From positions 1 to 38,249 of IMG/VR virus record IMGVR_UViG_3300010885_019590: a stretch of DNA of 38,249 nt; one strand, given 5' to 3'. Under the pieces are notes generated by a model. That model worked only from the letters and a program-made list of their open reading frames with translations. It ran no database searches and was not told where the DNA came from. The translations under genes and the position numbers were made by a program. Positions within the stretch are counted from its first letter, which is position 1, and every line of letters begins with the position of its first letter. The DNA is from a virus. This document shows, in pieces, positions 1 through 38,249 of this stretch.

Positions 1-758
1 GTAAGCGCCGCATTGTAGATGTTGACGATAATTATGTGTCGCCAGAGTTGGAAAAAGTTGTGCGCGAGTTCCACCCAGAGAATGCGGAGAAGTGGGCTGA
101 GCGTCAAGAGTCGCACAGGCAGATGGTTCGTGAGGCTGACGGGGTTATTTGTGCAACGTTCGCTTTGGCTGACGTGTACCGAAAGTTAAACAACAACATT
201 ATTGTTTGTGAGAACACGGTTGACCCGTCTGATTGGAATTATTCTTCATCAAAGAAACGTATAGTTGGCGTCGTCTTGTCACGTAACCACCTCAAAGACA
301 TTCCCCTTGTAGAAGAGGCGTGTCGAGCAGCGTCACTCATTAAGGGTGTTGAGGTGCAAGTTATCGGGCTAGACCCCGGTTGGGATTTTGCTTACACAAG
401 TTTTGGGTTTACTCCTAGCATTGCCTCGTATCGGCGCATCTTGTCGAGATGGAGTATCGGTTTGGCTCCTGTTATTGATAATGATGTTACTCGTTGTAAA
501 AGCGACTTGAAATGGTTAGAGTTTACAATGGCTAAGGCTGTGCTTGTGGCGAGCGATTCTCAGGCGTATCGGGGCGTTCCTGATGGTTGCATTCTTCGCG
601 CTTCGGACGCTAACGCGTTTAAAGATAGTGTTGTTTCTTTGTTGCGTGATGAGTCGAAACGTAAGAAGATGCTACGCGCTTCAACGTTGCACGTGAAACA
701 AAACCGGCTTGTTGGCAATGAGTCGTTGCGGAACAGGTACAATACACTATTAGTATGA
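1..758 (+). CDS. Glycosyltransferase, 3' part (GT4-like half of a GT2-GT4 fusion)
   Basis: This is the C-terminal part of the gene whose 5' part starts at 37316. The frame is open from the first base and matches the frame at the window end across the 123-bp overlap, giving about 522 residues in all. The part here resembles the nucleotide-sugar-binding half of GT-B family 4 enzymes: a beta strand with VDVDD, a VIGLDPGW segment, and the run SIGLAP followed by KSDLKWLEF and a VLVASD strand, which is the usual GT4 donor-site region. It would move a sugar from a nucleotide donor to an unknown acceptor, perhaps a virion or cell-surface component. It lies between head genes and the tail-neck genes. 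The internal ATG at 36 is not a start, because the frame is open upstream. Confidence 0.8.
   Translation, partial: KRRIVDVDDNYVSPELEKVVREFHPENAEKWAERQESHRQMVREADGVICATFALADVYRKLNNNIIVCENTVDPSDWNYSSSKKRIVGVVLSRNHLKDIPLVEEACRAASLIKGVEVQVIGLDPGWDFAYTSFGFTPSIASYRRILSRWSIGLAPVIDNDVTRCKSDLKWLEFTMAKAVLVASDSQAYRGVPDGCILRASDANAFKDSVVSLLRDESKRKKMLRASTLHVKQNRLVGNESLRNRYNTLLV
743..757 (+). promoter_or_regulatory. Leaderless promoter, TACACT-N6-ATG
   Basis: TACACT at 743-748 is followed by exactly six bases and the ATG at 755. No ribosome binding site precedes this ATG. The same spacing recurs before seven other genes in the window, which suggests transcription starts at the A of the ATG. Confidence 0.55.
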
Positions 759-1138
759 AAGTCATCGAACATCAGGCGTGGCGTCGCCCTATCCTTGCGC
801 ACGCAGAAGAGACGTACGACCTTGTTGCCGGAGAGCCCAAGCGTGCCATCATGTGGTACATCTATGGTGAGAACCAAGAGGAAGACCAGAAGCGGCTAGG
901 CCAAGGGCTTGCTTGTGGTGATTGTTTGAGCGTCTTCCCGGCTAAGCCAGCGATGGAGAATCTGCGCGTGTGGCGCACAATCTCACACGAATGGCAGCCT
1001 TTTCGCACGCCAGACGAAGTGCTTGCTCTGGTCGCTAAGGGTCAGTGTCCTACGTGTGGCGGCGAGGTATCTGCGGAAATGCACAACGCTATGCACCGTG
1101 GCCTTGACCCGCTTCGACCGAAAGGCTTGGATAGTTAA
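755..1138 (+). CDS. Small zinc-ribbon protein, unknown function
   Basis: A 127-residue protein that I do not recognise. Two CXXC pairs, CGDC near residue 53 and CPTC near residue 98, are spaced as in a zinc ribbon. Its start overlaps the end of the glycosyltransferase by four bases and its stop overlaps the next ATG (TAATG). The start codon sits six bases after a TANNNT element and has no Shine-Dalgarno sequence. Position at the head of the neck genes suggests a virion assembly or accessory role, which is inference only. Confidence 0.75.
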   Translation: MKVIEHQAWRRPILAHAEETYDLVAGEPKRAIMWYIYGENQEEDQKRLGQGLACGDCLSVFPAKPAMENLRVWRTISHEWQPFRTPDEVLALVAKGQCPTCGGEVSAEMHNAMHRGLDPLRPKGLDS

Positions 1139-1836
1139 TGGCTACGTTTGCCCAACTTAAATTGCGCGCAGAAAACCTTGCCCTTGCTTCTGACGATACG
1201 GAGGCTGGCGCGTGTGTTAATGATGTGCTAACAGACATTGTTGTTAGTGCGCAACTCAAAGTTACAATGGCAAACAAGGCATTGACTGGCGGACAGTCCG
1301 TCTACGATATTTCTGCTGACTTTGCAATCACAGACTTTGGCGCGCTTCAATACCTAGAATACTTGGCTCTTGGCGCGACATACTCGTATATTCTTGAGCC
1401 TATCGCTGGCGACGAATTGCTTGCCTTGAACGCGACAAATCCGATTGGCGCGACTCGTCAGTACGCTTTCCTTGGTTTGGATACGCTTCGCCTATGGCCT
1501 AACCCGCAGACAACGGGCGACATTCTTAAGGTGTATTACGCTCAAACGCCAACAGCGTTGGTGAACACTACGGATGTTCCTAGTGATATTCCCTCGCAGT
1601 GGCATTGGCTGATTACCATTGGCGCAGCCGCTCGTTTGGCTGATGCGGTTGGCGAGGATCAGAATCTTAGTAACGCTTTGGACGCTAAGTTTCAGAACGG
1701 CATGATTGCGTTCCAAAAGTTTATGACTCGCCGCTCGGGTCGCACTGCTCGTCGTATTCAGTTTGGTTATTTGCGCAACCCGCGTCGCCCGTTCCACGAT
1801 CCTTCGACGTACTACTCGTCCAGCCAGAGGAGTTAA
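1138..1836 (+). CDS. Head-tail adaptor (connector) protein
   Basis: A 232-residue, mostly helical protein. Helical segments near the start (from AQLKLRAENLAL), a central patch with LRLWPNP and VYYAQTP, and a basic Arg-rich tail are typical of the adaptor ring that binds under the portal of short-tailed phages (gp4/gp11-type proteins). The next gene looks like the nozzle, which is the usual order. Translation is probably coupled to the upstream gene through TAATG. The call rests on general sequence style and gene order, not on a catalytic motif. Confidence 0.6.
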   Translation: MATFAQLKLRAENLALASDDTEAGACVNDVLTDIVVSAQLKVTMANKALTGGQSVYDISADFAITDFGALQYLEYLALGATYSYILEPIAGDELLALNATNPIGATRQYAFLGLDTLRLWPNPQTTGDILKVYYAQTPTALVNTTDVPSDIPSQWHWLITIGAAARLADAVGEDQNLSNALDAKFQNGMIAFQKFMTRRSGRTARRIQFGYLRNPRRPFHDPSTYYSSSQRS

Positions 1837-1839
1837 TTC

Positions 1840-3912
1840 GTGGCGGGTACTATTCAGTACGCAAGTCATGCCAACTTTTTTACGGGAATGGTACGTGACG
1901 TTCCACGCCACTTGATCCCCGACGGTGCCGTGTATGACGCTACAAACATTGTAATTACCAACAGTGGTTCGCTCGCTAAGCGCGGCGCATCCACAACGGC
2001 GCTGAGTACCGCTTCGACGATGAATCCGGTTGAGGTCGGGTCGCAGCGTAGCGCCAATACGGATGGGCGCTCGTTCTTGTATCCAGCCGAAATTACGGGT
2101 GGCGTGATGAAGTTCGGGTCGATGCCATTTAGCGCATCTACTCAAGTATTGTCCACGTTTACGACCGCAATTAGTGCGGATTCCACAAGCACGCCAACAA
2201 CATATGGCGACGCCATTGTATTTCCCGTTAAAAGCGCATCGGGTACTACGCCGCTTGCGTGGTGTGGTGGCCACAATTTTAGTGGAACAACAGCAAACTA
2301 TTCAAACACAACTGAAACGATTGCTGTTACCAAGGCGAAGAATACGATTACAGTTAGCGCTCCGGCTGCTGCGTCTACGTTTATTGGCGGGTATGTTTTT
2401 ATGACAAACGCCAACTTTGACGAGTACACAGGACGCGTAGTCAACGTTGCTGGAACAACTATTACTCTCGATCCTGCGCCTATCTATACCGTGGCGTCTT
2501 ACACGTCATATGCGTACTATCCGATCTTGCCACAAGTTGGCGTCAAGAGTGATGGGCAGTACGTTTCTAGTGCCGGGTGCGTGGGGACGTTTACGTCTGG
2601 TGGTGATTCGCGCATTGTTATTGCTGATGTTAAAACAGTTAGCGCGACAGACCCTACTTCTATTTCTTCTCATCCCAATCGGATTATGTGGAGCGTACGC
2701 GAGGCATTTGACGCCACCGCAGGCGCGTATAATGGTGTGGCGGCAAGTACGACGGGTGTAACGGATGGGCTTACGCAGGCAACTCGCATGGGTTTTCCGG
2801 CATTGAACTATATTGACGTTGAAGATATTGAGCAGATTATTGCGCTCGTTCCGGTTGGTTCTGGCAATATGCTGGTTCTTGGAACAAAGAATTGTGCGAT
2901 GCTTAGCGGCACGCTTATTACTCAATCGGCAGGCACAACTAATACTTCGCTTGGGCGTGGTGGCCTTACTGCTGGCATTCGCGGCTTTTCGCAACAAGTC
3001 GGGTGTTTGAGTGCCAAGAGTGTTCAGCGCACTACGGCTGGTGTGATGTTTGCCGCGTCGGATGGCATTTATTTGACCGATGGTGCGGCTCTTATCAATA
3101 CAATGACAAAAAAGATCGCTAACTTGTGGGGCGACTCGTTATCCGGCTCGACGCTCTTTACGTTTGACCGGTCTACGTTTAGTGGCGCGGCGACACCACC
3201 ACTAATTAGTGGTACTGATGTGCTGGCCCAGTCTGGTACAAGTCTTGGTGTGTACGGGTCGGCAAACATTAACGATTCGCACTATTACATTAGTATGCAG
3301 AGTGGCGGTTTCTTGTGTGATTTGCGCTCCTCGTTTGGTTGGACTCGCGTGCAAACGGGACAACTAGAAATCACTGGGTCTACGCCGGATTCGGACCAAA
3401 CAAGTAATCGTATTTATGCCATTAGTCGCAGTACAAGTACGAGTGCCGGGTTAAATCGCATTATTCGCCTTGATCCCGTTGTTGCGCCTAGCGTAAGTAC
3501 GACTGATGCTGATAATTCGGTTGTTGATAGTACGATCATTACGCGTGCGTACGCTGAGGGTGATCCGGCTCAAAATCGTCGGTATCGTCATACGATGTTG
3601 ACGTACCGACTTATTGGTGGCGCAAGTTTGTATCCGTCGTCCGTGACGTATCCGTCGGTTACGACGTATCCGGGTTCGAGTAATGGGTATTTTACCGTGA
3701 CCGCAACTAAGGGGTTGGATGGGTCGGGGACTTCGAGTCTTGTTGGTACCACTACGAGCGGTTCGGTAACTTCGACTGTTGCTCGTTACGATCATCAGAC
3801 TATTAATCAGGCTGTGACGTATACGATTAGTACGGCTGGTGCGCCGCCCGCGTTTTCGTTGTATGAGATTACAAATGGGTTTAATACGTTGCGTCCGGGC
3901 AGGGTGTCGTAA
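1840..3912 (+). CDS. Tail nozzle / tail tubular B-like protein
   Basis: A 690-residue beta-rich protein starting with GTG, with GGAG at 1826-1829 as ribosome binding site. The N-terminal segment with NFFTGMVRD, DGAVYDATNI and a following KRGAS is the pattern found at the start of podovirus nozzle and related stopper proteins (xGxxxxxP...L.NG..R.G). The rest is rich in Ser, Thr and Gly with repeated short strands, which fits a beta-propeller platform. It follows the adaptor gene and precedes a collar-domain fibre gene, as expected for the distal tail. Exact family is not certain. Confidence 0.6.
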   Translation: MAGTIQYASHANFFTGMVRDVPRHLIPDGAVYDATNIVITNSGSLAKRGASTTALSTASTMNPVEVGSQRSANTDGRSFLYPAEITGGVMKFGSMPFSASTQVLSTFTTAISADSTSTPTTYGDAIVFPVKSASGTTPLAWCGGHNFSGTTANYSNTTETIAVTKAKNTITVSAPAAASTFIGGYVFMTNANFDEYTGRVVNVAGTTITLDPAPIYTVASYTSYAYYPILPQVGVKSDGQYVSSAGCVGTFTSGGDSRIVIADVKTVSATDPTSISSHPNRIMWSVREAFDATAGAYNGVAASTTGVTDGLTQATRMGFPALNYIDVEDIEQIIALVPVGSGNMLVLGTKNCAMLSGTLITQSAGTTNTSLGRGGLTAGIRGFSQQVGCLSAKSVQRTTAGVMFAASDGIYLTDGAALINTMTKKIANLWGDSLSGSTLFTFDRSTFSGAATPPLISGTDVLAQSGTSLGVYGSANINDSHYYISMQSGGFLCDLRSSFGWTRVQTGQLEITGSTPDSDQTSNRIYAISRSTSTSAGLNRIIRLDPVVAPSVSTTDADNSVVDSTIITRAYAEGDPAQNRRYRHTMLTYRLIGGASLYPSSVTYPSVTTYPGSSNGYFTVTATKGLDGSGTSSLVGTTTSGSVTSTVARYDHQTINQAVTYTISTAGAPPAFSLYEITNGFNTLRPGRVS

Positions 3913-4337
3913 TGGCTAAGCGCGATTCTTTTGTGATGCCCGCAGTTCATGTTATGCCTGCTCCGCCGGATGCGCGTATCATTCCGCTTGATCGTCAACC
4001 ATCCTTGTCGCATCAGCAGGTTGAGCAGATTCGGTTCGGGTTGGGTGATACGGGGCCGCTTGCGCAGTCTGTAATGAATAGTAATGTTGTTGGGCTTGTT
4101 CAGTGTTTTCCGTTTGGCATTACGGCGTCTTCTGGGATGATTATCCTTCACGCGTGCGCAACAACGTGGGTTGCGCCGAAGGGTTGGCTAGAATGTGCTG
4201 GAGCAGCCGTGGCAAAAGCAACTTATCCCCAACTGTATGCGGTTATTGGTGCGACGTATACGGAGACGGCTACGACGTTTACGCTTCCAACTATTGCACA
4301 GTTGAGTGCTAATCTTCGTTATGTGGTGAAATACTAA
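3912..4337 (+). CDS. Phage tail collar-domain protein (short fibre)
   Basis: 141 residues. The C-terminal 55 residues carry the classic tail collar pattern: PKGWLECAG, then YPQLYAVIG, then TFTLPT. Such domains are found at the C-terminus of short tail fibres and baseplate spikes in many phages. The N-terminal 85 residues, with a helical segment around HQQVEQIRFGLG, probably attach it to the tail. Start and stop overlap the neighbours (TAATG at both ends), so it is translated with the nozzle and the following 85-residue protein. Confidence 0.8.
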   Translation: MAKRDSFVMPAVHVMPAPPDARIIPLDRQPSLSHQQVEQIRFGLGDTGPLAQSVMNSNVVGLVQCFPFGITASSGMIILHACATTWVAPKGWLECAGAAVAKATYPQLYAVIGATYTETATTFTLPTIAQLSANLRYVVKY

Positions 4338-4594
4338 TGACAAGCACGATATACGCACCACAACGAATAAACTATAAACCAACGGCTCCGCCTGTTGACA
4401 AGTTGACTGATCCCAAGCAGGTTCTTTTGGCTTCGTTGAAAAAGTTGATGGATAAAAAGCAGCAGGGCATTATGAGTCAAGATCCTGCGGCGATCATGGG
4501 GAGTGTTACGAATCCTAAGGATGTTGCGTCGGGAATGAAGGGTAATCTTCTTGGCGGCATTGAAGTTCGCGCAAAGATGATGGGTGGCCGGTAG
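4337..4594 (+). CDS. Hypothetical virion-region protein, 85 aa
   Basis: Unrecognised, basic, partly helical protein (segment VLLASLKKLMDKKQQG). Its ATG overlaps the stop of the collar gene and its TAG overlaps the GTG of the next gene. Coupling to the tail genes suggests a small virion or chaperone part. Confidence 0.65.
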   Translation: MTSTIYAPQRINYKPTAPPVDKLTDPKQVLLASLKKLMDKKQQGIMSQDPAAIMGSVTNPKDVASGMKGNLLGGIEVRAKMMGGR

Positions 4595-5682
4595 TGGCTA
4601 AGTCTAGTCTTAAGATTCCCCCTGCTCCTAAGGCCGTCGCCGCAACGCTTCCTTCGGGTGCTCATCAGAATCAGCGGTATACTGATCCGACGACTGGTGG
4701 GAGGTACCAGTTTTTGGGTGGTGTGTGGAAAACGGTTGCTCCTCCTAAAGCGCCTAGCATTAGTTCTTCTGACGCGAGTGGTGCAACTATTGCCACTCCT
4801 CCCGCCGCTCCTGCGGTTCCGTTTAATTGGGGTAGTGCGTATACGAGTAATGCGCAGTACCAGTCTACGGCTCCTAGTCTTGCTGCTGACCAGAATCAGA
4901 TTGGTGAGGGTTCTGGGCTTGTTATGAGGCGTGATACGAACGCTTCGTCTCCTACTTATGGTCAGCCTATTTATCGTTTGCCCGGAGAGGCTGCTGGTAG
5001 CGGTAGCATTGTTGCGTCGATGGGGCCGAATGGCGAGTTTGTTTGGAAGGATGCGGCTGGAAATCCTGTTGATGTTAAGGGTTTGATGGTTGACTATGTT
5101 CCTATTAAGGCGGGAGAGAGTGGGTATTTGCAGGGCGCTCTTGGTAATGCCGCTGCTCAGAGTGATGTTGCGCAGAAAAGTATTGCTAATAGTGCGGCGC
5201 AGGGCGGGGCGATGCACAGTGGTATGCGTGGCGAGGTTGCGTTGGGGGAGACAAGTAATCTTCAGGGAACTCAGGCTGGCATAACGCAGCGTGCGATGGG
5301 TGATTATACGGCGAATCTTGGTAAGTGGGCCGCTTTGTATAACAGTATTTATGGTGGTTTGGTTTCTGATGCGGCGAGTATGGCTCCTCCCGCTGCCGCT
5401 CCCGAGGCTCCCGCTGGCCCGGCTGCTCCGGATGCTGCTTCGGGTAGTGGTTTTATTAGCACTGTCACTCCCGACGCTGGTGGCGGTCTTAGTGCTGGTC
5501 CGGGTGGCGAGTTTATGAAATTGGTTGGTAATGCGACTCTTGAGCGTAATACGAGCAATAAGGCTATTCGTGAGCAGTTGAATGGGATTCTTAGTAATCC
5601 TAATTATAAGTTGACTCCGCAGCAGAGGGCGTACATTAATAGTTTGCTTGCTGGGCGTTATAAGGGTAACAAGCGGTACTAG
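4594..5682 (+). CDS. Ala/Gly/Pro-rich virion-associated protein
   Basis: 362 residues, starting with GTG that overlaps the preceding stop. The N-terminus has a short segment with RYTDPTTGGRYQFLGGVW, resembling small carbohydrate- or wall-associated repeats, followed by a low-complexity Pro/Ala stretch. The middle is helical and Gln/Ala-rich, including a motif around GAMHSGMRGEVALGE that recurs in phage virion proteins placed before ejection proteins. A second Ala/Pro linker lies near residue 265. It is the first of three consecutive large proteins before the lysis genes and is probably an internal virion or tail-lumen protein, by position. Confidence 0.55.
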   Translation: MAKSSLKIPPAPKAVAATLPSGAHQNQRYTDPTTGGRYQFLGGVWKTVAPPKAPSISSSDASGATIATPPAAPAVPFNWGSAYTSNAQYQSTAPSLAADQNQIGEGSGLVMRRDTNASSPTYGQPIYRLPGEAAGSGSIVASMGPNGEFVWKDAAGNPVDVKGLMVDYVPIKAGESGYLQGALGNAAAQSDVAQKSIANSAAQGGAMHSGMRGEVALGETSNLQGTQAGITQRAMGDYTANLGKWAALYNSIYGGLVSDAASMAPPAAAPEAPAGPAAPDAASGSGFISTVTPDAGGGLSAGPGGEFMKLVGNATLERNTSNKAIREQLNGILSNPNYKLTPQQRAYINSLLAGRYKGNKRY

Positions 5683-5687
5683 GATGG

Positions 5688-5702
5688 TAGACTAGCGTTA
5701 TG
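5688..5702 (+). promoter_or_regulatory. Leaderless extended -10 promoter, TGG-TAGACT-N6-ATG
   Basis: TAGACT at 5688-5693, preceded by TGG (an extended -10), is followed by six bases and the ATG at 5700. It sits in the 17-base gap after the previous stop. No Shine-Dalgarno is present. Confidence 0.6.
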
Positions 5703-7139
5703 CCACAATTTGTTGTTACTCCGGGACACTCTCAGAATGTTGCTACTGATAGTGGCGTGACGGGTAATAGTCTTCCTACGACTAATCCGTACAAGAAGCC
5801 GGTTAAAAAGAAAAAGGGCACTACGCACGCGGCTTCGACTGCGGCTGCCCCTACTGTTCCTACGACTGCTTCTCATAAGCCAACTGTTTCGGCTTCGACT
5901 GCTCCTGTGGCTTCGGCAGCAACTTCGAGTGCGCCTGCCGCTTCGCCCCCCGCTGCGCCCACGACGCACGCGACGCCCACTAAAACTCCTGCTCAAATTA
6001 AGGCTGCAAGGGCTAAGGCCGCCAAGGTTAAGGCGGATAAGGCTGCGGCCAAGGATGCGGCTAACGCTAATCGTTATAACCCGTTGATGACGGGGTTTGA
6101 TTCTCCTCAGTCTCAGAATCAGCAGGCTTATAATCTTGCGTTGCTTAGCAATCCGACTGAGGCTAATTTGCGTGCGCAGTCGGCTCGGCAGCAGGCTGGT
6201 ATTACTGGTTTGACTACTGCTTTGCAGGGTCGTTTGGGGCAACTTAATACGCAGAATATTGCGAGTAATGCTGGGCTTGCTGATGTTTATTCGCAGATTG
6301 CTGCGCAAAGTCAGAGTGCTGGGAATACGGCGGCGGCTGCGGCTGGTGCTCCTGTTGGTTTGGCTGCTGGTGGTAATCCGATGGTTGCTTCGAATGCTGC
6401 TAATTTGAATGCGCAGACAATGGGGCTTGTGCCTGCTGCTGGTTTTCAGGGTCAAGTGTTTTCTAATCAGGCTAATAGTGCGTTGACTAAGGCGCTTGTG
6501 GATCGTGCTACGAATGTTTCTTCTGATACGGCTAAGTATTTGAAGCAGATTCAGGATCAGGCTTATCAGAAGGCTACGGCTCAGCAGACGATTGAGCAGA
6601 ATGCTGCGCTTCTTGGGTTGAAGAAGGATACGTTGACTTCTCAGAATGCTTATCATCAGGGCCAGTTGCAGAACGCGGCTGATTCTAATAGCATTAAGTT
6701 GGGTCAGTTGAATCGTCAGATTAAGGCTGATACGCTTAAGTTTGGTGCGACGAGTACGAAGACGCTTGATGCTGCGATGAAGCGTATTTTGGATCAGCAG
6801 ATTAGTTTGACTTCTTCTTCTAGTAAGCCTACTGGTTTGAACTCTTACCAAGTTCAAGTAGTCGATCCGATTACGCAATCCCTTAGTACCAAGACGGTAT
6901 ATGGGCCTGACGCGGCATCGGCTGTTACCAATACGCTTGGTGCTGGTGTGCAGATTAGTGGTCAGGCTGTTCCGATGGGTCCGCAGACAACTTCGCAGCC
7001 GCCTAATAAGACGCAGTTGGTTTCTAGTCTTGCTAGTCAGTTGGTTCTTGCTAGTCGTAAAACTAAGAGTCCGTGGACGATGGCGAGGGCCACTAAGTGG
7101 ATTCTTGCTAACGCTCCGAGTATCGCGGCCCTTCCTTAG
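5700..7139 (+). CDS. Ala/Gln-rich coiled-coil virion protein (putative ejection protein)
   Basis: 479 residues. The first 130 are low complexity, first basic (KKPVKKKKG), then Ala/Thr/Ser/Pro, then an Ala/Lys helix. Residues from about 145 to 360 are Gln/Asn/Ala-rich helix, suited to long coiled coils. A short beta patch (QVQVVDPITQ) and a terminal helix follow. There is no enzyme motif. Length, composition and position just before the giant gene fit an internal virion protein such as the gp14/gp15-type ejection proteins of podoviruses, but this is by analogy. It has its own leaderless promoter. Confidence 0.55.
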   Translation: MPQFVVTPGHSQNVATDSGVTGNSLPTTNPYKKPVKKKKGTTHAASTAAAPTVPTTASHKPTVSASTAPVASAATSSAPAASPPAAPTTHATPTKTPAQIKAARAKAAKVKADKAAAKDAANANRYNPLMTGFDSPQSQNQQAYNLALLSNPTEANLRAQSARQQAGITGLTTALQGRLGQLNTQNIASNAGLADVYSQIAAQSQSAGNTAAAAAGAPVGLAAGGNPMVASNAANLNAQTMGLVPAAGFQGQVFSNQANSALTKALVDRATNVSSDTAKYLKQIQDQAYQKATAQQTIEQNAALLGLKKDTLTSQNAYHQGQLQNAADSNSIKLGQLNRQIKADTLKFGATSTKTLDAAMKRILDQQISLTSSSSKPTGLNSYQVQVVDPITQSLSTKTVYGPDAASAVTNTLGAGVQISGQAVPMGPQTTSQPPNKTQLVSSLASQLVLASRKTKSPWTMARATKWILANAPSIAALP

Positions 7140-7154
7140 TAGACTACAAGTATG
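7140..7154 (+). promoter_or_regulatory. Leaderless promoter, TAGACT-N6-ATG
   Basis: TAGACT at 7140-7145, six bases, then the ATG at 7152. It is identical in hexamer and spacing to the sites before 5700 and 31275 and lies in the 12-base gap between two virion genes. No Shine-Dalgarno is present. Confidence 0.6.
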
Positions 7155-10100
7155 GCGAAGAAGCCAACCATCACCCATAAGCCTAAGGGCGGAACGCTAG
7201 CGCCACAGTATGGCGCGTCGATGACTCCCGCTTTTATTCAGAGTCACGTTGGTGCTGCTGAGCATCAGGCGCTAAAGGACCTGTATGCGCATCGTACGGG
7301 TGGTGGGGATATTACGACTCAGCCCGACCCGCAGGCGGCGCTTCATGCTGCTGGTTTGATTCATACGCCTAATATTGGTGATGTTCGCTTGACGCATCCA
7401 TCATATGGCGGTCATGCGCCCGTATATGCGAGTGCTGCGGATGCTATTGATGCTTTGAAGAAGAAGCCTAGTGGTGGTGGCGGGTTTTTGGATTCGGTTG
7501 GTGGTGCTCTTAGTTCTGCGGGGGGCGCGCTTGCTGATATTCCGGGTGCTATTGGGAGTATTCCTGTTGGTCCAGCGCTGCATTTGTTTAACCCAATGAC
7601 GCCTAGTGAAGAAAAGAAACTTCGAGCGTCCGGTTCGACGTTGTATGGGTCTAATCTTCTTGGTGGCGCTTTTGAAATGTACACCCGTCCGGGTAAAACG
7701 TTTAGTGATATGAAGAATATGGGGTTGGATACGACTGCGAGTGCGTCTTCGAAGTTGACGTATGACCAGTTGGTGAATCAGCAGAAGAATGCGGCTGATG
7801 CGCAGAAGATGAAGGCGTTTCTTAGTGCGGCTAAGGAGCATAATTCGGGGTCTGATATTCAGGCTGTTCAGGATCAGGTTGCGTTGGGGCCGTTGGGTAA
7901 GCGTAGCCGGTTTATGTTGTTGAAGTTGGCAAAGAAGAATGGTTGGGCGATTGCTGATCCTCGTCAGTATTCTGATGCGGATTTGGCTCGTCGTGCTTTT
8001 ACGATGTCTACGAATGCTGTTTCGGAGGCGCTTGCTAATGCTGCGCGGCAGGAGGGCCAGTTGGCTTCGTTGCCTGCTGGTCTTGTTTCTGTTGCTGGAC
8101 AATTGTTTGATGCGGCTAAGAATGGTGATATTCATAAGGTTGCGAGTATTGGTGAGCAGTTTGTGCAGCCGTATACTTATTATTGGAGTGATGTTCAGAA
8201 GCGCGGGTTTATGCCTGCGACGTCTGCGTTTATTCGTGAGCGTCCTGTGGATGCCGCATTGTTGGCGTCTGGTGCTCTTCATGTTTCGGGTAAGGGTGCT
8301 GGTGCTGCTACTCGTACTATTACGGGTGTTGGCGAGACGCTTCCGCAGCGTGCCATTGCTGCTGTTATTCCTGCTCCTGCTGAGGGGAGTCGGTTGGCTG
8401 CGTTGGGTGAGCGTGCGCGTGTTGGGCGTACGGTTAATGTGGAGCAGCCTCCGCTTCCGGGTCAGGCTCCGCTTGTTACCCGTACTGGTACTACAGGTTC
8501 TAATTTGTTTGGTACTTTGGCGTTGGACGCTAAGGCTTCGCTTGTTTCGCGCGGGTTGCGTTCTGATTCGTCGTTGTTTAGGGGTGCTGCTGAGCGGGTT
8601 GTTAGGAAGCAGTACGATAAGGCGCTTAGTCATATTGCTACTTCTACTGATGCGTCCGGTTTGGCGGCTACGGCACAGTTGCGTAAGTTTGGTGGGCAAC
8701 TTAGTTTTCATCAGCGTGAGCGTCTTATTGCCGAGTTGATGCGGTCTCCGACTGATGCTAGTGGCGCGCTTGTTTCGTTGGGGGATATTGCCAAGATTTG
8801 GTCTGATAAGGCGGCTGCTGCTACTGATAGGGCGCAGGCACAATTGTTTAAGGGTTACGCTGATAGGTATCAGCAACTTGCCGATGTTCCTCTTGACCAG
8901 AGTGTGATTGATGCTGCTCGTAATGTTGCTGCTCCGCTGGTTGCTAGGACGGACACTCTTGCTTCGAGCATGATTGATGCTATTCATGGGATGAGTGATC
9001 CGACGGGTCGTGGTCTTTCTCGTGTGTTTTCGATTAAGTTGCCGGGTCGTAAGAGTAAGGAAATTACTTATGCGGATCTTGCGCCTAATGATGTTATTGA
9101 TATTTCTGGTCCTAGGCCCGCTTCGGCAATAGGTTCTGCGGCAAATGGTGTTGAGAAGCACCCGCCGGTTCCGGCAATTGTTGATTCGATTACGCCTAAC
9201 GCTGACGGGTCGCTAACGATTCACCGTACAAACATTTTGGATCAGCATGATGTTGCTTCGATTACTGTGCAGCCTTCTGATATTGCCGTTAAGGTTGCGG
9301 CTGGTGTTGTCAAGGACAAGTATGTTCGAGACTTTCAGACGTTTGCTCAAGATTTTAATGCTCTTGTTCGGGGTACTAAGGTGCGCGAGCAGGGTCTTGC
9401 TAATGCTGGTGTTGCTCTTCGCAATGCGCCTCGTAGGGCGTTGCTTGCGCTTGATCGTAAGCGTATTCGCAAGGGGACAATGATTGCTTATGCTGCGCGC
9501 AAGATGGATGAGGCTCGTGCTGCGGGGTCGCTTAGTGGTGTTCGTAAGTATGCGCGTATGTATCGCGTTCACGTGCAGGCTTTGACGGTTATTCTTAGGC
9601 GTCAAGAGAAGGCGGCGCTTGCTCTTGGTGAGGGTGATCTTGCGGCTCAGTTGCGTAATGCTCGTATTGGTATTGCTAATACTGCGCGTAAGTATGGGAA
9701 TGATATTACTGAGGCTGATGTTAATGCGATGCTTCAAAATCGAGTGTTGGCTCAGGTTGAGTCGGGTGTTGTTACGCCTGCTGCGCTTCGTAATGTGCAG
9801 CAGCCTGATGCTGTTTCGTTGTTTGAGTCGGCTGCTCGTGTGGATCAGCAGGTTGGTGCGTTGCGTAAGTTGGAACAGCAATTGGTTGCCGAGCGTGCGG
9901 CTGCGCCTAGTGCGGCTCAGGCTAATGCTGCGGCTAAGCGGCTTGCTGAGGTTGATGCTGAGATTAAGTCTCTTGTTGAGCAGTCTCAGGCGGCTCGTGG
10001 CGCTCCTTCCGGGTTTGTTTCTGTGCTTGATAATGTTGAGACGCGTTTTGATGCTGTTCGTAAGGCTGACCAGTTTATTGGTAATCCTAAGGCTGCTGCT

Positions 10101-13100
10101 AATTTTGCTGACAAGTCTAAGGTTGCGTTGCCGAATGTTCTTCGTGTGCTTGGCGATCTTCGCAATAAGACCGATCAAGGCTTGCCGGTTAGTGCGGCTG
10201 ATGTTCAAGCGCTTGTTGCTGCCGAGGCAAGTCTTGTTAAGTTGGAGCGTACGCTTAATGGTTTGAAGTCGTATGCGCCGGATGCGCCGATTGTTAATGC
10301 TGGTAAAAAGACTGCTGCGTTGGCGATTGATACGAGTGTTTCTGGTGACTTGTTGGCGGCTGCTCAGAAGCGTGGAGAGTACGCTGCGACCCTTAACCAG
10401 ACTGTTGCGGATCGAGCGGCTGCGCCGCTTGCCACTGGGTCCAAGGTTGAGGGTTTGGTAACTAGCGTTATTCAAGATATGCGAAGCCGTTTTTGGAATA
10501 AAATTGATCCTACCTTTCGAGAACGTTATTCGGACAAGCGACCGGGGTGGGTTAGTGTTGAGTATGTCCGTGCTGGCGATTTGCGCGGTATGGAGGGTAA
10601 CGCTGTTAGTGATGCAAAAGTTCGCGCTTTGCGTGGGCAAGAATATAACAATCCAATTATTCTTGATTACGACCCAAATACTGGGTATGGGTACGTAAGC
10701 GAAGGGAACCACCGCTTGGCAGCGGCAACGGACAATCAGTTTGTTCCCGTTCAGGTTATTTCGTCAAAACTTATTGACCCAGAAAACTTGTCGGCATCGC
10801 AAATTGGTGCTGGTATGGATAAGATTCCAATGCGTAAACTTACTGATCGGGGTGTGCTTGTCGATCAGAGCAACTACGTTCCGACATACATTTATCCTCA
10901 CGAAATTGGGCTTTCTGTTAGCGAGTCTATTGTTGGGGTTGGCAAGCCTTCCCTTCGTCCAATTTCAAGTGGCCCTGTTTCGATTGTGACTGTGCGTAGG
11001 TTGCGGCGCGAGGCTGAGCACGCTTCGAAGATGATGAGGAATGAGGCTATTCGTATTATGAAGCGTGGTCGTCCCGTACTTGCGACTCCTCAAATTAGTG
11101 CGGCTCTTGATGCTGCGAGTGGTAGTATTGCCGTGACGTTGCAGTTGGAAAAGAATGTTGTGTTTACAATGAAGCGTTTGCGGGGCGAGTCTGAGGCTGC
11201 GTTTGTTGCGCGTGGTGAGATGCTTATGTATGTTCCGACTGCGGTTAAGGTTACGGGTCGTCGGGCGCGTCGTGCTGCTGAAACTAAGAACATTGATGCC
11301 CTTGCAGGGGCTGGTCTTCCCAAGGGGCGGCTTATGAAAAACACTGGCGCACAGTATGCGGCTGGTCAAGAGGATCTTGCTAATTTGTTTAGGCGTTCTA
11401 TTGGTGCTGCTGGCGCGATTGTTGGTAGTCATAATTGGACGCAGCAGATGCGGGGCTTTCTTGATGCGTCTTTTTATCATGGCAATATTGGAACTGATGT
11501 TTTTAATGAGATCACGCAGACGGCTAATGATTGGGTTGTGTTTTCTGCTGATCGTCGTATCAGTATTCCTAACGATATTCATGTTGGTTCTGCCTCGTTG
11601 GAGAACATGCCAAATGCCTCTCTTGCAGACTTGTTTTCTCGTGTAGTGGGCGAAGAAAAGAACTCTGCTTTGATTGCTGCTGGTGGGGATTATTATGTGA
11701 TTCCACGCTACTTGTATGAGGATATGACAAAGAAGTTGGCTGATATTTCTTATCGGCCTACTGGCGGGCTGGCTGTTGCGGACAAGATGACTAGGGTGTG
11801 GCGTACGTTTACGCTAAACATTATTCCTCGTACGGGTACGGCAAACCTTGGTGGTAGCGCGATTCTTGCGGCTCTTGCCGGGTGTGGTCCGCGCGCGTTC
11901 TATATGGCGTACAAGGAGTTGTGGCACGATCTTGGTACTGCGCCAAAGTATTTGCAGCAGGGCTATGGTGCGCAGTTTACGAACGAGGCGTCGTTTGCGG
12001 GTATTCGCAGTCGGCTTCCCACGGCAAGTATTCCGGTTCCGGGTCTTAAGGCTGGGCTTAGTTTAGATATTCCGTTTGCGGCTTTGGCGTGGTGGATGAA
12101 TACGATGCGTCGCTTTAACGGCATCAGTGAAGACTTTGGTCGTCTCGCTGTCTATTATTCGAAGGCTATCCCCGCTGCTGAGCGTGCGACTAATACGTCG
12201 TTCTGGACGAGTGGCAGGATTCTTAGCAATGAGGCGCAGAAGTATTTGGAGATGCTTGCTGCTGAGGTGCCAAACAATCCGGCTATTGCTGAGCAGGCTG
12301 CTGCGTTTACGGATCATGCTTTTCAATGGTTGGGTGATCTTCATGCGGGCGGTTCGGCTAATACAACGCTGCGTATTCTTATTCCGTTCCACCAGTGGTA
12401 CCGTCATATTATTCGTTTGACGTTTGTAACGATGCCGCTTCATTATCCGGGGCGCGCATTGTTCTTGCAGCGTTTGGGTGATCTTGGTCACGAGTATCTG
12501 ATTGCTCATGGTGTGTATCCGGGCTGGATGATGGATGTGCTCCCAATCATGATGGAAGAAAAAATGATTAATAATGTTCCGCAGCAGTACATCATGGCGT
12601 GGCATACGGGTTCCCTTAATCCGTTCTCGACAACGGCACAACTTGCTAGTGGCACGGACACGCAGGCCATTAATTGGCTTGCTGGCATGGCTAACCCGAT
12701 GATTAAGGGCATGTTTGAGATTGGGTTTAGTGCCATTCAGGGTGGTGGTGGCAAGGCGCAGCAGATTGGTGGTGCTCATTTGTTGCAGGACGTTAAGAAT
12801 CAGGATGGTAATCCGATTGGTGCGTACACGGGTGAAGGGTTGCAGTATTACTTGAATACGGTGCAGCAGATGATGCCGTTGTCTACGCTTGCGGTGACTA
12901 CTTCTGGTCAGGCTGCTGATGGTAACTTGTTGTGGAACCAGTCGGATAAGTTGTTGCGTGGTTCGGGTGGTGCAATGCCGTTGAAGTTTCGTCCGCAGCA
13001 GGCCGTTGGTGATGTTCCGGGCCGCGACTTGTTGCAATTGGTGACTGACTTTTCTTCGAATAATGCTTTGGCCATGACTGCGCGCATGTTGTTTGGCGGT

Positions 13101-13304
13101 TCGCCTACGTGGATCACGAGTCATGGTCCGGTTGAGAAGTCGCAGTTTGCTGCGGCTATGAATAATCTAATTGCGACGTATAAGAAAGAGTTGCGCAATA
13201 CGATGAAGACGAAGAATATTATTTCTCAACAGATGAACTCTGGTCAGCCGGTTGCGCCTGTAGTTGAAATGCAAGCGCCAGCGATTGCGAATCCTAATGG
13301 GTAA
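7152..13304 (+). CDS. Giant internal virion (ejection) protein with ParB-like domain
   Basis: 2050 residues, the largest gene. The N-terminal half is helical with Ala/Gln/Lys coiled coils (around residues 700-870 and 890-960). Residues about 1097-1210 hold a ParB/sulfiredoxin-like domain: a VSVEYVRAGDLR strand, a PIILDYD strand, and the signature EGNHRLAAA at 1184-1192, the conserved GxxR-type nucleotide-binding loop. The C-terminal third is helical with hydrophobic stretches (for example ILAALAGCGPRAFYMAY) and may interact with membrane. Such multidomain proteins are known as polyvalent or ejected proteins that enter the cell with phage DNA. It sits last in the virion gene run, as T7 gp16-type proteins do. 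Codon style changes sharply across the ParB-like domain. Confidence 0.65.
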   Translation: MAKKPTITHKPKGGTLAPQYGASMTPAFIQSHVGAAEHQALKDLYAHRTGGGDITTQPDPQAALHAAGLIHTPNIGDVRLTHPSYGGHAPVYASAADAIDALKKKPSGGGGFLDSVGGALSSAGGALADIPGAIGSIPVGPALHLFNPMTPSEEKKLRASGSTLYGSNLLGGAFEMYTRPGKTFSDMKNMGLDTTASASSKLTYDQLVNQQKNAADAQKMKAFLSAAKEHNSGSDIQAVQDQVALGPLGKRSRFMLLKLAKKNGWAIADPRQYSDADLARRAFTMSTNAVSEALANAARQEGQLASLPAGLVSVAGQLFDAAKNGDIHKVASIGEQFVQPYTYYWSDVQKRGFMPATSAFIRERPVDAALLASGALHVSGKGAGAATRTITGVGETLPQRAIAAVIPAPAEGSRLAALGERARVGRTVNVEQPPLPGQAPLVTRTGTTGSNLFGTLALDAKASLVSRGLRSDSSLFRGAAERVVRKQYDKALSHIATSTDASGLAATAQLRKFGGQLSFHQRERLIAELMRSPTDASGALVSLGDIAKIWSDKAAAATDRAQAQLFKGYADRYQQLADVPLDQSVIDAARNVAAPLVARTDTLASSMIDAIHGMSDPTGRGLSRVFSIKLPGRKSKEITYADLAPNDVIDISGPRPASAIGSAANGVEKHPPVPAIVDSITPNADGSLTIHRTNILDQHDVASITVQPSDIAVKVAAGVVKDKYVRDFQTFAQDFNALVRGTKVREQGLANAGVALRNAPRRALLALDRKRIRKGTMIAYAARKMDEARAAGSLSGVRKYARMYRVHVQALTVILRRQEKAALALGEGDLAAQLRNARIGIANTARKYGNDITEADVNAMLQNRVLAQVESGVVTPAALRNVQQPDAVSLFESAARVDQQVGALRKLEQQLVAERAAAPSAAQANAAAKRLAEVDAEIKSLVEQSQAARGAPSGFVSVLDNVETRFDAVRKADQFIGNPKAAANFADKSKVALPNVLRVLGDLRNKTDQGLPVSAADVQALVAAEASLVKLERTLNGLKSYAPDAPIVNAGKKTAALAIDTSVSGDLLAAAQKRGEYAATLNQTVADRAAAPLATGSKVEGLVTSVIQDMRSRFWNKIDPTFRERYSDKRPGWVSVEYVRAGDLRGMEGNAVSDAKVRALRGQEYNNPIILDYDPNTGYGYVSEGNHRLAAATDNQFVPVQVISSKLIDPENLSASQIGAGMDKIPMRKLTDRGVLVDQSNYVPTYIYPHEIGLSVSESIVGVGKPSLRPISSGPVSIVTVRRLRREAEHASKMMRNEAIRIMKRGRPVLATPQISAALDAASGSIAVTLQLEKNVVFTMKRLRGESEAAFVARGEMLMYVPTAVKVTGRRARRAAETKNIDALAGAGLPKGRLMKNTGAQYAAGQEDLANLFRRSIGAAGAIVGSHNWTQQMRGFLDASFYHGNIGTDVFNEITQTANDWVVFSADRRISIPNDIHVGSASLENMPNASLADLFSRVVGEEKNSALIAAGGDYYVIPRYLYEDMTKKLADISYRPTGGLAVADKMTRVWRTFTLNIIPRTGTANLGGSAILAALAGCGPRAFYMAYKELWHDLGTAPKYLQQGYGAQFTNEASFAGIRSRLPTASIPVPGLKAGLSLDIPFAALAWWMNTMRRFNGISEDFGRLAVYYSKAIPAAERATNTSFWTSGRILSNEAQKYLEMLAAEVPNNPAIAEQAAAFTDHAFQWLGDLHAGGSANTTLRILIPFHQWYRHIIRLTFVTMPLHYPGRALFLQRLGDLGHEYLIAHGVYPGWMMDVLPIMMEEKMINNVPQQYIMAWHTGSLNPFSTTAQLASGTDTQAINWLAGMANPMIKGMFEIGFSAIQGGGGKAQQIGGAHLLQDVKNQDGNPIGAYTGEGLQYYLNTVQQMMPLSTLAVTTSGQAADGNLLWNQSDKLLRGSGGAMPLKFRPQQAVGDVPGRDLLQLVTDFSSNNALAMTARMLFGGSPTWITSHGPVEKSQFAAAMNNLIATYKKELRNTMKTKNIISQQMNSGQPVAPVVEMQAPAIANPNG

Positions 13305-13357
13305 CGACACTTATTGTAGGTACTACTTACTATCAGAGGTTTCTGTTGTTGTTAGGC

Positions 13358-13439
13358 TTGATGATTATCTTTATGGACTAAATCATCAAACCGTATGTGA
13401 TAGGGCATAATGGTTATGGTCCCCCCCCAAACCCCCCCC
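13358..13439 (+). promoter_or_regulatory. Composite element copy 1: hairpin plus paired C8 tracts
   Basis: A perfect 9-bp inverted repeat, TTGATGATT at 13358-13366 and AATCATCAA at 13381-13389, encloses a 14-base loop starting ATCTTTA. Thirty-one bases later come two runs of eight C (13421-13428 and 13432-13439) separated by AAA. The same arrangement occurs at 26562-26641. It lies between the virion genes and the lysis genes. On the opposite strand the runs satisfy a G-quadruplex pattern. Function is unknown. Confidence 0.6.
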
Positions 13440-13451
13440 TACCTTATATGA
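13410..13451 (+). CDS. Possible 13-residue leader peptide over the C-tracts
   Basis: ATG at 13410 opens a frame of 13 codons that runs through both C8 tracts (Pro-Pro-Gln-Thr-Pro-Pro) and ends in a TGA overlapping the ATG at 13448 (ATGA). AGGG at 13402-13405 is a weak ribosome binding site. It could couple translation to the hydrolase gene, or could be chance. Confidence 0.3.
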   Translation: MVMVPPQTPPYLI

Positions 13452-14095
13452 ACATTCCTAACTTGTCAAACTCGAAGATGCTCGCGGTTCGTCAGAACTT
13501 GCAGACGTTGGAGAAGCAGGCGCATATTAGAGTGCCGGGTATTGACGTGCCCGTTCAGGTTGATACAAAGATTCCCGATCTTGTTCAACAGAACGCACAA
13601 TCATTATTGAACGCGCCGTCTACGCCGATGGGTAGGCTTCGCTCCCCTAAGGCCAAGGCGGGCGCTAGTGGTGCCGTTACCGCGACCGGCAAGGCGCTTG
13701 GGTATTCGAATGACATTCCGATTCCCCCCACGTCAAGGATTGGTGCGGCTGTTGTTCGGGGTGGCCTTCAGTTGCGTGGCATTCCGTACGTGTGGGGCGG
13801 AGAGTCTACGTCGGGGTTTGATTGTTCTGGCCTGACGCAATACCTGTATAAAAAAATGGGTGTTAATATTCCACGCGTAACGTACGACCAGTTTCGCGCA
13901 GGAACACCCGTACCAGTTAACGCTATGCGTCCCGGCGACCTCGTGTTTTTTCACATGGGACCACAAGGCCCCGGACATGTTGGTATATTTGTTGGCAACG
14001 GAAAGTTCTTGCAAGCCCCCCAGACTGGTGATGTTGTGAAAATTAGTGACCTTAGTTCTGCCAGTGGGCTTGTTGGCGTAAGAAGGTTCGGATGA
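13448..14095 (+). CDS. NlpC/P60-family peptidoglycan hydrolase
   Basis: 215 residues from ATG 13448. A C-terminal NlpC/P60 cysteine peptidase domain covers about residues 100-215. PYVWGG and FDCSGL give the nucleophile C126, GHVGIF gives H177, and the third polar residue is probably Q189 in FLQAPQ. These enzymes cut peptide bonds of peptidoglycan (for example D-Glu to diaminopimelate). The N-terminal 95 residues have no recognised domain. An upstream GTG at 13397 is in frame and would add 17 residues encoded by the C-tracts. I prefer 13448 because the C-tract element is non-coding at its second location. It may act as a lysin or as a virion wall-degrading protein, since it directly follows the ejection protein. 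Confidence 0.85.
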   Translation: MNIPNLSNSKMLAVRQNLQTLEKQAHIRVPGIDVPVQVDTKIPDLVQQNAQSLLNAPSTPMGRLRSPKAKAGASGAVTATGKALGYSNDIPIPPTSRIGAAVVRGGLQLRGIPYVWGGESTSGFDCSGLTQYLYKKMGVNIPRVTYDQFRAGTPVPVNAMRPGDLVFFHMGPQGPGHVGIFVGNGKFLQAPQTGDVVKISDLSSASGLVGVRRFG

Positions 14096-14334
14096 GTGAC
14101 GACGGCGCACAAGTCATCTTGTATCGTTTGGCGTTGATGGAAAAGACGCTAACCGCTATTCACGAAGAAGTGAAGCGCACGAACGGTCGCGTGACGGGCC
14201 TAGAGATGCTTAACGCTGAGGAAACTGGTGGAATTAAAGCACGGTATATGCAGCGAGTTATCCTTACCACGATTCTTAGTGGCGTTCTTCTTACTGCGAT
14301 TATTTGGTTTGGCGGCCATGTTGTTACAAGTTAA
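14092..14334 (+). CDS. Coiled-coil membrane protein (holin-accessory / XhlA-like)
   Basis: 80 residues. The first 50 form a charged helix (YRLALMEKTLTAIHEEVKR and on), and residues about 55-75 form a single membrane segment (VILTTILSGVLLTAIIWFGG). This design matches XhlA-type or holin-accessory proteins found beside phage lysins. Its ATG overlaps the stop of the NlpC/P60 gene (ATGA), and AAGAAGG upstream can serve as ribosome binding site. Confidence 0.65.
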   Translation: MSDDGAQVILYRLALMEKTLTAIHEEVKRTNGRVTGLEMLNAEETGGIKARYMQRVILTTILSGVLLTAIIWFGGHVVTS

Positions 14335-14359
14335 AATAGGATTCTACGCATAGGCGTGG

Positions 14360-14386
14360 TAGTCTTGTGGCGTAAGCAACGAGGAG
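14360..14386 (+). promoter_or_regulatory. Extended -10 promoter with leader and SD
   Basis: TGG-TAGTCT (hexamer at 14360-14365) resembles the TAGACT promoters elsewhere, but here it is followed by a leader of about 20 bases with GAGGAG at 14381-14386, five bases before the ATG at 14392. This marks the endolysin start. Confidence 0.5.
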
Positions 14387-14391
14387 ATAAC

Positions 14392-15129
14392 ATGAGAACA
14401 CTGACGCTAACTACGCCACTTACACGTGGCCCTTCCGTTGGGCTTGCCCAGCAGACGCTAAAGAATCATGGTTATTTTGTTGGGCAGATTGACAAAGTAT
14501 TTGGAGAGATCACTGCTCGTGCTTGTAGCGAGGCTAAGTACAAGTTGGGTTACGCGACCAAAGATATTAAGCCGACGTATGGTAACGATCTTGAAGCGTA
14601 CTTGACGGGTAAGAAGAAGCCGAATCCGTTTATGCGGGTTCGTGCTGCGCAGCGCGCTAAAAAGAAGCCGCTTGCTGATGCTGTTATTAGTGTTGCTCGC
14701 CAGTACATTGGCGTAAAAGAATCACCACCCAACTCTAACCGCGTCATGTTCTCCGATTGGTACGGCATTGTTGGTCCGTGGTGTGCCATGTTTGTAACGT
14801 ATTGTTTTGTTACGGCTGGCAGCAAGGCTTTTGAAAAGGGCAATAGGTACGCTTACTGTCCGTTTGTCCTTGACGCGGCAAGGCACAACCTTGGTATGCG
14901 CATCATTGGGGAACACGAGGCGTCTAGGGGAGACATTGTTTTGTTCTGTTGGGATGGTTCTGGCGTACCGCAACATATTGGCATTGTCCTTACACCGGTC
15001 ACTCCGTCTGGCACATTCACAACCATCGAGGGAAACACTAGCGGAAACTCTCCTGCTGATGGTGGAGAAGTTGCCATTCGAAACCAGACCACTAGCGTTG
15101 TTGTTGCCTTCATCCGAGTCGTTAAGTAA
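14392..15129 (+). CDS. Endolysin: peptidoglycan-binding domain plus CHAP amidase/endopeptidase
   Basis: 245 residues. Residues 8-75 form a PG_binding_1-like three-helix domain (VGLAQQTLKNHGY and FGEITARA). Residues about 95-245 form a CHAP domain: PWCAMF with nucleophile C131, PQHIGIV with H195, and TIEGNTSG as the third site. CHAP enzymes cleave amide bonds in peptidoglycan. The start at 14392 is set by GAGGAG five bases upstream; an upstream in-frame GTG at 14356 overlaps the promoter and has no such site. No signal peptide is present, so release would need one of the neighbouring membrane proteins. Confidence 0.88.
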   Translation: MRTLTLTTPLTRGPSVGLAQQTLKNHGYFVGQIDKVFGEITARACSEAKYKLGYATKDIKPTYGNDLEAYLTGKKKPNPFMRVRAAQRAKKKPLADAVISVARQYIGVKESPPNSNRVMFSDWYGIVGPWCAMFVTYCFVTAGSKAFEKGNRYAYCPFVLDAARHNLGMRIIGEHEASRGDIVLFCWDGSGVPQHIGIVLTPVTPSGTFTTIEGNTSGNSPADGGEVAIRNQTTSVVVAFIRVVK

Positions 15130-15158
15130 CTTACACCAAACGCTAAGAGGAGAACTAT

Positions 15159-16040
15159 ATGCGCGTTGCACGAGTGACTGAAACGTACAAGTACGGAGAG
15201 ACCTTTCGCATTTGGCCCATCAGCGACACGCACCTAGGCGCTGACGACGTTGACGAAGACTTGCTTAGAGCGCACGTTGAAGAGATCCGTCAAGACAAGA
15301 ACGCGCGCGTCATCTTCCTTGGCGACGTTGGAGACTTGATTGATTGGCGAGATAAGCGTTTCCAAGCGGGCATGTGGCCCGAACGATACAAGGACGCCAT
15401 GCACGCCGAAGGTGGCATCCCATCGGAAACAGTTGCGCACGCACTAGAGATCTTTATGCCTATCCGCGATAAGATCTGGTGCTGGTTGTCGGGCAATCAC
15501 GAGTTTACGATTCGCTCTAAGATGGATCGAGAGATTGGTTCGGAGATCGCCGGACAACTGGGAACCGAATACCTCGGCTATGGCGGGTATCTGCGCGTAC
15601 AGTGGAAGCGCGACAGTAGCAAGGCTGCTGGAGGCGAACACATTACCGTGTTTGATTTGCATCACGGCTGGCAGGGCGGACGCACAACGGGCGCTAAAGT
15701 TAACCAGTTAGAAAAGCACCTAGGCGAATCTGATGCTGACGTGGTGTTACGCGGACATTCGCACGACCGGCTCGCTCATATTTTCCCATCGCTCCGCATC
15801 ATGCCAACGAAGATTCGAGACTGGGAACGAGTTGTCGCGCACTGTGGTTCGTATAAGTTGGGTCGCGTAGACACCAAGGGTGGACAAGAGGCGCACGACA
15901 CGTGGGAAGCGCGTAAGGGTTTTCGTCGTAAAACTGGTCGCGTAATTGGACCACCAATTATTGAGATGACGATGCGCGAGCCGTCGGAAGGCAATGGTAT
16001 GACGACTGCTGCTGGCGTACAATACAGAGTGATCCTATAA
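15159..16040 (+). CDS. Calcineurin-like metallophosphoesterase
   Basis: 293 residues with the full five-motif set: SDTHLG (D23, H25), GDVGDLID (D56), GNHE (N113, H114), LHHG (residues 167-170) and GHSH (H200, H202). These residues bind two metal ions and hydrolyse phosphate esters. The substrate is unknown; phage members of this family act on nucleic acid ends or cyclic nucleotides. AGAGGAG lies just upstream of the ATG. It sits between endolysin and holin genes, so an accessory role during late infection or defence evasion is possible but not shown. Confidence 0.85.
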   Translation: MRVARVTETYKYGETFRIWPISDTHLGADDVDEDLLRAHVEEIRQDKNARVIFLGDVGDLIDWRDKRFQAGMWPERYKDAMHAEGGIPSETVAHALEIFMPIRDKIWCWLSGNHEFTIRSKMDREIGSEIAGQLGTEYLGYGGYLRVQWKRDSSKAAGGEHITVFDLHHGWQGGRTTGAKVNQLEKHLGESDADVVLRGHSHDRLAHIFPSLRIMPTKIRDWERVVAHCGSYKLGRVDTKGGQEAHDTWEARKGFRRKTGRVIGPPIIEMTMREPSEGNGMTTAAGVQYRVIL

Positions 16041-16057
16041 AGTGGGGGAGGTGAAGA

Positions 16058-16237
16058 ATGAATCTGAATCCAAAAGTTGGGGCAGCAGCAATCGGTGCTG
16101 CGGTGACCTTAGTGATTGTCTTCGTAATGGGCCAGTTGGGAGTGACGATCCCAGCGGACGTTGCAAGTGCAGTGACTCTAATCGTGAGTGTCGCTGCGGC
16201 GTACCTGAAGACGGCAAATGACTGGACCGCACGATAA
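16058..16237 (+). CDS. Holin-like small membrane protein
   Basis: 59 residues with two hydrophobic helices, about residues 8-28 (Ala/Val/Ile) and 33-50, joined by a short turn, and a short charged tail. This is the size and layout of class II holins of Gram-positive phages. GGGGGAGG lies six bases upstream of the ATG. The position beside the endolysin and another membrane protein supports a role in lysis timing. Confidence 0.65.
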   Translation: MNLNPKVGAAAIGAAVTLVIVFVMGQLGVTIPADVASAVTLIVSVAAAYLKTANDWTAR

Positions 16238-16400
16238 CGAGTTAGCGAGCATGGCTCGTGATGTTCGATGGGCGTTGGATGCGCTTCGCGCGGGCGAACC
16301 GGAAATGGCGGAGCGCATCCTAACGCATTGCTTCGAAACGTATGTGCTGATTCGAGCGGGAGAACCCGAACGACTTGCGCAACGCGCGAAGAACATGTAG
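16218..16400 (+). CDS. Hypothetical 60-residue helical protein
   Basis: Overlaps the end of the holin-like gene by 20 bases in another frame. The product is helical and charged (DVRWALDALRAGEPEMAERILTH is one amphipathic region) with no membrane segment. A later ATG at 16251 is possible. Its base composition is like the surrounding genes. Function unknown. Confidence 0.5.
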   Translation: MTGPHDNELASMARDVRWALDALRAGEPEMAERILTHCFETYVLIRAGEPERLAQRAKNM

Positions 16401-16426
16401 AGTGGAACTAATCAAAGGCTAGGAGG
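16398..16426 (+). promoter_or_regulatory. Putative promoter and strong SD of the recombination operon
   Basis: TAGAGT at 16398-16403 is a TANNNT candidate -10, and AGGAGG at 16421-16426 is a perfect ribosome binding site five bases before the ATG at 16432. This is the clearest entry point for the overlapping gene run that follows. Confidence 0.45.
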
Positions 16427-16431
16427 CCGTG

Positions 16432-17337
16432 ATGAACAATGAATTGACAACGATGGAAAGCGTTGACGTAACTGCTCGTATTGCAGCAGCACTCGCAGCG
16501 TCGGGTTACTACAAGGACATTCGAGAAGCGTCGCAAGCGTTCGTGAAGTTGCAGATTGCGCGCGAAATGGGCCTTGGCATGAAAGGCATTAGCGATGTTC
16601 ACATCGTTGAGGGCAAGCCAACCCTGTCGTACCAGTTGATCTTGTCGAAGGTCCGCATGTTTACCGGGCCGCACGGCACAGACAGGTATTCGTTTCGTTA
16701 CACGCGACGAGACGACGAGTGTGTTGAGATGGAATGGCTTATCAACAACGAGGTTGTCGGCACTAGCAAGTGCGACACTGAAGACGCAAAGCGCATGGGA
16801 CTTGCCGGTCGCGGAACGTGGCAGAAGTATCCGCGCCAGATGCGCACCGCTCGCGCAGTTACCGAAGGCGTGAATGCTTTTATGCCTGAAGTTATTGGTG
16901 GTAGTATCTACACGCCAGACGAGTTAGGTTTCGAGTCTGGTAACAATGGCGGGGAGGGTGACGACTTCCCCTCTAAGGTGGCCTCCTCGGTCGTCTCCCT
17001 CCCCTCCTCTAATACGCTAACTATTAAAGCGTCTGATGAGGAACGAGACGAGATCGTCGAGACAATGATTACCGAGGCTGTCCTTGTATTGGATGCGGCT
17101 GAGGAGGATGGGGATGGCAAGGTAATTGATCCGACGCCAGTGTGGATGGAGGCGGCTGGAGCGTTCTTTGCTGCGTTGCCGCCAGAGAAGAAGGCAGAGT
17201 ATGGGAAGATCCTCCGTATCCACGGCTATTTGCCAGAGGGCAAGATTACGCAGGCGAAAGTCTACGAGGCCCTTGCCGAAACTCTTGGGGCAAGGTGTAT
17301 GGAGTTGGATCTTGTGATGCGCGAGTTGACGGCATGA
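16432..17337 (+). CDS. RecT-like single-strand annealing protein
   Basis: 301 residues. Residues 20-75 have the helical start and GKPTLSYQLILSKVR strand seen in RecT-family recombinases of actinophages. Residues 130-166, with W..YPRQM..ARA, EGVNAF and VIGGSIYTPDE, match the conserved C-terminal block of that group. Such proteins coat and anneal complementary single strands after resection. After residue 170 there is an acidic, Ser-rich linker and a helical tail. A nuclease, an SSB and a resolvase follow in the same operon. The start is fixed by AGGAGG. Family assignment is by motif memory and should be checked by profile search. Confidence 0.65.
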   Translation: MNNELTTMESVDVTARIAAALAASGYYKDIREASQAFVKLQIAREMGLGMKGISDVHIVEGKPTLSYQLILSKVRMFTGPHGTDRYSFRYTRRDDECVEMEWLINNEVVGTSKCDTEDAKRMGLAGRGTWQKYPRQMRTARAVTEGVNAFMPEVIGGSIYTPDELGFESGNNGGEGDDFPSKVASSVVSLPSSNTLTIKASDEERDEIVETMITEAVLVLDAAEEDGDGKVIDPTPVWMEAAGAFFAALPPEKKAEYGKILRIHGYLPEGKITQAKVYEALAETLGARCMELDLVMRELTA

Positions 17338-17573
17338 GTAGTCACGCGCCAGTAACAATTGACGAGTTACTTCCGGCTCTAATCGCTGCCGTCCAAGAAG
17401 AACGCGAGTATGAAGTTCTGCTGGAAGAATGGAGCAGTAATACGTGGGCGCTTGAACCGGGTGAAGCCGAGGGCCTGCGGCCCCTGAAGCCGCGCGGCCC
17501 TGTGCTAACAAGTTCGGCAATGCTGGATATAGTCAACGAGATTATTCGGATGCGAAAGTTGTTGGCAACATGA
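17334..17573 (+). CDS. Hypothetical 79-residue protein
   Basis: Unrecognised acidic helical protein (IDELLPALIAAVQEEREYE, then a terminal helix). ATGA overlaps on both sides place it firmly in the operon. An in-frame start further upstream is possible, but the overlap with the RecT-like stop favours 17334. Confidence 0.65.
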   Translation: MSSHAPVTIDELLPALIAAVQEEREYEVLLEEWSSNTWALEPGEAEGLRPLKPRGPVLTSSAMLDIVNEIIRMRKLLAT

Positions 17574-18229
17574 TTGTCGAAGACGAACACGGACCAGTCA
17601 CCATCAGCCGGGGAGCAACGATAGAAGACACAGCCATCATTATTGGGCCAGCATTCATTGGCGAAGACGCATACATCGGGCACGGTGCCGTTATTGGAGC
17701 ACCGCCCCAGTATCGTGGCGTCTACCCATCCCCAGTAACCGGCAAGCGTTTCCACAGGGGAGTACGCGTTGGCAACGATGCTTGTGTCAGAGAACTTGTA
17801 CAGATTCATCAAGGCATTCTTTTCGAAACGTATGTTGGGGACGACACGCTACTAATGGCGGGGTGTCACATTGGTCACGATAGTGAAATTGGAAGCAACT
17901 GTAGCCTCGCCCCATTCTCCTTGCTTGCGGGTCATACGATTCTTTGTGATGGTGTGACGTTCGGGCAGGGAGTGATTACGCACCCGTGGGTAATCGTTGG
18001 AGAACACGCCATGATTGGCTTAAACAGTGGGGTTCTTGACGATGTTTTGCCGTATCAGAAAGTTGTTGGTTCTCCCGCTAAGTTGATTGGCAAGAACACT
18101 GGCGCAATGGGCATTCGGAAAGGGTGGGATCTTCACGATCTTGACACGGAAGTGGTAAAGCGGTATGTTGCTGTTCGAGTACGGCGAGACAATAATAAGA
18201 AACTAATGAAGGAGTTGATGGAGCGATGA
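17570..18229 (+). CDS. LpxA-like left-handed beta-helix acyltransferase
   Basis: 219 residues with hexapeptide repeats ([LIV]-G-x4) over residues 10-160, and the LpxA-type landmarks: VIGAPPQ at 41-47, ACVRELVQIHQG at 71-82, LLMAGCHIGHD at 94-104 and LPYQKVVGSPA at 160-170. H100 and H103 match the histidine pair near the LpxA active site (H122 and H125 in the E. coli enzyme). LpxA transfers an acyl chain from acyl carrier protein to UDP-GlcNAc; relatives acylate amino sugars. The C-terminal helix is basic. Finding it in a phage recombination operon is odd. If the host is an actinobacterium there is no lipid A, so a different sugar substrate is more likely. Confidence 0.82.
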   Translation: MIVEDEHGPVTISRGATIEDTAIIIGPAFIGEDAYIGHGAVIGAPPQYRGVYPSPVTGKRFHRGVRVGNDACVRELVQIHQGILFETYVGDDTLLMAGCHIGHDSEIGSNCSLAPFSLLAGHTILCDGVTFGQGVITHPWVIVGEHAMIGLNSGVLDDVLPYQKVVGSPAKLIGKNTGAMGIRKGWDLHDLDTEVVKRYVAVRVRRDNNKKLMKELMER

Positions 18230-19068
18230 CGAACATCCCGAATCGAGAAGTAAGCGCATCCAAGTTCAACACAGCGTTCGGACGCGCGGGTTGCGGCATG
18301 AAGTTCTACTATCGTTACATTGAGAAGGTTCGCGGCACAGTAGGCGCAAGTCTCCTCGCCGGCATAGCGTTCGATCAGGCCACACGCGCGTACCACGATA
18401 GTCTCATTGGCGATAAGCCTGTTGAGGATTACATGGATGTGTTTGCGCGCGAGTGGGAAAACCCCAATGAAGAGAGTCGTGACGGGGAACTGATTGCTTA
18501 CGACTTGTCTGAAGCGCCCGTAGATATCCTTGATCGTGGCGCAACGGCACTAAGGGCGTATGTTGACTCTACTGCTGGCATGGTCCCCATCGACACACAA
18601 GTGTTTGTCGAGCGAGAGTTCGAAGAGACAGACGCCAAACTCATCGGCTACATCGACCTTATTGAAGAGGTTGACGGTGGCGTGTGCGTGACGGACGTGA
18701 AGAGTAGTTTGTCTGGCAGGAAAAAGTGGACAGAAGCAGAAGCCGCGCGCGACGCACAGTTGGGAATCTATAGCATCCTTGCCGATGGTGACGTAAGGGC
18801 TGTCGGCTGGAGGCACGCTCGGCTTGGTGGCAAGATCGAGGTGGGCGCAACGCATGTTGCTACGCCTAACCGGGACACGGTACTTAGTCGGATCAGTGGT
18901 TGGATGAAAGACCTTGAGCACTGGTGTACCACTGGAGACTTTGCGCCAACCGGGTTGGATCGGGATGCTTGGGTTTGTTCGGCTAAGTATTGCGACTATT
19001 ACAATCGTTGTCCGCATGGAGCGGCAACACAGACAGTCATTCCGATGACTATTGGAGGAAGAAAATGA
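18226..19068 (+). CDS. PD-(D/E)XK nuclease with Fe-S type cysteines (Cas4/RecB-like exonuclease)
   Basis: 280 residues. The nuclease core shows D144 in GYIDLI, D157-V-K159 as the (D/E)XK element, and Q178 with LGIY as the following QxxxY-type motif. C23 near the N-terminus and C251, C256, C262 at the C-terminus give the one-plus-three cysteine arrangement that holds a 4Fe-4S cluster in Cas4 and AddB nucleases. It would resect DNA ends for the RecT-like protein encoded just upstream. ATGA overlaps occur on both sides, with the acyltransferase before and SSB after. Confidence 0.8.
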   Translation: MTNIPNREVSASKFNTAFGRAGCGMKFYYRYIEKVRGTVGASLLAGIAFDQATRAYHDSLIGDKPVEDYMDVFAREWENPNEESRDGELIAYDLSEAPVDILDRGATALRAYVDSTAGMVPIDTQVFVEREFEETDAKLIGYIDLIEEVDGGVCVTDVKSSLSGRKKWTEAEAARDAQLGIYSILADGDVRAVGWRHARLGGKIEVGATHVATPNRDTVLSRISGWMKDLEHWCTTGDFAPTGLDRDAWVCSAKYCDYYNRCPHGAATQTVIPMTIGGRK

Positions 19069-19439
19069 GTAGCATGTTTCAAGGCACGATCATTGGTCGC
19101 CTGACGCAAGACCCGGAACAGAAAGTCTCGTCGAGCGGGACGACCTACACTCGTCTGCGCTTGGCTTGGAACCACAAGAAGGACGAGCCGGGATACATCG
19201 ACGCAACCGTATTCGGTAAGACGGCAGAAGTTGCTGCGACATACTTGAAGAAGGGCAGTCACATCTGTCTTGCTGGTGCGCGTATCGAGTGGCGACAGTG
19301 GGAGAAGGACGGCGCAAAGTTCAGTGGTCACTCTCTCGTTGGTGGCGACCTGATTATGCTTGGTAAGAAGGACGACGACCAGTCCGCACAGGCATCGATT
19401 CCTAATCCCGCCGCATCCGATGACGATATTCCCTTCTGA
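19065..19439 (+). CDS. ssb: Single-stranded DNA-binding protein
   Basis: 124 residues. An OB fold covers residues 1-105: GTIIGRLTQDPE, then TRLRLAWN, then ATVFGKTAE and KKGSHICLAGARIEW, all typical of bacterial and phage SSB. The acidic tail ends in DDDIPF, the tip that recruits SSB-interacting proteins such as host recombination and replication enzymes. GGAGGAAG lies seven bases upstream. It would protect single strands made by the adjacent nuclease and loaded with the RecT-like protein. Confidence 0.93.
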   Translation: MSSMFQGTIIGRLTQDPEQKVSSSGTTYTRLRLAWNHKKDEPGYIDATVFGKTAEVAATYLKKGSHICLAGARIEWRQWEKDGAKFSGHSLVGGDLIMLGKKDDDQSAQASIPNPAASDDDIPF

Positions 19440-19879
19440 TGCGGGCGACAATCCTTATTGTCATAGCGTGCATTATCTGCATAATTCTCGCCCTGTTTTC
19501 GCCAGAGTTCGCCATGCCATCGACAAGACCATCACCAGCCACTAGGAACGACACTCTTTACCCGCCCCACTACAAGACGTTCATTGCTATCGCCAAGTGT
19601 GAGCAGCCGTCTCGTAATGGTGGCGGGTGGCACGGCATTGCGTGGCACCAAGAATACAATTGGAGTTTTCGTGGCGGAATGGGAATGACTGGTTTGAATT
19701 GGAGCGACTTCAAACGCAAGGGACAGCCGGACAACATGGCTAAGGCTAGTCCGGTTGAACAATTGTGGGCTGCATGGCGACTCTATAAATGGGCAAACAA
19801 GACGTATCCGGGCAATGGGTACACGGCGTGGCTATGCAGTCCACTCGTCGGTTTCTCCGGAGAGGGGACGTGGAAATGA
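19439..19879 (+). CDS. Secreted Rpf-like / transglycosylase-like cell-wall enzyme
   Basis: 146 residues. Residues 3-22 form a hydrophobic signal or anchor. The rest resembles the lysozyme-like resuscitation-promoting-factor domain: IAKCEQ with candidate catalytic E55, a glycine-rich turn with FRGGMGMTG, then SPVEQLWAAWRLY and GYTAWLCS. C54 and C133 can form the usual disulfide. Such enzymes cleave the glycan backbone of peptidoglycan and are characteristic of actinobacteria and their phages. It is unusual for it to sit between ssb and an oxidoreductase gene instead of in the lysis block; an early or long-term effect on the host wall is conceivable. Confidence 0.7.
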   Translation: MRATILIVIACIICIILALFSPEFAMPSTRPSPATRNDTLYPPHYKTFIAIAKCEQPSRNGGGWHGIAWHQEYNWSFRGGMGMTGLNWSDFKRKGQPDNMAKASPVEQLWAAWRLYKWANKTYPGNGYTAWLCSPLVGFSGEGTWK

Positions 19880-20802
19880 GAGTCATCCTCGTTGGCAATG
19901 GTTACTTCGGTTCGCTGTATCGCAAGCGAATGATGAGTAACCCGGAGTTCAAGGTCGTCGGCATTGTCGAGCCGAACTACGAGAACTTCAAGGACTTGCG
20001 TGGCGCTACCATCGGGCACGATTACGAGACGCTAGCGAAGAACGTTGAGCATGATGCTGTTGTGATCGCCACGCCGCCGTCTATGCACCGTAGCGTCGCG
20101 TATGCGGCGATGCTGAATGGAAAGCACGTCTTGTGTGCAAAGCCGGGGGCGCTCTGTATGGAGGACGTGTACTTCTTACATGGCGTCGCTAACTCTGTAG
20201 GTGTTTTCTTTATGGTGGACTACACGTCACTCTGGTCGCCAGAAAGCGACTTCATAGACCAGCAGATTGATGCAATGGTCGCAACACCAACAAGCATGAT
20301 GAGTGCAAGATTCGTATCAACCCCAGCAAAACAAGAGGGCGCTATCTGGGACTTGCTATGCCACGACGTAGCCCTCTATCACTACCACTTCTACCACGAG
20401 CGCCCCACAAGCGTCGAGTGCGAGACTAAGGGGAACGACACGACGGCACTTATCATTTCTGATAAGCGCGAAGTGGCGTACATGAAAGCATCATACGAAT
20501 CTAAAAGTCCACAAAAGAACATCACAATTGGCTTAGACGTGTCGGGGGGCATGACGAATCCGTACGTGAAGTTGCACTGGAACCAAGAGCAACGCTTTGT
20601 ATCTGTCCAGTCGCAGGGCAGGTCTGTTGACTTCTACTTCAAGCACGACCCCGACCCAATCACACTAGCCCTCAATCGTTTGCTGAAGGAAAGGTATATG
20701 GCAGTTGAACACCTTAGGCGTCACGCTTATGTGACAAGTATCCTGCACGCCATGCAACACTCCGCCAACAATGGTGGCCTTCGCGTTCGGCTCGGCTCGT
20801 GA
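19876..20802 (+). CDS. Gfo/Idh/MocA-family NAD(P)-dependent oxidoreductase
   Basis: 308 residues. The N-terminal Rossmann fold has GNGYFG at 7-12, VVIATPP at 62-68 and the CAKPG motif with K89-P90, equivalent to the EKP loop of this family. The C-terminal domain has WDLLCHDV with D158 and H162, in the position of the catalytic D...H pair. These enzymes oxidise sugars, often at C3 of a nucleotide sugar. The sequence is shortened compared with typical members of about 330-350 residues. ATGA overlap with the Rpf-like gene sets the start. With the LpxA-like gene nearby it suggests amino-sugar modification. Confidence 0.8.
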   Translation: MRVILVGNGYFGSLYRKRMMSNPEFKVVGIVEPNYENFKDLRGATIGHDYETLAKNVEHDAVVIATPPSMHRSVAYAAMLNGKHVLCAKPGALCMEDVYFLHGVANSVGVFFMVDYTSLWSPESDFIDQQIDAMVATPTSMMSARFVSTPAKQEGAIWDLLCHDVALYHYHFYHERPTSVECETKGNDTTALIISDKREVAYMKASYESKSPQKNITIGLDVSGGMTNPYVKLHWNQEQRFVSVQSQGRSVDFYFKHDPDPITLALNRLLKERYMAVEHLRRHAYVTSILHAMQHSANNGGLRVRLGS

Positions 20803-20927
20803 AGGTGTGGTGTGATACGTGTAACGCGGAAACATTATTGAACGCACGCAAAGTGTGCCTCTGGTGTGAAACGAAACTAACTACTAAGAACATTACAAAG
20901 GCTAAGATTGAGGATGCGCAACGATGA
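20799..20927 (+). CDS. Tiny zinc-ribbon protein, 42 aa
   Basis: GTG start overlapping the preceding stop and TGA overlapping the next ATG. The product has CDTC near the N-terminus and CLWC 14 residues later, enough to bind one zinc, followed by a Lys/Thr-rich tail. It resembles minimal zinc ribbons seen in phage early operons. Function unknown. Confidence 0.6.
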   Translation: MKVWCDTCNAETLLNARKVCLWCETKLTTKNITKAKIEDAQR

Positions 20928-21163
20928 GTGAATGGAAAGATATTAATGCGGAACTACAAGGCGCTGTCTTGGCTGCGGGAAATATGGTTACGGGTCTTGT
21001 TGTTGACGCTGACGAACTTCGTGTTCGTTACGAGGTTGGTAATGCGCAGCATAAAGATGCGTGGGAGGATTGGAATAAGAGTCGCTTCTTGCGAGAGGCG
21101 CACGAGGAGGTACTTGACTTGATTTTGTACCTCGCAATGATGCGGGTGGTGCACGGTGAGTGA
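20924..21163 (+). CDS. Small helical protein, MazG/dUTPase-like signature
   Basis: 79 residues. The C-terminal helix with REAHEEVLDLILYLAMM resembles the EExxD metal-binding helix of all-alpha NTP pyrophosphohydrolases (MazG/dimeric dUTPase group). The rest is too short to hold the full four-helix site, so it may be a shortened or accessory member. It overlaps both neighbours. Confidence 0.5.
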   Translation: MSEWKDINAELQGAVLAAGNMVTGLVVDADELRVRYEVGNAQHKDAWEDWNKSRFLREAHEEVLDLILYLAMMRVVHGE

Positions 21164-21365
21164 GCCGGTCGATTATTGGGCAAAAGCACACACGGTTGCG
21201 GCTGAGCACCTAGAGCAATGCCACCTATTTTGCACGGAAGAAAGCGAAGACGACCCGTCTTGCGCGCCTTTCTGTGGTTGTACCACCTGCGAAGTACGAG
21301 AAGTTTTGTATGCTGCGTACGATTATTTAGAAAAACACTTTGCCGAACAGAAAGAACAAGCATGA
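21156..21365 (+). CDS. Cysteine-rich small protein, 69 aa
   Basis: GTG start eight bases inside the previous gene. Between residues 23 and 46 are six cysteines (CHLFC, then SCAPFCGCTTC), followed by a helix. It probably binds metal. No family recognised. Confidence 0.6.
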   Translation: MSEPVDYWAKAHTVAAEHLEQCHLFCTEESEDDPSCAPFCGCTTCEVREVLYAAYDYLEKHFAEQKEQA

Positions 21366-21835
21366 GCAAACTTGCAGTAGGACTAGACGTAAGCCCTCTC
21401 CGTATCGGTTGGGCTGTCGTAACAGACGAACTAGAACCAACAGCACATGGCGTAATCCTATTCAAACCAAAAGAATGGGTCACTCCGGGAATGCGCGCAG
21501 AAGCAATGGAAGACGCGCTCGGAGACTTCAAGATCGACCACGTTGGCTCAGAAGCAGTGTTCGTTGGCATCAACAAACTAGGCAGCATTAGGGCAGCAAT
21601 GGCACTAGGACAAGTCGAAAGCATTGCCGACTACTTGTGGCCCGACTCTGACCAGAAAGTCCTTACCGCTACACAGTGGCGAGCAGCGTGTGGTATCAAA
21701 CAGGGCGGCAAAGAACCCGTCATGGAGTGGTCTACAAACATTTGCAAACAATACGAAATAGACGCACCGGAGAATCAAGATGCCGCAGACGCTATCGCCA
21801 TCGCATACGCAACAATTATCTGGCACCGTGGATGA
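21362..21835 (+). CDS. RuvC-like Holliday junction resolvase
   Basis: 157 residues with an RNase H-like fold. D9 in VGLDVSPLRIGWAV, E64 after a hydrophobic strand (SEAVFVG), then the helix LGSIRAAMALGQVESI, and D140/D143 in NQDAADAIAIA make the four acidic residues of RuvC-type resolvases. It would cut four-way junctions or branched replicating DNA before packaging. It fits with the annealing protein, nuclease and SSB upstream. ATGA overlap sets the start. Confidence 0.85.
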   Translation: MSKLAVGLDVSPLRIGWAVVTDELEPTAHGVILFKPKEWVTPGMRAEAMEDALGDFKIDHVGSEAVFVGINKLGSIRAAMALGQVESIADYLWPDSDQKVLTATQWRAACGIKQGGKEPVMEWSTNICKQYEIDAPENQDAADAIAIAYATIIWHRG

Positions 21836-22340
21836 GCACTGGCTCGACCGAGCAATAGAAGACAAACTCGGCGAAGTCATTGACAAGTATCGCGCACAAG
21901 GACAACCAGTCAACAGTGTTGGAGCGTTACGCATCCGCGTTGCCGCAGACATCAACGGGCTGCGCGGCGGCGCGGGCTGGGCAGCACTAAAACACAGGTA
22001 CGATCCGACACCAACCGTTGTCCTAGCGTGGTGCACGGCGTGCGACAAGCCACTTAGCAGAGGCGGCGTGTCTGCGTGGCTAGAGGACACGCGCGGATGG
22101 GTGTTCTGCTCAATCGAATGCCAACAAGACGACAAGCGCCACCCAATCCCATTCTCAGAGTTCAAGAGGAGAGTGAGAGATAAAGGCGAAGTGTCATCGA
22201 ACAGGCTCGACATCGTACAGGGACAACTCGTACTAGGCGAAAAGATCACAGTCACATGGGATCAAATCAAGAACCAAGGCAACCCCATTGATGATTCGAT
22301 TAGCATCATCAAGCCTGATGATGAGATTATCTGGGACTAG
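21828..22340 (+). CDS. Hypothetical zinc-binding protein
   Basis: 170 residues from GTG 21828, which overlaps the resolvase end by eight bases; an ATG at 21780 lies deeper in the resolvase and is less likely. The N-terminal 60 residues are helical. CTACDKPL near residue 70 and FCSIEC about 25 residues on form a treble-clef-like four-cysteine site. The C-terminal part is charged with a short acidic end. Function unknown; DNA or nucleotide metabolism by context. Confidence 0.65.
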   Translation: MDEHWLDRAIEDKLGEVIDKYRAQGQPVNSVGALRIRVAADINGLRGGAGWAALKHRYDPTPTVVLAWCTACDKPLSRGGVSAWLEDTRGWVFCSIECQQDDKRHPIPFSEFKRRVRDKGEVSSNRLDIVQGQLVLGEKITVTWDQIKNQGNPIDDSISIIKPDDEIIWD

Positions 22341-22349
22341 AACGTGTAG

Positions 22350-22364
22350 CATTTGTCACAAATG
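22350..22364. promoter_or_regulatory. Perfect palindrome, possible operator
   Basis: CATTTGT-C-ACAAATG is a 15-base perfect inverted repeat placed in a rare 44-base gap of an otherwise overlapping operon, just before a 25-residue membrane peptide gene. It could be a repressor site or a small hairpin. Confidence 0.45.
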
Positions 22365-22384
22365 GAGAATGGAAGGACAACGTA

Positions 22385-22462
22385 ATGCGAGACTTGATTT
22401 CTTACGGAATACTTGTAATACTCATCTTGTTCCTCACAACTAAAGCAGGAGGCAGAACATGA
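22385..22462 (+). CDS. 25-residue single-pass membrane peptide
   Basis: AAGGA lies seven bases upstream of the ATG. The product is one hydrophobic helix (ISYGILVILILFLTT) with a short basic tail. The TGA overlaps the next ATG. Such peptides can modulate host membrane proteins or lysis, but nothing here identifies a role. Confidence 0.5.
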   Translation: MRDLISYGILVILILFLTTKAGGRT

Positions 22463-22653
22463 CTGATTGGCTAAAAGAAGCAACAGTGTCGCTCGACAAA
22501 GCAATGGCACAATGGGAAGAGTTAGAGTGGATGGAAGGGTTGCCGGGTGGCGCGCGGTGTAGTACGGAAAAGCGCGTTCGCTGCGCTCTTCTTATAGCGT
22601 ATGAAGAGGGGCTAAATAACGCAAACCGGCAGCACAAGGAGAAGAACGCATGA
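22459..22653 (+). CDS. Hypothetical 64-residue helical protein
   Basis: AGGAGG lies upstream of the ATG and the ends overlap neighbours. Charged amphipathic helices, two cysteines, no known motif. Confidence 0.6.
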   Translation: MTDWLKEATVSLDKAMAQWEELEWMEGLPGGARCSTEKRVRCALLIAYEEGLNNANRQHKEKNA

Positions 22654-22940
22654 GCACCATCGTTGAACCATTGAGCCAATCGTCCTTGTATCGCACCATG
22701 TGGCGCAGCATCATGCACGCCACAGGTAACGAAGAAGCAACTGACGCAATCATGCTCAGCATCATCGACACCCACCCACACTTGTCTGAGGTGTGGGACA
22801 ACAACACTTGCCGATCCTGCAAAGCAATCCTCAGCGGACTCGACAAAGCAGAAGCATCGCCGTACTGTGAGTGTTGCCGCAGCATCGAAGACCCACCAGA
22901 ATACTACGACCGCAACATCAAAATGTACGGCGGCGAATAA
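22650..22940 (+). CDS. Hypothetical 96-residue zinc-ribbon protein
   Basis: The N-terminal half is helical. The second half has CRSC and CECC separated by about 15 residues, which should bind zinc. ATGA and TAATG overlaps tie it to both neighbours. Confidence 0.6.
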   Translation: MSTIVEPLSQSSLYRTMWRSIMHATGNEEATDAIMLSIIDTHPHLSEVWDNNTCRSCKAILSGLDKAEASPYCECCRSIEDPPEYYDRNIKMYGGE

Positions 22941-23065
22941 TGCTTAAGAAAACCATCGGCAAAAACAAGCAAGCCGCAGCCCTACAACGACGACTAGACC
23001 GCGCACACCTAAAAAGCACACGGGCTGCCGCTAGAGCACTGCAACCTAAACAACGCTGGTACTAA
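22940..23065 (+). CDS. Basic 41-residue peptide
   Basis: ATG overlaps the previous stop (TAATG). The product is very basic (Lys, Arg, Gln, Ala) and helical, suited to nucleic acid binding. The DNA here is strongly A/C-rich, as in the next gene. Confidence 0.5.
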   Translation: MLKKTIGKNKQAAALQRRLDRAHLKSTRAAARALQPKQRWY

Positions 23066-23068
23066 GCC

Positions 23069-23488
23069 GTGATCCGCACACGCCCCAAAGACACGGCAAG
23101 CGAAAACGAAATAGCCGAACTAATGGAAACCAAATGGAACTGCCAAGTCCACCGCACCGGATACCTCGACGCATGGGACTACACCGGCACCCAAAACGGA
23201 CGCACCGTCTTCATCGCAGAACTCAAAACCCGCAACAACCCCAGCACCCAATACCCCACCATCTACCTATCAGCACACAAATGGTTCCGCCTACTACAAG
23301 CATCAACCGGCCTAGACGTACCCGCAATCTTCATAGCACGCTTCACCAACACCATTCTCTACCAGCCCATCAACAAAATAGACGCTCGAAAAAGCACTAT
23401 GGCTGGACGCACCGACCGCACGGGCGCACCGAACGATTTGGAGTTGATGATCCTTGTTCCCATTAGTGACATGAGTTGCTTAGCGTGA
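23069..23488 (+). CDS. PD-(D/E)XK-type nuclease-like protein
   Basis: 139 residues starting with GTG. NEIAELMETKW is the leading helix, D37 in AWDYTGTQNG and E51-L-K53 in FIAELKTR form the D...ExK core, and a strand with IYLSAHKWFRL follows, as in VRR-NUC and Hjc-like folds. It could be a junction or structure-specific nuclease, or an inactive relative. It is the last gene of the recombination run. DNA composition is conspicuously A/C-rich, unlike the G/T-rich virion genes. Confidence 0.65.
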   Translation: MIRTRPKDTASENEIAELMETKWNCQVHRTGYLDAWDYTGTQNGRTVFIAELKTRNNPSTQYPTIYLSAHKWFRLLQASTGLDVPAIFIARFTNTILYQPINKIDARKSTMAGRTDRTGAPNDLELMILVPISDMSCLA

Positions 23489-23492
23489 GGAC

Positions 23493-23546
23493 TTGACGCG
23501 GCGCGTCGGCTAGGCGTATGCTTTCCCTGTAATCGAAATAAGGGAG
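23493..23546 (+). promoter_or_regulatory. Sigma70-type promoter and SD
   Basis: TTGACG at 23493-23498, an 18-base spacer, and TATGCT at 23517-23522 form a standard promoter. AGGGAG just downstream precedes the ATG at 23553. This is the clearest -35/-10 pair in the window and begins the small-gene block. Confidence 0.7.
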
Positions 23547-23552
23547 CACGTC

Positions 23553-24077
23553 ATGGGTACGGAACGGGTTACGTGGTACAGTGAGCGAACGGACGCACGC
23601 GCCTACGCATTGGAAGCGTGGGCATACGCAATGGCGCGGGGGGAATCGTTTGACGCATTCGATGCGGCGCACGATTACGCGGACGGTTGCAGTGCGGTTA
23701 TCTACTATTATCGTGCGCGGCAACTCTTCGATGATTCTAGCGACGTCTACAACCGTGAGGATGAGGTTTCCGACTATGTTGCCGCTGACGCATCGATCAA
23801 TGATCGAATTGCCGTGTGTGCTTATCTGGCGGTGCGCGATGCGTTTACGGAAGCGTGCGAAGAGTTGGCCGCTATTGAGGTGCCAACCGTGGCGCTACGT
23901 TGGCGCGATGGTGCCGGACTATTGGAAGTGGCTACGGAGTATGACGCCGAGCAGATTTTAGATAATCGATCTAGTCATCAGGCGCAACTCTACCCGGACG
24001 CGCCAACGGTAGACGAGTTGGAATCGGAACTAATCAGGCTAGGCACCATTGCGCTAGATCTGCGGGTCTCGGCATGA
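23553..24077 (+). CDS. Hypothetical acidic protein, 174 aa
   Basis: First gene of the block behind a strong promoter. Helical and acidic, with aromatic-rich segments (AYALEAWAYAMARGESFDAF and IYYYRARQLF). No cysteine cluster or membrane segment. Higher G+C than the virion genes. Acidic small early proteins of phages often bind host enzymes or mimic DNA, but there is no motif to claim that. Confidence 0.65.
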   Translation: MGTERVTWYSERTDARAYALEAWAYAMARGESFDAFDAAHDYADGCSAVIYYYRARQLFDDSSDVYNREDEVSDYVAADASINDRIAVCAYLAVRDAFTEACEELAAIEVPTVALRWRDGAGLLEVATEYDAEQILDNRSSHQAQLYPDAPTVDELESELIRLGTIALDLRVSA

Positions 24078-24433
24078 CCACCACTCATATATATTGGTAC
24101 TCGCCCGCCGATGGTTCGTGGGGGGGGTGCCCGGTGGAAGACTTGCTAGTGGTTGATTGCGACGCATTGTCGCTGATCGAACGCGCGATGATGGATCGCG
24201 CATTCGATAAAGATAATCAGGATTTATTCCGGTTTGCCATCGCCCGGGCTCATGATCGAATAAAAAAAGGAAAGGCAAAGACAATGACTAACGCCGAATG
24301 GGAAGCGCATCTGGTAATGGTTGCCTTGTGTCGTTCTCTAGGCTGGGACATCGAAACGGACAACGGCGGCAACCACGTTATCTATCCCGGGATCTGTGAC
24401 CCGTACTATTCGGAGGGCAGCGACAATGTCTGA
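24074..24433 (+). CDS. Hypothetical 119-residue protein, possibly two cistrons
   Basis: ATGA overlap with the preceding gene. The N-terminal part (IYWYSPADGSW) is followed by a run of eight G at 24120-24127. After a run of seven A (about 24260), AAAGG precedes an in-frame ATG at 24284, which could start a shorter 49-residue product (AEWEAHLVMVALCRSLGWDIE). The frame is intact as read. Function unknown. Confidence 0.55.
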   Translation: MTTTHIYWYSPADGSWGGCPVEDLLVVDCDALSLIERAMMDRAFDKDNQDLFRFAIARAHDRIKKGKAKTMTNAEWEAHLVMVALCRSLGWDIETDNGGNHVIYPGICDPYYSEGSDNV

Positions 24434-24677
24434 CGACATCGAAGATATGTGGAATCGATGCGACTGGATAGCGCCCGCTAACCATAAGCGCCCCGGCTTA
24501 TGCGACTACGTGCGTACGCTGCTAGACGTTGCAGAATCGCAACGGTTTATGTTGCATAGCCGCGAACGCTACGCCCTCATTTGTGTTGCCGATGAGGTTA
24601 TCGGAATGATGGAACGCGCGTTAGGGGCTGACGCCGTAGCAGAGGCAGAATCTTACCTACAGAATGGTGGTAAATAA
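24426..24677 (+). CDS. Hypothetical 83-residue protein
   Basis: Start overlaps the previous stop by eight bases. Acidic N-terminus, then helices (YALICVADEVIGMMERAL). No known motif. Its stop overlaps the following ATG (TAATG). Confidence 0.55.
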   Translation: MSDDIEDMWNRCDWIAPANHKRPGLCDYVRTLLDVAESQRFMLHSRERYALICVADEVIGMMERALGADAVAEAESYLQNGGK

Positions 24678-24877
24678 TGAGCAACTACAGGACGCACGCG
24701 GGAGACGTTTACAGCGAACGCGTAGACGGTAGCGGCGCTATCCGCGTCAGTGGTGAGGACGCGGAAGGCTACCGCGTAGAGATTGTCTATTACGGCTACA
24801 CGCGGCGCGAATCGGTAGCCATGTTTCGTCAGGATTCGCCCACGTACTGGCACCGCTTGACGGGTGGTGCAGTATGA
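24677..24877 (+). CDS. Hypothetical 66-residue beta-rich protein
   Basis: Short strands with many charged and aromatic residues (YRVEIVYYGYTRRESV). Overlaps both neighbours. No family recognised. Confidence 0.55.
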   Translation: MSNYRTHAGDVYSERVDGSGAIRVSGEDAEGYRVEIVYYGYTRRESVAMFRQDSPTYWHRLTGGAV

Positions 24878-25110
24878 CGCGCCGAAAACTATTGGTACCA
24901 ATATGGTGCGACGTGGAACCCGTGCGCCTAATCGTAGGTGTGCGAAACTGCCCGCCACACTACCGGAATACCATTGGCGACATTCTCGCCACGATGCACG
25001 CGAATGAGCCGGGTTGGGACTCGCTGAGCGTATGCGATCAGTACCCCGCCCGGTTTGGTAAAACCGTCACGCTTCGAAGCGTGCTAACTATGGAAGGCGG
25101 CGCACAATGA
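24874..25110 (+). CDS. Hypothetical 78-residue protein
   Basis: ATGA overlap at both ends. Mixed alpha/beta with a central helix (TIGDILATMHANEPGW). No motif recognised. Confidence 0.55.
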   Translation: MTRRKLLVPIWCDVEPVRLIVGVRNCPPHYRNTIGDILATMHANEPGWDSLSVCDQYPARFGKTVTLRSVLTMEGGAQ

Positions 25111-25193
25111 CGCGCGCAGAATTATTGAGAACGTTACAGCCCGGAACGATAGTCACAATGACGGAGCGAATCGGGGAATGGGTGACGGCATGA
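25107..25193 (+). CDS. 28-residue peptide
   Basis: A short frame with ATGA overlaps at both ends (RAELLRTLQPG and a beta-like end). The overlap pattern supports translation; function unknown. Confidence 0.4.
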   Translation: MTRAELLRTLQPGTIVTMTERIGEWVTA

Positions 25194-25435
25194 ACGCGGG
25201 CGAATCGTTCGCAGACTGGTTGGCCGTCATCGTGGCGTCAGACGATCCCGCAAACGGTGGAGCAGGTCTGCTTACCCTCACAGACTGCGCGAAGTGCGAC
25301 GGCTACGGCATCGTGGAACACTCGCACCGTAGCGGGATGCGGCTAGTGCCCTGCCCTAAGTGCAACGGGAAAGGGGAACCGGCTAGCGTGGCGAACGTGA
25401 CAGCGAACGCCAACGAAACGGAGACCCAATGCTAG
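25190..25435 (+). CDS. DnaJ-type zinc-finger small protein (paralog A)
   Basis: 81 residues from the ATG overlapping the previous stop. Two CXXCXGXG units, CAKCDGYG (C33, C36) and CPKCNGKG (C55, C58), match the zinc hairpins of DnaJ without the J domain. The first cysteines of the two units are 22 residues apart, and V-E-x-S-H follows the first. A minus-strand gene at 26044-26238 has the same spacing and VE-x-SH, so the two are probably diverged copies. Confidence 0.65.
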   Translation: MNAGESFADWLAVIVASDDPANGGAGLLTLTDCAKCDGYGIVEHSHRSGMRLVPCPKCNGKGEPASVANVTANANETETQC

Positions 25436-25566
25436 CCCCACTGATCTACCTCACCACCGCCGGCCTACTGGCTTGCCTCTGCCTAGTCGTCGCGCAGGTT
25501 GTGGAATCCCGGGATTCGGATAGGGAAGCGGCGCGCGCGTGGACTGACTACCTAGACCGCCACTAG
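25429..25566 (+). CDS. 45-residue single-pass membrane protein
   Basis: ATG lies inside the end of the zinc-finger gene. A hydrophobic helix covers residues 4-24 (LTTAGLLACLCLVVA), followed by a charged amphipathic tail. It is the last plus-strand gene before the terminator. It could be a superinfection-exclusion or lysis-type peptide; no motif decides. Confidence 0.5.
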   Translation: MLAPLIYLTTAGLLACLCLVVAQVVESRDSDREAARAWTDYLDRH

Positions 25567-25583
25567 CACCCGCACCACCTAGT

Positions 25584-25614
25584 CCGCCCCGCAACGATTG
25601 GGGGCGGGCTTTCT
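25584..25614 (+). terminator. Rho-independent terminator of the small-gene block
   Basis: CCGCCCC at 25584-25590 pairs with GGGGCGG at 25601-25607 around a 10-base loop, followed by GCTTTCT. It ends the plus-strand run just before the convergent minus-strand genes. Confidence 0.75.
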
Positions 25615-25634
25615 CGTGCCATGATCGCGCCCAC

Positions 25635-25671
25635 GAAAAAGCCCCCCCGCCCAACGTGGCACGAGGGGGCT
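25635..25671 (-). terminator. Rho-independent terminator of the minus-strand operon
   Basis: Read on the minus strand, AGCCCCC (25671-25665) pairs with GGGGGCT (25646-25640), followed by a run of T (25640-25636). The loop holds a small CGTG/CACG hairpin. It stops the three-gene minus-strand operon, 14 bases past its last stop. Confidence 0.75.
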
Positions 25672-25685
25672 AGATTCGCCGGGGG

Positions 25686-25880
25686 CTAGTCGTCAGAACA
25701 ATTCATGCACTTGGCGTCAGCGCCGCAAGCGTACGCCGTCCGGTAGTGCTCACAAGACTCGCACACGTCACCGTCGTCCGTCGCGGACATTTCGGCGGCG
25801 TCCGCCATTGCCGAATACTCAGCCGAGCGCGCATCCGCCCGCTGAGTCCATTCCGCCAGTGTTTCGCGCGTGCGGCTCAT
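25686..25880 (-). CDS. Cysteine-rich small protein, 64 aa
   Basis: Last gene of the minus-strand trio. The first half is a charged helix with many Ala; the second has CESC, then C and CMNC, a likely zinc site. Its ATG overlaps the stop of the gene before it (ATGA). Function unknown. Confidence 0.6.
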   Translation of the reverse strand: MSRTRETLAEWTQRADARSAEYSAMADAAEMSATDDGDVCESCEHYRTAYACGADAKCMNCSDD

Positions 25881-26047
25881 GCCTTCACCCCCTCAGGGCG
25901 ATAGTCGCTGGGCCAATAGCCGAGCGCGTCGAAGTGCCGGTTTGCGTTCTGCTTTTCCGCCCACTTGATGAGGTCGGCTTCCTGTTTTGCGACGTACGCT
26001 TCGCGGGCTTCGCGGGCTTCGCGGGCTTCGGTGTCGGCGGGGATCAT
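25877..26047 (-). CDS. 56-residue protein with REA tandem repeats
   Basis: ATG overlaps the stop of the upstream gene. The N-terminus carries three Arg-Glu-Ala units encoded by a 9-bp tandem repeat, continuing into a charged helix (YVAKQEADLIKWAEKQNA). It ends in GVKA, as does the upstream protein. Function unknown. Confidence 0.55.
   Translation of the reverse strand: MIPADTEAREAREAREAYVAKQEADLIKWAEKQNANRHFDALGYWPSDYRPEGVKA
26000..26030. repeat. 9-bp tandem repeat, about three and a half copies
   Basis: TTCGCGGGC repeats in tandem, encoding Arg-Glu-Ala units on the minus strand. It is a candidate for copy-number variation. Confidence 0.75.
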
Positions 26048-26238
26048 GCCTTCACCCCCGCAAGCCACGCCGCAAACGCCGGGGAAAAATGCTCCCGCGT
26101 ATCCACCAGACCGCGCCCATCACAATCGCCGCACTCCATGAGGTCATCAGCCTCAGGGTGCGAGCACTCCACAAAGCCCTTCCCCGCACAGCGCTCGCAG
26201 TAGGCGAACCCTTCGATCGTGTTCCGTGTTCCGCTCAT
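26044..26238 (-). CDS. DnaJ-type zinc-finger small protein (paralog B)
   Basis: First gene of the minus-strand trio, 64 residues. CERCAGKG (C14, C17) and CGDCDGRG (C36, C39) form two zinc hairpins of DnaJ type, with the 22-residue spacing and VE-x-SH of the plus-strand paralog at 25190. A GGGAGG site lies eight bases before the ATG inside a small inverted repeat. The C-terminus (FAAWLAGVKA) is helical. Longer in-frame starts upstream lack a binding site. Confidence 0.65.
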   Translation of the reverse strand: MSGTRNTIEGFAYCERCAGKGFVECSHPEADDLMECGDCDGRGLVDTREHFSPAFAAWLAGVKA

Positions 26239-26241
26239 GAC

Positions 26242-26255
26242 TGACCTCCCGGTCA
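26242..26255 (-). promoter_or_regulatory. Hairpin that includes the SD of the minus-strand operon
   Basis: On the minus strand TGACC-GGGA-GGTCA forms a 5-bp stem with a 4-base loop. The ribosome binding sequence GGGAGG spans loop and stem, which could limit translation of the first minus-strand gene. Confidence 0.4.
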
Positions 26256-26561
26256 CGGGCACGCCAGCGGCGCACCCCAGTAGTTTGATTACACCTACAA
26301 CACTACAGCACCAACACGCCACACGCAACACAAAGAGACACACGAGGAAAGCCCGGCTGTCTTGTGGGGGTACGAGTGTTCGCGCGATGCGATGCGGTGG
26401 GCGTGCCGCGAATCGTCGACCCTGCACCTAGCCACCCCGCACGCACCTCATCAACACACCACACGCAGTGACCCAACCCCCCCGCCGCGCGACGCGACCA
26501 CCGTAGACGTAGGGTTTGTTTTGTTGTGGGTATGTTTTCTATATGGGCTTGTTCGGGTGGT

Positions 26562-26641
26562 TTGATGAATCTTTAGATGATTTTCATCAGACACATTTGC
26601 TGTAGTAGATGTGGTTTTCTGCTCCCCCCCTAGTCCCCCCC
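26562..26641 (+). promoter_or_regulatory. Composite element copy 2: hairpin plus paired C7 tracts
   Basis: TGATGAA (26563-26569) and TTCATCA form an inverted repeat with a 13-base loop, and ATCTTTA lies at its left arm and loop. Two runs of seven C (26624-26630 and 26635-26641) follow, separated by TAGT. From TTGATGA to the first C run is 62 bases here and 63 in copy 1 at 13358. It precedes the packaging module. Confidence 0.6.
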
Positions 26642-26722
26642 TCGTGGGGCCGCGTTTTGGGTGCGGTGTGTTCTTGTTGCGACTTGTCTGGTTGTCGCTG
26701 GCAGCAATCCGTTGGTGTGCTT

Positions 26723-26754
26723 TGCACGATATTTCGTGTGTATGCACGATATTT
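26723..26754. repeat. Pair of TGCACGATATTT repeats, possible operators
   Basis: TGCACGATATTT occurs at 26723-26734 and 26743-26754, exactly 20 bases apart (about two helical turns). The first copy extends to a palindrome, CACGA-TATT-TCGTG. This suits a dimeric regulator binding in tandem about 100 bases upstream of the packaging genes. Confidence 0.55.
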
Positions 26755-26831
26755 GGTGAGGGTTGGGCATTGCTGCGCCGATGCCCCTCTGACGGGCGAT
26801 CTCCGCTTGTGGGGCGGGTTGCTTCTGATTG

Positions 26832-26846
26832 TATCATGTTGTTATG
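26832..26846 (+). promoter_or_regulatory. Leaderless promoter, TATCAT-N6-ATG
   Basis: TATCAT at 26832-26837, six bases, then the ATG at 26844. No ribosome binding site. First promoter of the packaging module. Confidence 0.6.
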
Positions 26847-27014
26847 GGTGATGATGATTTTTATGGGTGGTCGGAGTGGGTGTTTCGTTGTGTGTTTGAG
26901 GATTCTCCTCGTCGTGTGTTGCGTGTCTTTGCTGCGTGCGAGTATGATGCGTGGGTGTCGTTTAGTTTGTTGACTGGTATTAGGGTTAATCTTGAAGGGT
27001 TGGAGCACTGGTGA
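26844..27014 (+). CDS. Small acidic-start protein before TerS, 56 aa
   Basis: MGDDD start followed by an aromatic-rich helix (WSEWVFRCVFE) and a second helix. Its TGA overlaps the GTG of the TerS-like gene. The leaderless promoter fixes the start. Unknown function; packaging-related by position. Confidence 0.6.
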   Translation: MGDDDFYGWSEWVFRCVFEDSPRRVLRVFAACEYDAWVSFSLLTGIRVNLEGLEHW

Positions 27015-27571
27015 CGAAGCGTGCGGATTTGAAGCAGGTTCGGGATGATAAGGCTGTGTTGGAGGATTCGTATGGTCTTGGTAAGGATGATTTTCTTGTG
27101 AAGAATTATTTGCCGTCGCGTACTATTGGCGAGTTGTCGGTTGAGCAGATGGATGAGGCTATTGAGATGGCGCGTCTTGGTGCGTTTGAGGCGGCTATTG
27201 CGCGTGTGCTTGGTGTTGATGAGGCTGTGTTTTTGTCGGCTTTGAAGAAGGGGAAGGATGGTAAGACGGGGCATGGTGGTACGAGTGTTGAGCGTGTCAA
27301 GTTTGCTCGTAAGTTTTATGATGCTCGTAAGGAGCATATGAAGAAGAATCTGAGGATTATTAGTGAGGCGGCTGATGAGGGTGATTGGAAGCCTGCGGCG
27401 TGGCAGTTGGAGCGTTCGTTTGGGTTTCATAAGCAGGAGCGTGTGGAGGTTGAGGCTGGTCCACAGATTTTGTCGTTGATGCAGTTGGCTCAGATCCCGA
27501 TTGAGGAGGCTCGTGCTGCGTTGGAGATTCCTAGTGAGAATGTTATCGTTGAGTCTGATGGTGCGGCGTGA
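27011..27571 (+). CDS. Terminase small subunit-like protein
   Basis: 186 residues. A helix-turn-helix lies around residues 57-85 (GAFEAAIARVLGVDEAVFLSAL), a central charged helix follows, then DWKPAAWQLERSFGFHKQERV, the WxxAAWxLER motif common to small terminase subunits. TerS binds the packaging site and loads TerL. Position two genes before terL agrees. A general DNA-binding regulator of similar build is the alternative. Confidence 0.65.
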   Translation: MTKRADLKQVRDDKAVLEDSYGLGKDDFLVKNYLPSRTIGELSVEQMDEAIEMARLGAFEAAIARVLGVDEAVFLSALKKGKDGKTGHGGTSVERVKFARKFYDARKEHMKKNLRIISEAADEGDWKPAAWQLERSFGFHKQERVEVEAGPQILSLMQLAQIPIEEARAALEIPSENVIVESDGAA

Positions 27572-27579
27572 GGGTCTGA

Positions 27580-27594
27580 TACGATTCTTGTATG
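27580..27594 (+). promoter_or_regulatory. Leaderless extended -10 promoter, TGA-TACGAT-N6-ATG
   Basis: TACGAT at 27580-27585 with upstream TG, six bases, then the ATG at 27592. No Shine-Dalgarno near the start. Confidence 0.55.
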
Positions 27595-28044
27595 GCAAGT
27601 CCCTCTGCTCCTTATAAGCGTCCCAATACTGCTGATACGGCGAGTCCTCTTGTTCCTAAGGAGTACAATAAGACTGGTGTGAGTCTTGAGGGTCCGCGTG
27701 GTTCGGGGACGATGACGTATAAGAAGACGGAAACTAAGCGTCCCGCCCCTCTTCATTCGCGTCCCGGCTCGAAAACGTATGGTATTACTGAGCCGACTGG
27801 TTCTGGTAAGAACATTGCTGGTACGACTAAGATTGGTGAGGGAGTTTCGGCGCGTTACATTGATATTCCTCAGCCGCATAGTGATACGCGAACGGGCACT
27901 AAGTCAAATGTTGATGCGCCCGCCGTTGGACAGAACGCTGGCACGAGTCGTTCCGCCCCAAAGAGAGCGCTTGCTTCTACGCTTGTTGCTGCTTCTAAGA
28001 CGGCTCCTGCTAAACATAAAGTTAAGATTCACAAGTACACATAA
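27592..28044 (+). CDS. Basic, disordered 150-residue protein
   Basis: Rich in Pro, Thr, Ser, Lys and Gly with no long hydrophobic stretch and a basic C-terminus (KHKVKIHKYT). It probably lacks a fixed fold. Located between the terminase genes, it might bind DNA or help packaging. No family recognised. Confidence 0.6.
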   Translation: MASPSAPYKRPNTADTASPLVPKEYNKTGVSLEGPRGSGTMTYKKTETKRPAPLHSRPGSKTYGITEPTGSGKNIAGTTKIGEGVSARYIDIPQPHSDTRTGTKSNVDAPAVGQNAGTSRSAPKRALASTLVAASKTAPAKHKVKIHKYT

Positions 28045-28090
28045 TAATTAGTGTCCAGTTCCGGGGCCGACCAGCCCGAATGGAGTAGTA

Positions 28091-29671
28091 GTGGACGACC
28101 AGCAGCGCCAAGCATTAGAGTTACGCACCAAAATGGCGGACCCAGTGTGGAAAGCCAAGAACCTGTTTGGTTTTGATCCGTGGAGTAAACAACAAGAAAT
28201 CCTCAAAGCCCTCCGCAAACACAAGCGTGTTGCTGTGCGGAGTTGCCACGGAATTGGAAAGACGGCCACTGCTGCCACTGCTGTTCTAGATTTTATGACA
28301 GAAGGACCATGCCGCGTAATCACTACCGCACCAACGTGGAGTCAGGTCGAGCAACTCCTCTGGCGCGAAATAGCGGTACGCCACTCCAAGATCCCCGGCG
28401 GCAAAGACGCCTTCGGCAAAATGTTCAAGTCGAGCCTTGAAGTTAGGTCGGACTGGTTCGCTATGGGACTTTCGACGGATAAGCCTGAAAGATTCCAAGG
28501 TCATCATGCCCCTCGTATGATGCTCGTCGTTGACGAAGCAAGTGGCATTGATGAGGCTATCTACGAAGCGTCCGAGGGTTTCCTTACCGCTGATGAAGCG
28601 CGCGTACTCTTGATTGGGAACCCGACTAGGCCAGCGGGAACGTTCTATAAGGCGTTCCAAAAGGATTCTAATTGGTATCAGGTTCATGTTAGTGCGTTTG
28701 ATGCTCCTTGTTATACGGGCGAACGAGTGTCTAAAGAGGCCGAACGCGCCCTAATTACGCAAGAATGGGTGCAGGACGCCAAACAACAGTGGGGTGAAGA
28801 CTCTGCTGCGTACAAGATTCGCGTTTTGGGCGAGTTTTCGGAAACAACGGGACGCCAATACTTCCAATTTTTAGAAAAAATCGTCCCAACAGAGCCAAGA
28901 AAACGCGGTTTTGTGCGCGGAATGCCCGTTCCCGGCGGCAGAGTAGAGTTTTATGATGATTCTAAGGGTGGAATGCGCATGTGGGAGTTGCCAAAAACAG
29001 GCGTAGGCTACCTAATTTTTGCGGATGTTGCGGGATCAGTGTCATTTGACGAGTATGAACGTCGAGAATCACGTATTGGGTCGGGTGCGGGGTCGGATTA
29101 CTCTGTAGCAGAAGTGCTACGCCAAGATACTGGCGAGCAGGTAGCCGAAATCCGGTATCGGGCCAACGTAGACGAGTTTGCAGATGATCTCGCCCGATTA
29201 GGACGCCTCTATAATGATGCAATAATCGCAGTAGAACGCAACGGACCGGGAACGGCCGTCCTAACCCAACTAAAGAACACAATGGGGTACCCGCGCATCT
29301 GGCGTCCACGCAATCCCATCGGCGTAAACTCGAATCTAGACCTAACGCTAGGCTGGAACACGACAAGCGCCACAAGGCCCCTGATGCTAAGCGCTTTGCA
29401 GGCTGCCATTCGTGACGAGCCACACCGAATTAAAAGCGAAGCGCTTATTGATGAGATTCGCACGTTCGTATTCCGCGACCGTAATGGCAAGGAGCCGCGC
29501 CCAGAGGCAGACGAGGGTTGTCACGATGATCTTGTGATGGCGATGGGTGGTGCGCAGGCTGTGTGGCAGCAAGAGTGCACTACGCCTATCAGGTTGGCGG
29601 AACGTAAGAAGCCTGAGCCGCAGTCTAATCTTCAGAAGCGCGCGCCACGTTTTGTTCTTGGGAAGCGTTAG
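28091..29671 (+). CDS. terL: Terminase large subunit
   Basis: 526 residues. ATPase domain: SCHGIGKT at 51-58 is the Walker A loop (Ser in place of the usual first Gly), MMLVVDEAS at 143-151 is Walker B with D148/E149, and LLIGNPTR at 173-180 is the coupling motif. The nuclease domain begins near LIFADVAG, continues with AVERNGPG and ends with EGCHDDLVMAMG, giving the acidic residues of the RNase H-like site. It drives DNA into proheads and cuts concatemers. GGAG five bases before the GTG sets the start. Codon use is more A/C-rich in the first two-thirds than in the end of the gene. Confidence 0.93.
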   Translation: MDDQQRQALELRTKMADPVWKAKNLFGFDPWSKQQEILKALRKHKRVAVRSCHGIGKTATAATAVLDFMTEGPCRVITTAPTWSQVEQLLWREIAVRHSKIPGGKDAFGKMFKSSLEVRSDWFAMGLSTDKPERFQGHHAPRMMLVVDEASGIDEAIYEASEGFLTADEARVLLIGNPTRPAGTFYKAFQKDSNWYQVHVSAFDAPCYTGERVSKEAERALITQEWVQDAKQQWGEDSAAYKIRVLGEFSETTGRQYFQFLEKIVPTEPRKRGFVRGMPVPGGRVEFYDDSKGGMRMWELPKTGVGYLIFADVAGSVSFDEYERRESRIGSGAGSDYSVAEVLRQDTGEQVAEIRYRANVDEFADDLARLGRLYNDAIIAVERNGPGTAVLTQLKNTMGYPRIWRPRNPIGVNSNLDLTLGWNTTSATRPLMLSALQAAIRDEPHRIKSEALIDEIRTFVFRDRNGKEPRPEADEGCHDDLVMAMGGAQAVWQQECTTPIRLAERKKPEPQSNLQKRAPRFVLGKR

Positions 29672-29672
29672 G

Positions 29673-29687
29673 TATAGTGTTCGTATG
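29673..29687 (+). promoter_or_regulatory. Leaderless promoter, TATAGT-N6-ATG
   Basis: TATAGT at 29673-29678, six bases, then the ATG at 29685, directly after the terL stop. Confidence 0.6.
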
Positions 29688-29876
29688 AAGCAGCCCGTTC
29701 CCGAATCGCAATACAAAGAAGGCAACTTTAAGAAACTTGCTGCGAGTCTTGCGAAGAAAGGTACTCGTGACCCGAATGCGCTTGCTGCTTGGATTGAGCG
29801 TCGCAAGTATGGCGCTAAGGGATGGAAGCATATTCAGGCTAAGGGTCGTGCTGCTGCGAAGGCAAAGGGCAAGTAA
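29685..29876 (+). CDS. Basic 63-residue protein
   Basis: Lys/Arg/Ala-rich. The segment DPNALAAWIERRKYGAKGW resembles a short helical motif found in many small phage proteins encoded near terminase or head genes. The leaderless promoter fixes the start at 29685; an earlier in-frame ATG lies inside terL. Its stop overlaps the Dps-like ATG. It may bind DNA. Confidence 0.6.
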   Translation: MKQPVPESQYKEGNFKKLAASLAKKGTRDPNALAAWIERRKYGAKGWKHIQAKGRAAAKAKGK

Positions 29877-30556
29877 TGGCTCCGATTGACCGCATCAAAA
29901 AAAAGAACAACACAACCATTAGTATCGCGCTAATGAAAATGAAGCCCATGTCGCACGACAAAGCACAAATGGATGCCATGTCGAATCCGCAAAGCGACAT
30001 GAACATGTCCATGCAGAACGACACAAACAATACGGACGCAACGCCAACCAAAAACACTACACCCCGAAACGCAACACCAACCGACACAAACCAAAACGAT
30101 ACTCAAAGTGGAACAAACACCACCAATACGGGGCCAGAAACGCAAGGCGCGCTTGCCGTTGAACTACAAGACTTGTTAGATAATGTCTCTGAGTATTACA
30201 TTACTGCTCACCAGTTTCACTGGAACGTTGTCGGCCCAGACTTTGCAGAGTTCCACAAGTTCTTTAATAAGATTTATAATGATGCGTGGAATTCGCTCGA
30301 TGGACTTGCGGAGAATATTCGCAAACTAGACCAGATGGTTGATATTCAGTTTGGTCAACCAGACCAGTGCAATAATGTGCAAGAAATGCTTGGTTGCCTT
30401 AGCGACATGAACACGGCGCTTATTGACCAGTACAAGAATACGATTGATTGTGCCGATAAGTATCGAGAACAAGGCATTCTTAATTTTCTTGCTGATCGTC
30501 TCGATACGCATCAGATGTTTCAGTGGCAAATTAGTTCGTTCCTTAAGTCGGCATGA
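29876..30556 (+). CDS. Dps-like ferritin with long disordered N-terminal extension
   Basis: 226 residues. Residues 91-226 match the Dps four-helix bundle: HQFHWNVVGPDF, then EFH, then LDGLAENI. H115, H127, D142 and E146 fall at the spacing of the ferroxidase residues H51, H63, D78 and E82 of E. coli Dps; the residue matching D67 is N131. Dps proteins form dodecamers that oxidise iron and bind DNA. The first 90 residues are unusual: basic start, Met-rich middle, then Asn/Thr-rich low complexity. ATG overlaps the previous stop. The location between terL and portal suggests it is made with virion parts and may be packaged. Codon style of the extension is A/C-rich, unlike the ferritin domain. Confidence 0.85.
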   Translation: MAPIDRIKKKNNTTISIALMKMKPMSHDKAQMDAMSNPQSDMNMSMQNDTNNTDATPTKNTTPRNATPTDTNQNDTQSGTNTTNTGPETQGALAVELQDLLDNVSEYYITAHQFHWNVVGPDFAEFHKFFNKIYNDAWNSLDGLAENIRKLDQMVDIQFGQPDQCNNVQEMLGCLSDMNTALIDQYKNTIDCADKYREQGILNFLADRLDTHQMFQWQISSFLKSA

Positions 30557-30571
30557 TAGGATAATGGCATG
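30557..30571 (+). promoter_or_regulatory. Leaderless extended -10 promoter, TGA-TAGGAT-N6-ATG
   Basis: TAGGAT at 30557-30562, with TG one base upstream, six bases, then the ATG at 30569. It begins right after the Dps stop. Confidence 0.6.
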
Positions 30572-30985
30572 AGTGTTCCTCCAAGCATGATGGGTGCCGG
30601 TCCAATGATTCCGCCGCCCCCAACGGGCGCTCCTATGGCTCCTCCGATGGGTGCGCCCATGGGTGCTCCTGCTCCGGGCGGAATGGTTCCTCCTGCTGTT
30701 GCAGCGCTTCCGGGTGTTAGCCAGTTGGCGCAGGCTCAGACGATGCAGATGATGGATCATCAGCGTCAGATGCAGATCATGCAAGAGGAAATGCAGAAGC
30801 AGATCATGATGCTTGTTGCGTCGCTTCCTACGGCTAATCCGGCTGGCGAGGCGGCTGTGTCTACACCGATGAGTCCAATGATGAGTGGTAGCAATACGGA
30901 CACGGGTGGCGCTCCTGCTACTCCGGCTATGCCGATGCCCCCCACTCCTCCTAGTGTGATGGGTGGTGCTCCTAGTGCCCACTAA
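30569..30985 (+). CDS. Met/Pro/Gln-rich low-complexity protein
   Basis: 138 residues. N-terminal Pro/Met/Gly/Ala repeats (PMGAPMGAP), a central Met/Gln helix (QMMDHQRQMQIMQEEMQKQ), then another Met/Pro tail. Met content is exceptional. No fold is recognisable. Position among virion genes suggests a structural or scaffolding part; metal or oxidant handling next to the Dps-like protein is a looser idea. Confidence 0.6.
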   Translation: MSVPPSMMGAGPMIPPPPTGAPMAPPMGAPMGAPAPGGMVPPAVAALPGVSQLAQAQTMQMMDHQRQMQIMQEEMQKQIMMLVASLPTANPAGEAAVSTPMSPMMSGSNTDTGGAPATPAMPMPPTPPSVMGGAPSAH

Positions 30986-31250
30986 TAACTTTAGTCAGAA
31001 TGGTAACGCTACTCGCGCGCCGTATACTCGTGCTGTTGCAGTTACGCCTAGTGACACGGTTGATCTTACTGAGGTTTCGCGTGGACTTAATGTTCATAGT
31101 GCGCTTGCTTCTTGTCCAGTAAAAGTTATGATGCAGGGCGATACGGTTGCTGTGATTCTTCAGTTGCAGACCGGGTTTATTTATCCGTTGCGAGTGTCGC
31201 GTGTGTATGCGACTGGTACTACCGCGACGACTGTTGTTGCTCTCTACTAG
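30975..31250 (+). CDS. Small beta-rich virion protein
   Basis: 91 residues from GTG 30975, which has GGGTGG eight bases upstream; GTGs at 30963 and 30966 are also in frame. Strand-rich sequence (VAVTPSDTVDL, KVMMQGDTVAVIL, YPLRVSRVYATG) resembles small decoration or fibre-base proteins common in this genomic position. Overlaps the Met-rich gene by 11 bases. Confidence 0.55.
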   Translation: MPTNNFSQNGNATRAPYTRAVAVTPSDTVDLTEVSRGLNVHSALASCPVKVMMQGDTVAVILQLQTGFIYPLRVSRVYATGTTATTVVALY

Positions 31251-31262
31251 GTGTTGGGGTGG

Positions 31263-31277
31263 TAGACTAATTTCATG
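31263..31277 (+). promoter_or_regulatory. Leaderless extended -10 promoter, TGG-TAGACT-N6-ATG
   Basis: TGG-TAGACT (hexamer 31263-31268), six bases, then the ATG at 31275. Hexamer and TGG are identical to the site before 5700. Confidence 0.65.
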
Positions 31278-31838
31278 ACGTATACGGCTCCTAATACGCA
31301 TATTGCTGGTGAAACGCTTCCGGCTGCGGATTACAACGTGCTCGTCAATGATGTCATCGACCATGAGACACGGATCAACAACCAGCCGCCCCTAGCGTCT
31401 GCTCGCGTCGGATTGACGGCGAACCTTGCCTACACAAGTAATGCGGATATTGTATGGGACTCGTCGGCTGCGGCACAGTCGGGTTATAACGTAGGGTCAA
31501 TGTGGTCTAGTGGAACAAACCCGGCACGACTAACAATCCAGACCGCTGGTATCTATCTTGTAGTTTTCAATTATGCGGCAACGTTTACGGGTACAGCAAC
31601 ACAATATAGCCCGTATATCTACGCCAATGGCAATGCTATTTTGGCAGACAACACGACAACGGTTTCAACATCAAACTTGATTCGTGGATGTGTAACAACA
31701 ATCAAGTCGTTTGCTGCTACCGAATACGTCACAGCGCGAATCTCTTTTACTGGCTCAACGCTTCCAATTATTCAAGCGGCAACGAGCGGAACGCAGCAAT
31801 GCGGATTTTCTATCGCTTGGATCGGACGCACAAGTTAA
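31275..31838 (+). CDS. C1q-like fibre or head-decoration protein
   Basis: 187 residues. The N-terminus (IAGETLPAADYNVLVNDVIDHE) is a common phage attachment motif found before trimeric fibres. Residues about 45-187 read as a C1q/TNF-like jelly roll: ARVGLTAN, TIQTAGIYLVVFNYAA, a YANGN turn, and a final CGFSIAWIGR strand. Such trimers bind receptors or decorate capsids. A paralog-like gene follows directly. Confidence 0.65.
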   Translation: MTYTAPNTHIAGETLPAADYNVLVNDVIDHETRINNQPPLASARVGLTANLAYTSNADIVWDSSAAAQSGYNVGSMWSSGTNPARLTIQTAGIYLVVFNYAATFTGTATQYSPYIYANGNAILADNTTTVSTSNLIRGCVTTIKSFAATEYVTARISFTGSTLPIIQAATSGTQQCGFSIAWIGRTS

Positions 31839-31841
31839 CCT

Positions 31842-32687
31842 ATGCCATACACTCGACCATACGCCGCAGGCTTCGTAGACTTCCCAGCCACCAGCACGCC
31901 CATTAACAGCACCGCGCTAAATACGATGGATGTTGGCATTAAAACTGCGAACGATCAGATTCAATCCCTAACAACAGCGCTGCGTGTCGCGCTCGTTGCA
32001 ACCGTTGGGCAGATGGTTTGGGATTCTAATCTTAACGAGTTTTTTGTTTACTTGAACTCTACCGGCGGCACTGCTTGGCAGGGACTTGGAAATAGCATTA
32101 TTTGCACAAGCACAACTCGTCCTGTTACGCCGTTTGAGGGTCAGGTTATTCGTGAAACGGATACGAATAAAGAGTTGACGTATAGTGGCGCGGCGTGGGT
32201 TGAGACTAATGGGTGGAATACGACAACTGGTGTTACCGGGGTTAATAACAACATTGTTCCACCAGCGTGTCAGGTTCGCCGAACGACCAACCTGACTGGT
32301 TATGCGCTTGGAACGGCAGTTACGTGGAGTTCGGCTGCTTACGATACTAATGGCATGTTTTCGGCTGGCTCGCCAACCATTATTACGATTCAAACAACCG
32401 GACTCTATATGGTGACTTTCAATGGGTTGATGACGGCTACTGCGCCCCTGACGAGAATTGTCGGTGGAATACTAAAAAACGGTGCGGCGGCGGCTTATGA
32501 GGATGCGTTTGGAACAACAGTAGACGGGTATTGGTCTATGTCTACTATTATGAGTCTTGTTGCCACAGATACGCTTGGCGGAGTGGCGACTGCTGCTGGA
32601 GGATCGGCATATGTTATTGGTGGGGCCGCAACGGAAACACAAAACCAGTCGCGTCTTAGTGCCGTTTACCTTGGGCGTGTTTCCTAA
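31842..32687 (+). CDS. Second C1q-like fibre protein
   Basis: 281 residues. The N-terminus has an attachment helix (STALNTMDVGIKTANDQI), followed by a segment with GQMVWDSNLNEFFVYLN and TYSGAAWVE, typical of phage fibre repeats. The C-terminal half parallels the previous protein: TIQTTGLYMVTFNG, LKNG and a closing AVYLGRVS. The two genes probably arose from one another in the C-terminal domain. Host recognition or capsid decoration is likely. Confidence 0.65.
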   Translation: MPYTRPYAAGFVDFPATSTPINSTALNTMDVGIKTANDQIQSLTTALRVALVATVGQMVWDSNLNEFFVYLNSTGGTAWQGLGNSIICTSTTRPVTPFEGQVIRETDTNKELTYSGAAWVETNGWNTTTGVTGVNNNIVPPACQVRRTTNLTGYALGTAVTWSSAAYDTNGMFSAGSPTIITIQTTGLYMVTFNGLMTATAPLTRIVGGILKNGAAAAYEDAFGTTVDGYWSMSTIMSLVATDTLGGVATAAGGSAYVIGGAATETQNQSRLSAVYLGRVS

Positions 32688-32690
32688 ACC

Positions 32691-34409
32691 ATGATTGAAT
32701 CTTCCGACCCGAAGAAACTCCTAGACCGCTTCCAAAAATGCTGGTCTCAGTCCTACTCCAAACACACACAAAACTGCGAGTTCTACAAAAAGTGTGACGA
32801 CGGATATAATGCAGTCATCAAACCATCCAGCAGCGAATGGCAATCTGACTTGCACCCACCGTATGCGCTCCAGATCATTGACATTATCGAATCCAACATT
32901 GTTGACGATGAGCCCGATGTGCGCGTTATTGCGGCCCAGCCCCAGTACGCAGAGGGCGCCGACATGCTTACGCACATCCTTAAACAACAACGCTACAAAG
33001 ATAACTTTGGTGAAAAGTATTCGCTCTTTGTCAAGCAAGCCCTTATTCGTGGCATTAGTGTGGCGAAGATTCCGTGGCTAGAAGAGTGGCGCAAGGTTCC
33101 AACGCCGAATTATAAGCCTGATCCGCTTGGTATGCGGAAGCCGTACGAGACGGTGCCGCATCGTCAACAGCCGGGTTTCGTCAATGTAGACATGAATCAT
33201 TTTTTGTGGGACCCGAACGCCACAAGTATTGATGATGCTGAGTACGTGTTCTTTCGAACGTACGAGTCTAAGCGTAGCCTTGAAGCGTCGGGTGTGTACG
33301 AGAATCTTGACAAGATTGAGGACATGCAAAACATTGTTGCCACTGACGATAAGGAGCGGCGCAATCGTGTAGAAGTTGTTGAGTGGTGGTGGCGTGACGG
33401 TAACATGATGCGCCTTACTGTGCTTGCCAACCGGAACACGATTATTCGTGATTGTGCTAGTCCGTTTTGGCATGGAGAGTTCCCGTTTGTTGTGGCGAAC
33501 ATTATGCCGCAGGCTTTCTCGTTTCGTGGTAAGAGCATGGTTGAAATTATTAGTGATTTGCAGATTGCGTTGTGGGAACTTCAGAATCAGCGCATTGATA
33601 ACTCTAAGTTTATGGCTAATGCTGCGATGTTTGTTGATCCTAATACGGATCAGCAGGACATTCGTTTGTATCCGGGGGCCGTGATTCCGCTTAGGCCGGA
33701 TCAGGTGCAGGCGTGGGTGCCTAACATTAGTATTCTCCAGCCGTCTGTGCAGGCCGAGGAAATGCTTAAGGGTGATTTGCAGAACATTACGGGTGCCGTT
33801 GGTTACTTATCGGGTGCTTCTGGCACGCAGATTGACCAGACAACGGCGACCGGTATTTCGGTCATTAGCAACATGGCTGCTAAGCGCATCATTCGGATGA
33901 AGCAGCAGATTATGTATGCGATGCGCCGCGCCGGGGAACAGCAGATTGCGTTGAATCAGCAGTTACTTCCGGGGCCGGTCGCCGTTCGTATTGATAAAGA
34001 GTCTGAGAATGATTGGCGTATTGTTACGCCGACTGATATTCAGGGACAGTACGATTTTCGAGTTGAGGATGCGAACGAGTCGCTTATGCGGCAGGAGCGT
34101 CGAGCGGAAGCCTTGGCGTTTGCTAACTGGTTTGGGCAGAACTATGCGCTTCTTACTCAGAGTGGGGTTACTCCAAATATGCGTCGAGTTGCAGAAGATG
34201 TGATTCAGGCGTTTGACGAAGATCCGAAAGAATATCTTGGCGAGGCCGGAGCGGACCCAATGCAAGTGCAGAACCCGCCTTTGGTCGGAGGGCCGGGTCA
34301 GTCACAGCCGGGACCGACAACCCCAATGGGTGCCGCGTCTGGGCCCCCCGCGATTCCGCCGGGGATCTTTGCTGCGCTCGGGGCCGGTTCCGGCCTATCT
34401 AAACCTTAA
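32691..34409 (+). CDS. Portal protein
   Basis: 572 residues. The N-terminal half has YALQIIDIIESNIVDDEPDV and the long region to YVFFRTYESK typical of podovirus-type portals that lack a separate head-tail fusion. The middle has RGKSMVEIISDLQIALWELQNQRIDN, the conserved stem and clip region, followed by a Gln-rich crown helix. The last 60 residues are Pro/Gly-rich and disordered. It forms the dodecameric ring for DNA entry and exit. It lies upstream of scaffold and capsid genes, as expected. Confidence 0.85.
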   Translation: MIESSDPKKLLDRFQKCWSQSYSKHTQNCEFYKKCDDGYNAVIKPSSSEWQSDLHPPYALQIIDIIESNIVDDEPDVRVIAAQPQYAEGADMLTHILKQQRYKDNFGEKYSLFVKQALIRGISVAKIPWLEEWRKVPTPNYKPDPLGMRKPYETVPHRQQPGFVNVDMNHFLWDPNATSIDDAEYVFFRTYESKRSLEASGVYENLDKIEDMQNIVATDDKERRNRVEVVEWWWRDGNMMRLTVLANRNTIIRDCASPFWHGEFPFVVANIMPQAFSFRGKSMVEIISDLQIALWELQNQRIDNSKFMANAAMFVDPNTDQQDIRLYPGAVIPLRPDQVQAWVPNISILQPSVQAEEMLKGDLQNITGAVGYLSGASGTQIDQTTATGISVISNMAAKRIIRMKQQIMYAMRRAGEQQIALNQQLLPGPVAVRIDKESENDWRIVTPTDIQGQYDFRVEDANESLMRQERRAEALAFANWFGQNYALLTQSGVTPNMRRVAEDVIQAFDEDPKEYLGEAGADPMQVQNPPLVGGPGQSQPGPTTPMGAASGPPAIPPGIFAALGAGSGLSKP

Positions 34410-34444
34410 TATACGAGTAACCGACCTTCCGACCGGAGGATAAG

Positions 34445-35329
34445 ATGAGCGAGTTTGATGAAGTTGTTGAGAATGATCCGATTGCGGATGCGATCTTTCA
34501 GGGCGGTAATTCTTTTACTGATCCGTCTACGAGTTCTGGTGCAGATGTTGAACCAGAATCCGGTGCGGATGCGGTTGTTGAGGGAGAGTTGCTTCTTGGT
34601 AAGTTTAAGACGCCAGAAGATATGGCTACTGCGTATCAGAATCTTGAGTCCCAGTTTACGCAGGATCGCCAGCGCCTAGCCGACCTTGAAGCCTTGTTTG
34701 AGGGCGAGGATGAGGAAGAGTATGTGCAGCCGTGGGGCCAGTTTAATGGTAATCCTGAGAACGAAGAACAGTTGGTTAGTTGGGCTGAGCAAGATCCGGG
34801 TGCTGCTGCGCAGTGGGCTATTGCTAATACTGGTCGCGTTCCGCAGGAGACAGTTAATGGTTTGTGGGAGCATTGGTTTGAAACTAAGCCTGCTGAGGCT
34901 AATTCGTGGTATGTGAATCAGCAGACGCAGCAGGTGGCTCAGCAGTATCAGGCAGAGTTGGATTCGTTGCGTGAGCAGATTACTCCGTTGCGGGATCAGC
35001 AGACTCAGAGTCTTTTCGAGTCGAGCATTGATTCGCTAGAGGCTCAGATTCCTGATCTTGCTGATTATAGTGAGAAAATCCAAGTATATATTGACTCTAT
35101 CCCTACGGACCAGTTGCATCTTGCGTTCTTTCCGCAGGGCATGGATACGCCTGAGAAGATTCAGACTGGCATTAAGAGTCTATATGCGGTTGTGCGTATG
35201 CAGGAGGCCCCTGCTGTGTTTCAGCAGCAGGCTCAGTCGAATGCGTTTACGCAGTCTCGTCAGGGCGTTATGGATCAGGGTCCGACGGATTACGCTGCTA
35301 AGATCAATGCTGCTATCCTTAATGGGTAG
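34445..35329 (+). CDS. Scaffold protein
   Basis: 294 residues, strongly acidic at the N-terminus, then long Gln-rich helices (VAQQYQAELDSLREQITPLRDQQTQ) and a C-terminal helix. GGAGG precedes the ATG. Composition and position between portal and major capsid protein fit an internal scaffold that directs prohead assembly. The last residues may bind capsid. Confidence 0.75.
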   Translation: MSEFDEVVENDPIADAIFQGGNSFTDPSTSSGADVEPESGADAVVEGELLLGKFKTPEDMATAYQNLESQFTQDRQRLADLEALFEGEDEEEYVQPWGQFNGNPENEEQLVSWAEQDPGAAAQWAIANTGRVPQETVNGLWEHWFETKPAEANSWYVNQQTQQVAQQYQAELDSLREQITPLRDQQTQSLFESSIDSLEAQIPDLADYSEKIQVYIDSIPTDQLHLAFFPQGMDTPEKIQTGIKSLYAVVRMQEAPAVFQQQAQSNAFTQSRQGVMDQGPTDYAAKINAAILNG

Positions 35330-35423
35330 AGAGCCGACCAGTATTATCGTGGCCCAACCCGACCGTTGGACAACCGCAAACCATCATCAATCCATCTAGT
35401 TAGAAAGGTTAGGTTACAATTTA
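35330..35423 (+). other. Leader of the capsid gene
   Basis: A 94-base gap. CCAAC at 35354-35358 and GTTGG at 35365-35369 can form a weak hairpin. GAAAGG at 35403-35408 is 15 bases from the ATG, far for a ribosome binding site. TACAAT at 35415-35420 is only three bases from the ATG and so does not fit the six-base leaderless rule. Confidence 0.35.
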
Positions 35424-36593
35424 ATGCCTACCATCCTTACTGGGGTAGTTGACGACGCGGATATTCTGTCCAATCAGCGTGTCGTTGATATGTCCCCCAC
35501 CATCGCCATGCTTGAGCCTGATGAGGCTCCGCTTACGACGATGCTCCAGAAGACAAGTAAGCGCGCTGCTTACTCGCAGAAGGTCGAATGGTTGTCGGAC
35601 GAACTTGTCCCACGCCTGACGACGCTTGCTGCTTCGGCAACTTCGGCAGCCACTGCTCTATCGGTTGCCACCGGTACTGGTCAGTATTTTCGTCCCGGCG
35701 ATGTTATTCGCATTTCTACCACGGGCGAGAATTGTGCCATCAGTGCCGTAACTGGTGATACGTTGAACCTTGTTAGTCGTACCCTTGGTGGTACGAGTGG
35801 TGTTACGTCTATTTCCGCTGCTAGTGGCGTGGATGTAATCAAGGTCGGTAATGCTGCTGCTGAGGGTGCAACTCTCGGTACGCTCATTCAGACCAAGAAG
35901 GTCGCTAACTTCAACTACGCGCAGATTCAGCGTGACCCGTGGGGCTTTACGAACACGTTGGTTGCGTCGAAGTTGTACGGTGGTCCTGAGCCTGCTAATG
36001 AGGCGAAGAAGAAGTTGATCGAGCATAAGCGTCAGATTGAAAACACTCTATTCTGGGGCACGCGCGATCTGGTTACGACTGGTTCGTCTCCGATTGGTTA
36101 TGTCGGTGGTGTTTATCAGTACGTTACTTCTAACATCACGTCAAGCGTTGGCGCTCTCACAGAGGCAATCTTTGAGACGTTCCTTCGCAAGGCATTCCGT
36201 TACGGTTCGCAGAACAAGGTTATGTTCTGCTCGCCTATCGTCGCTTCGGCACTGTCTAGTTTCCCGCAGGGTAAACTGGCTCCGCCGTCCCCGTCGATTG
36301 ACACGTACGGTGTGTCGCTGAGTAAGTACCAGTCCGCTTCGGGCGCAATGGTTGACATTGCGATCAAGCGTGATTGGTATGACTTCCAGACAACCGGAAA
36401 CCAGTACGGCGGCATTGGTGTCGTTCTCGATATGAGCGACATTACGATGCGTCCGCTGCGAGATACGGTTCTGAAGCCGGATCGTCAGGCGAACGATGAG
36501 GACTCCATTAAGCAGGAGTACCTTACCGAGTGGTCGCTTGAGTTGGGCCTTGAGAAGAAGCACGCTATCATCTCTGGCATCACCGGCTACTAA
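35424..36593 (+). CDS. Major capsid protein (SU10 / DUF5309-like HK97 fold)
   Basis: 389 residues. The N-terminus has SPTIAMLEPDEAPLTTML, then a beta-rich insertion (residues 70-150, Ser/Thr/Gly-rich), then KKLIEHKRQIENTLFWG, the long spine helix, and later FRYGSQNKVMFCSP. This order is that of the SU10-type major capsid proteins often found with podovirus-like portals. High use of common codons and a strong downstream hairpin suggest abundant expression. No delta-domain protease is evident nearby; the separate scaffold gene upstream is consistent. Confidence 0.85.
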   Translation: MPTILTGVVDDADILSNQRVVDMSPTIAMLEPDEAPLTTMLQKTSKRAAYSQKVEWLSDELVPRLTTLAASATSAATALSVATGTGQYFRPGDVIRISTTGENCAISAVTGDTLNLVSRTLGGTSGVTSISAASGVDVIKVGNAAAEGATLGTLIQTKKVANFNYAQIQRDPWGFTNTLVASKLYGGPEPANEAKKKLIEHKRQIENTLFWGTRDLVTTGSSPIGYVGGVYQYVTSNITSSVGALTEAIFETFLRKAFRYGSQNKVMFCSPIVASALSSFPQGKLAPPSPSIDTYGVSLSKYQSASGAMVDIAIKRDWYDFQTTGNQYGGIGVVLDMSDITMRPLRDTVLKPDRQANDEDSIKQEYLTEWSLELGLEKKHAIISGITGY

Positions 36594-36603
36594 GCCAACG
36601 AGT

Positions 36604-36637
36604 CTGGGAGAGTCGCCAATGGTGGCGGCTCTCCCAG
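36604..36637 (+). terminator. Strong hairpin after the capsid gene
   Basis: A 14-bp stem with one T:G wobble, CTGGGAGAGTCGCC and GGCGGCTCTCCCAG, and a six-base loop, 10 bases past the stop. No T-run follows, so it may stabilise the capsid mRNA 3' end or act as a partial terminator. Confidence 0.65.
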
Positions 36638-36668
36638 CGTTACTTTCCTACCGACCGAGGAGAAAGAA

Positions 36669-37313
36669 ATGCGTTTTGTAAGTAAGAGTTCCAATTACAC
36701 GTTTATTGCTCAGCCCGATAAGGTTCAGATGGTGCTTGGACCCGGTGGCGTGATGATTCCGCAAACTGTTCAGCCTGCGATTACGTGTGATTTTGTGCAT
36801 GGCATGTGTCGTCCTGATGAGGCGATGATGGCTGCTGAGCGTTGGCTTGGCATGGGTGCTCATCGTGATGGTACTCCTGTTGCTTTTGGTGCTACGCCAA
36901 TGACGAGTAGTGGTGTTGTTAATGGTGTGGCTCATGATGGTTGGAATCCGATGCTTGTGTTTAGTGTGTTTGATACTGAGAGCATTCCTGATGAGGCTAG
37001 CCGTAAGATTGCCGAAGAGCGCCTTATTTCTGATTCGGCTAACAATAATTATTATATTCTTGTTAGTAATCGTAAACTTACTGCTCCGTGGCCCACGTAC
37101 GAGGACATGAAGGGCGTTAAGGGTTCGCCTGTGTCTAAGCAGGTTACGGACATGATTCGTAACGGTGGCTTTGATCTTGACTACGTGGCTGCGTACGAGG
37201 CTGCTCGTGAGAATCCGCGTCAGGATGTCGTTGACGCTATCGAGGTTCTGCGTGCAGATTTGATTGCTGAGGCGAATGATGATGCGTCGCTTCGTCGTGA
37301 GATTCCAGCCTAG
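36669..37313 (+). CDS. Head-region hypothetical protein, 214 aa
   Basis: GAGGAG lies five bases upstream of the ATG. Beta-rich N-terminal part (SKSSNYTFIAQPDKVQMVLGPG) and helical C-terminal part (DVVDAIEVLRADLIAEAN). The N-terminus resembles small capsid-associated proteins encoded just after the major capsid gene, possibly a capsid decoration or head-completion factor. No firm family. Confidence 0.6.
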   Translation: MRFVSKSSNYTFIAQPDKVQMVLGPGGVMIPQTVQPAITCDFVHGMCRPDEAMMAAERWLGMGAHRDGTPVAFGATPMTSSGVVNGVAHDGWNPMLVFSVFDTESIPDEASRKIAEERLISDSANNNYYILVSNRKLTAPWPTYEDMKGVKGSPVSKQVTDMIRNGGFDLDYVAAYEAARENPRQDVVDAIEVLRADLIAEANDDASLRREIPA

Positions 37314-37315
37314 TA

Positions 37316-38249
37316 GTGCATAACGATATTGCGGCTCATAAGGCGAATGTTCTTCGTCATGTGACTGTTGTGATTCCGTGGGGTGGCGAGAAGGAGCATT
37401 TATTGAAAGATGCTTTGCGCTCGCTGCCCCGTGGCATTCGCGTTGTTATTGCGAAGAATGCCGGTAAGCACGAGATGGCCGAGGCGTTTAATGCGGCCAT
37501 TGAAACTGTACGTACAAAGTACGTCTTTCTTATGGGCGCTGATGACGTGGTTGATTCTAAGACGTTGTGGCGTTTGTGGGAGGCGGGTATTGGTGCGGAT
37601 GGTGCGTATCCGTGGATGCTTGTGTTTGGTGATAAGCGTTATCGTACGAGTGTGGAGGCGTGGTGTCCTCGCCGGTTGCAGGACTCTAATTTGTGTGGTG
37701 TGATGCTTATTAGGACTGATGCTGTTCGTAGTGTTGGCGGGTATCGAAATGTTGTTGTTGAAGATTGGGATATGACGTATCGTTTGGCGCAGGCTGGCTA
37801 TCATTTGAATCCGGCTCCTCTTGCTCGGTATGGGTATCGTCAGCAGAATGATGGGTTGCATAACACAACTATTCGTGAGGCTAATAAACTAGGATTGCAA
37901 TGGGCGGACCTAGCGCCCTATGAGACGCACGTAGAGGTGCCTGCGGTGTTCTACGAGTGGAGTCTCGATGGAACGGGTTACGTGCGAGCAGAACTCGCCT
38001 CACGCACTACAGGCAGCGTTGTGAGGACAAGCCTCGATCAACGCGATGAGCATAAGGCAAAGTCGTGGGTGTTCCAGTATCCAAACTCTGATGCGCAAGA
38101 GTTTTGGGATTTAGCAAAGACGCTAGGTAAGCGCCGCATTGTAGATGTTGACGATAATTATGTGTCGCCAGAGTTGGAAAAAGTTGTGCGCGAGTTCCAC
38201 CCAGAGAATGCGGAGAAGTGGGCTGAGCGTCAAGAGTCGCACAGGCAGA
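37316..38249 (+). CDS. Glycosyltransferase, 5' part (GT2 half of a GT2-GT4 fusion)
   Basis: GTG start three bases after the previous stop; the gene runs off the window end and continues at position 1. Residues 16-215 are a GT-A family 2 domain: TVVIPWGG strand, VVIAKNAG, the metal-binding GADD (D76, D77), GVMLIRTDAV and VEDWDMTYRL with E149-D152 as the catalytic ED region. After residue about 215 the GT4-like domain begins. A single protein with two transferases could add two sugars in turn. Codon style switches near 37880, at the domain boundary, which hints that the halves have different histories. Confidence 0.85.
   Translation, partial: MHNDIAAHKANVLRHVTVVIPWGGEKEHLLKDALRSLPRGIRVVIAKNAGKHEMAEAFNAAIETVRTKYVFLMGADDVVDSKTLWRLWEAGIGADGAYPWMLVFGDKRYRTSVEAWCPRRLQDSNLCGVMLIRTDAVRSVGGYRNVVVEDWDMTYRLAQAGYHLNPAPLARYGYRQQNDGLHNTTIREANKLGLQWADLAPYETHVEVPAVFYEWSLDGTGYVRAELASRTTGSVVRTSLDQRDEHKAKSWVFQYPNSDAQEFWDLAKTLGKRRIVDVDDNYVSPELEKVVREFHPENAEKWAERQESHRQ
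38127..38249. repeat. 123-bp terminal redundancy with 1-123
   Basis: The last 123 bases are identical to the first 123. They lie inside one gene with the frame preserved across the joint, so they mark circular closure of a 38,126 bp unit and not a physical end. Confidence 0.9.

What the first reader, a model, noticed from the sequence alone, without database searches (positions are those of the whole stretch)
743..31277. Eight genes share TANNNT, exactly six bases, then ATG: a leaderless promoter network
Seen directly before the ATGs at 755, 5700, 7152, 26844, 27592, 29685, 30569 and 31275: TACACT, TAGACT, TAGACT, TATCAT, TACGAT, TATAGT, TAGGAT, TAGACT, each followed by six bases and ATG, none with a Shine-Dalgarno. 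Four have a TGN extension before the hexamer. Leaderless mRNAs starting at the ATG are well known in actinobacteria with this -10 form. The exact spacing in eight cases is far from random. It means individual virion genes have private promoters and points to the host group.
Basis: partly seen in the sequence, partly recalled or inferred. Interest (0 to 1): 0.72.

Follow-up and report, generated by a model that had tools for sequence, protein, structure and literature searches.

The report
Leaderless late-gene promoters in uncultured phage
Several packaging and particle genes of an uncultured phage, and of its relatives, carry a promoter box exactly six (sometimes seven) bases before the start codon, so their messages probably begin at the start codon itself, as is common in actinobacteria; the replication genes use ordinary ribosome-binding sites instead.

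Summary
All eight motifs are present at the stated places. In the window alone the excess at spacer 6 is real but rests partly on start choice: 8 of 52 starts, binomial P 8e-8; 5 of 49, P 2e-4, without three weakly anchored starts. Motif-blind gene calling gives 5 against a mean of 1.5, maximum 3, at other offsets. Relatives decide it. Among 1504 homology-supported genes, near-copies collapsed, ATG starts give 42 clusters at spacer 6 and 22 at 7, against 4-19 elsewhere. The signal stays at the same genes while flanks diverge: orthologues of 5700, 10 of 10; 7152, 7 of 7; 29685, 11 of 14; 30569, 9 of 13; 31275, 5 of 10; also 4337, 11 of 12, though not in the window. Weak: 755, 26844, 27592. Consensus-like sites at spacer 6 start with ATG or GTG, never TTG (0 of 59; controls 104 of 334). 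No -35 was detected; G at -14 is enriched. Best reading: -35-less SigA-type promoters giving leaderless late mRNAs in an actinobacterial host. Leaderless starts are known; this conserved late-arc set is a new variant. 5' ends are unmapped.

The parts
743..748 (+). TACACT, 6 nt before ATG 755 (127 aa); lies inside the end of the preceding ORF; weak case
   Evidence: kept in the four closest relatives and as TACCGT in one more; the 16 other orthologues with an aligned start codon lack TANNNT here
5688..5693 (+). TAGACT with TGG before it, 6 nt before ATG 5700 (479 aa)
   Evidence: 10 of 10 independent orthologues keep TANNNT at spacer 6
7140..7145 (+). TAGACT, 6 nt before ATG 7152 (2050 aa), directly after the preceding stop codon
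   Evidence: 7 of 7 independent orthologues (TAGAAT, TATACT, TAGACT); intergenic gap 12
26832..26837 (+). TATCAT, 6 nt before ATG 26844 (56 aa, upstream of terminase small subunit); moderate case
   Evidence: five independent orthologues keep TANNNT at spacer 6 or 7 but with poor boxes (TATCAT, TATCTT, TATCGT, TAGTTT)
27580..27585 (+). TACGAT with TGA before it, 6 nt before ATG 27592 (150 aa); not testable
   Evidence: homologue in one locus only (L004, a near-identical contig)
29673..29678 (+). TATAGT, 6 nt before ATG 29685 (63 aa)
   Evidence: 11 of 14 independent orthologues at spacer 6 or 7; intergenic gap 13
30557..30562 (+). TAGGAT with TGA before it (stop codon of the preceding gene), 6 nt before ATG 30569 (138 aa)
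   Evidence: 9 of 13 (TAGGAT at 6 or TACACT at 7); gap 12
31263..31268 (+). TAGACT with TGG before it, 6 nt before ATG 31275 (187 aa)
   Evidence: 5 of 10 independent; 19 of 26 orthologues with an aligned start codon
4337..4594 (+). 85-aa gene: start overlaps the preceding stop in the window, but TATACT at spacer 6 or 7 in relatives (turnover of the promoter)
   Evidence: 11 of 12 independent orthologues
13397..26851 (+). lysis and DNA-metabolism block without the box; SD-led or coupled starts
   Evidence: 0 of 30 starts with TANNNT at spacer 6, 12 with an SD core
14392..15129 (+). endolysin (PG_binding_1 + CHAP), host clue

Best explanation
The boxes are -10 elements of host-type (SigA/sigma-70) promoters without a recognisable -35, sometimes helped by a TGN or a G at -14, placed so that transcription starts on the A or G of the start codon. 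The resulting mRNAs have no 5' leader (or one base, where the spacer is seven), and ribosomes start on the 5'-terminal ATG or GTG. The phage uses them inside the packaging and virion arc, in several cases in a 12-13 base gap that holds little else, while its lysis and replication block uses leadered, SD-led or coupled starts. Shown: position, conservation, start-codon bias, lack of a -35, split by gene block. Inferred: that they are promoters, that the 5' ends lie at the start codon, that the host is an actinobacterium and that its own RNA polymerase reads them.
For: Window: 8 of 52 starts. Relatives: 42 clusters at spacer 6 and 22 at 7 against 4-19 at the other 23 spacers, ATG starts. One search, independent orthologues with TANNNT at spacer 6 or 7: 10/10 (5700), 7/7 (7152), 11/12 (4337), 11/14 (29685), 9/13 (30569), 5/10 (31275). 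Bases not fixed by the search are biased at 63 spacer-6 sites: A at box position 4 in 43, G two bases before the box in 45; TGN 13 of 63 against 3 of 135 controls; -35 matches of 4 or more 12 of 63 against 17 of 135. Start codons at consensus-like spacer-6 sites 36 ATG, 23 GTG, 0 TTG of 59, controls 145/85/104 of 334; TTG fails and ATG or GTG suffices at the 5' end in mycobacteria (PMC4633059, passages). M. tuberculosis promoters likewise show TANNNT without a -35 (PMC3898074, passages). Block split: 0 of 30 against 8 of 23, Fisher P 0.0006 (the 23 include ORF 36, a gene fragment). Eight isolate phages tested the same way: strict boxes at spacer 6 in 0-1 genes each. Host: endolysin matches.
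Against: No transcript data. The strict hexamer set was chosen after seeing the data. Motif-blind gene calling in the window gives only 5 against a maximum of 3 elsewhere. 755 and 27592 lack comparative support and 26844 has poor boxes. Spacer 7 is also used, and there 3 of 17 strict sites start with TTG. Part of the counts of the 26829 and 29876 groups comes from conserved coding sequence (internal codons), not promoters. One more distant relative (54% MCP, 45303_94) has no excess (1 strict site in 80 genes). TAGGAT could serve as a weak SD.
Confidence: 0.8

Rival explanations
1. The boxes are read by RNA polymerase altered by a phage factor (a late sigma or sigma-appropriation protein, as in T4 late transcription, where a -10-like element alone suffices); leaderless output is then part of a late switch.
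For: No -35 enrichment; boxes confined to the late arc, 0 of 30 starts in the other block.
Against: No sigma factor, RNA polymerase or T4-type late gene among the proteins scanned; the box also fits plain actinobacterial SigA promoters, which lack a -35 motif in M. tuberculosis. The T4 comparison is recalled.
Confidence: 0.12
2. The boxes are promoters but the mRNAs carry very short leaders of one to a few bases, so initiation is only near-leaderless.
For: 22 clusters at spacer 7; in relatives of 755 a TATACT lies 11 bases before the ATG (read).
Against: Spacer 6 is the main peak, and strict spacer-6 sites show no TTG.
Confidence: 0.15
3. Chance: short intergenic gaps and nearby stop codons rich in TA give TANNNT at -12.
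For: Raw ATG scan unimpressive; motif-blind gene call weak in the window alone.
Against: Peak only at 6-7, same genes in diverged relatives, biased free positions, no TTG.
Confidence: 0.03
4. The box is an RNA signal (processing site or ribosome-binding element) on a long late transcript rather than a promoter.
For: The accepted genes all point the same way and could be one operon.
Against: The TANNNT form, its G at -14 and its spacing match promoter -10 elements.
Confidence: 0.05

Closest known systems
TA-led (leaderless) genes of Actinobacteria and Deinococcus-Thermus (PMC3160421)
   Same: TANNNT about 12 bases before the start, no SD, over 20% of genes in these phyla (passages)
   Different: Those are cellular genes; here the signal is confined to one arc of a phage genome and kept at the same genes across relatives
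Mycobacterium tuberculosis leaderless promoters (PMC3898074) and the ATG/GTG rule (PMC4633059)
   Same: TANNNT without -35; ATG or GTG only (passages)
   Different: TGN before the box in 7% there, 13 of 63 here; mapped there, only predicted here
Cluster O mycobacteriophages such as Corndog (PMC4351075)
   Same: SigA-like promoters predicted to give leaderless phage mRNAs (passage)
   Different: A few promoters (PL1, PR2, PL2); here several genes in series within the late arc. Corndog DNA was not read (not held)
T4 late promoters (recalled, no call)
   Same: -10-like element without -35, late genes
   Different: Different box; no T4-type late sigma found here

Membership tests
Leaderless (TA-led) genes | TANNNT peaking about 12 bases before the start codon | tested here: met
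Leaderless (TA-led) genes | No Shine-Dalgarno before the start | tested here: met
   7 of 8; AGGA inside the box of 30569; 8 of 59 strict sites score as SD; I take these to be AGGA inside TAGGAT, which the call does not itemise
Leaderless (TA-led) genes | Start codon ATG or GTG, not TTG | tested here: met
   0 TTG of 59 at spacer 6; but 3 TTG of 17 at spacer 7
Leaderless (TA-led) genes | Transcript 5' end at the start codon | not testable with these tools
   needs 5'-end mapping
Extended -10 sigma-70 promoters | TGN directly before the box | tested here: inconclusive
   enriched (13 of 63 against 3 of 135) but a minority
Canonical sigma-70 promoters | TTGACA-like -35 at 15-19 bases | tested here: not met
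   no excess; bipartite promoters no commoner than in shuffles (7 against 10.8; 14 against 15.2)
T4-type late promoters | Phage-encoded late sigma | tested here: inconclusive
   none among proteins scanned; not every small ORF was scanned and distant ones can be missed

The most novel reading that the evidence does not exclude
A phage group divides its genome by mode of translation initiation: replication and lysis genes are SD-led, while many packaging and virion genes are leaderless from -35-less promoters only about 12 bases long, so that a late change in the host ribosome or polymerase favouring leaderless mRNA would switch the virion programme on.
Probability: 0.2. Interest if true: 0.75.

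Novelty: new variant of a known kind. Interest (0 to 1): 0.5.

Why it matters
It shows by comparison alone that phages can carry gene-by-gene leaderless promoters in their late region, gives a sequence rule (box, six or seven bases, ATG or GTG) for correcting start codons in such phages, and offers a host clue for uncultured phages. Seven answered paper searches (open-licence PMC papers only) led me to predicted leaderless phage transcripts in two mycobacteriophage studies (PMC4351075, PMC11373665; passages) but to no such conserved set; most listed papers were seen only as listings.

Tried and rejected
Raw ATG count over the window: not decisive. Search for relatives of the 5700 protein in viral contigs: 19 pattern matches, none confirmed. 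Host by MCP in bacterial genomes: 352 pattern matches, none confirmed. Host by endolysin in bacterial genomes: 28 matches, one confirmed, 31% identical, a Patulibacter MAG, weak. Near-DNA search of bases 1-25000 in phage records: none; bases 25001-38249 were not sent. TerL, MCP, portal and exonuclease matches in isolate phages are distant and of mixed hosts, so they say nothing on the host; 34445 had none. A canonical -35 was sought and rejected. The box before GTG 26955, 17 of 23, was rejected as coding: it sits inside the 26829-27014 frame and leaves 19-20 residues. ORF 36-758 was first counted as a gene and dropped, because relatives show it is the end of a 521-524 aa gene cut by the window ends.

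Full report
What the window is. It is a virus record of 38,249 bases, 52% G+C. Its ends carry an exact direct repeat of 123 bases, so it is probably a complete genome of 38,126 bases cut at an arbitrary point; the cut falls inside a gene that is 521-524 residues long in relatives. Every gene I accept is on the plus strand. Read across the matching ends the order is: terminase (27011, 28091), portal (32691), major capsid (35424), tail and virion genes (36-13304), endolysin (14392), exonuclease, RecT-like, SSB and RuvC-like genes (15159-22340), small genes, terminase again. No isolate phage is close: the protein matches are all under 60% identical.

The observation. With 52 gene starts, eight have TANNNT at spacer 6 where the background rate predicts 0.6 (P 8.5e-8); if I remove 26844 and 29685, whose starts I chose at the box, and 27592, which has a homologue in one contig only, five of 49 remain (P 1.8e-4). 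Gene calling that ignores the box finds 5 against a mean of 1.48 and a maximum of 3 at the other offsets. So the window alone is suggestive rather than conclusive.

Relatives. Scans with TerL, MCP and the exonuclease gave 45, 27 and 10 loci, and pieces of longer records were added. From these I took ORFs of 50 residues or more with a match of at most 92% identity in another contig, 1504 in all, overlapping loci included, and collapsed near-identical upstream regions (8 or fewer differences in 40). For ATG starts the number of clusters with TANNNT is 42 at spacer 6, 22 at spacer 7 and 4-19 at the other 23 spacers; the reversed motif gives 20 at spacer 6 and 2-22 overall. With ten -10-like hexamers, chosen after seeing the data, the counts are 34, 10 and 0-6.

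The signal belongs to particular genes. Per orthologue group, independent sequences with TANNNT at spacer 6 or 7: 5700, 10 of 10; 7152, 7 of 7; 4337, 11 of 12; 29685, 11 of 14; 30569, 9 of 13; 31275, 5 of 10; 31842, 4 of 13; 3912, 3 of 11; 755, 2 of 8; portal 2 of 17; MCP 1 of 12; TerL 0 of 17; 34445 0 of 11; 36669 0 of 12. The six best groups total 53 of 66, with about 3 of 66 per other offset; they were picked afterwards. My sums over: the 24 groups from 14356 to 25566 give 5 of 136; the late arc (36-13304 and 26829-37313) gives 83 of 255, of which some in the 26829 and 29876 groups come from conserved coding sequence; the two groups at 13397 and 14092 (3 of 11) and the groups between 25808 and 26851 (0 of 7) are in neither sum. 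The exchange of boxes is telling: TAGACT, TAGGAT and TACACT replace each other at 31275, TAGACT, TAGAAT and TATACT at 7152, and 30569 has either TAGGAT at six or TACACT at seven. At 4337 relatives have TATACT where the window has an overlapping start.

Promoter form. At 63 independent spacer-6 sites the positions that the search left free are biased: A at box position 4 (43 of 63), little T at position 5, G two bases before the box (45 of 63); TGN occurs in 13 of 63 against 3 of 135 sites at control spacers 10-20. The best -35 match in reach is no better than in controls, and bipartite sigma-70 matches are no commoner than in shuffles. In three of the eight cases the gap between the preceding stop and the ATG is 12-13 bases (7152, 29685, 30569), so box and spacer fill it. 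Some of the G at -14 may come from TAG stop codons of the preceding gene (seen).

Translation. At consensus-like spacer-6 sites the start codons are 36 ATG, 23 GTG and no TTG of 59, against 104 TTG of 334 at control spacers 9-24. That is the rule found with reporters in mycobacteria: ATG or GTG at the 5' end is enough, TTG fails (PMC4633059, passages). At spacer 7 three of 17 are TTG. In the window 12 of 30 starts of the lysis and replication block have an SD core and none has the box; in the rest 8 of 23 have the box and 5 an SD core, the latter including 30569, whose AGGA lies in its box.

Controls. The same motif-blind count in phages phiC31, Molivia, Bbif-1, xhp1, T7, A-4L, CRP-810 and BFK20 (up to 40 kb each) gives strict boxes at spacer 6 in 0-1 genes. 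Six longer relatives give 2-6; the relative with a 63% MCP gives 6; the one with a 54% MCP gives 1. The trait thus follows this group and fades further out. Five of the eight controls are phages of actinobacteria (Streptomyces, Arthrobacter, Bifidobacterium, Actinomyces, Corynebacterium-Brevibacterium), so it is not a property of all actinophages.

Host. Leaderless genes are commonest in Actinobacteria and Deinococcus-Thermus (PMC3160421, passages). The endolysin matches five phage records: three of Actinomyces phages, one of a Bifidobacterium phage, one uncultured; the one bacterial-genome match is a Patulibacter MAG, by recall also an actinobacterium. I put an actinobacterial host at about 0.7.

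Verdict. The mechanism is known; its repeated use in a phage late arc, kept through sequence turnover, is the new part. 5' ends have not been mapped.

Noticed in passing
1-123 and 38127-38249: Exact 123-base direct repeat of the ends: the record is probably a complete, circularly mapping genome, and ORF 36-758 is only the end of a gene cut by the ends.
   Followed up: partly
36604-36637: Strong hairpin (15 pairs) just after the major capsid gene. A stable hairpin follows the capsid gene in all 26 relatives printed, with changed stem sequences, even in those with 54% and 31% capsid identity; it may set capsid mRNA level or stability.
   Followed up: partly
29876-30553: C-terminal ferritin-like (Dps-type) domain in a protein encoded between packaging and portal genes.
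   Followed up: no
19870-20799: GFO/IDH/MocA-type oxidoreductase amid replication genes, present in ten relatives at 36-76% identity.
   Followed up: no
17570-18226: Hexapeptide-repeat transferase found in few relatives, an apparent cargo gene.
   Followed up: no
27592-28041: 150-aa gene without family match and with a homologue only in L004, inserted between the terminase subunits with its own box.
   Followed up: no
about 13420-13445 and 26630-26655: Paired runs of seven or eight C lie at both borders of the SD-led block (seen in the sequences); meaning unknown.
   Followed up: no
25190-25432: Small cysteine-rich zinc-binding protein matching the DnaJ central domain and, more weakly, anti-TRAP.
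   Followed up: no

Follow-up and report, generated by a model that had tools for sequence, protein, structure and literature searches.

A hairpin and twin C-tract element that precedes both the lysis and the packaging genes in a family of uncultured phages

The HK022 antitermination RNAs putL and putR occur as two copies with two tandem hairpins (PMC9378689). The locus described here resembles them in layout, with two copies per genome of ~70-90 nt, two tandem hairpins, and positions near the starts of two transcription units. However, twin C tracts are not described for put, the put copies lie at early promoters, and here one copy (copy A) abuts a start codon. Like the lambda nut sites (boxA/boxB), the locus places a hairpin in a phage operon transcript, and a preliminary description of this DNA had proposed a nut-like site from the resemblance of the heptamer ATCTTTA to boxA. 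This heptamer is not conserved: relatives have ATCTTTT, TTTGATT, TTTGTTG, TTGTCTT and others in its position. We rejected a nut/boxA site because the relatives lack a conserved heptamer beside the hairpin. Pfam and PHROGs scans of most genes of the analysed DNA yielded no candidate for an N-like antiterminator, a class of short and divergent proteins.

In CsrB/CsrC sponge RNAs and autogenous translational operators, a non-coding RNA shares one motif with the ribosome-binding site in the leader of an mRNA. The same arrangement is likely here, but with a single motif copy per RNA, which is C-rich, rather than the GGA hairpins of CsrB/CsrC. GOLLD, ROOL and similar large phage RNAs in Rfam are likewise conserved structured RNAs of environmental phages, whereas the RNA that contains our second copy (copy B) is ~270 nt and has no Rfam 15 match at the gathering threshold.

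An element shared by two late modules

The window, the whole 38,249-nt stretch analysed, is a complete IMG/VR phage record (IMGVR_UViG_3300010885_019590) with a 123-base terminal repeat, and its + strand carries the late genes. Copy A lies between a 2050-aa ORF (7152-13304) and a lysis cassette, which consists in order of an NlpC/P60 peptidoglycan hydrolase gene (MNIPNLS..., 13448..14095, + strand; Pfam PF00877, E 1.5e-29), a gene for an 80-aa protein that is probably holin-like, having one C-terminal hydrophobic stretch (14092..14334, + strand), and a CHAP plus PG_binding_1 endolysin gene (14356..15129, + strand). Copy B is flanked upstream by short leftward ORFs (25686-26238) and is followed by the first late gene (56 aa, 26844..27014, + strand), which lies 3' of the copy-B RNA, and then by the genes for the terminase small subunit (TerS, 27011-27571) and large subunit (TerL, 28091-29671). 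Within the packaging and structural module, 29876-30556 codes for a Ferritin/Dps-like domain protein, and the late operon contains a 15-bp terminator-like hairpin (36604-36637) immediately 3' of the major capsid gene.

Each copy comprises a hairpin (H1), then ~30 nt, then a C7-8/N2-4/C7-8 tract. The motifs, coordinates, spacings and C runs given in the preliminary description proved correct at every base, and the pattern far exceeds what chance would give. TTGATGA and ATCTTTA occupy 13358-13364 and 13367-13373 in copy A, where CATCA lies in the right arm, and 26562-26568 and 26569-26575 in copy B; the first C run follows TTGATGA by 63 bases in copy A and 62 bases in copy B. The pattern C7-N2..6-C7 matched only the two copies in the window, and 100 shuffles gave a mean of 0.02 matches. 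At both sites, 28-32 nt separate H1 from the tract in all relatives but one (L011), which has ~40 extra nt containing a self-contained hairpin. Tract starts are 10 or 11 bases apart in every copy because the spacers are TAGT or TTT in copy B and AAA, AA or TA in copy A, with tracts of 7+7 or 8+8.

A TerL search retrieved 45 viral contigs with 82-100% identity, all of them from metagenomes and belonging to uncultured, mostly freshwater phages. Copy B was present in nearly all TerL relatives that extend far enough upstream, and the near-complete relatives (TerL 82-95%) each carry the element exactly twice at corresponding places; besides the window, eight long records (G001-G007, G009) have the twin tract at exactly two places. 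Comparison among these genomes thus establishes the duplication, the positions of the copies and their joint presence. The covariance-model search suggested earlier agreed with this: R2, a model of the shared module built from the copies in the window and its relatives, matched twice per long record, once in three shorter fragments, and nowhere in G013. Unrelated phages, including those with bare twin C tracts, scored at most 18 bits with R2, and a weak third match in the window (17.9 bits) was the copy-A hairpin read on the opposite strand. G013 (58% TerL), the single outgroup, lacks both copies, and its NlpC gene begins at the end of the preceding gene, leaving copy A no space. Several relatives (L036, L030, L037, L038, L340) have tRNA genes adjoining TerL.

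Hairpin and twin tracts are kept at both positions in relatives, as expected of the shared element that had been proposed to head the lysis and packaging modules. Random loss beside retained flanking genes had been named as the observation that would speak against it; the tracts were never lost in this way, but two lineages (L032 and L037/L035) have a copy B without the hairpin, so H1 may not be essential there.

Other searches added no members. To look for the host, 84,980 genomes were queried with TerL and with the 3' block; no relative came up, the 3' block giving only scattered matches in unrelated organisms. We found no close cultured phage, and an NlpC/P60 protein search for extra copy-A loci gave no additional close relatives. 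Two other queries of viral contigs were discarded: the hairpin heptamers alone retrieved mostly unrelated phages in a chance-like manner, and the double C tract alone retrieved this phage family plus scattered others, the latter at or below 18 bits in R2.

Covariation establishes a structure at the RNA level. The H1 hairpin (copy A: GGCTTGATGATT ... AATCATCAAACC, 13355..13392, + strand, 72.1 bits with R2; copy B: 26559..26592, + strand, 68 bits) has ten possible pairs, of which 88.8% are formed across 24 copies and four have changed on both sides. None of 500 shuffles equalled its covariation score, and slid pairings scored lower. G.U outnumber A.C combinations 14 to 1 in the copy-B hairpin; copy A has 9 of each, so the RNA-strand argument is limited to copy B. 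The covariation of H1, this G.U excess and the location of copy B within a covarying RNA support an element that acts as + strand RNA at the heads of both modules. An intrinsic terminator, defined as a GC-rich hairpin plus T run, was not found, since no T run follows H1. A terminator scan did list the second hairpin of copy B (26592-26613, with a GTTTTCTGCT tail), but regional matches equalled the shuffled mean and a C run comes next instead. The G-quadruplex noted earlier on the opposite strand is literally present as a pattern: at both sites the minus strand reads G7-8/N3-4/G7-8, which fits the criterion of four G3 runs with short loops. Neither the shared element nor the RNA is described in databases (Rfam checked).

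Copy A and the start of the lysis gene

Upstream of copy A, a block (TTGTAGGTACTACTTACT, 13314..13331, + strand) is partly conserved in an alignment of ten copies and possibly marks the transcript start region; a sigma-70 scan upstream of copy A did not find the consensus. Downstream of H1, folding predicts a second hairpin, P2 (13389..13415, + strand), whose 3' strand GGTT is an alternative partner for the right arm of H1. When the H1 right arm was paired with its own or a swapped strand preceding the C tract, the test gave p=0.003 for copy A and p=0.15 for copy B, and a column count for the same pairing (33/500) was suggestive at most. A switch, in which this arm would pair either within H1 or with that strand, is a lead supported by the swap test in copy A but not in copy B.

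The twin tract of copy A reads C8-AAA-C8 (13421..13439, + strand). It is 8+8 in every intact relative, with a spacer of AAA, AA or TA. The NlpC/P60 gene starts 8 nt past the tracts in the window, and across all distinct lineages the start codon lies 8 nt after tract 2 where the spacer is AAA and 7 nt where it is AA or TA; the N-terminal residues are similar among these lineages. The second C run therefore fills the Shine-Dalgarno position. The gene itself has no Shine-Dalgarno sequence, which 16 of the 39 window genes have. Because the distance from tract to start codon is constrained, we infer that translation initiation is the step controlled at copy A. One relative's contig (L309, the G008 contig end) stops within the copy-A C tract, an indication that the element can interrupt assembly.

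A structured RNA upstream of the packaging genes

On comparative evidence, copy B forms the 5' portion of an RNA of ~270 nt that had not been described before. This copy is preceded by a conserved block in the alignment (TTGTTTTGTTGTGGGTATGTTTTCTATATGG, 26511..26548, + strand) that looks like a promoter and may serve as one for copy B, while a sigma-70 scan did not recognise a promoter upstream of this copy. After H1 comes a predicted P2 (CACATTT...GATGTG, 26592..26613, + strand), the sequence of which differs among relatives, and then C7-TAGT-C7 (26624..26641, + strand). The copy-B tracts of relatives are 7+7 or 8+8, never mixtures, with TAGT or TTT as spacer, and the 7/7-8/8 change occurred at least 2 times on the TerL tree. 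A GGGG run (26646..26649, + strand) is a possible pairing partner for tract 2, and the run varies in length with the tracts in relatives (C7 with G3-4, C8 with G4-5), which suggests a C-G hairpin. No comparable G run is present at copy A. Another C7 tract, a single one (CCCAACCCCCCCG, 26473-26485), lies ~75 nt upstream of copy B and is conserved, G013 included.

The remainder of the RNA begins with a variable hairpin, H3 (26649..26667, + strand), and continues into a domain of four stem-loops with strong compensatory changes (H4-H7, 26676-26819). H4 (26679..26698, + strand) has a covarying stem, represented by nine different, largely complementary versions, and a conserved loop TTGNCTGNTY. Stem H5 (GCAGCAAT/ATTGCTGC, 26701..26776, + strand) carries GAGGG in its loop, which could form a pseudoknot with CCCTC of H6, the nearly invariant GCCCCTCTGACGGGC (26783..26797, + strand; one position A or G). 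The covarying hairpin H7 (TCCGCTTGTGGGGCGGG, 26802..26818, + strand) is possibly the 3' end. Standard pairs fill 93.3% of pair cells over 22 sequences, both sides have changed in 16 of 23 pairs, and the covariation is 0.496 compared with 0.158 for shuffled and 0.036-0.076 for slid pairings, in an alignment that was fitted to the model; the H4 stems are legible in the raw sequences. The + strand gave weak thermodynamic z-scores (mean -1.0) and the minus strand gave stronger ones (-2.35); the G/T-rich composition makes them hard to interpret, and covariation was used in their place. Searches of Rfam 15 left the copy-B RNA below the gathering threshold for every family; the only matches were to tRNAs and, at chance level, to a snoRNA.

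The model found the 3' domain of G013, which was outside the training set, at E 3e-12. Because G013 has no twin C tracts, the H4-H7 domain is probably older than they are, and the RNA would therefore have a function independent of them. Beyond H7, a -10-like box (TATCAT, 26832..26837, + strand) is separated by 6 nt from the start codon of the first late gene. TANNNT boxes lie after H7 and 4-8 nt before ATG or GTG in 21 of 22 sequences, and the box is TATAAT in L336/G013. Boxes of this kind so near a start codon are typical of leaderless starts. Because of this box, we consider that the copy-B RNA is probably a separate transcript rather than a leader of the late mRNA.

Possible roles of the shared module

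The reading that we put forward, tentatively and as something short of probable, is that the module is a docking site for one factor: at A it would control translation of the lysis genes, and at B it would be borne by a non-coding RNA. A factor common to both is the simplest assumption because the same module occurs on an mRNA leader at its ribosome-binding site and on a likely non-coding RNA, and the two are present or absent together. The module would be a duplicated RNA unit of a hairpin, ~30 nt with a second hairpin, and two unpaired runs of 7-8 C. Copy A would open the lysis mRNA as its 5' leader and lay the C tracts over the ribosome-binding region, and copy B would be the 5' domain of a separate structured phage RNA transcribed immediately ahead of the packaging operon. 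The docking factor could be a phage protein or a host binder of C-rich RNA (Rho, ribosomal protein S1 or a cold-shock protein). Bound at A, it would set the timing of lysis-gene translation; at B, the same site would tie the non-coding RNA to the factor, as competitor or effector, and lysis would be coupled to packaging. Where transcription starts and stops, which factor binds and in which direction control runs are suppositions of this scheme. Counting against it are the lack of H1 in copy B of two lineages, the equal G.U and A.C numbers in copy A, the single outgroup, the failure of a sigma-70 scan to recognise promoters upstream of either copy, and the probably greater age of H4-H7.

The chief rival, which we consider unlikely, is a put-like processive antitermination or anti-pausing, in which nascent tandem hairpins bind host RNA polymerase and cause terminator read-through in the long late operons, while the C tracts would pause the polymerase or form a highly stable RNA-DNA hybrid during folding. 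Two copies per genome heading two transcription units, each with two tandem hairpins, recall HK022 putL/putR (PMC9378689), and the strong terminator-like hairpin after the capsid gene (36604-36637) would give such a system something to read through. However, antitermination does not need copy A to be fixed to a start codon, and the first late gene seems to own a -10 box 3' of the copy-B RNA. That same tie to the start codon also speaks against a role at the DNA level, as do flanking structures that covary as RNA and, in copy B, contain G.U pairs. Such a role, which seems to us improbable, would involve a minus-strand G8-N3-G8 quadruplex, or a mirror-symmetric C tract acting as a triplex or as two protein sites one helical turn apart, and would stall polymerases or mark a replication or packaging site; the 10-11 bp between tract starts, the equal tracts (7/7 or 8/8) and their repeated joint switches on the TerL tree are all in its favour.

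Poly(C) is the classic ligand of Rho. Given this affinity and the location of both sites at module borders, the tracts might act as a rut-like landing site, or as a Rho decoy in the copy-B RNA, and set polarity at those borders. We regard this too as hardly likely, because rut sites are degenerate while lengths, spacing and hairpin are precisely kept here, and half of copy B tract 2 can pair with the G run. In every relative the terminase genes follow the copy-B RNA at a distance of a few hundred nt, which would also suit a packaging RNA like phi29 pRNA, with the C tracts a mere byproduct, but this leaves copy A unexplained, ordinary TerS and TerL are present, and there is no Rfam match; we hold it to be very improbable.

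The locus might also represent a phage regulatory RNA of a new class, although we consider this unlikely: a ~270-nt non-coding RNA whose hairpin and twin C tracts mimic, as a decoy, the ribosome-binding region of the lysis mRNA, and which would serve as a built-in lysis timer through a C-tract-binding factor and Shine-Dalgarno-free initiation. What is gained in any case is a strongly supported, undescribed structured RNA in uncultured phages seen in many metagenomes, connected to the lysis-gene ribosome-binding region by the same rigidly kept motif. If the link is functional, it would provide a simple RNA-based timing of lysis and a translation start at which a C tract stands in for the Shine-Dalgarno sequence. 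Among the conserved small early proteins, no convincing family was found as a candidate for the factor. Early proteins encoded at 16218-16400, 21780-22340 and 22650-22940 are shared by all the C-tract phages and absent from G013. An 85-aa zinc-binding protein (25178-25435), absent from some relatives, resembles the DnaJ zinc-finger and Anti-TRAP and is a possible candidate for an RNA-control protein.

Follow-up and report, generated by a model that had tools for sequence, protein, structure and literature searches.

Why does a phage carry a gene for a Dps-type ferritin among the genes for its head, and would the product act in the particle or in the infected cell? The question is raised by a 38,249-nucleotide stretch of DNA from an aquatic uncultured phage (IMG/VR record IMGVR_UViG_3300010885_019590; the whole stretch is hereafter called the window), in which the open reading frame at 29876-30556 on the + strand is a genuine gene for a Dps fusion protein of 226 aa.

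A Dps-type gene within a phage head operon

An earlier note, made from the sequence alone, had placed this gene between terL and the portal gene. The PHROGs and Pfam matches of the flanking genes bear this out and identify the region as a late head cassette. The terL gene lies 5' of the Dps gene with one 63-aa gene in between, and four small genes separate the Dps gene from the portal gene. The features of the region are as follows.

27011..27571, + strand: terminase small subunit (phrog_4102, 5.8e-11)
28091..29671, + strand: terminase large subunit, TerL (phrog_2, 9.7e-38)
29685..29876, + strand: gene for a 63-aa basic protein, the stop of which shares one base with the Dps start (TAATG)
29876..30556, + strand: fusion gene, consisting of a conserved N-terminal tag, a variable linker and a Dps-type mini-ferritin domain
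29876..29953, + strand: conserved basic N-terminal tag, residues 1-26, MAPIDRIKKKNNTTISIALMKMKPMS, also present on non-Dps proteins that sister phages encode at this locus
29986, + strand: position to which tag conservation extends, at about residue 37
29987..30142, + strand: variable low-complexity linker, residues 38-89 (pLDDT about 50-55)
30143..30553, + strand: Dps domain, residues 90-226, with helices at 90-117, 123-150, 168-195 and 199-225
30218..30313, + strand: ferroxidase residues H115 (30218-30220), H127 (30254-30256), D142 (30299-30301) and E146 (30311-30313)
30266-30268, + strand: N131, the variable fifth ferroxidase position
30326..30376, + strand: shortened B-C loop, residues 151-167, in which the BC helix is not predicted
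30569..30985, + strand: Met/Pro-rich small protein directly 3' of the Dps gene, conserved in sister phages
32691..34409, + strand: portal protein, SU10 type (PF23899, 1.9e-32)
35424..36593, + strand: major capsid protein (MCP), SU10 type (PF17236, 9.2e-45)

The position within this late head operon is conserved, the order terL, small genes, tagged gene, Met/Pro-rich gene, portal and MCP being kept in sister contigs. Elsewhere in the window, a 2050-aa open reading frame (7152-13304) matched nothing in Pfam or PHROGs at the thresholds applied. Judged by eye, the products of 17570-18229 and 19789-20802 resemble a hexapeptide-repeat acyltransferase and an oxidoreductase, respectively, and these two are perhaps sugar-modifying genes carried by the phage.

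The C-terminal domain is a divergent Dps-type mini-ferritin

The earlier assignment of the protein as a Dps-like ferritin was confirmed by both sequence and predicted structure. Residues 97-224 matched the Pfam family Ferritin (PF00210, E 1.1e-18), residues 95-224 matched phrog_3636 (8.5e-19), and the closest solved relatives by sequence were Dps chains in the PDB (best, 4.8e-11). Structure prediction, which the note had proposed as a check, gave a Dps-type bundle: in the AlphaFold model, residues 90-226 formed a confident four-helix bundle (pLDDT 91-98) with an unstructured extension, and PDB Dps entries were the top Foldseek matches. With VIA-align, a mini-bacterioferritin (Z 22.4) and 2qqy (22.1) scored slightly above MrgA (20.7); the ranking is close, other ferritins and Dps differing by no more than about 2 Z units.

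The four ferroxidase residues H115, H127, D142 and E146, equivalent to H51, H63, D78 and E82 of E. coli Dps, do occur at Dps spacing as had been noted from the sequence. These H, H, D and E ligands were invariant in 85 viral Dps domains, fused forms included, a count that contains some near-identical loci. Judging by the conserved ligands, the window's Dps may well oxidise iron. N131 was correctly located at the position of the acidic fifth ligand, D67 of E. coli, which is thus absent; it is not a notable feature, since this position is free to vary across the same 85 domains (E 22, G 18, S 13, Q 11, L 8, A 6, N 4, D 3) and does not discriminate among viral Dps. The idea that N131 marks a special loss of function was rejected in view of this drift.

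The region between the second and third helices departs from the usual Dps pattern. The interval from R149 to M171 comprises 23 residues versus 31-39 in 46 other viral Dps, making the loop at least 8 residues shorter, and the B-C loop was modelled as coil, the short BC helix of Dps not being predicted. For this reason, we describe the domain as a divergent Dps-type mini-ferritin. Without a BC helix, the dimer interface typical of Dps could be weakened. The window's Dps may assemble into a shell. Three cysteines (Cys165, Cys174 and Cys192) are conserved in the window's group and nearly absent elsewhere. The dN/dS of the Dps domain was about 0.1 where dS was not saturated (window versus its close relative L003: dN 0.098, dS 0.94), indicating that the domain is under strong purifying selection. 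One scan of genome contigs for a cellular donor, with strict motifs, returned a single match with 35% identity (L122).

Two parts of the N-terminal extension

The 89-residue extension consists of a conserved tag, covering the first ~26-37 residues, and a variable linker. The earlier description of 90 low-complexity residues therefore holds for the middle of the extension (about residues 38-89) and fails for the conserved module before it. Likewise, the "Met-rich and Asn/Thr-rich tail" is indeed Met-rich (9 Met in 87 residues) but lies at the N-terminus, and its richness in Asn and Thr is private to the window genome. The different codon style that had been remarked on was evident: AAC/AAT usage was 10:3 in the extension versus 102:176 in the phage structural genes (Fisher p 0.006), and AAA/AAG and CAA/CAG usage was likewise shifted.

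The first 26-37 residues recur in close relatives (L003, L004/L005, L007 and L025), with the consensus MAPLDKLKKKNxPTVSIALMRMKPMS...DAMS, and are followed there by linkers of differing length and composition. In the Dps-bearing sisters, the linker has an acidic net charge of -7 to -12, and the first 26 residues remain basic (+4 to +5) and conserved. The Dps domain itself is acidic as well (net -11 to -16). The tag was predicted at low confidence in the model, and the extension had no credible match in Pfam or PHROGs.

Two C-terminal partners of one N-terminal tag

A search with the window's portal protein as query yielded 39 sister contigs. Where their flanks were readable, the gene order was terL, small basic genes, tagged gene, Met/Pro-rich gene, portal, putative scaffold and capsid. 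In most of these sisters, the tagged gene encodes only 93-108 aa and ends with a CPKCAxYQMLIGEAL helix in place of Dps. An independent search with the tag only brought up 39 contigs; at the same locus, 33 of them carry the CPxC version and 6 the Dps version. The CPxC element is a helix of ~30 residues without a ferroxidase site; the model of this variant was not confident (pLDDT 61), and no relative of the CPxC version was found in the phage collection. This other partner of the tag, seen at L010 7091-7414 and in 32 other contigs, is a short acidic protein. We also searched for the tag as a general label on several phage proteins, and did not find it as such: among the fetched loci no genome has a second copy, and the single one is always at this locus. 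Six sisters (L032-L036 and L043) are without the tagged gene, which is thus dispensable in some lineages.

On the terL tree, the tagged gene switched between the Dps and non-Dps states at least five times, and on the portal tree at least twice; both trees were built from short searches and have several open forks. Since the same tag at the same locus has two partners and the state changed repeatedly, Dps appears as an exchangeable C-terminal "head" on a fixed tag. Presumably, the C-terminal part was exchanged repeatedly through recombination while tag and locus stayed. Two alternative C-terminal elements thus share one N-terminal module, and partner exchange at a head locus suggests that this module could be a prohead address.

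Exchange with a small CPxC element that lacks a ferroxidase site would also suit a structural or assembly part, in which the Dps bundle serves as a scaffold-like or decoration oligomer and its iron chemistry is incidental; the altered B-C loop and the group-specific cysteines fit such a part too. However, the iron ligands do not vary in any viral Dps examined, even in fused forms, and we consider this the least probable of the readings discussed here.

In sisters (L003 2581-2901 and L004 1081-1401), a phrog_2859 domain has a gene of its own, situated between terL and the tagged gene. In L046, L050, L052 and L055, it lies inside the Dps fusion protein; the window has no phrog_2859.

Dps fusions to head proteins in other viruses

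A Dps-domain profile search of viral contigs gave at least 566 related loci, the best 80 of which were fetched. Twelve of the 85 domains examined share their polypeptide chain with both a HAD-type phosphatase domain and a Peptidase_S78 prohead protease. In L089, a single protein (7359-9371) joins a HAD/polynucleotide-phosphatase-like part, Dps and Peptidase_S78 between the portal and major head genes, the order being terL, portal, HAD-Dps-S78 and major head protein. The same fusion was observed in L052, L055, L063, L085, L088, L091, L095, L101, L106, L108 and L110. Furthermore, Dps is joined to a portal/protease-type (head-protease-type) protein in L050 (3726-8948) and L116 (26-2677), and to phrog_2859 and a zeta-toxin-domain minor head protein in L046 (2807-5827). 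In L099 (7956-9998), Dps is fused with DUF5824.

Fusion of a viral Dps to a head-assembly protein arose at least three more times outside the window's group. The domain tree, with modest support, contains at least four changes between head-linked and stand-alone forms. The remaining viral Dps are stand-alone, some away from head genes; head linkage is therefore recurrent, not universal. In the literature searched, which included few subscription papers, we found no earlier report joining Dps with a prohead protease and no prior description of an exchangeable tag.

Where the protein may act

Phage Dps have been encountered in particle preparations before. Dps of the podophage Privateer was detected by mass spectrometry with CsCl-purified virions (PMC7881722), so a virion-associated phage Dps is not new in itself, and the Dps of SU10, the product of a middle gene, was detected in its phage preparation (PMC4281155). 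The Dps genes of Privateer and BUCT695 lie among replication/nucleotide genes; in view of these positions and of that of the SU10 middle gene, virion detection there could be carry-over.

The reading that we prefer, and regard as probable if only just, is a late, prohead-targeted mini-ferritin that protects the packaged genome. The protein would have two parts: the short conserved tag would address it to the assembling prohead, and the Dps-type mini-ferritin, borne on the flexible linker, would be its exchangeable cargo. Expressed late, together with the capsid genes, the protein would be incorporated into the particle or attached to it; its ferroxidase sites would bind and oxidise iron there and consume peroxide, resulting in less Fenton damage to the genome during or after packaging. 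The tag, the parallel fusions in other viruses and, by analogy, the Privateer precedent suggest that the protein may be present in the virion.

The main rival is a late-expressed cytoplasmic Dps, recombined into the late operon, that sequesters iron and peroxide and shields replicating or packaging DNA in the infected cell without being a virion component. Its tag would then have a different role, for instance in binding terminase, the DNA or the product of a neighbouring gene. The N-terminus of E. coli Dps is Lys-rich and binds DNA, and the basic N-terminus of the window's protein resembles it. The cultured-phage Dps genes, in replication/nucleotide modules or among middle genes, agree with this account, as does the view of gut and Lactobacillus phage Dps as support of the host under oxidative stress. 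However, it leaves unexplained the same N-terminus on a non-Dps protein as well as the fusions of Dps to prohead proteases and portal-type proteins, and the Dps found with purified Privateer virions speaks against it. We judge this rival unlikely.

The earlier note had proposed a virion-borne Dps that coats or protects DNA in the capsid or enters the cell to guard phage DNA. The virion half of this idea gains support from the tag shared with non-Dps proteins at the head locus, from the head-protein fusions and from Privateer. The cell-entry half is weaker, because an assembled Dps dodecamer, ~9 nm across, is too wide for the portal channel and should not pass it. Co-injection, in which packaged Dps subunits would leave through the portal along with the DNA and protect the newly entered genome inside the host, is compatible with the head-gene position and the fusions to head proteins. 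On size grounds, injection is less likely for an assembled shell, so that subunits could pass only before assembly or in an unfolded state; moreover, no ejection-protein features were found. We consider co-injection very unlikely.

Until now, the Dps genes of phages have been regarded as strays that support the host. A tag found on a different protein as well, together with the recurrent joining of Dps to head-assembly enzymes, points instead to a role within the particle, and the question whether virions carry iron-oxidising, DNA-protecting enzymes becomes directly testable.

Comparison with known systems

Like the window, Privateer and SU10 encode a Dps; theirs are stand-alone, tag-free and located among replication or middle genes. 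On the domain tree, the Dps of Privateer and BUCT695 are far from the window's domain. The portal and capsid families matched by the window's proteins are named after SU10. The Dps of gut "Gratiaviridae" phages, phage-encoded as in the window, is noted as an anti-oxidant gene and read as host protection during infection in the part of that report consulted, which mentions neither a tag nor a head-protein fusion (PMC8008677).

Cellular Dps (PA0962, 8ff9; MrgA, 2chp; Listeria innocua Dps, 1qgh) have in common with the window's domain the four-helix bundle and the H/H/D/E set with its spacing. The window's protein differs from them in having no predicted BC helix, an Asn at the fifth position, three group-specific cysteines, the 89-residue extension and a place in a phage head operon. 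In overall shape, the closest structures were the Methanoperedens mini-bacterioferritin 9qq5 and 2qqy (136 and 139 residues aligned), and the alignments span the region without a BC helix; identity was only 15-18%, whereas the ligand set of the window's domain is of the Dps type.

Encapsulins and T4 capsid-targeting sequences offer a likeness of another kind. In both systems, a short terminal peptide steers unrelated cargo into an HK97-fold shell, and encapsulin cargo includes ferritin-like proteins. The likeness is one of concept, with no sequence relation claimed, and the window's tag would be a putative targeting element of this sort. We tentatively propose, with considerable doubt, that a swappable N-terminal address tag loads a ferritin-like protein into an HK97-fold capsid as a viral counterpart of encapsulin ferritin loading, that the Dps-prohead-protease fusions of other aquatic phages are a second solution to the same problem, and that protecting packaged DNA from iron and peroxide is common among virions. 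If true, this would link the capsids of phages to encapsulins, whose shells have the same HK97 fold and enclose ferritin-like cargo.
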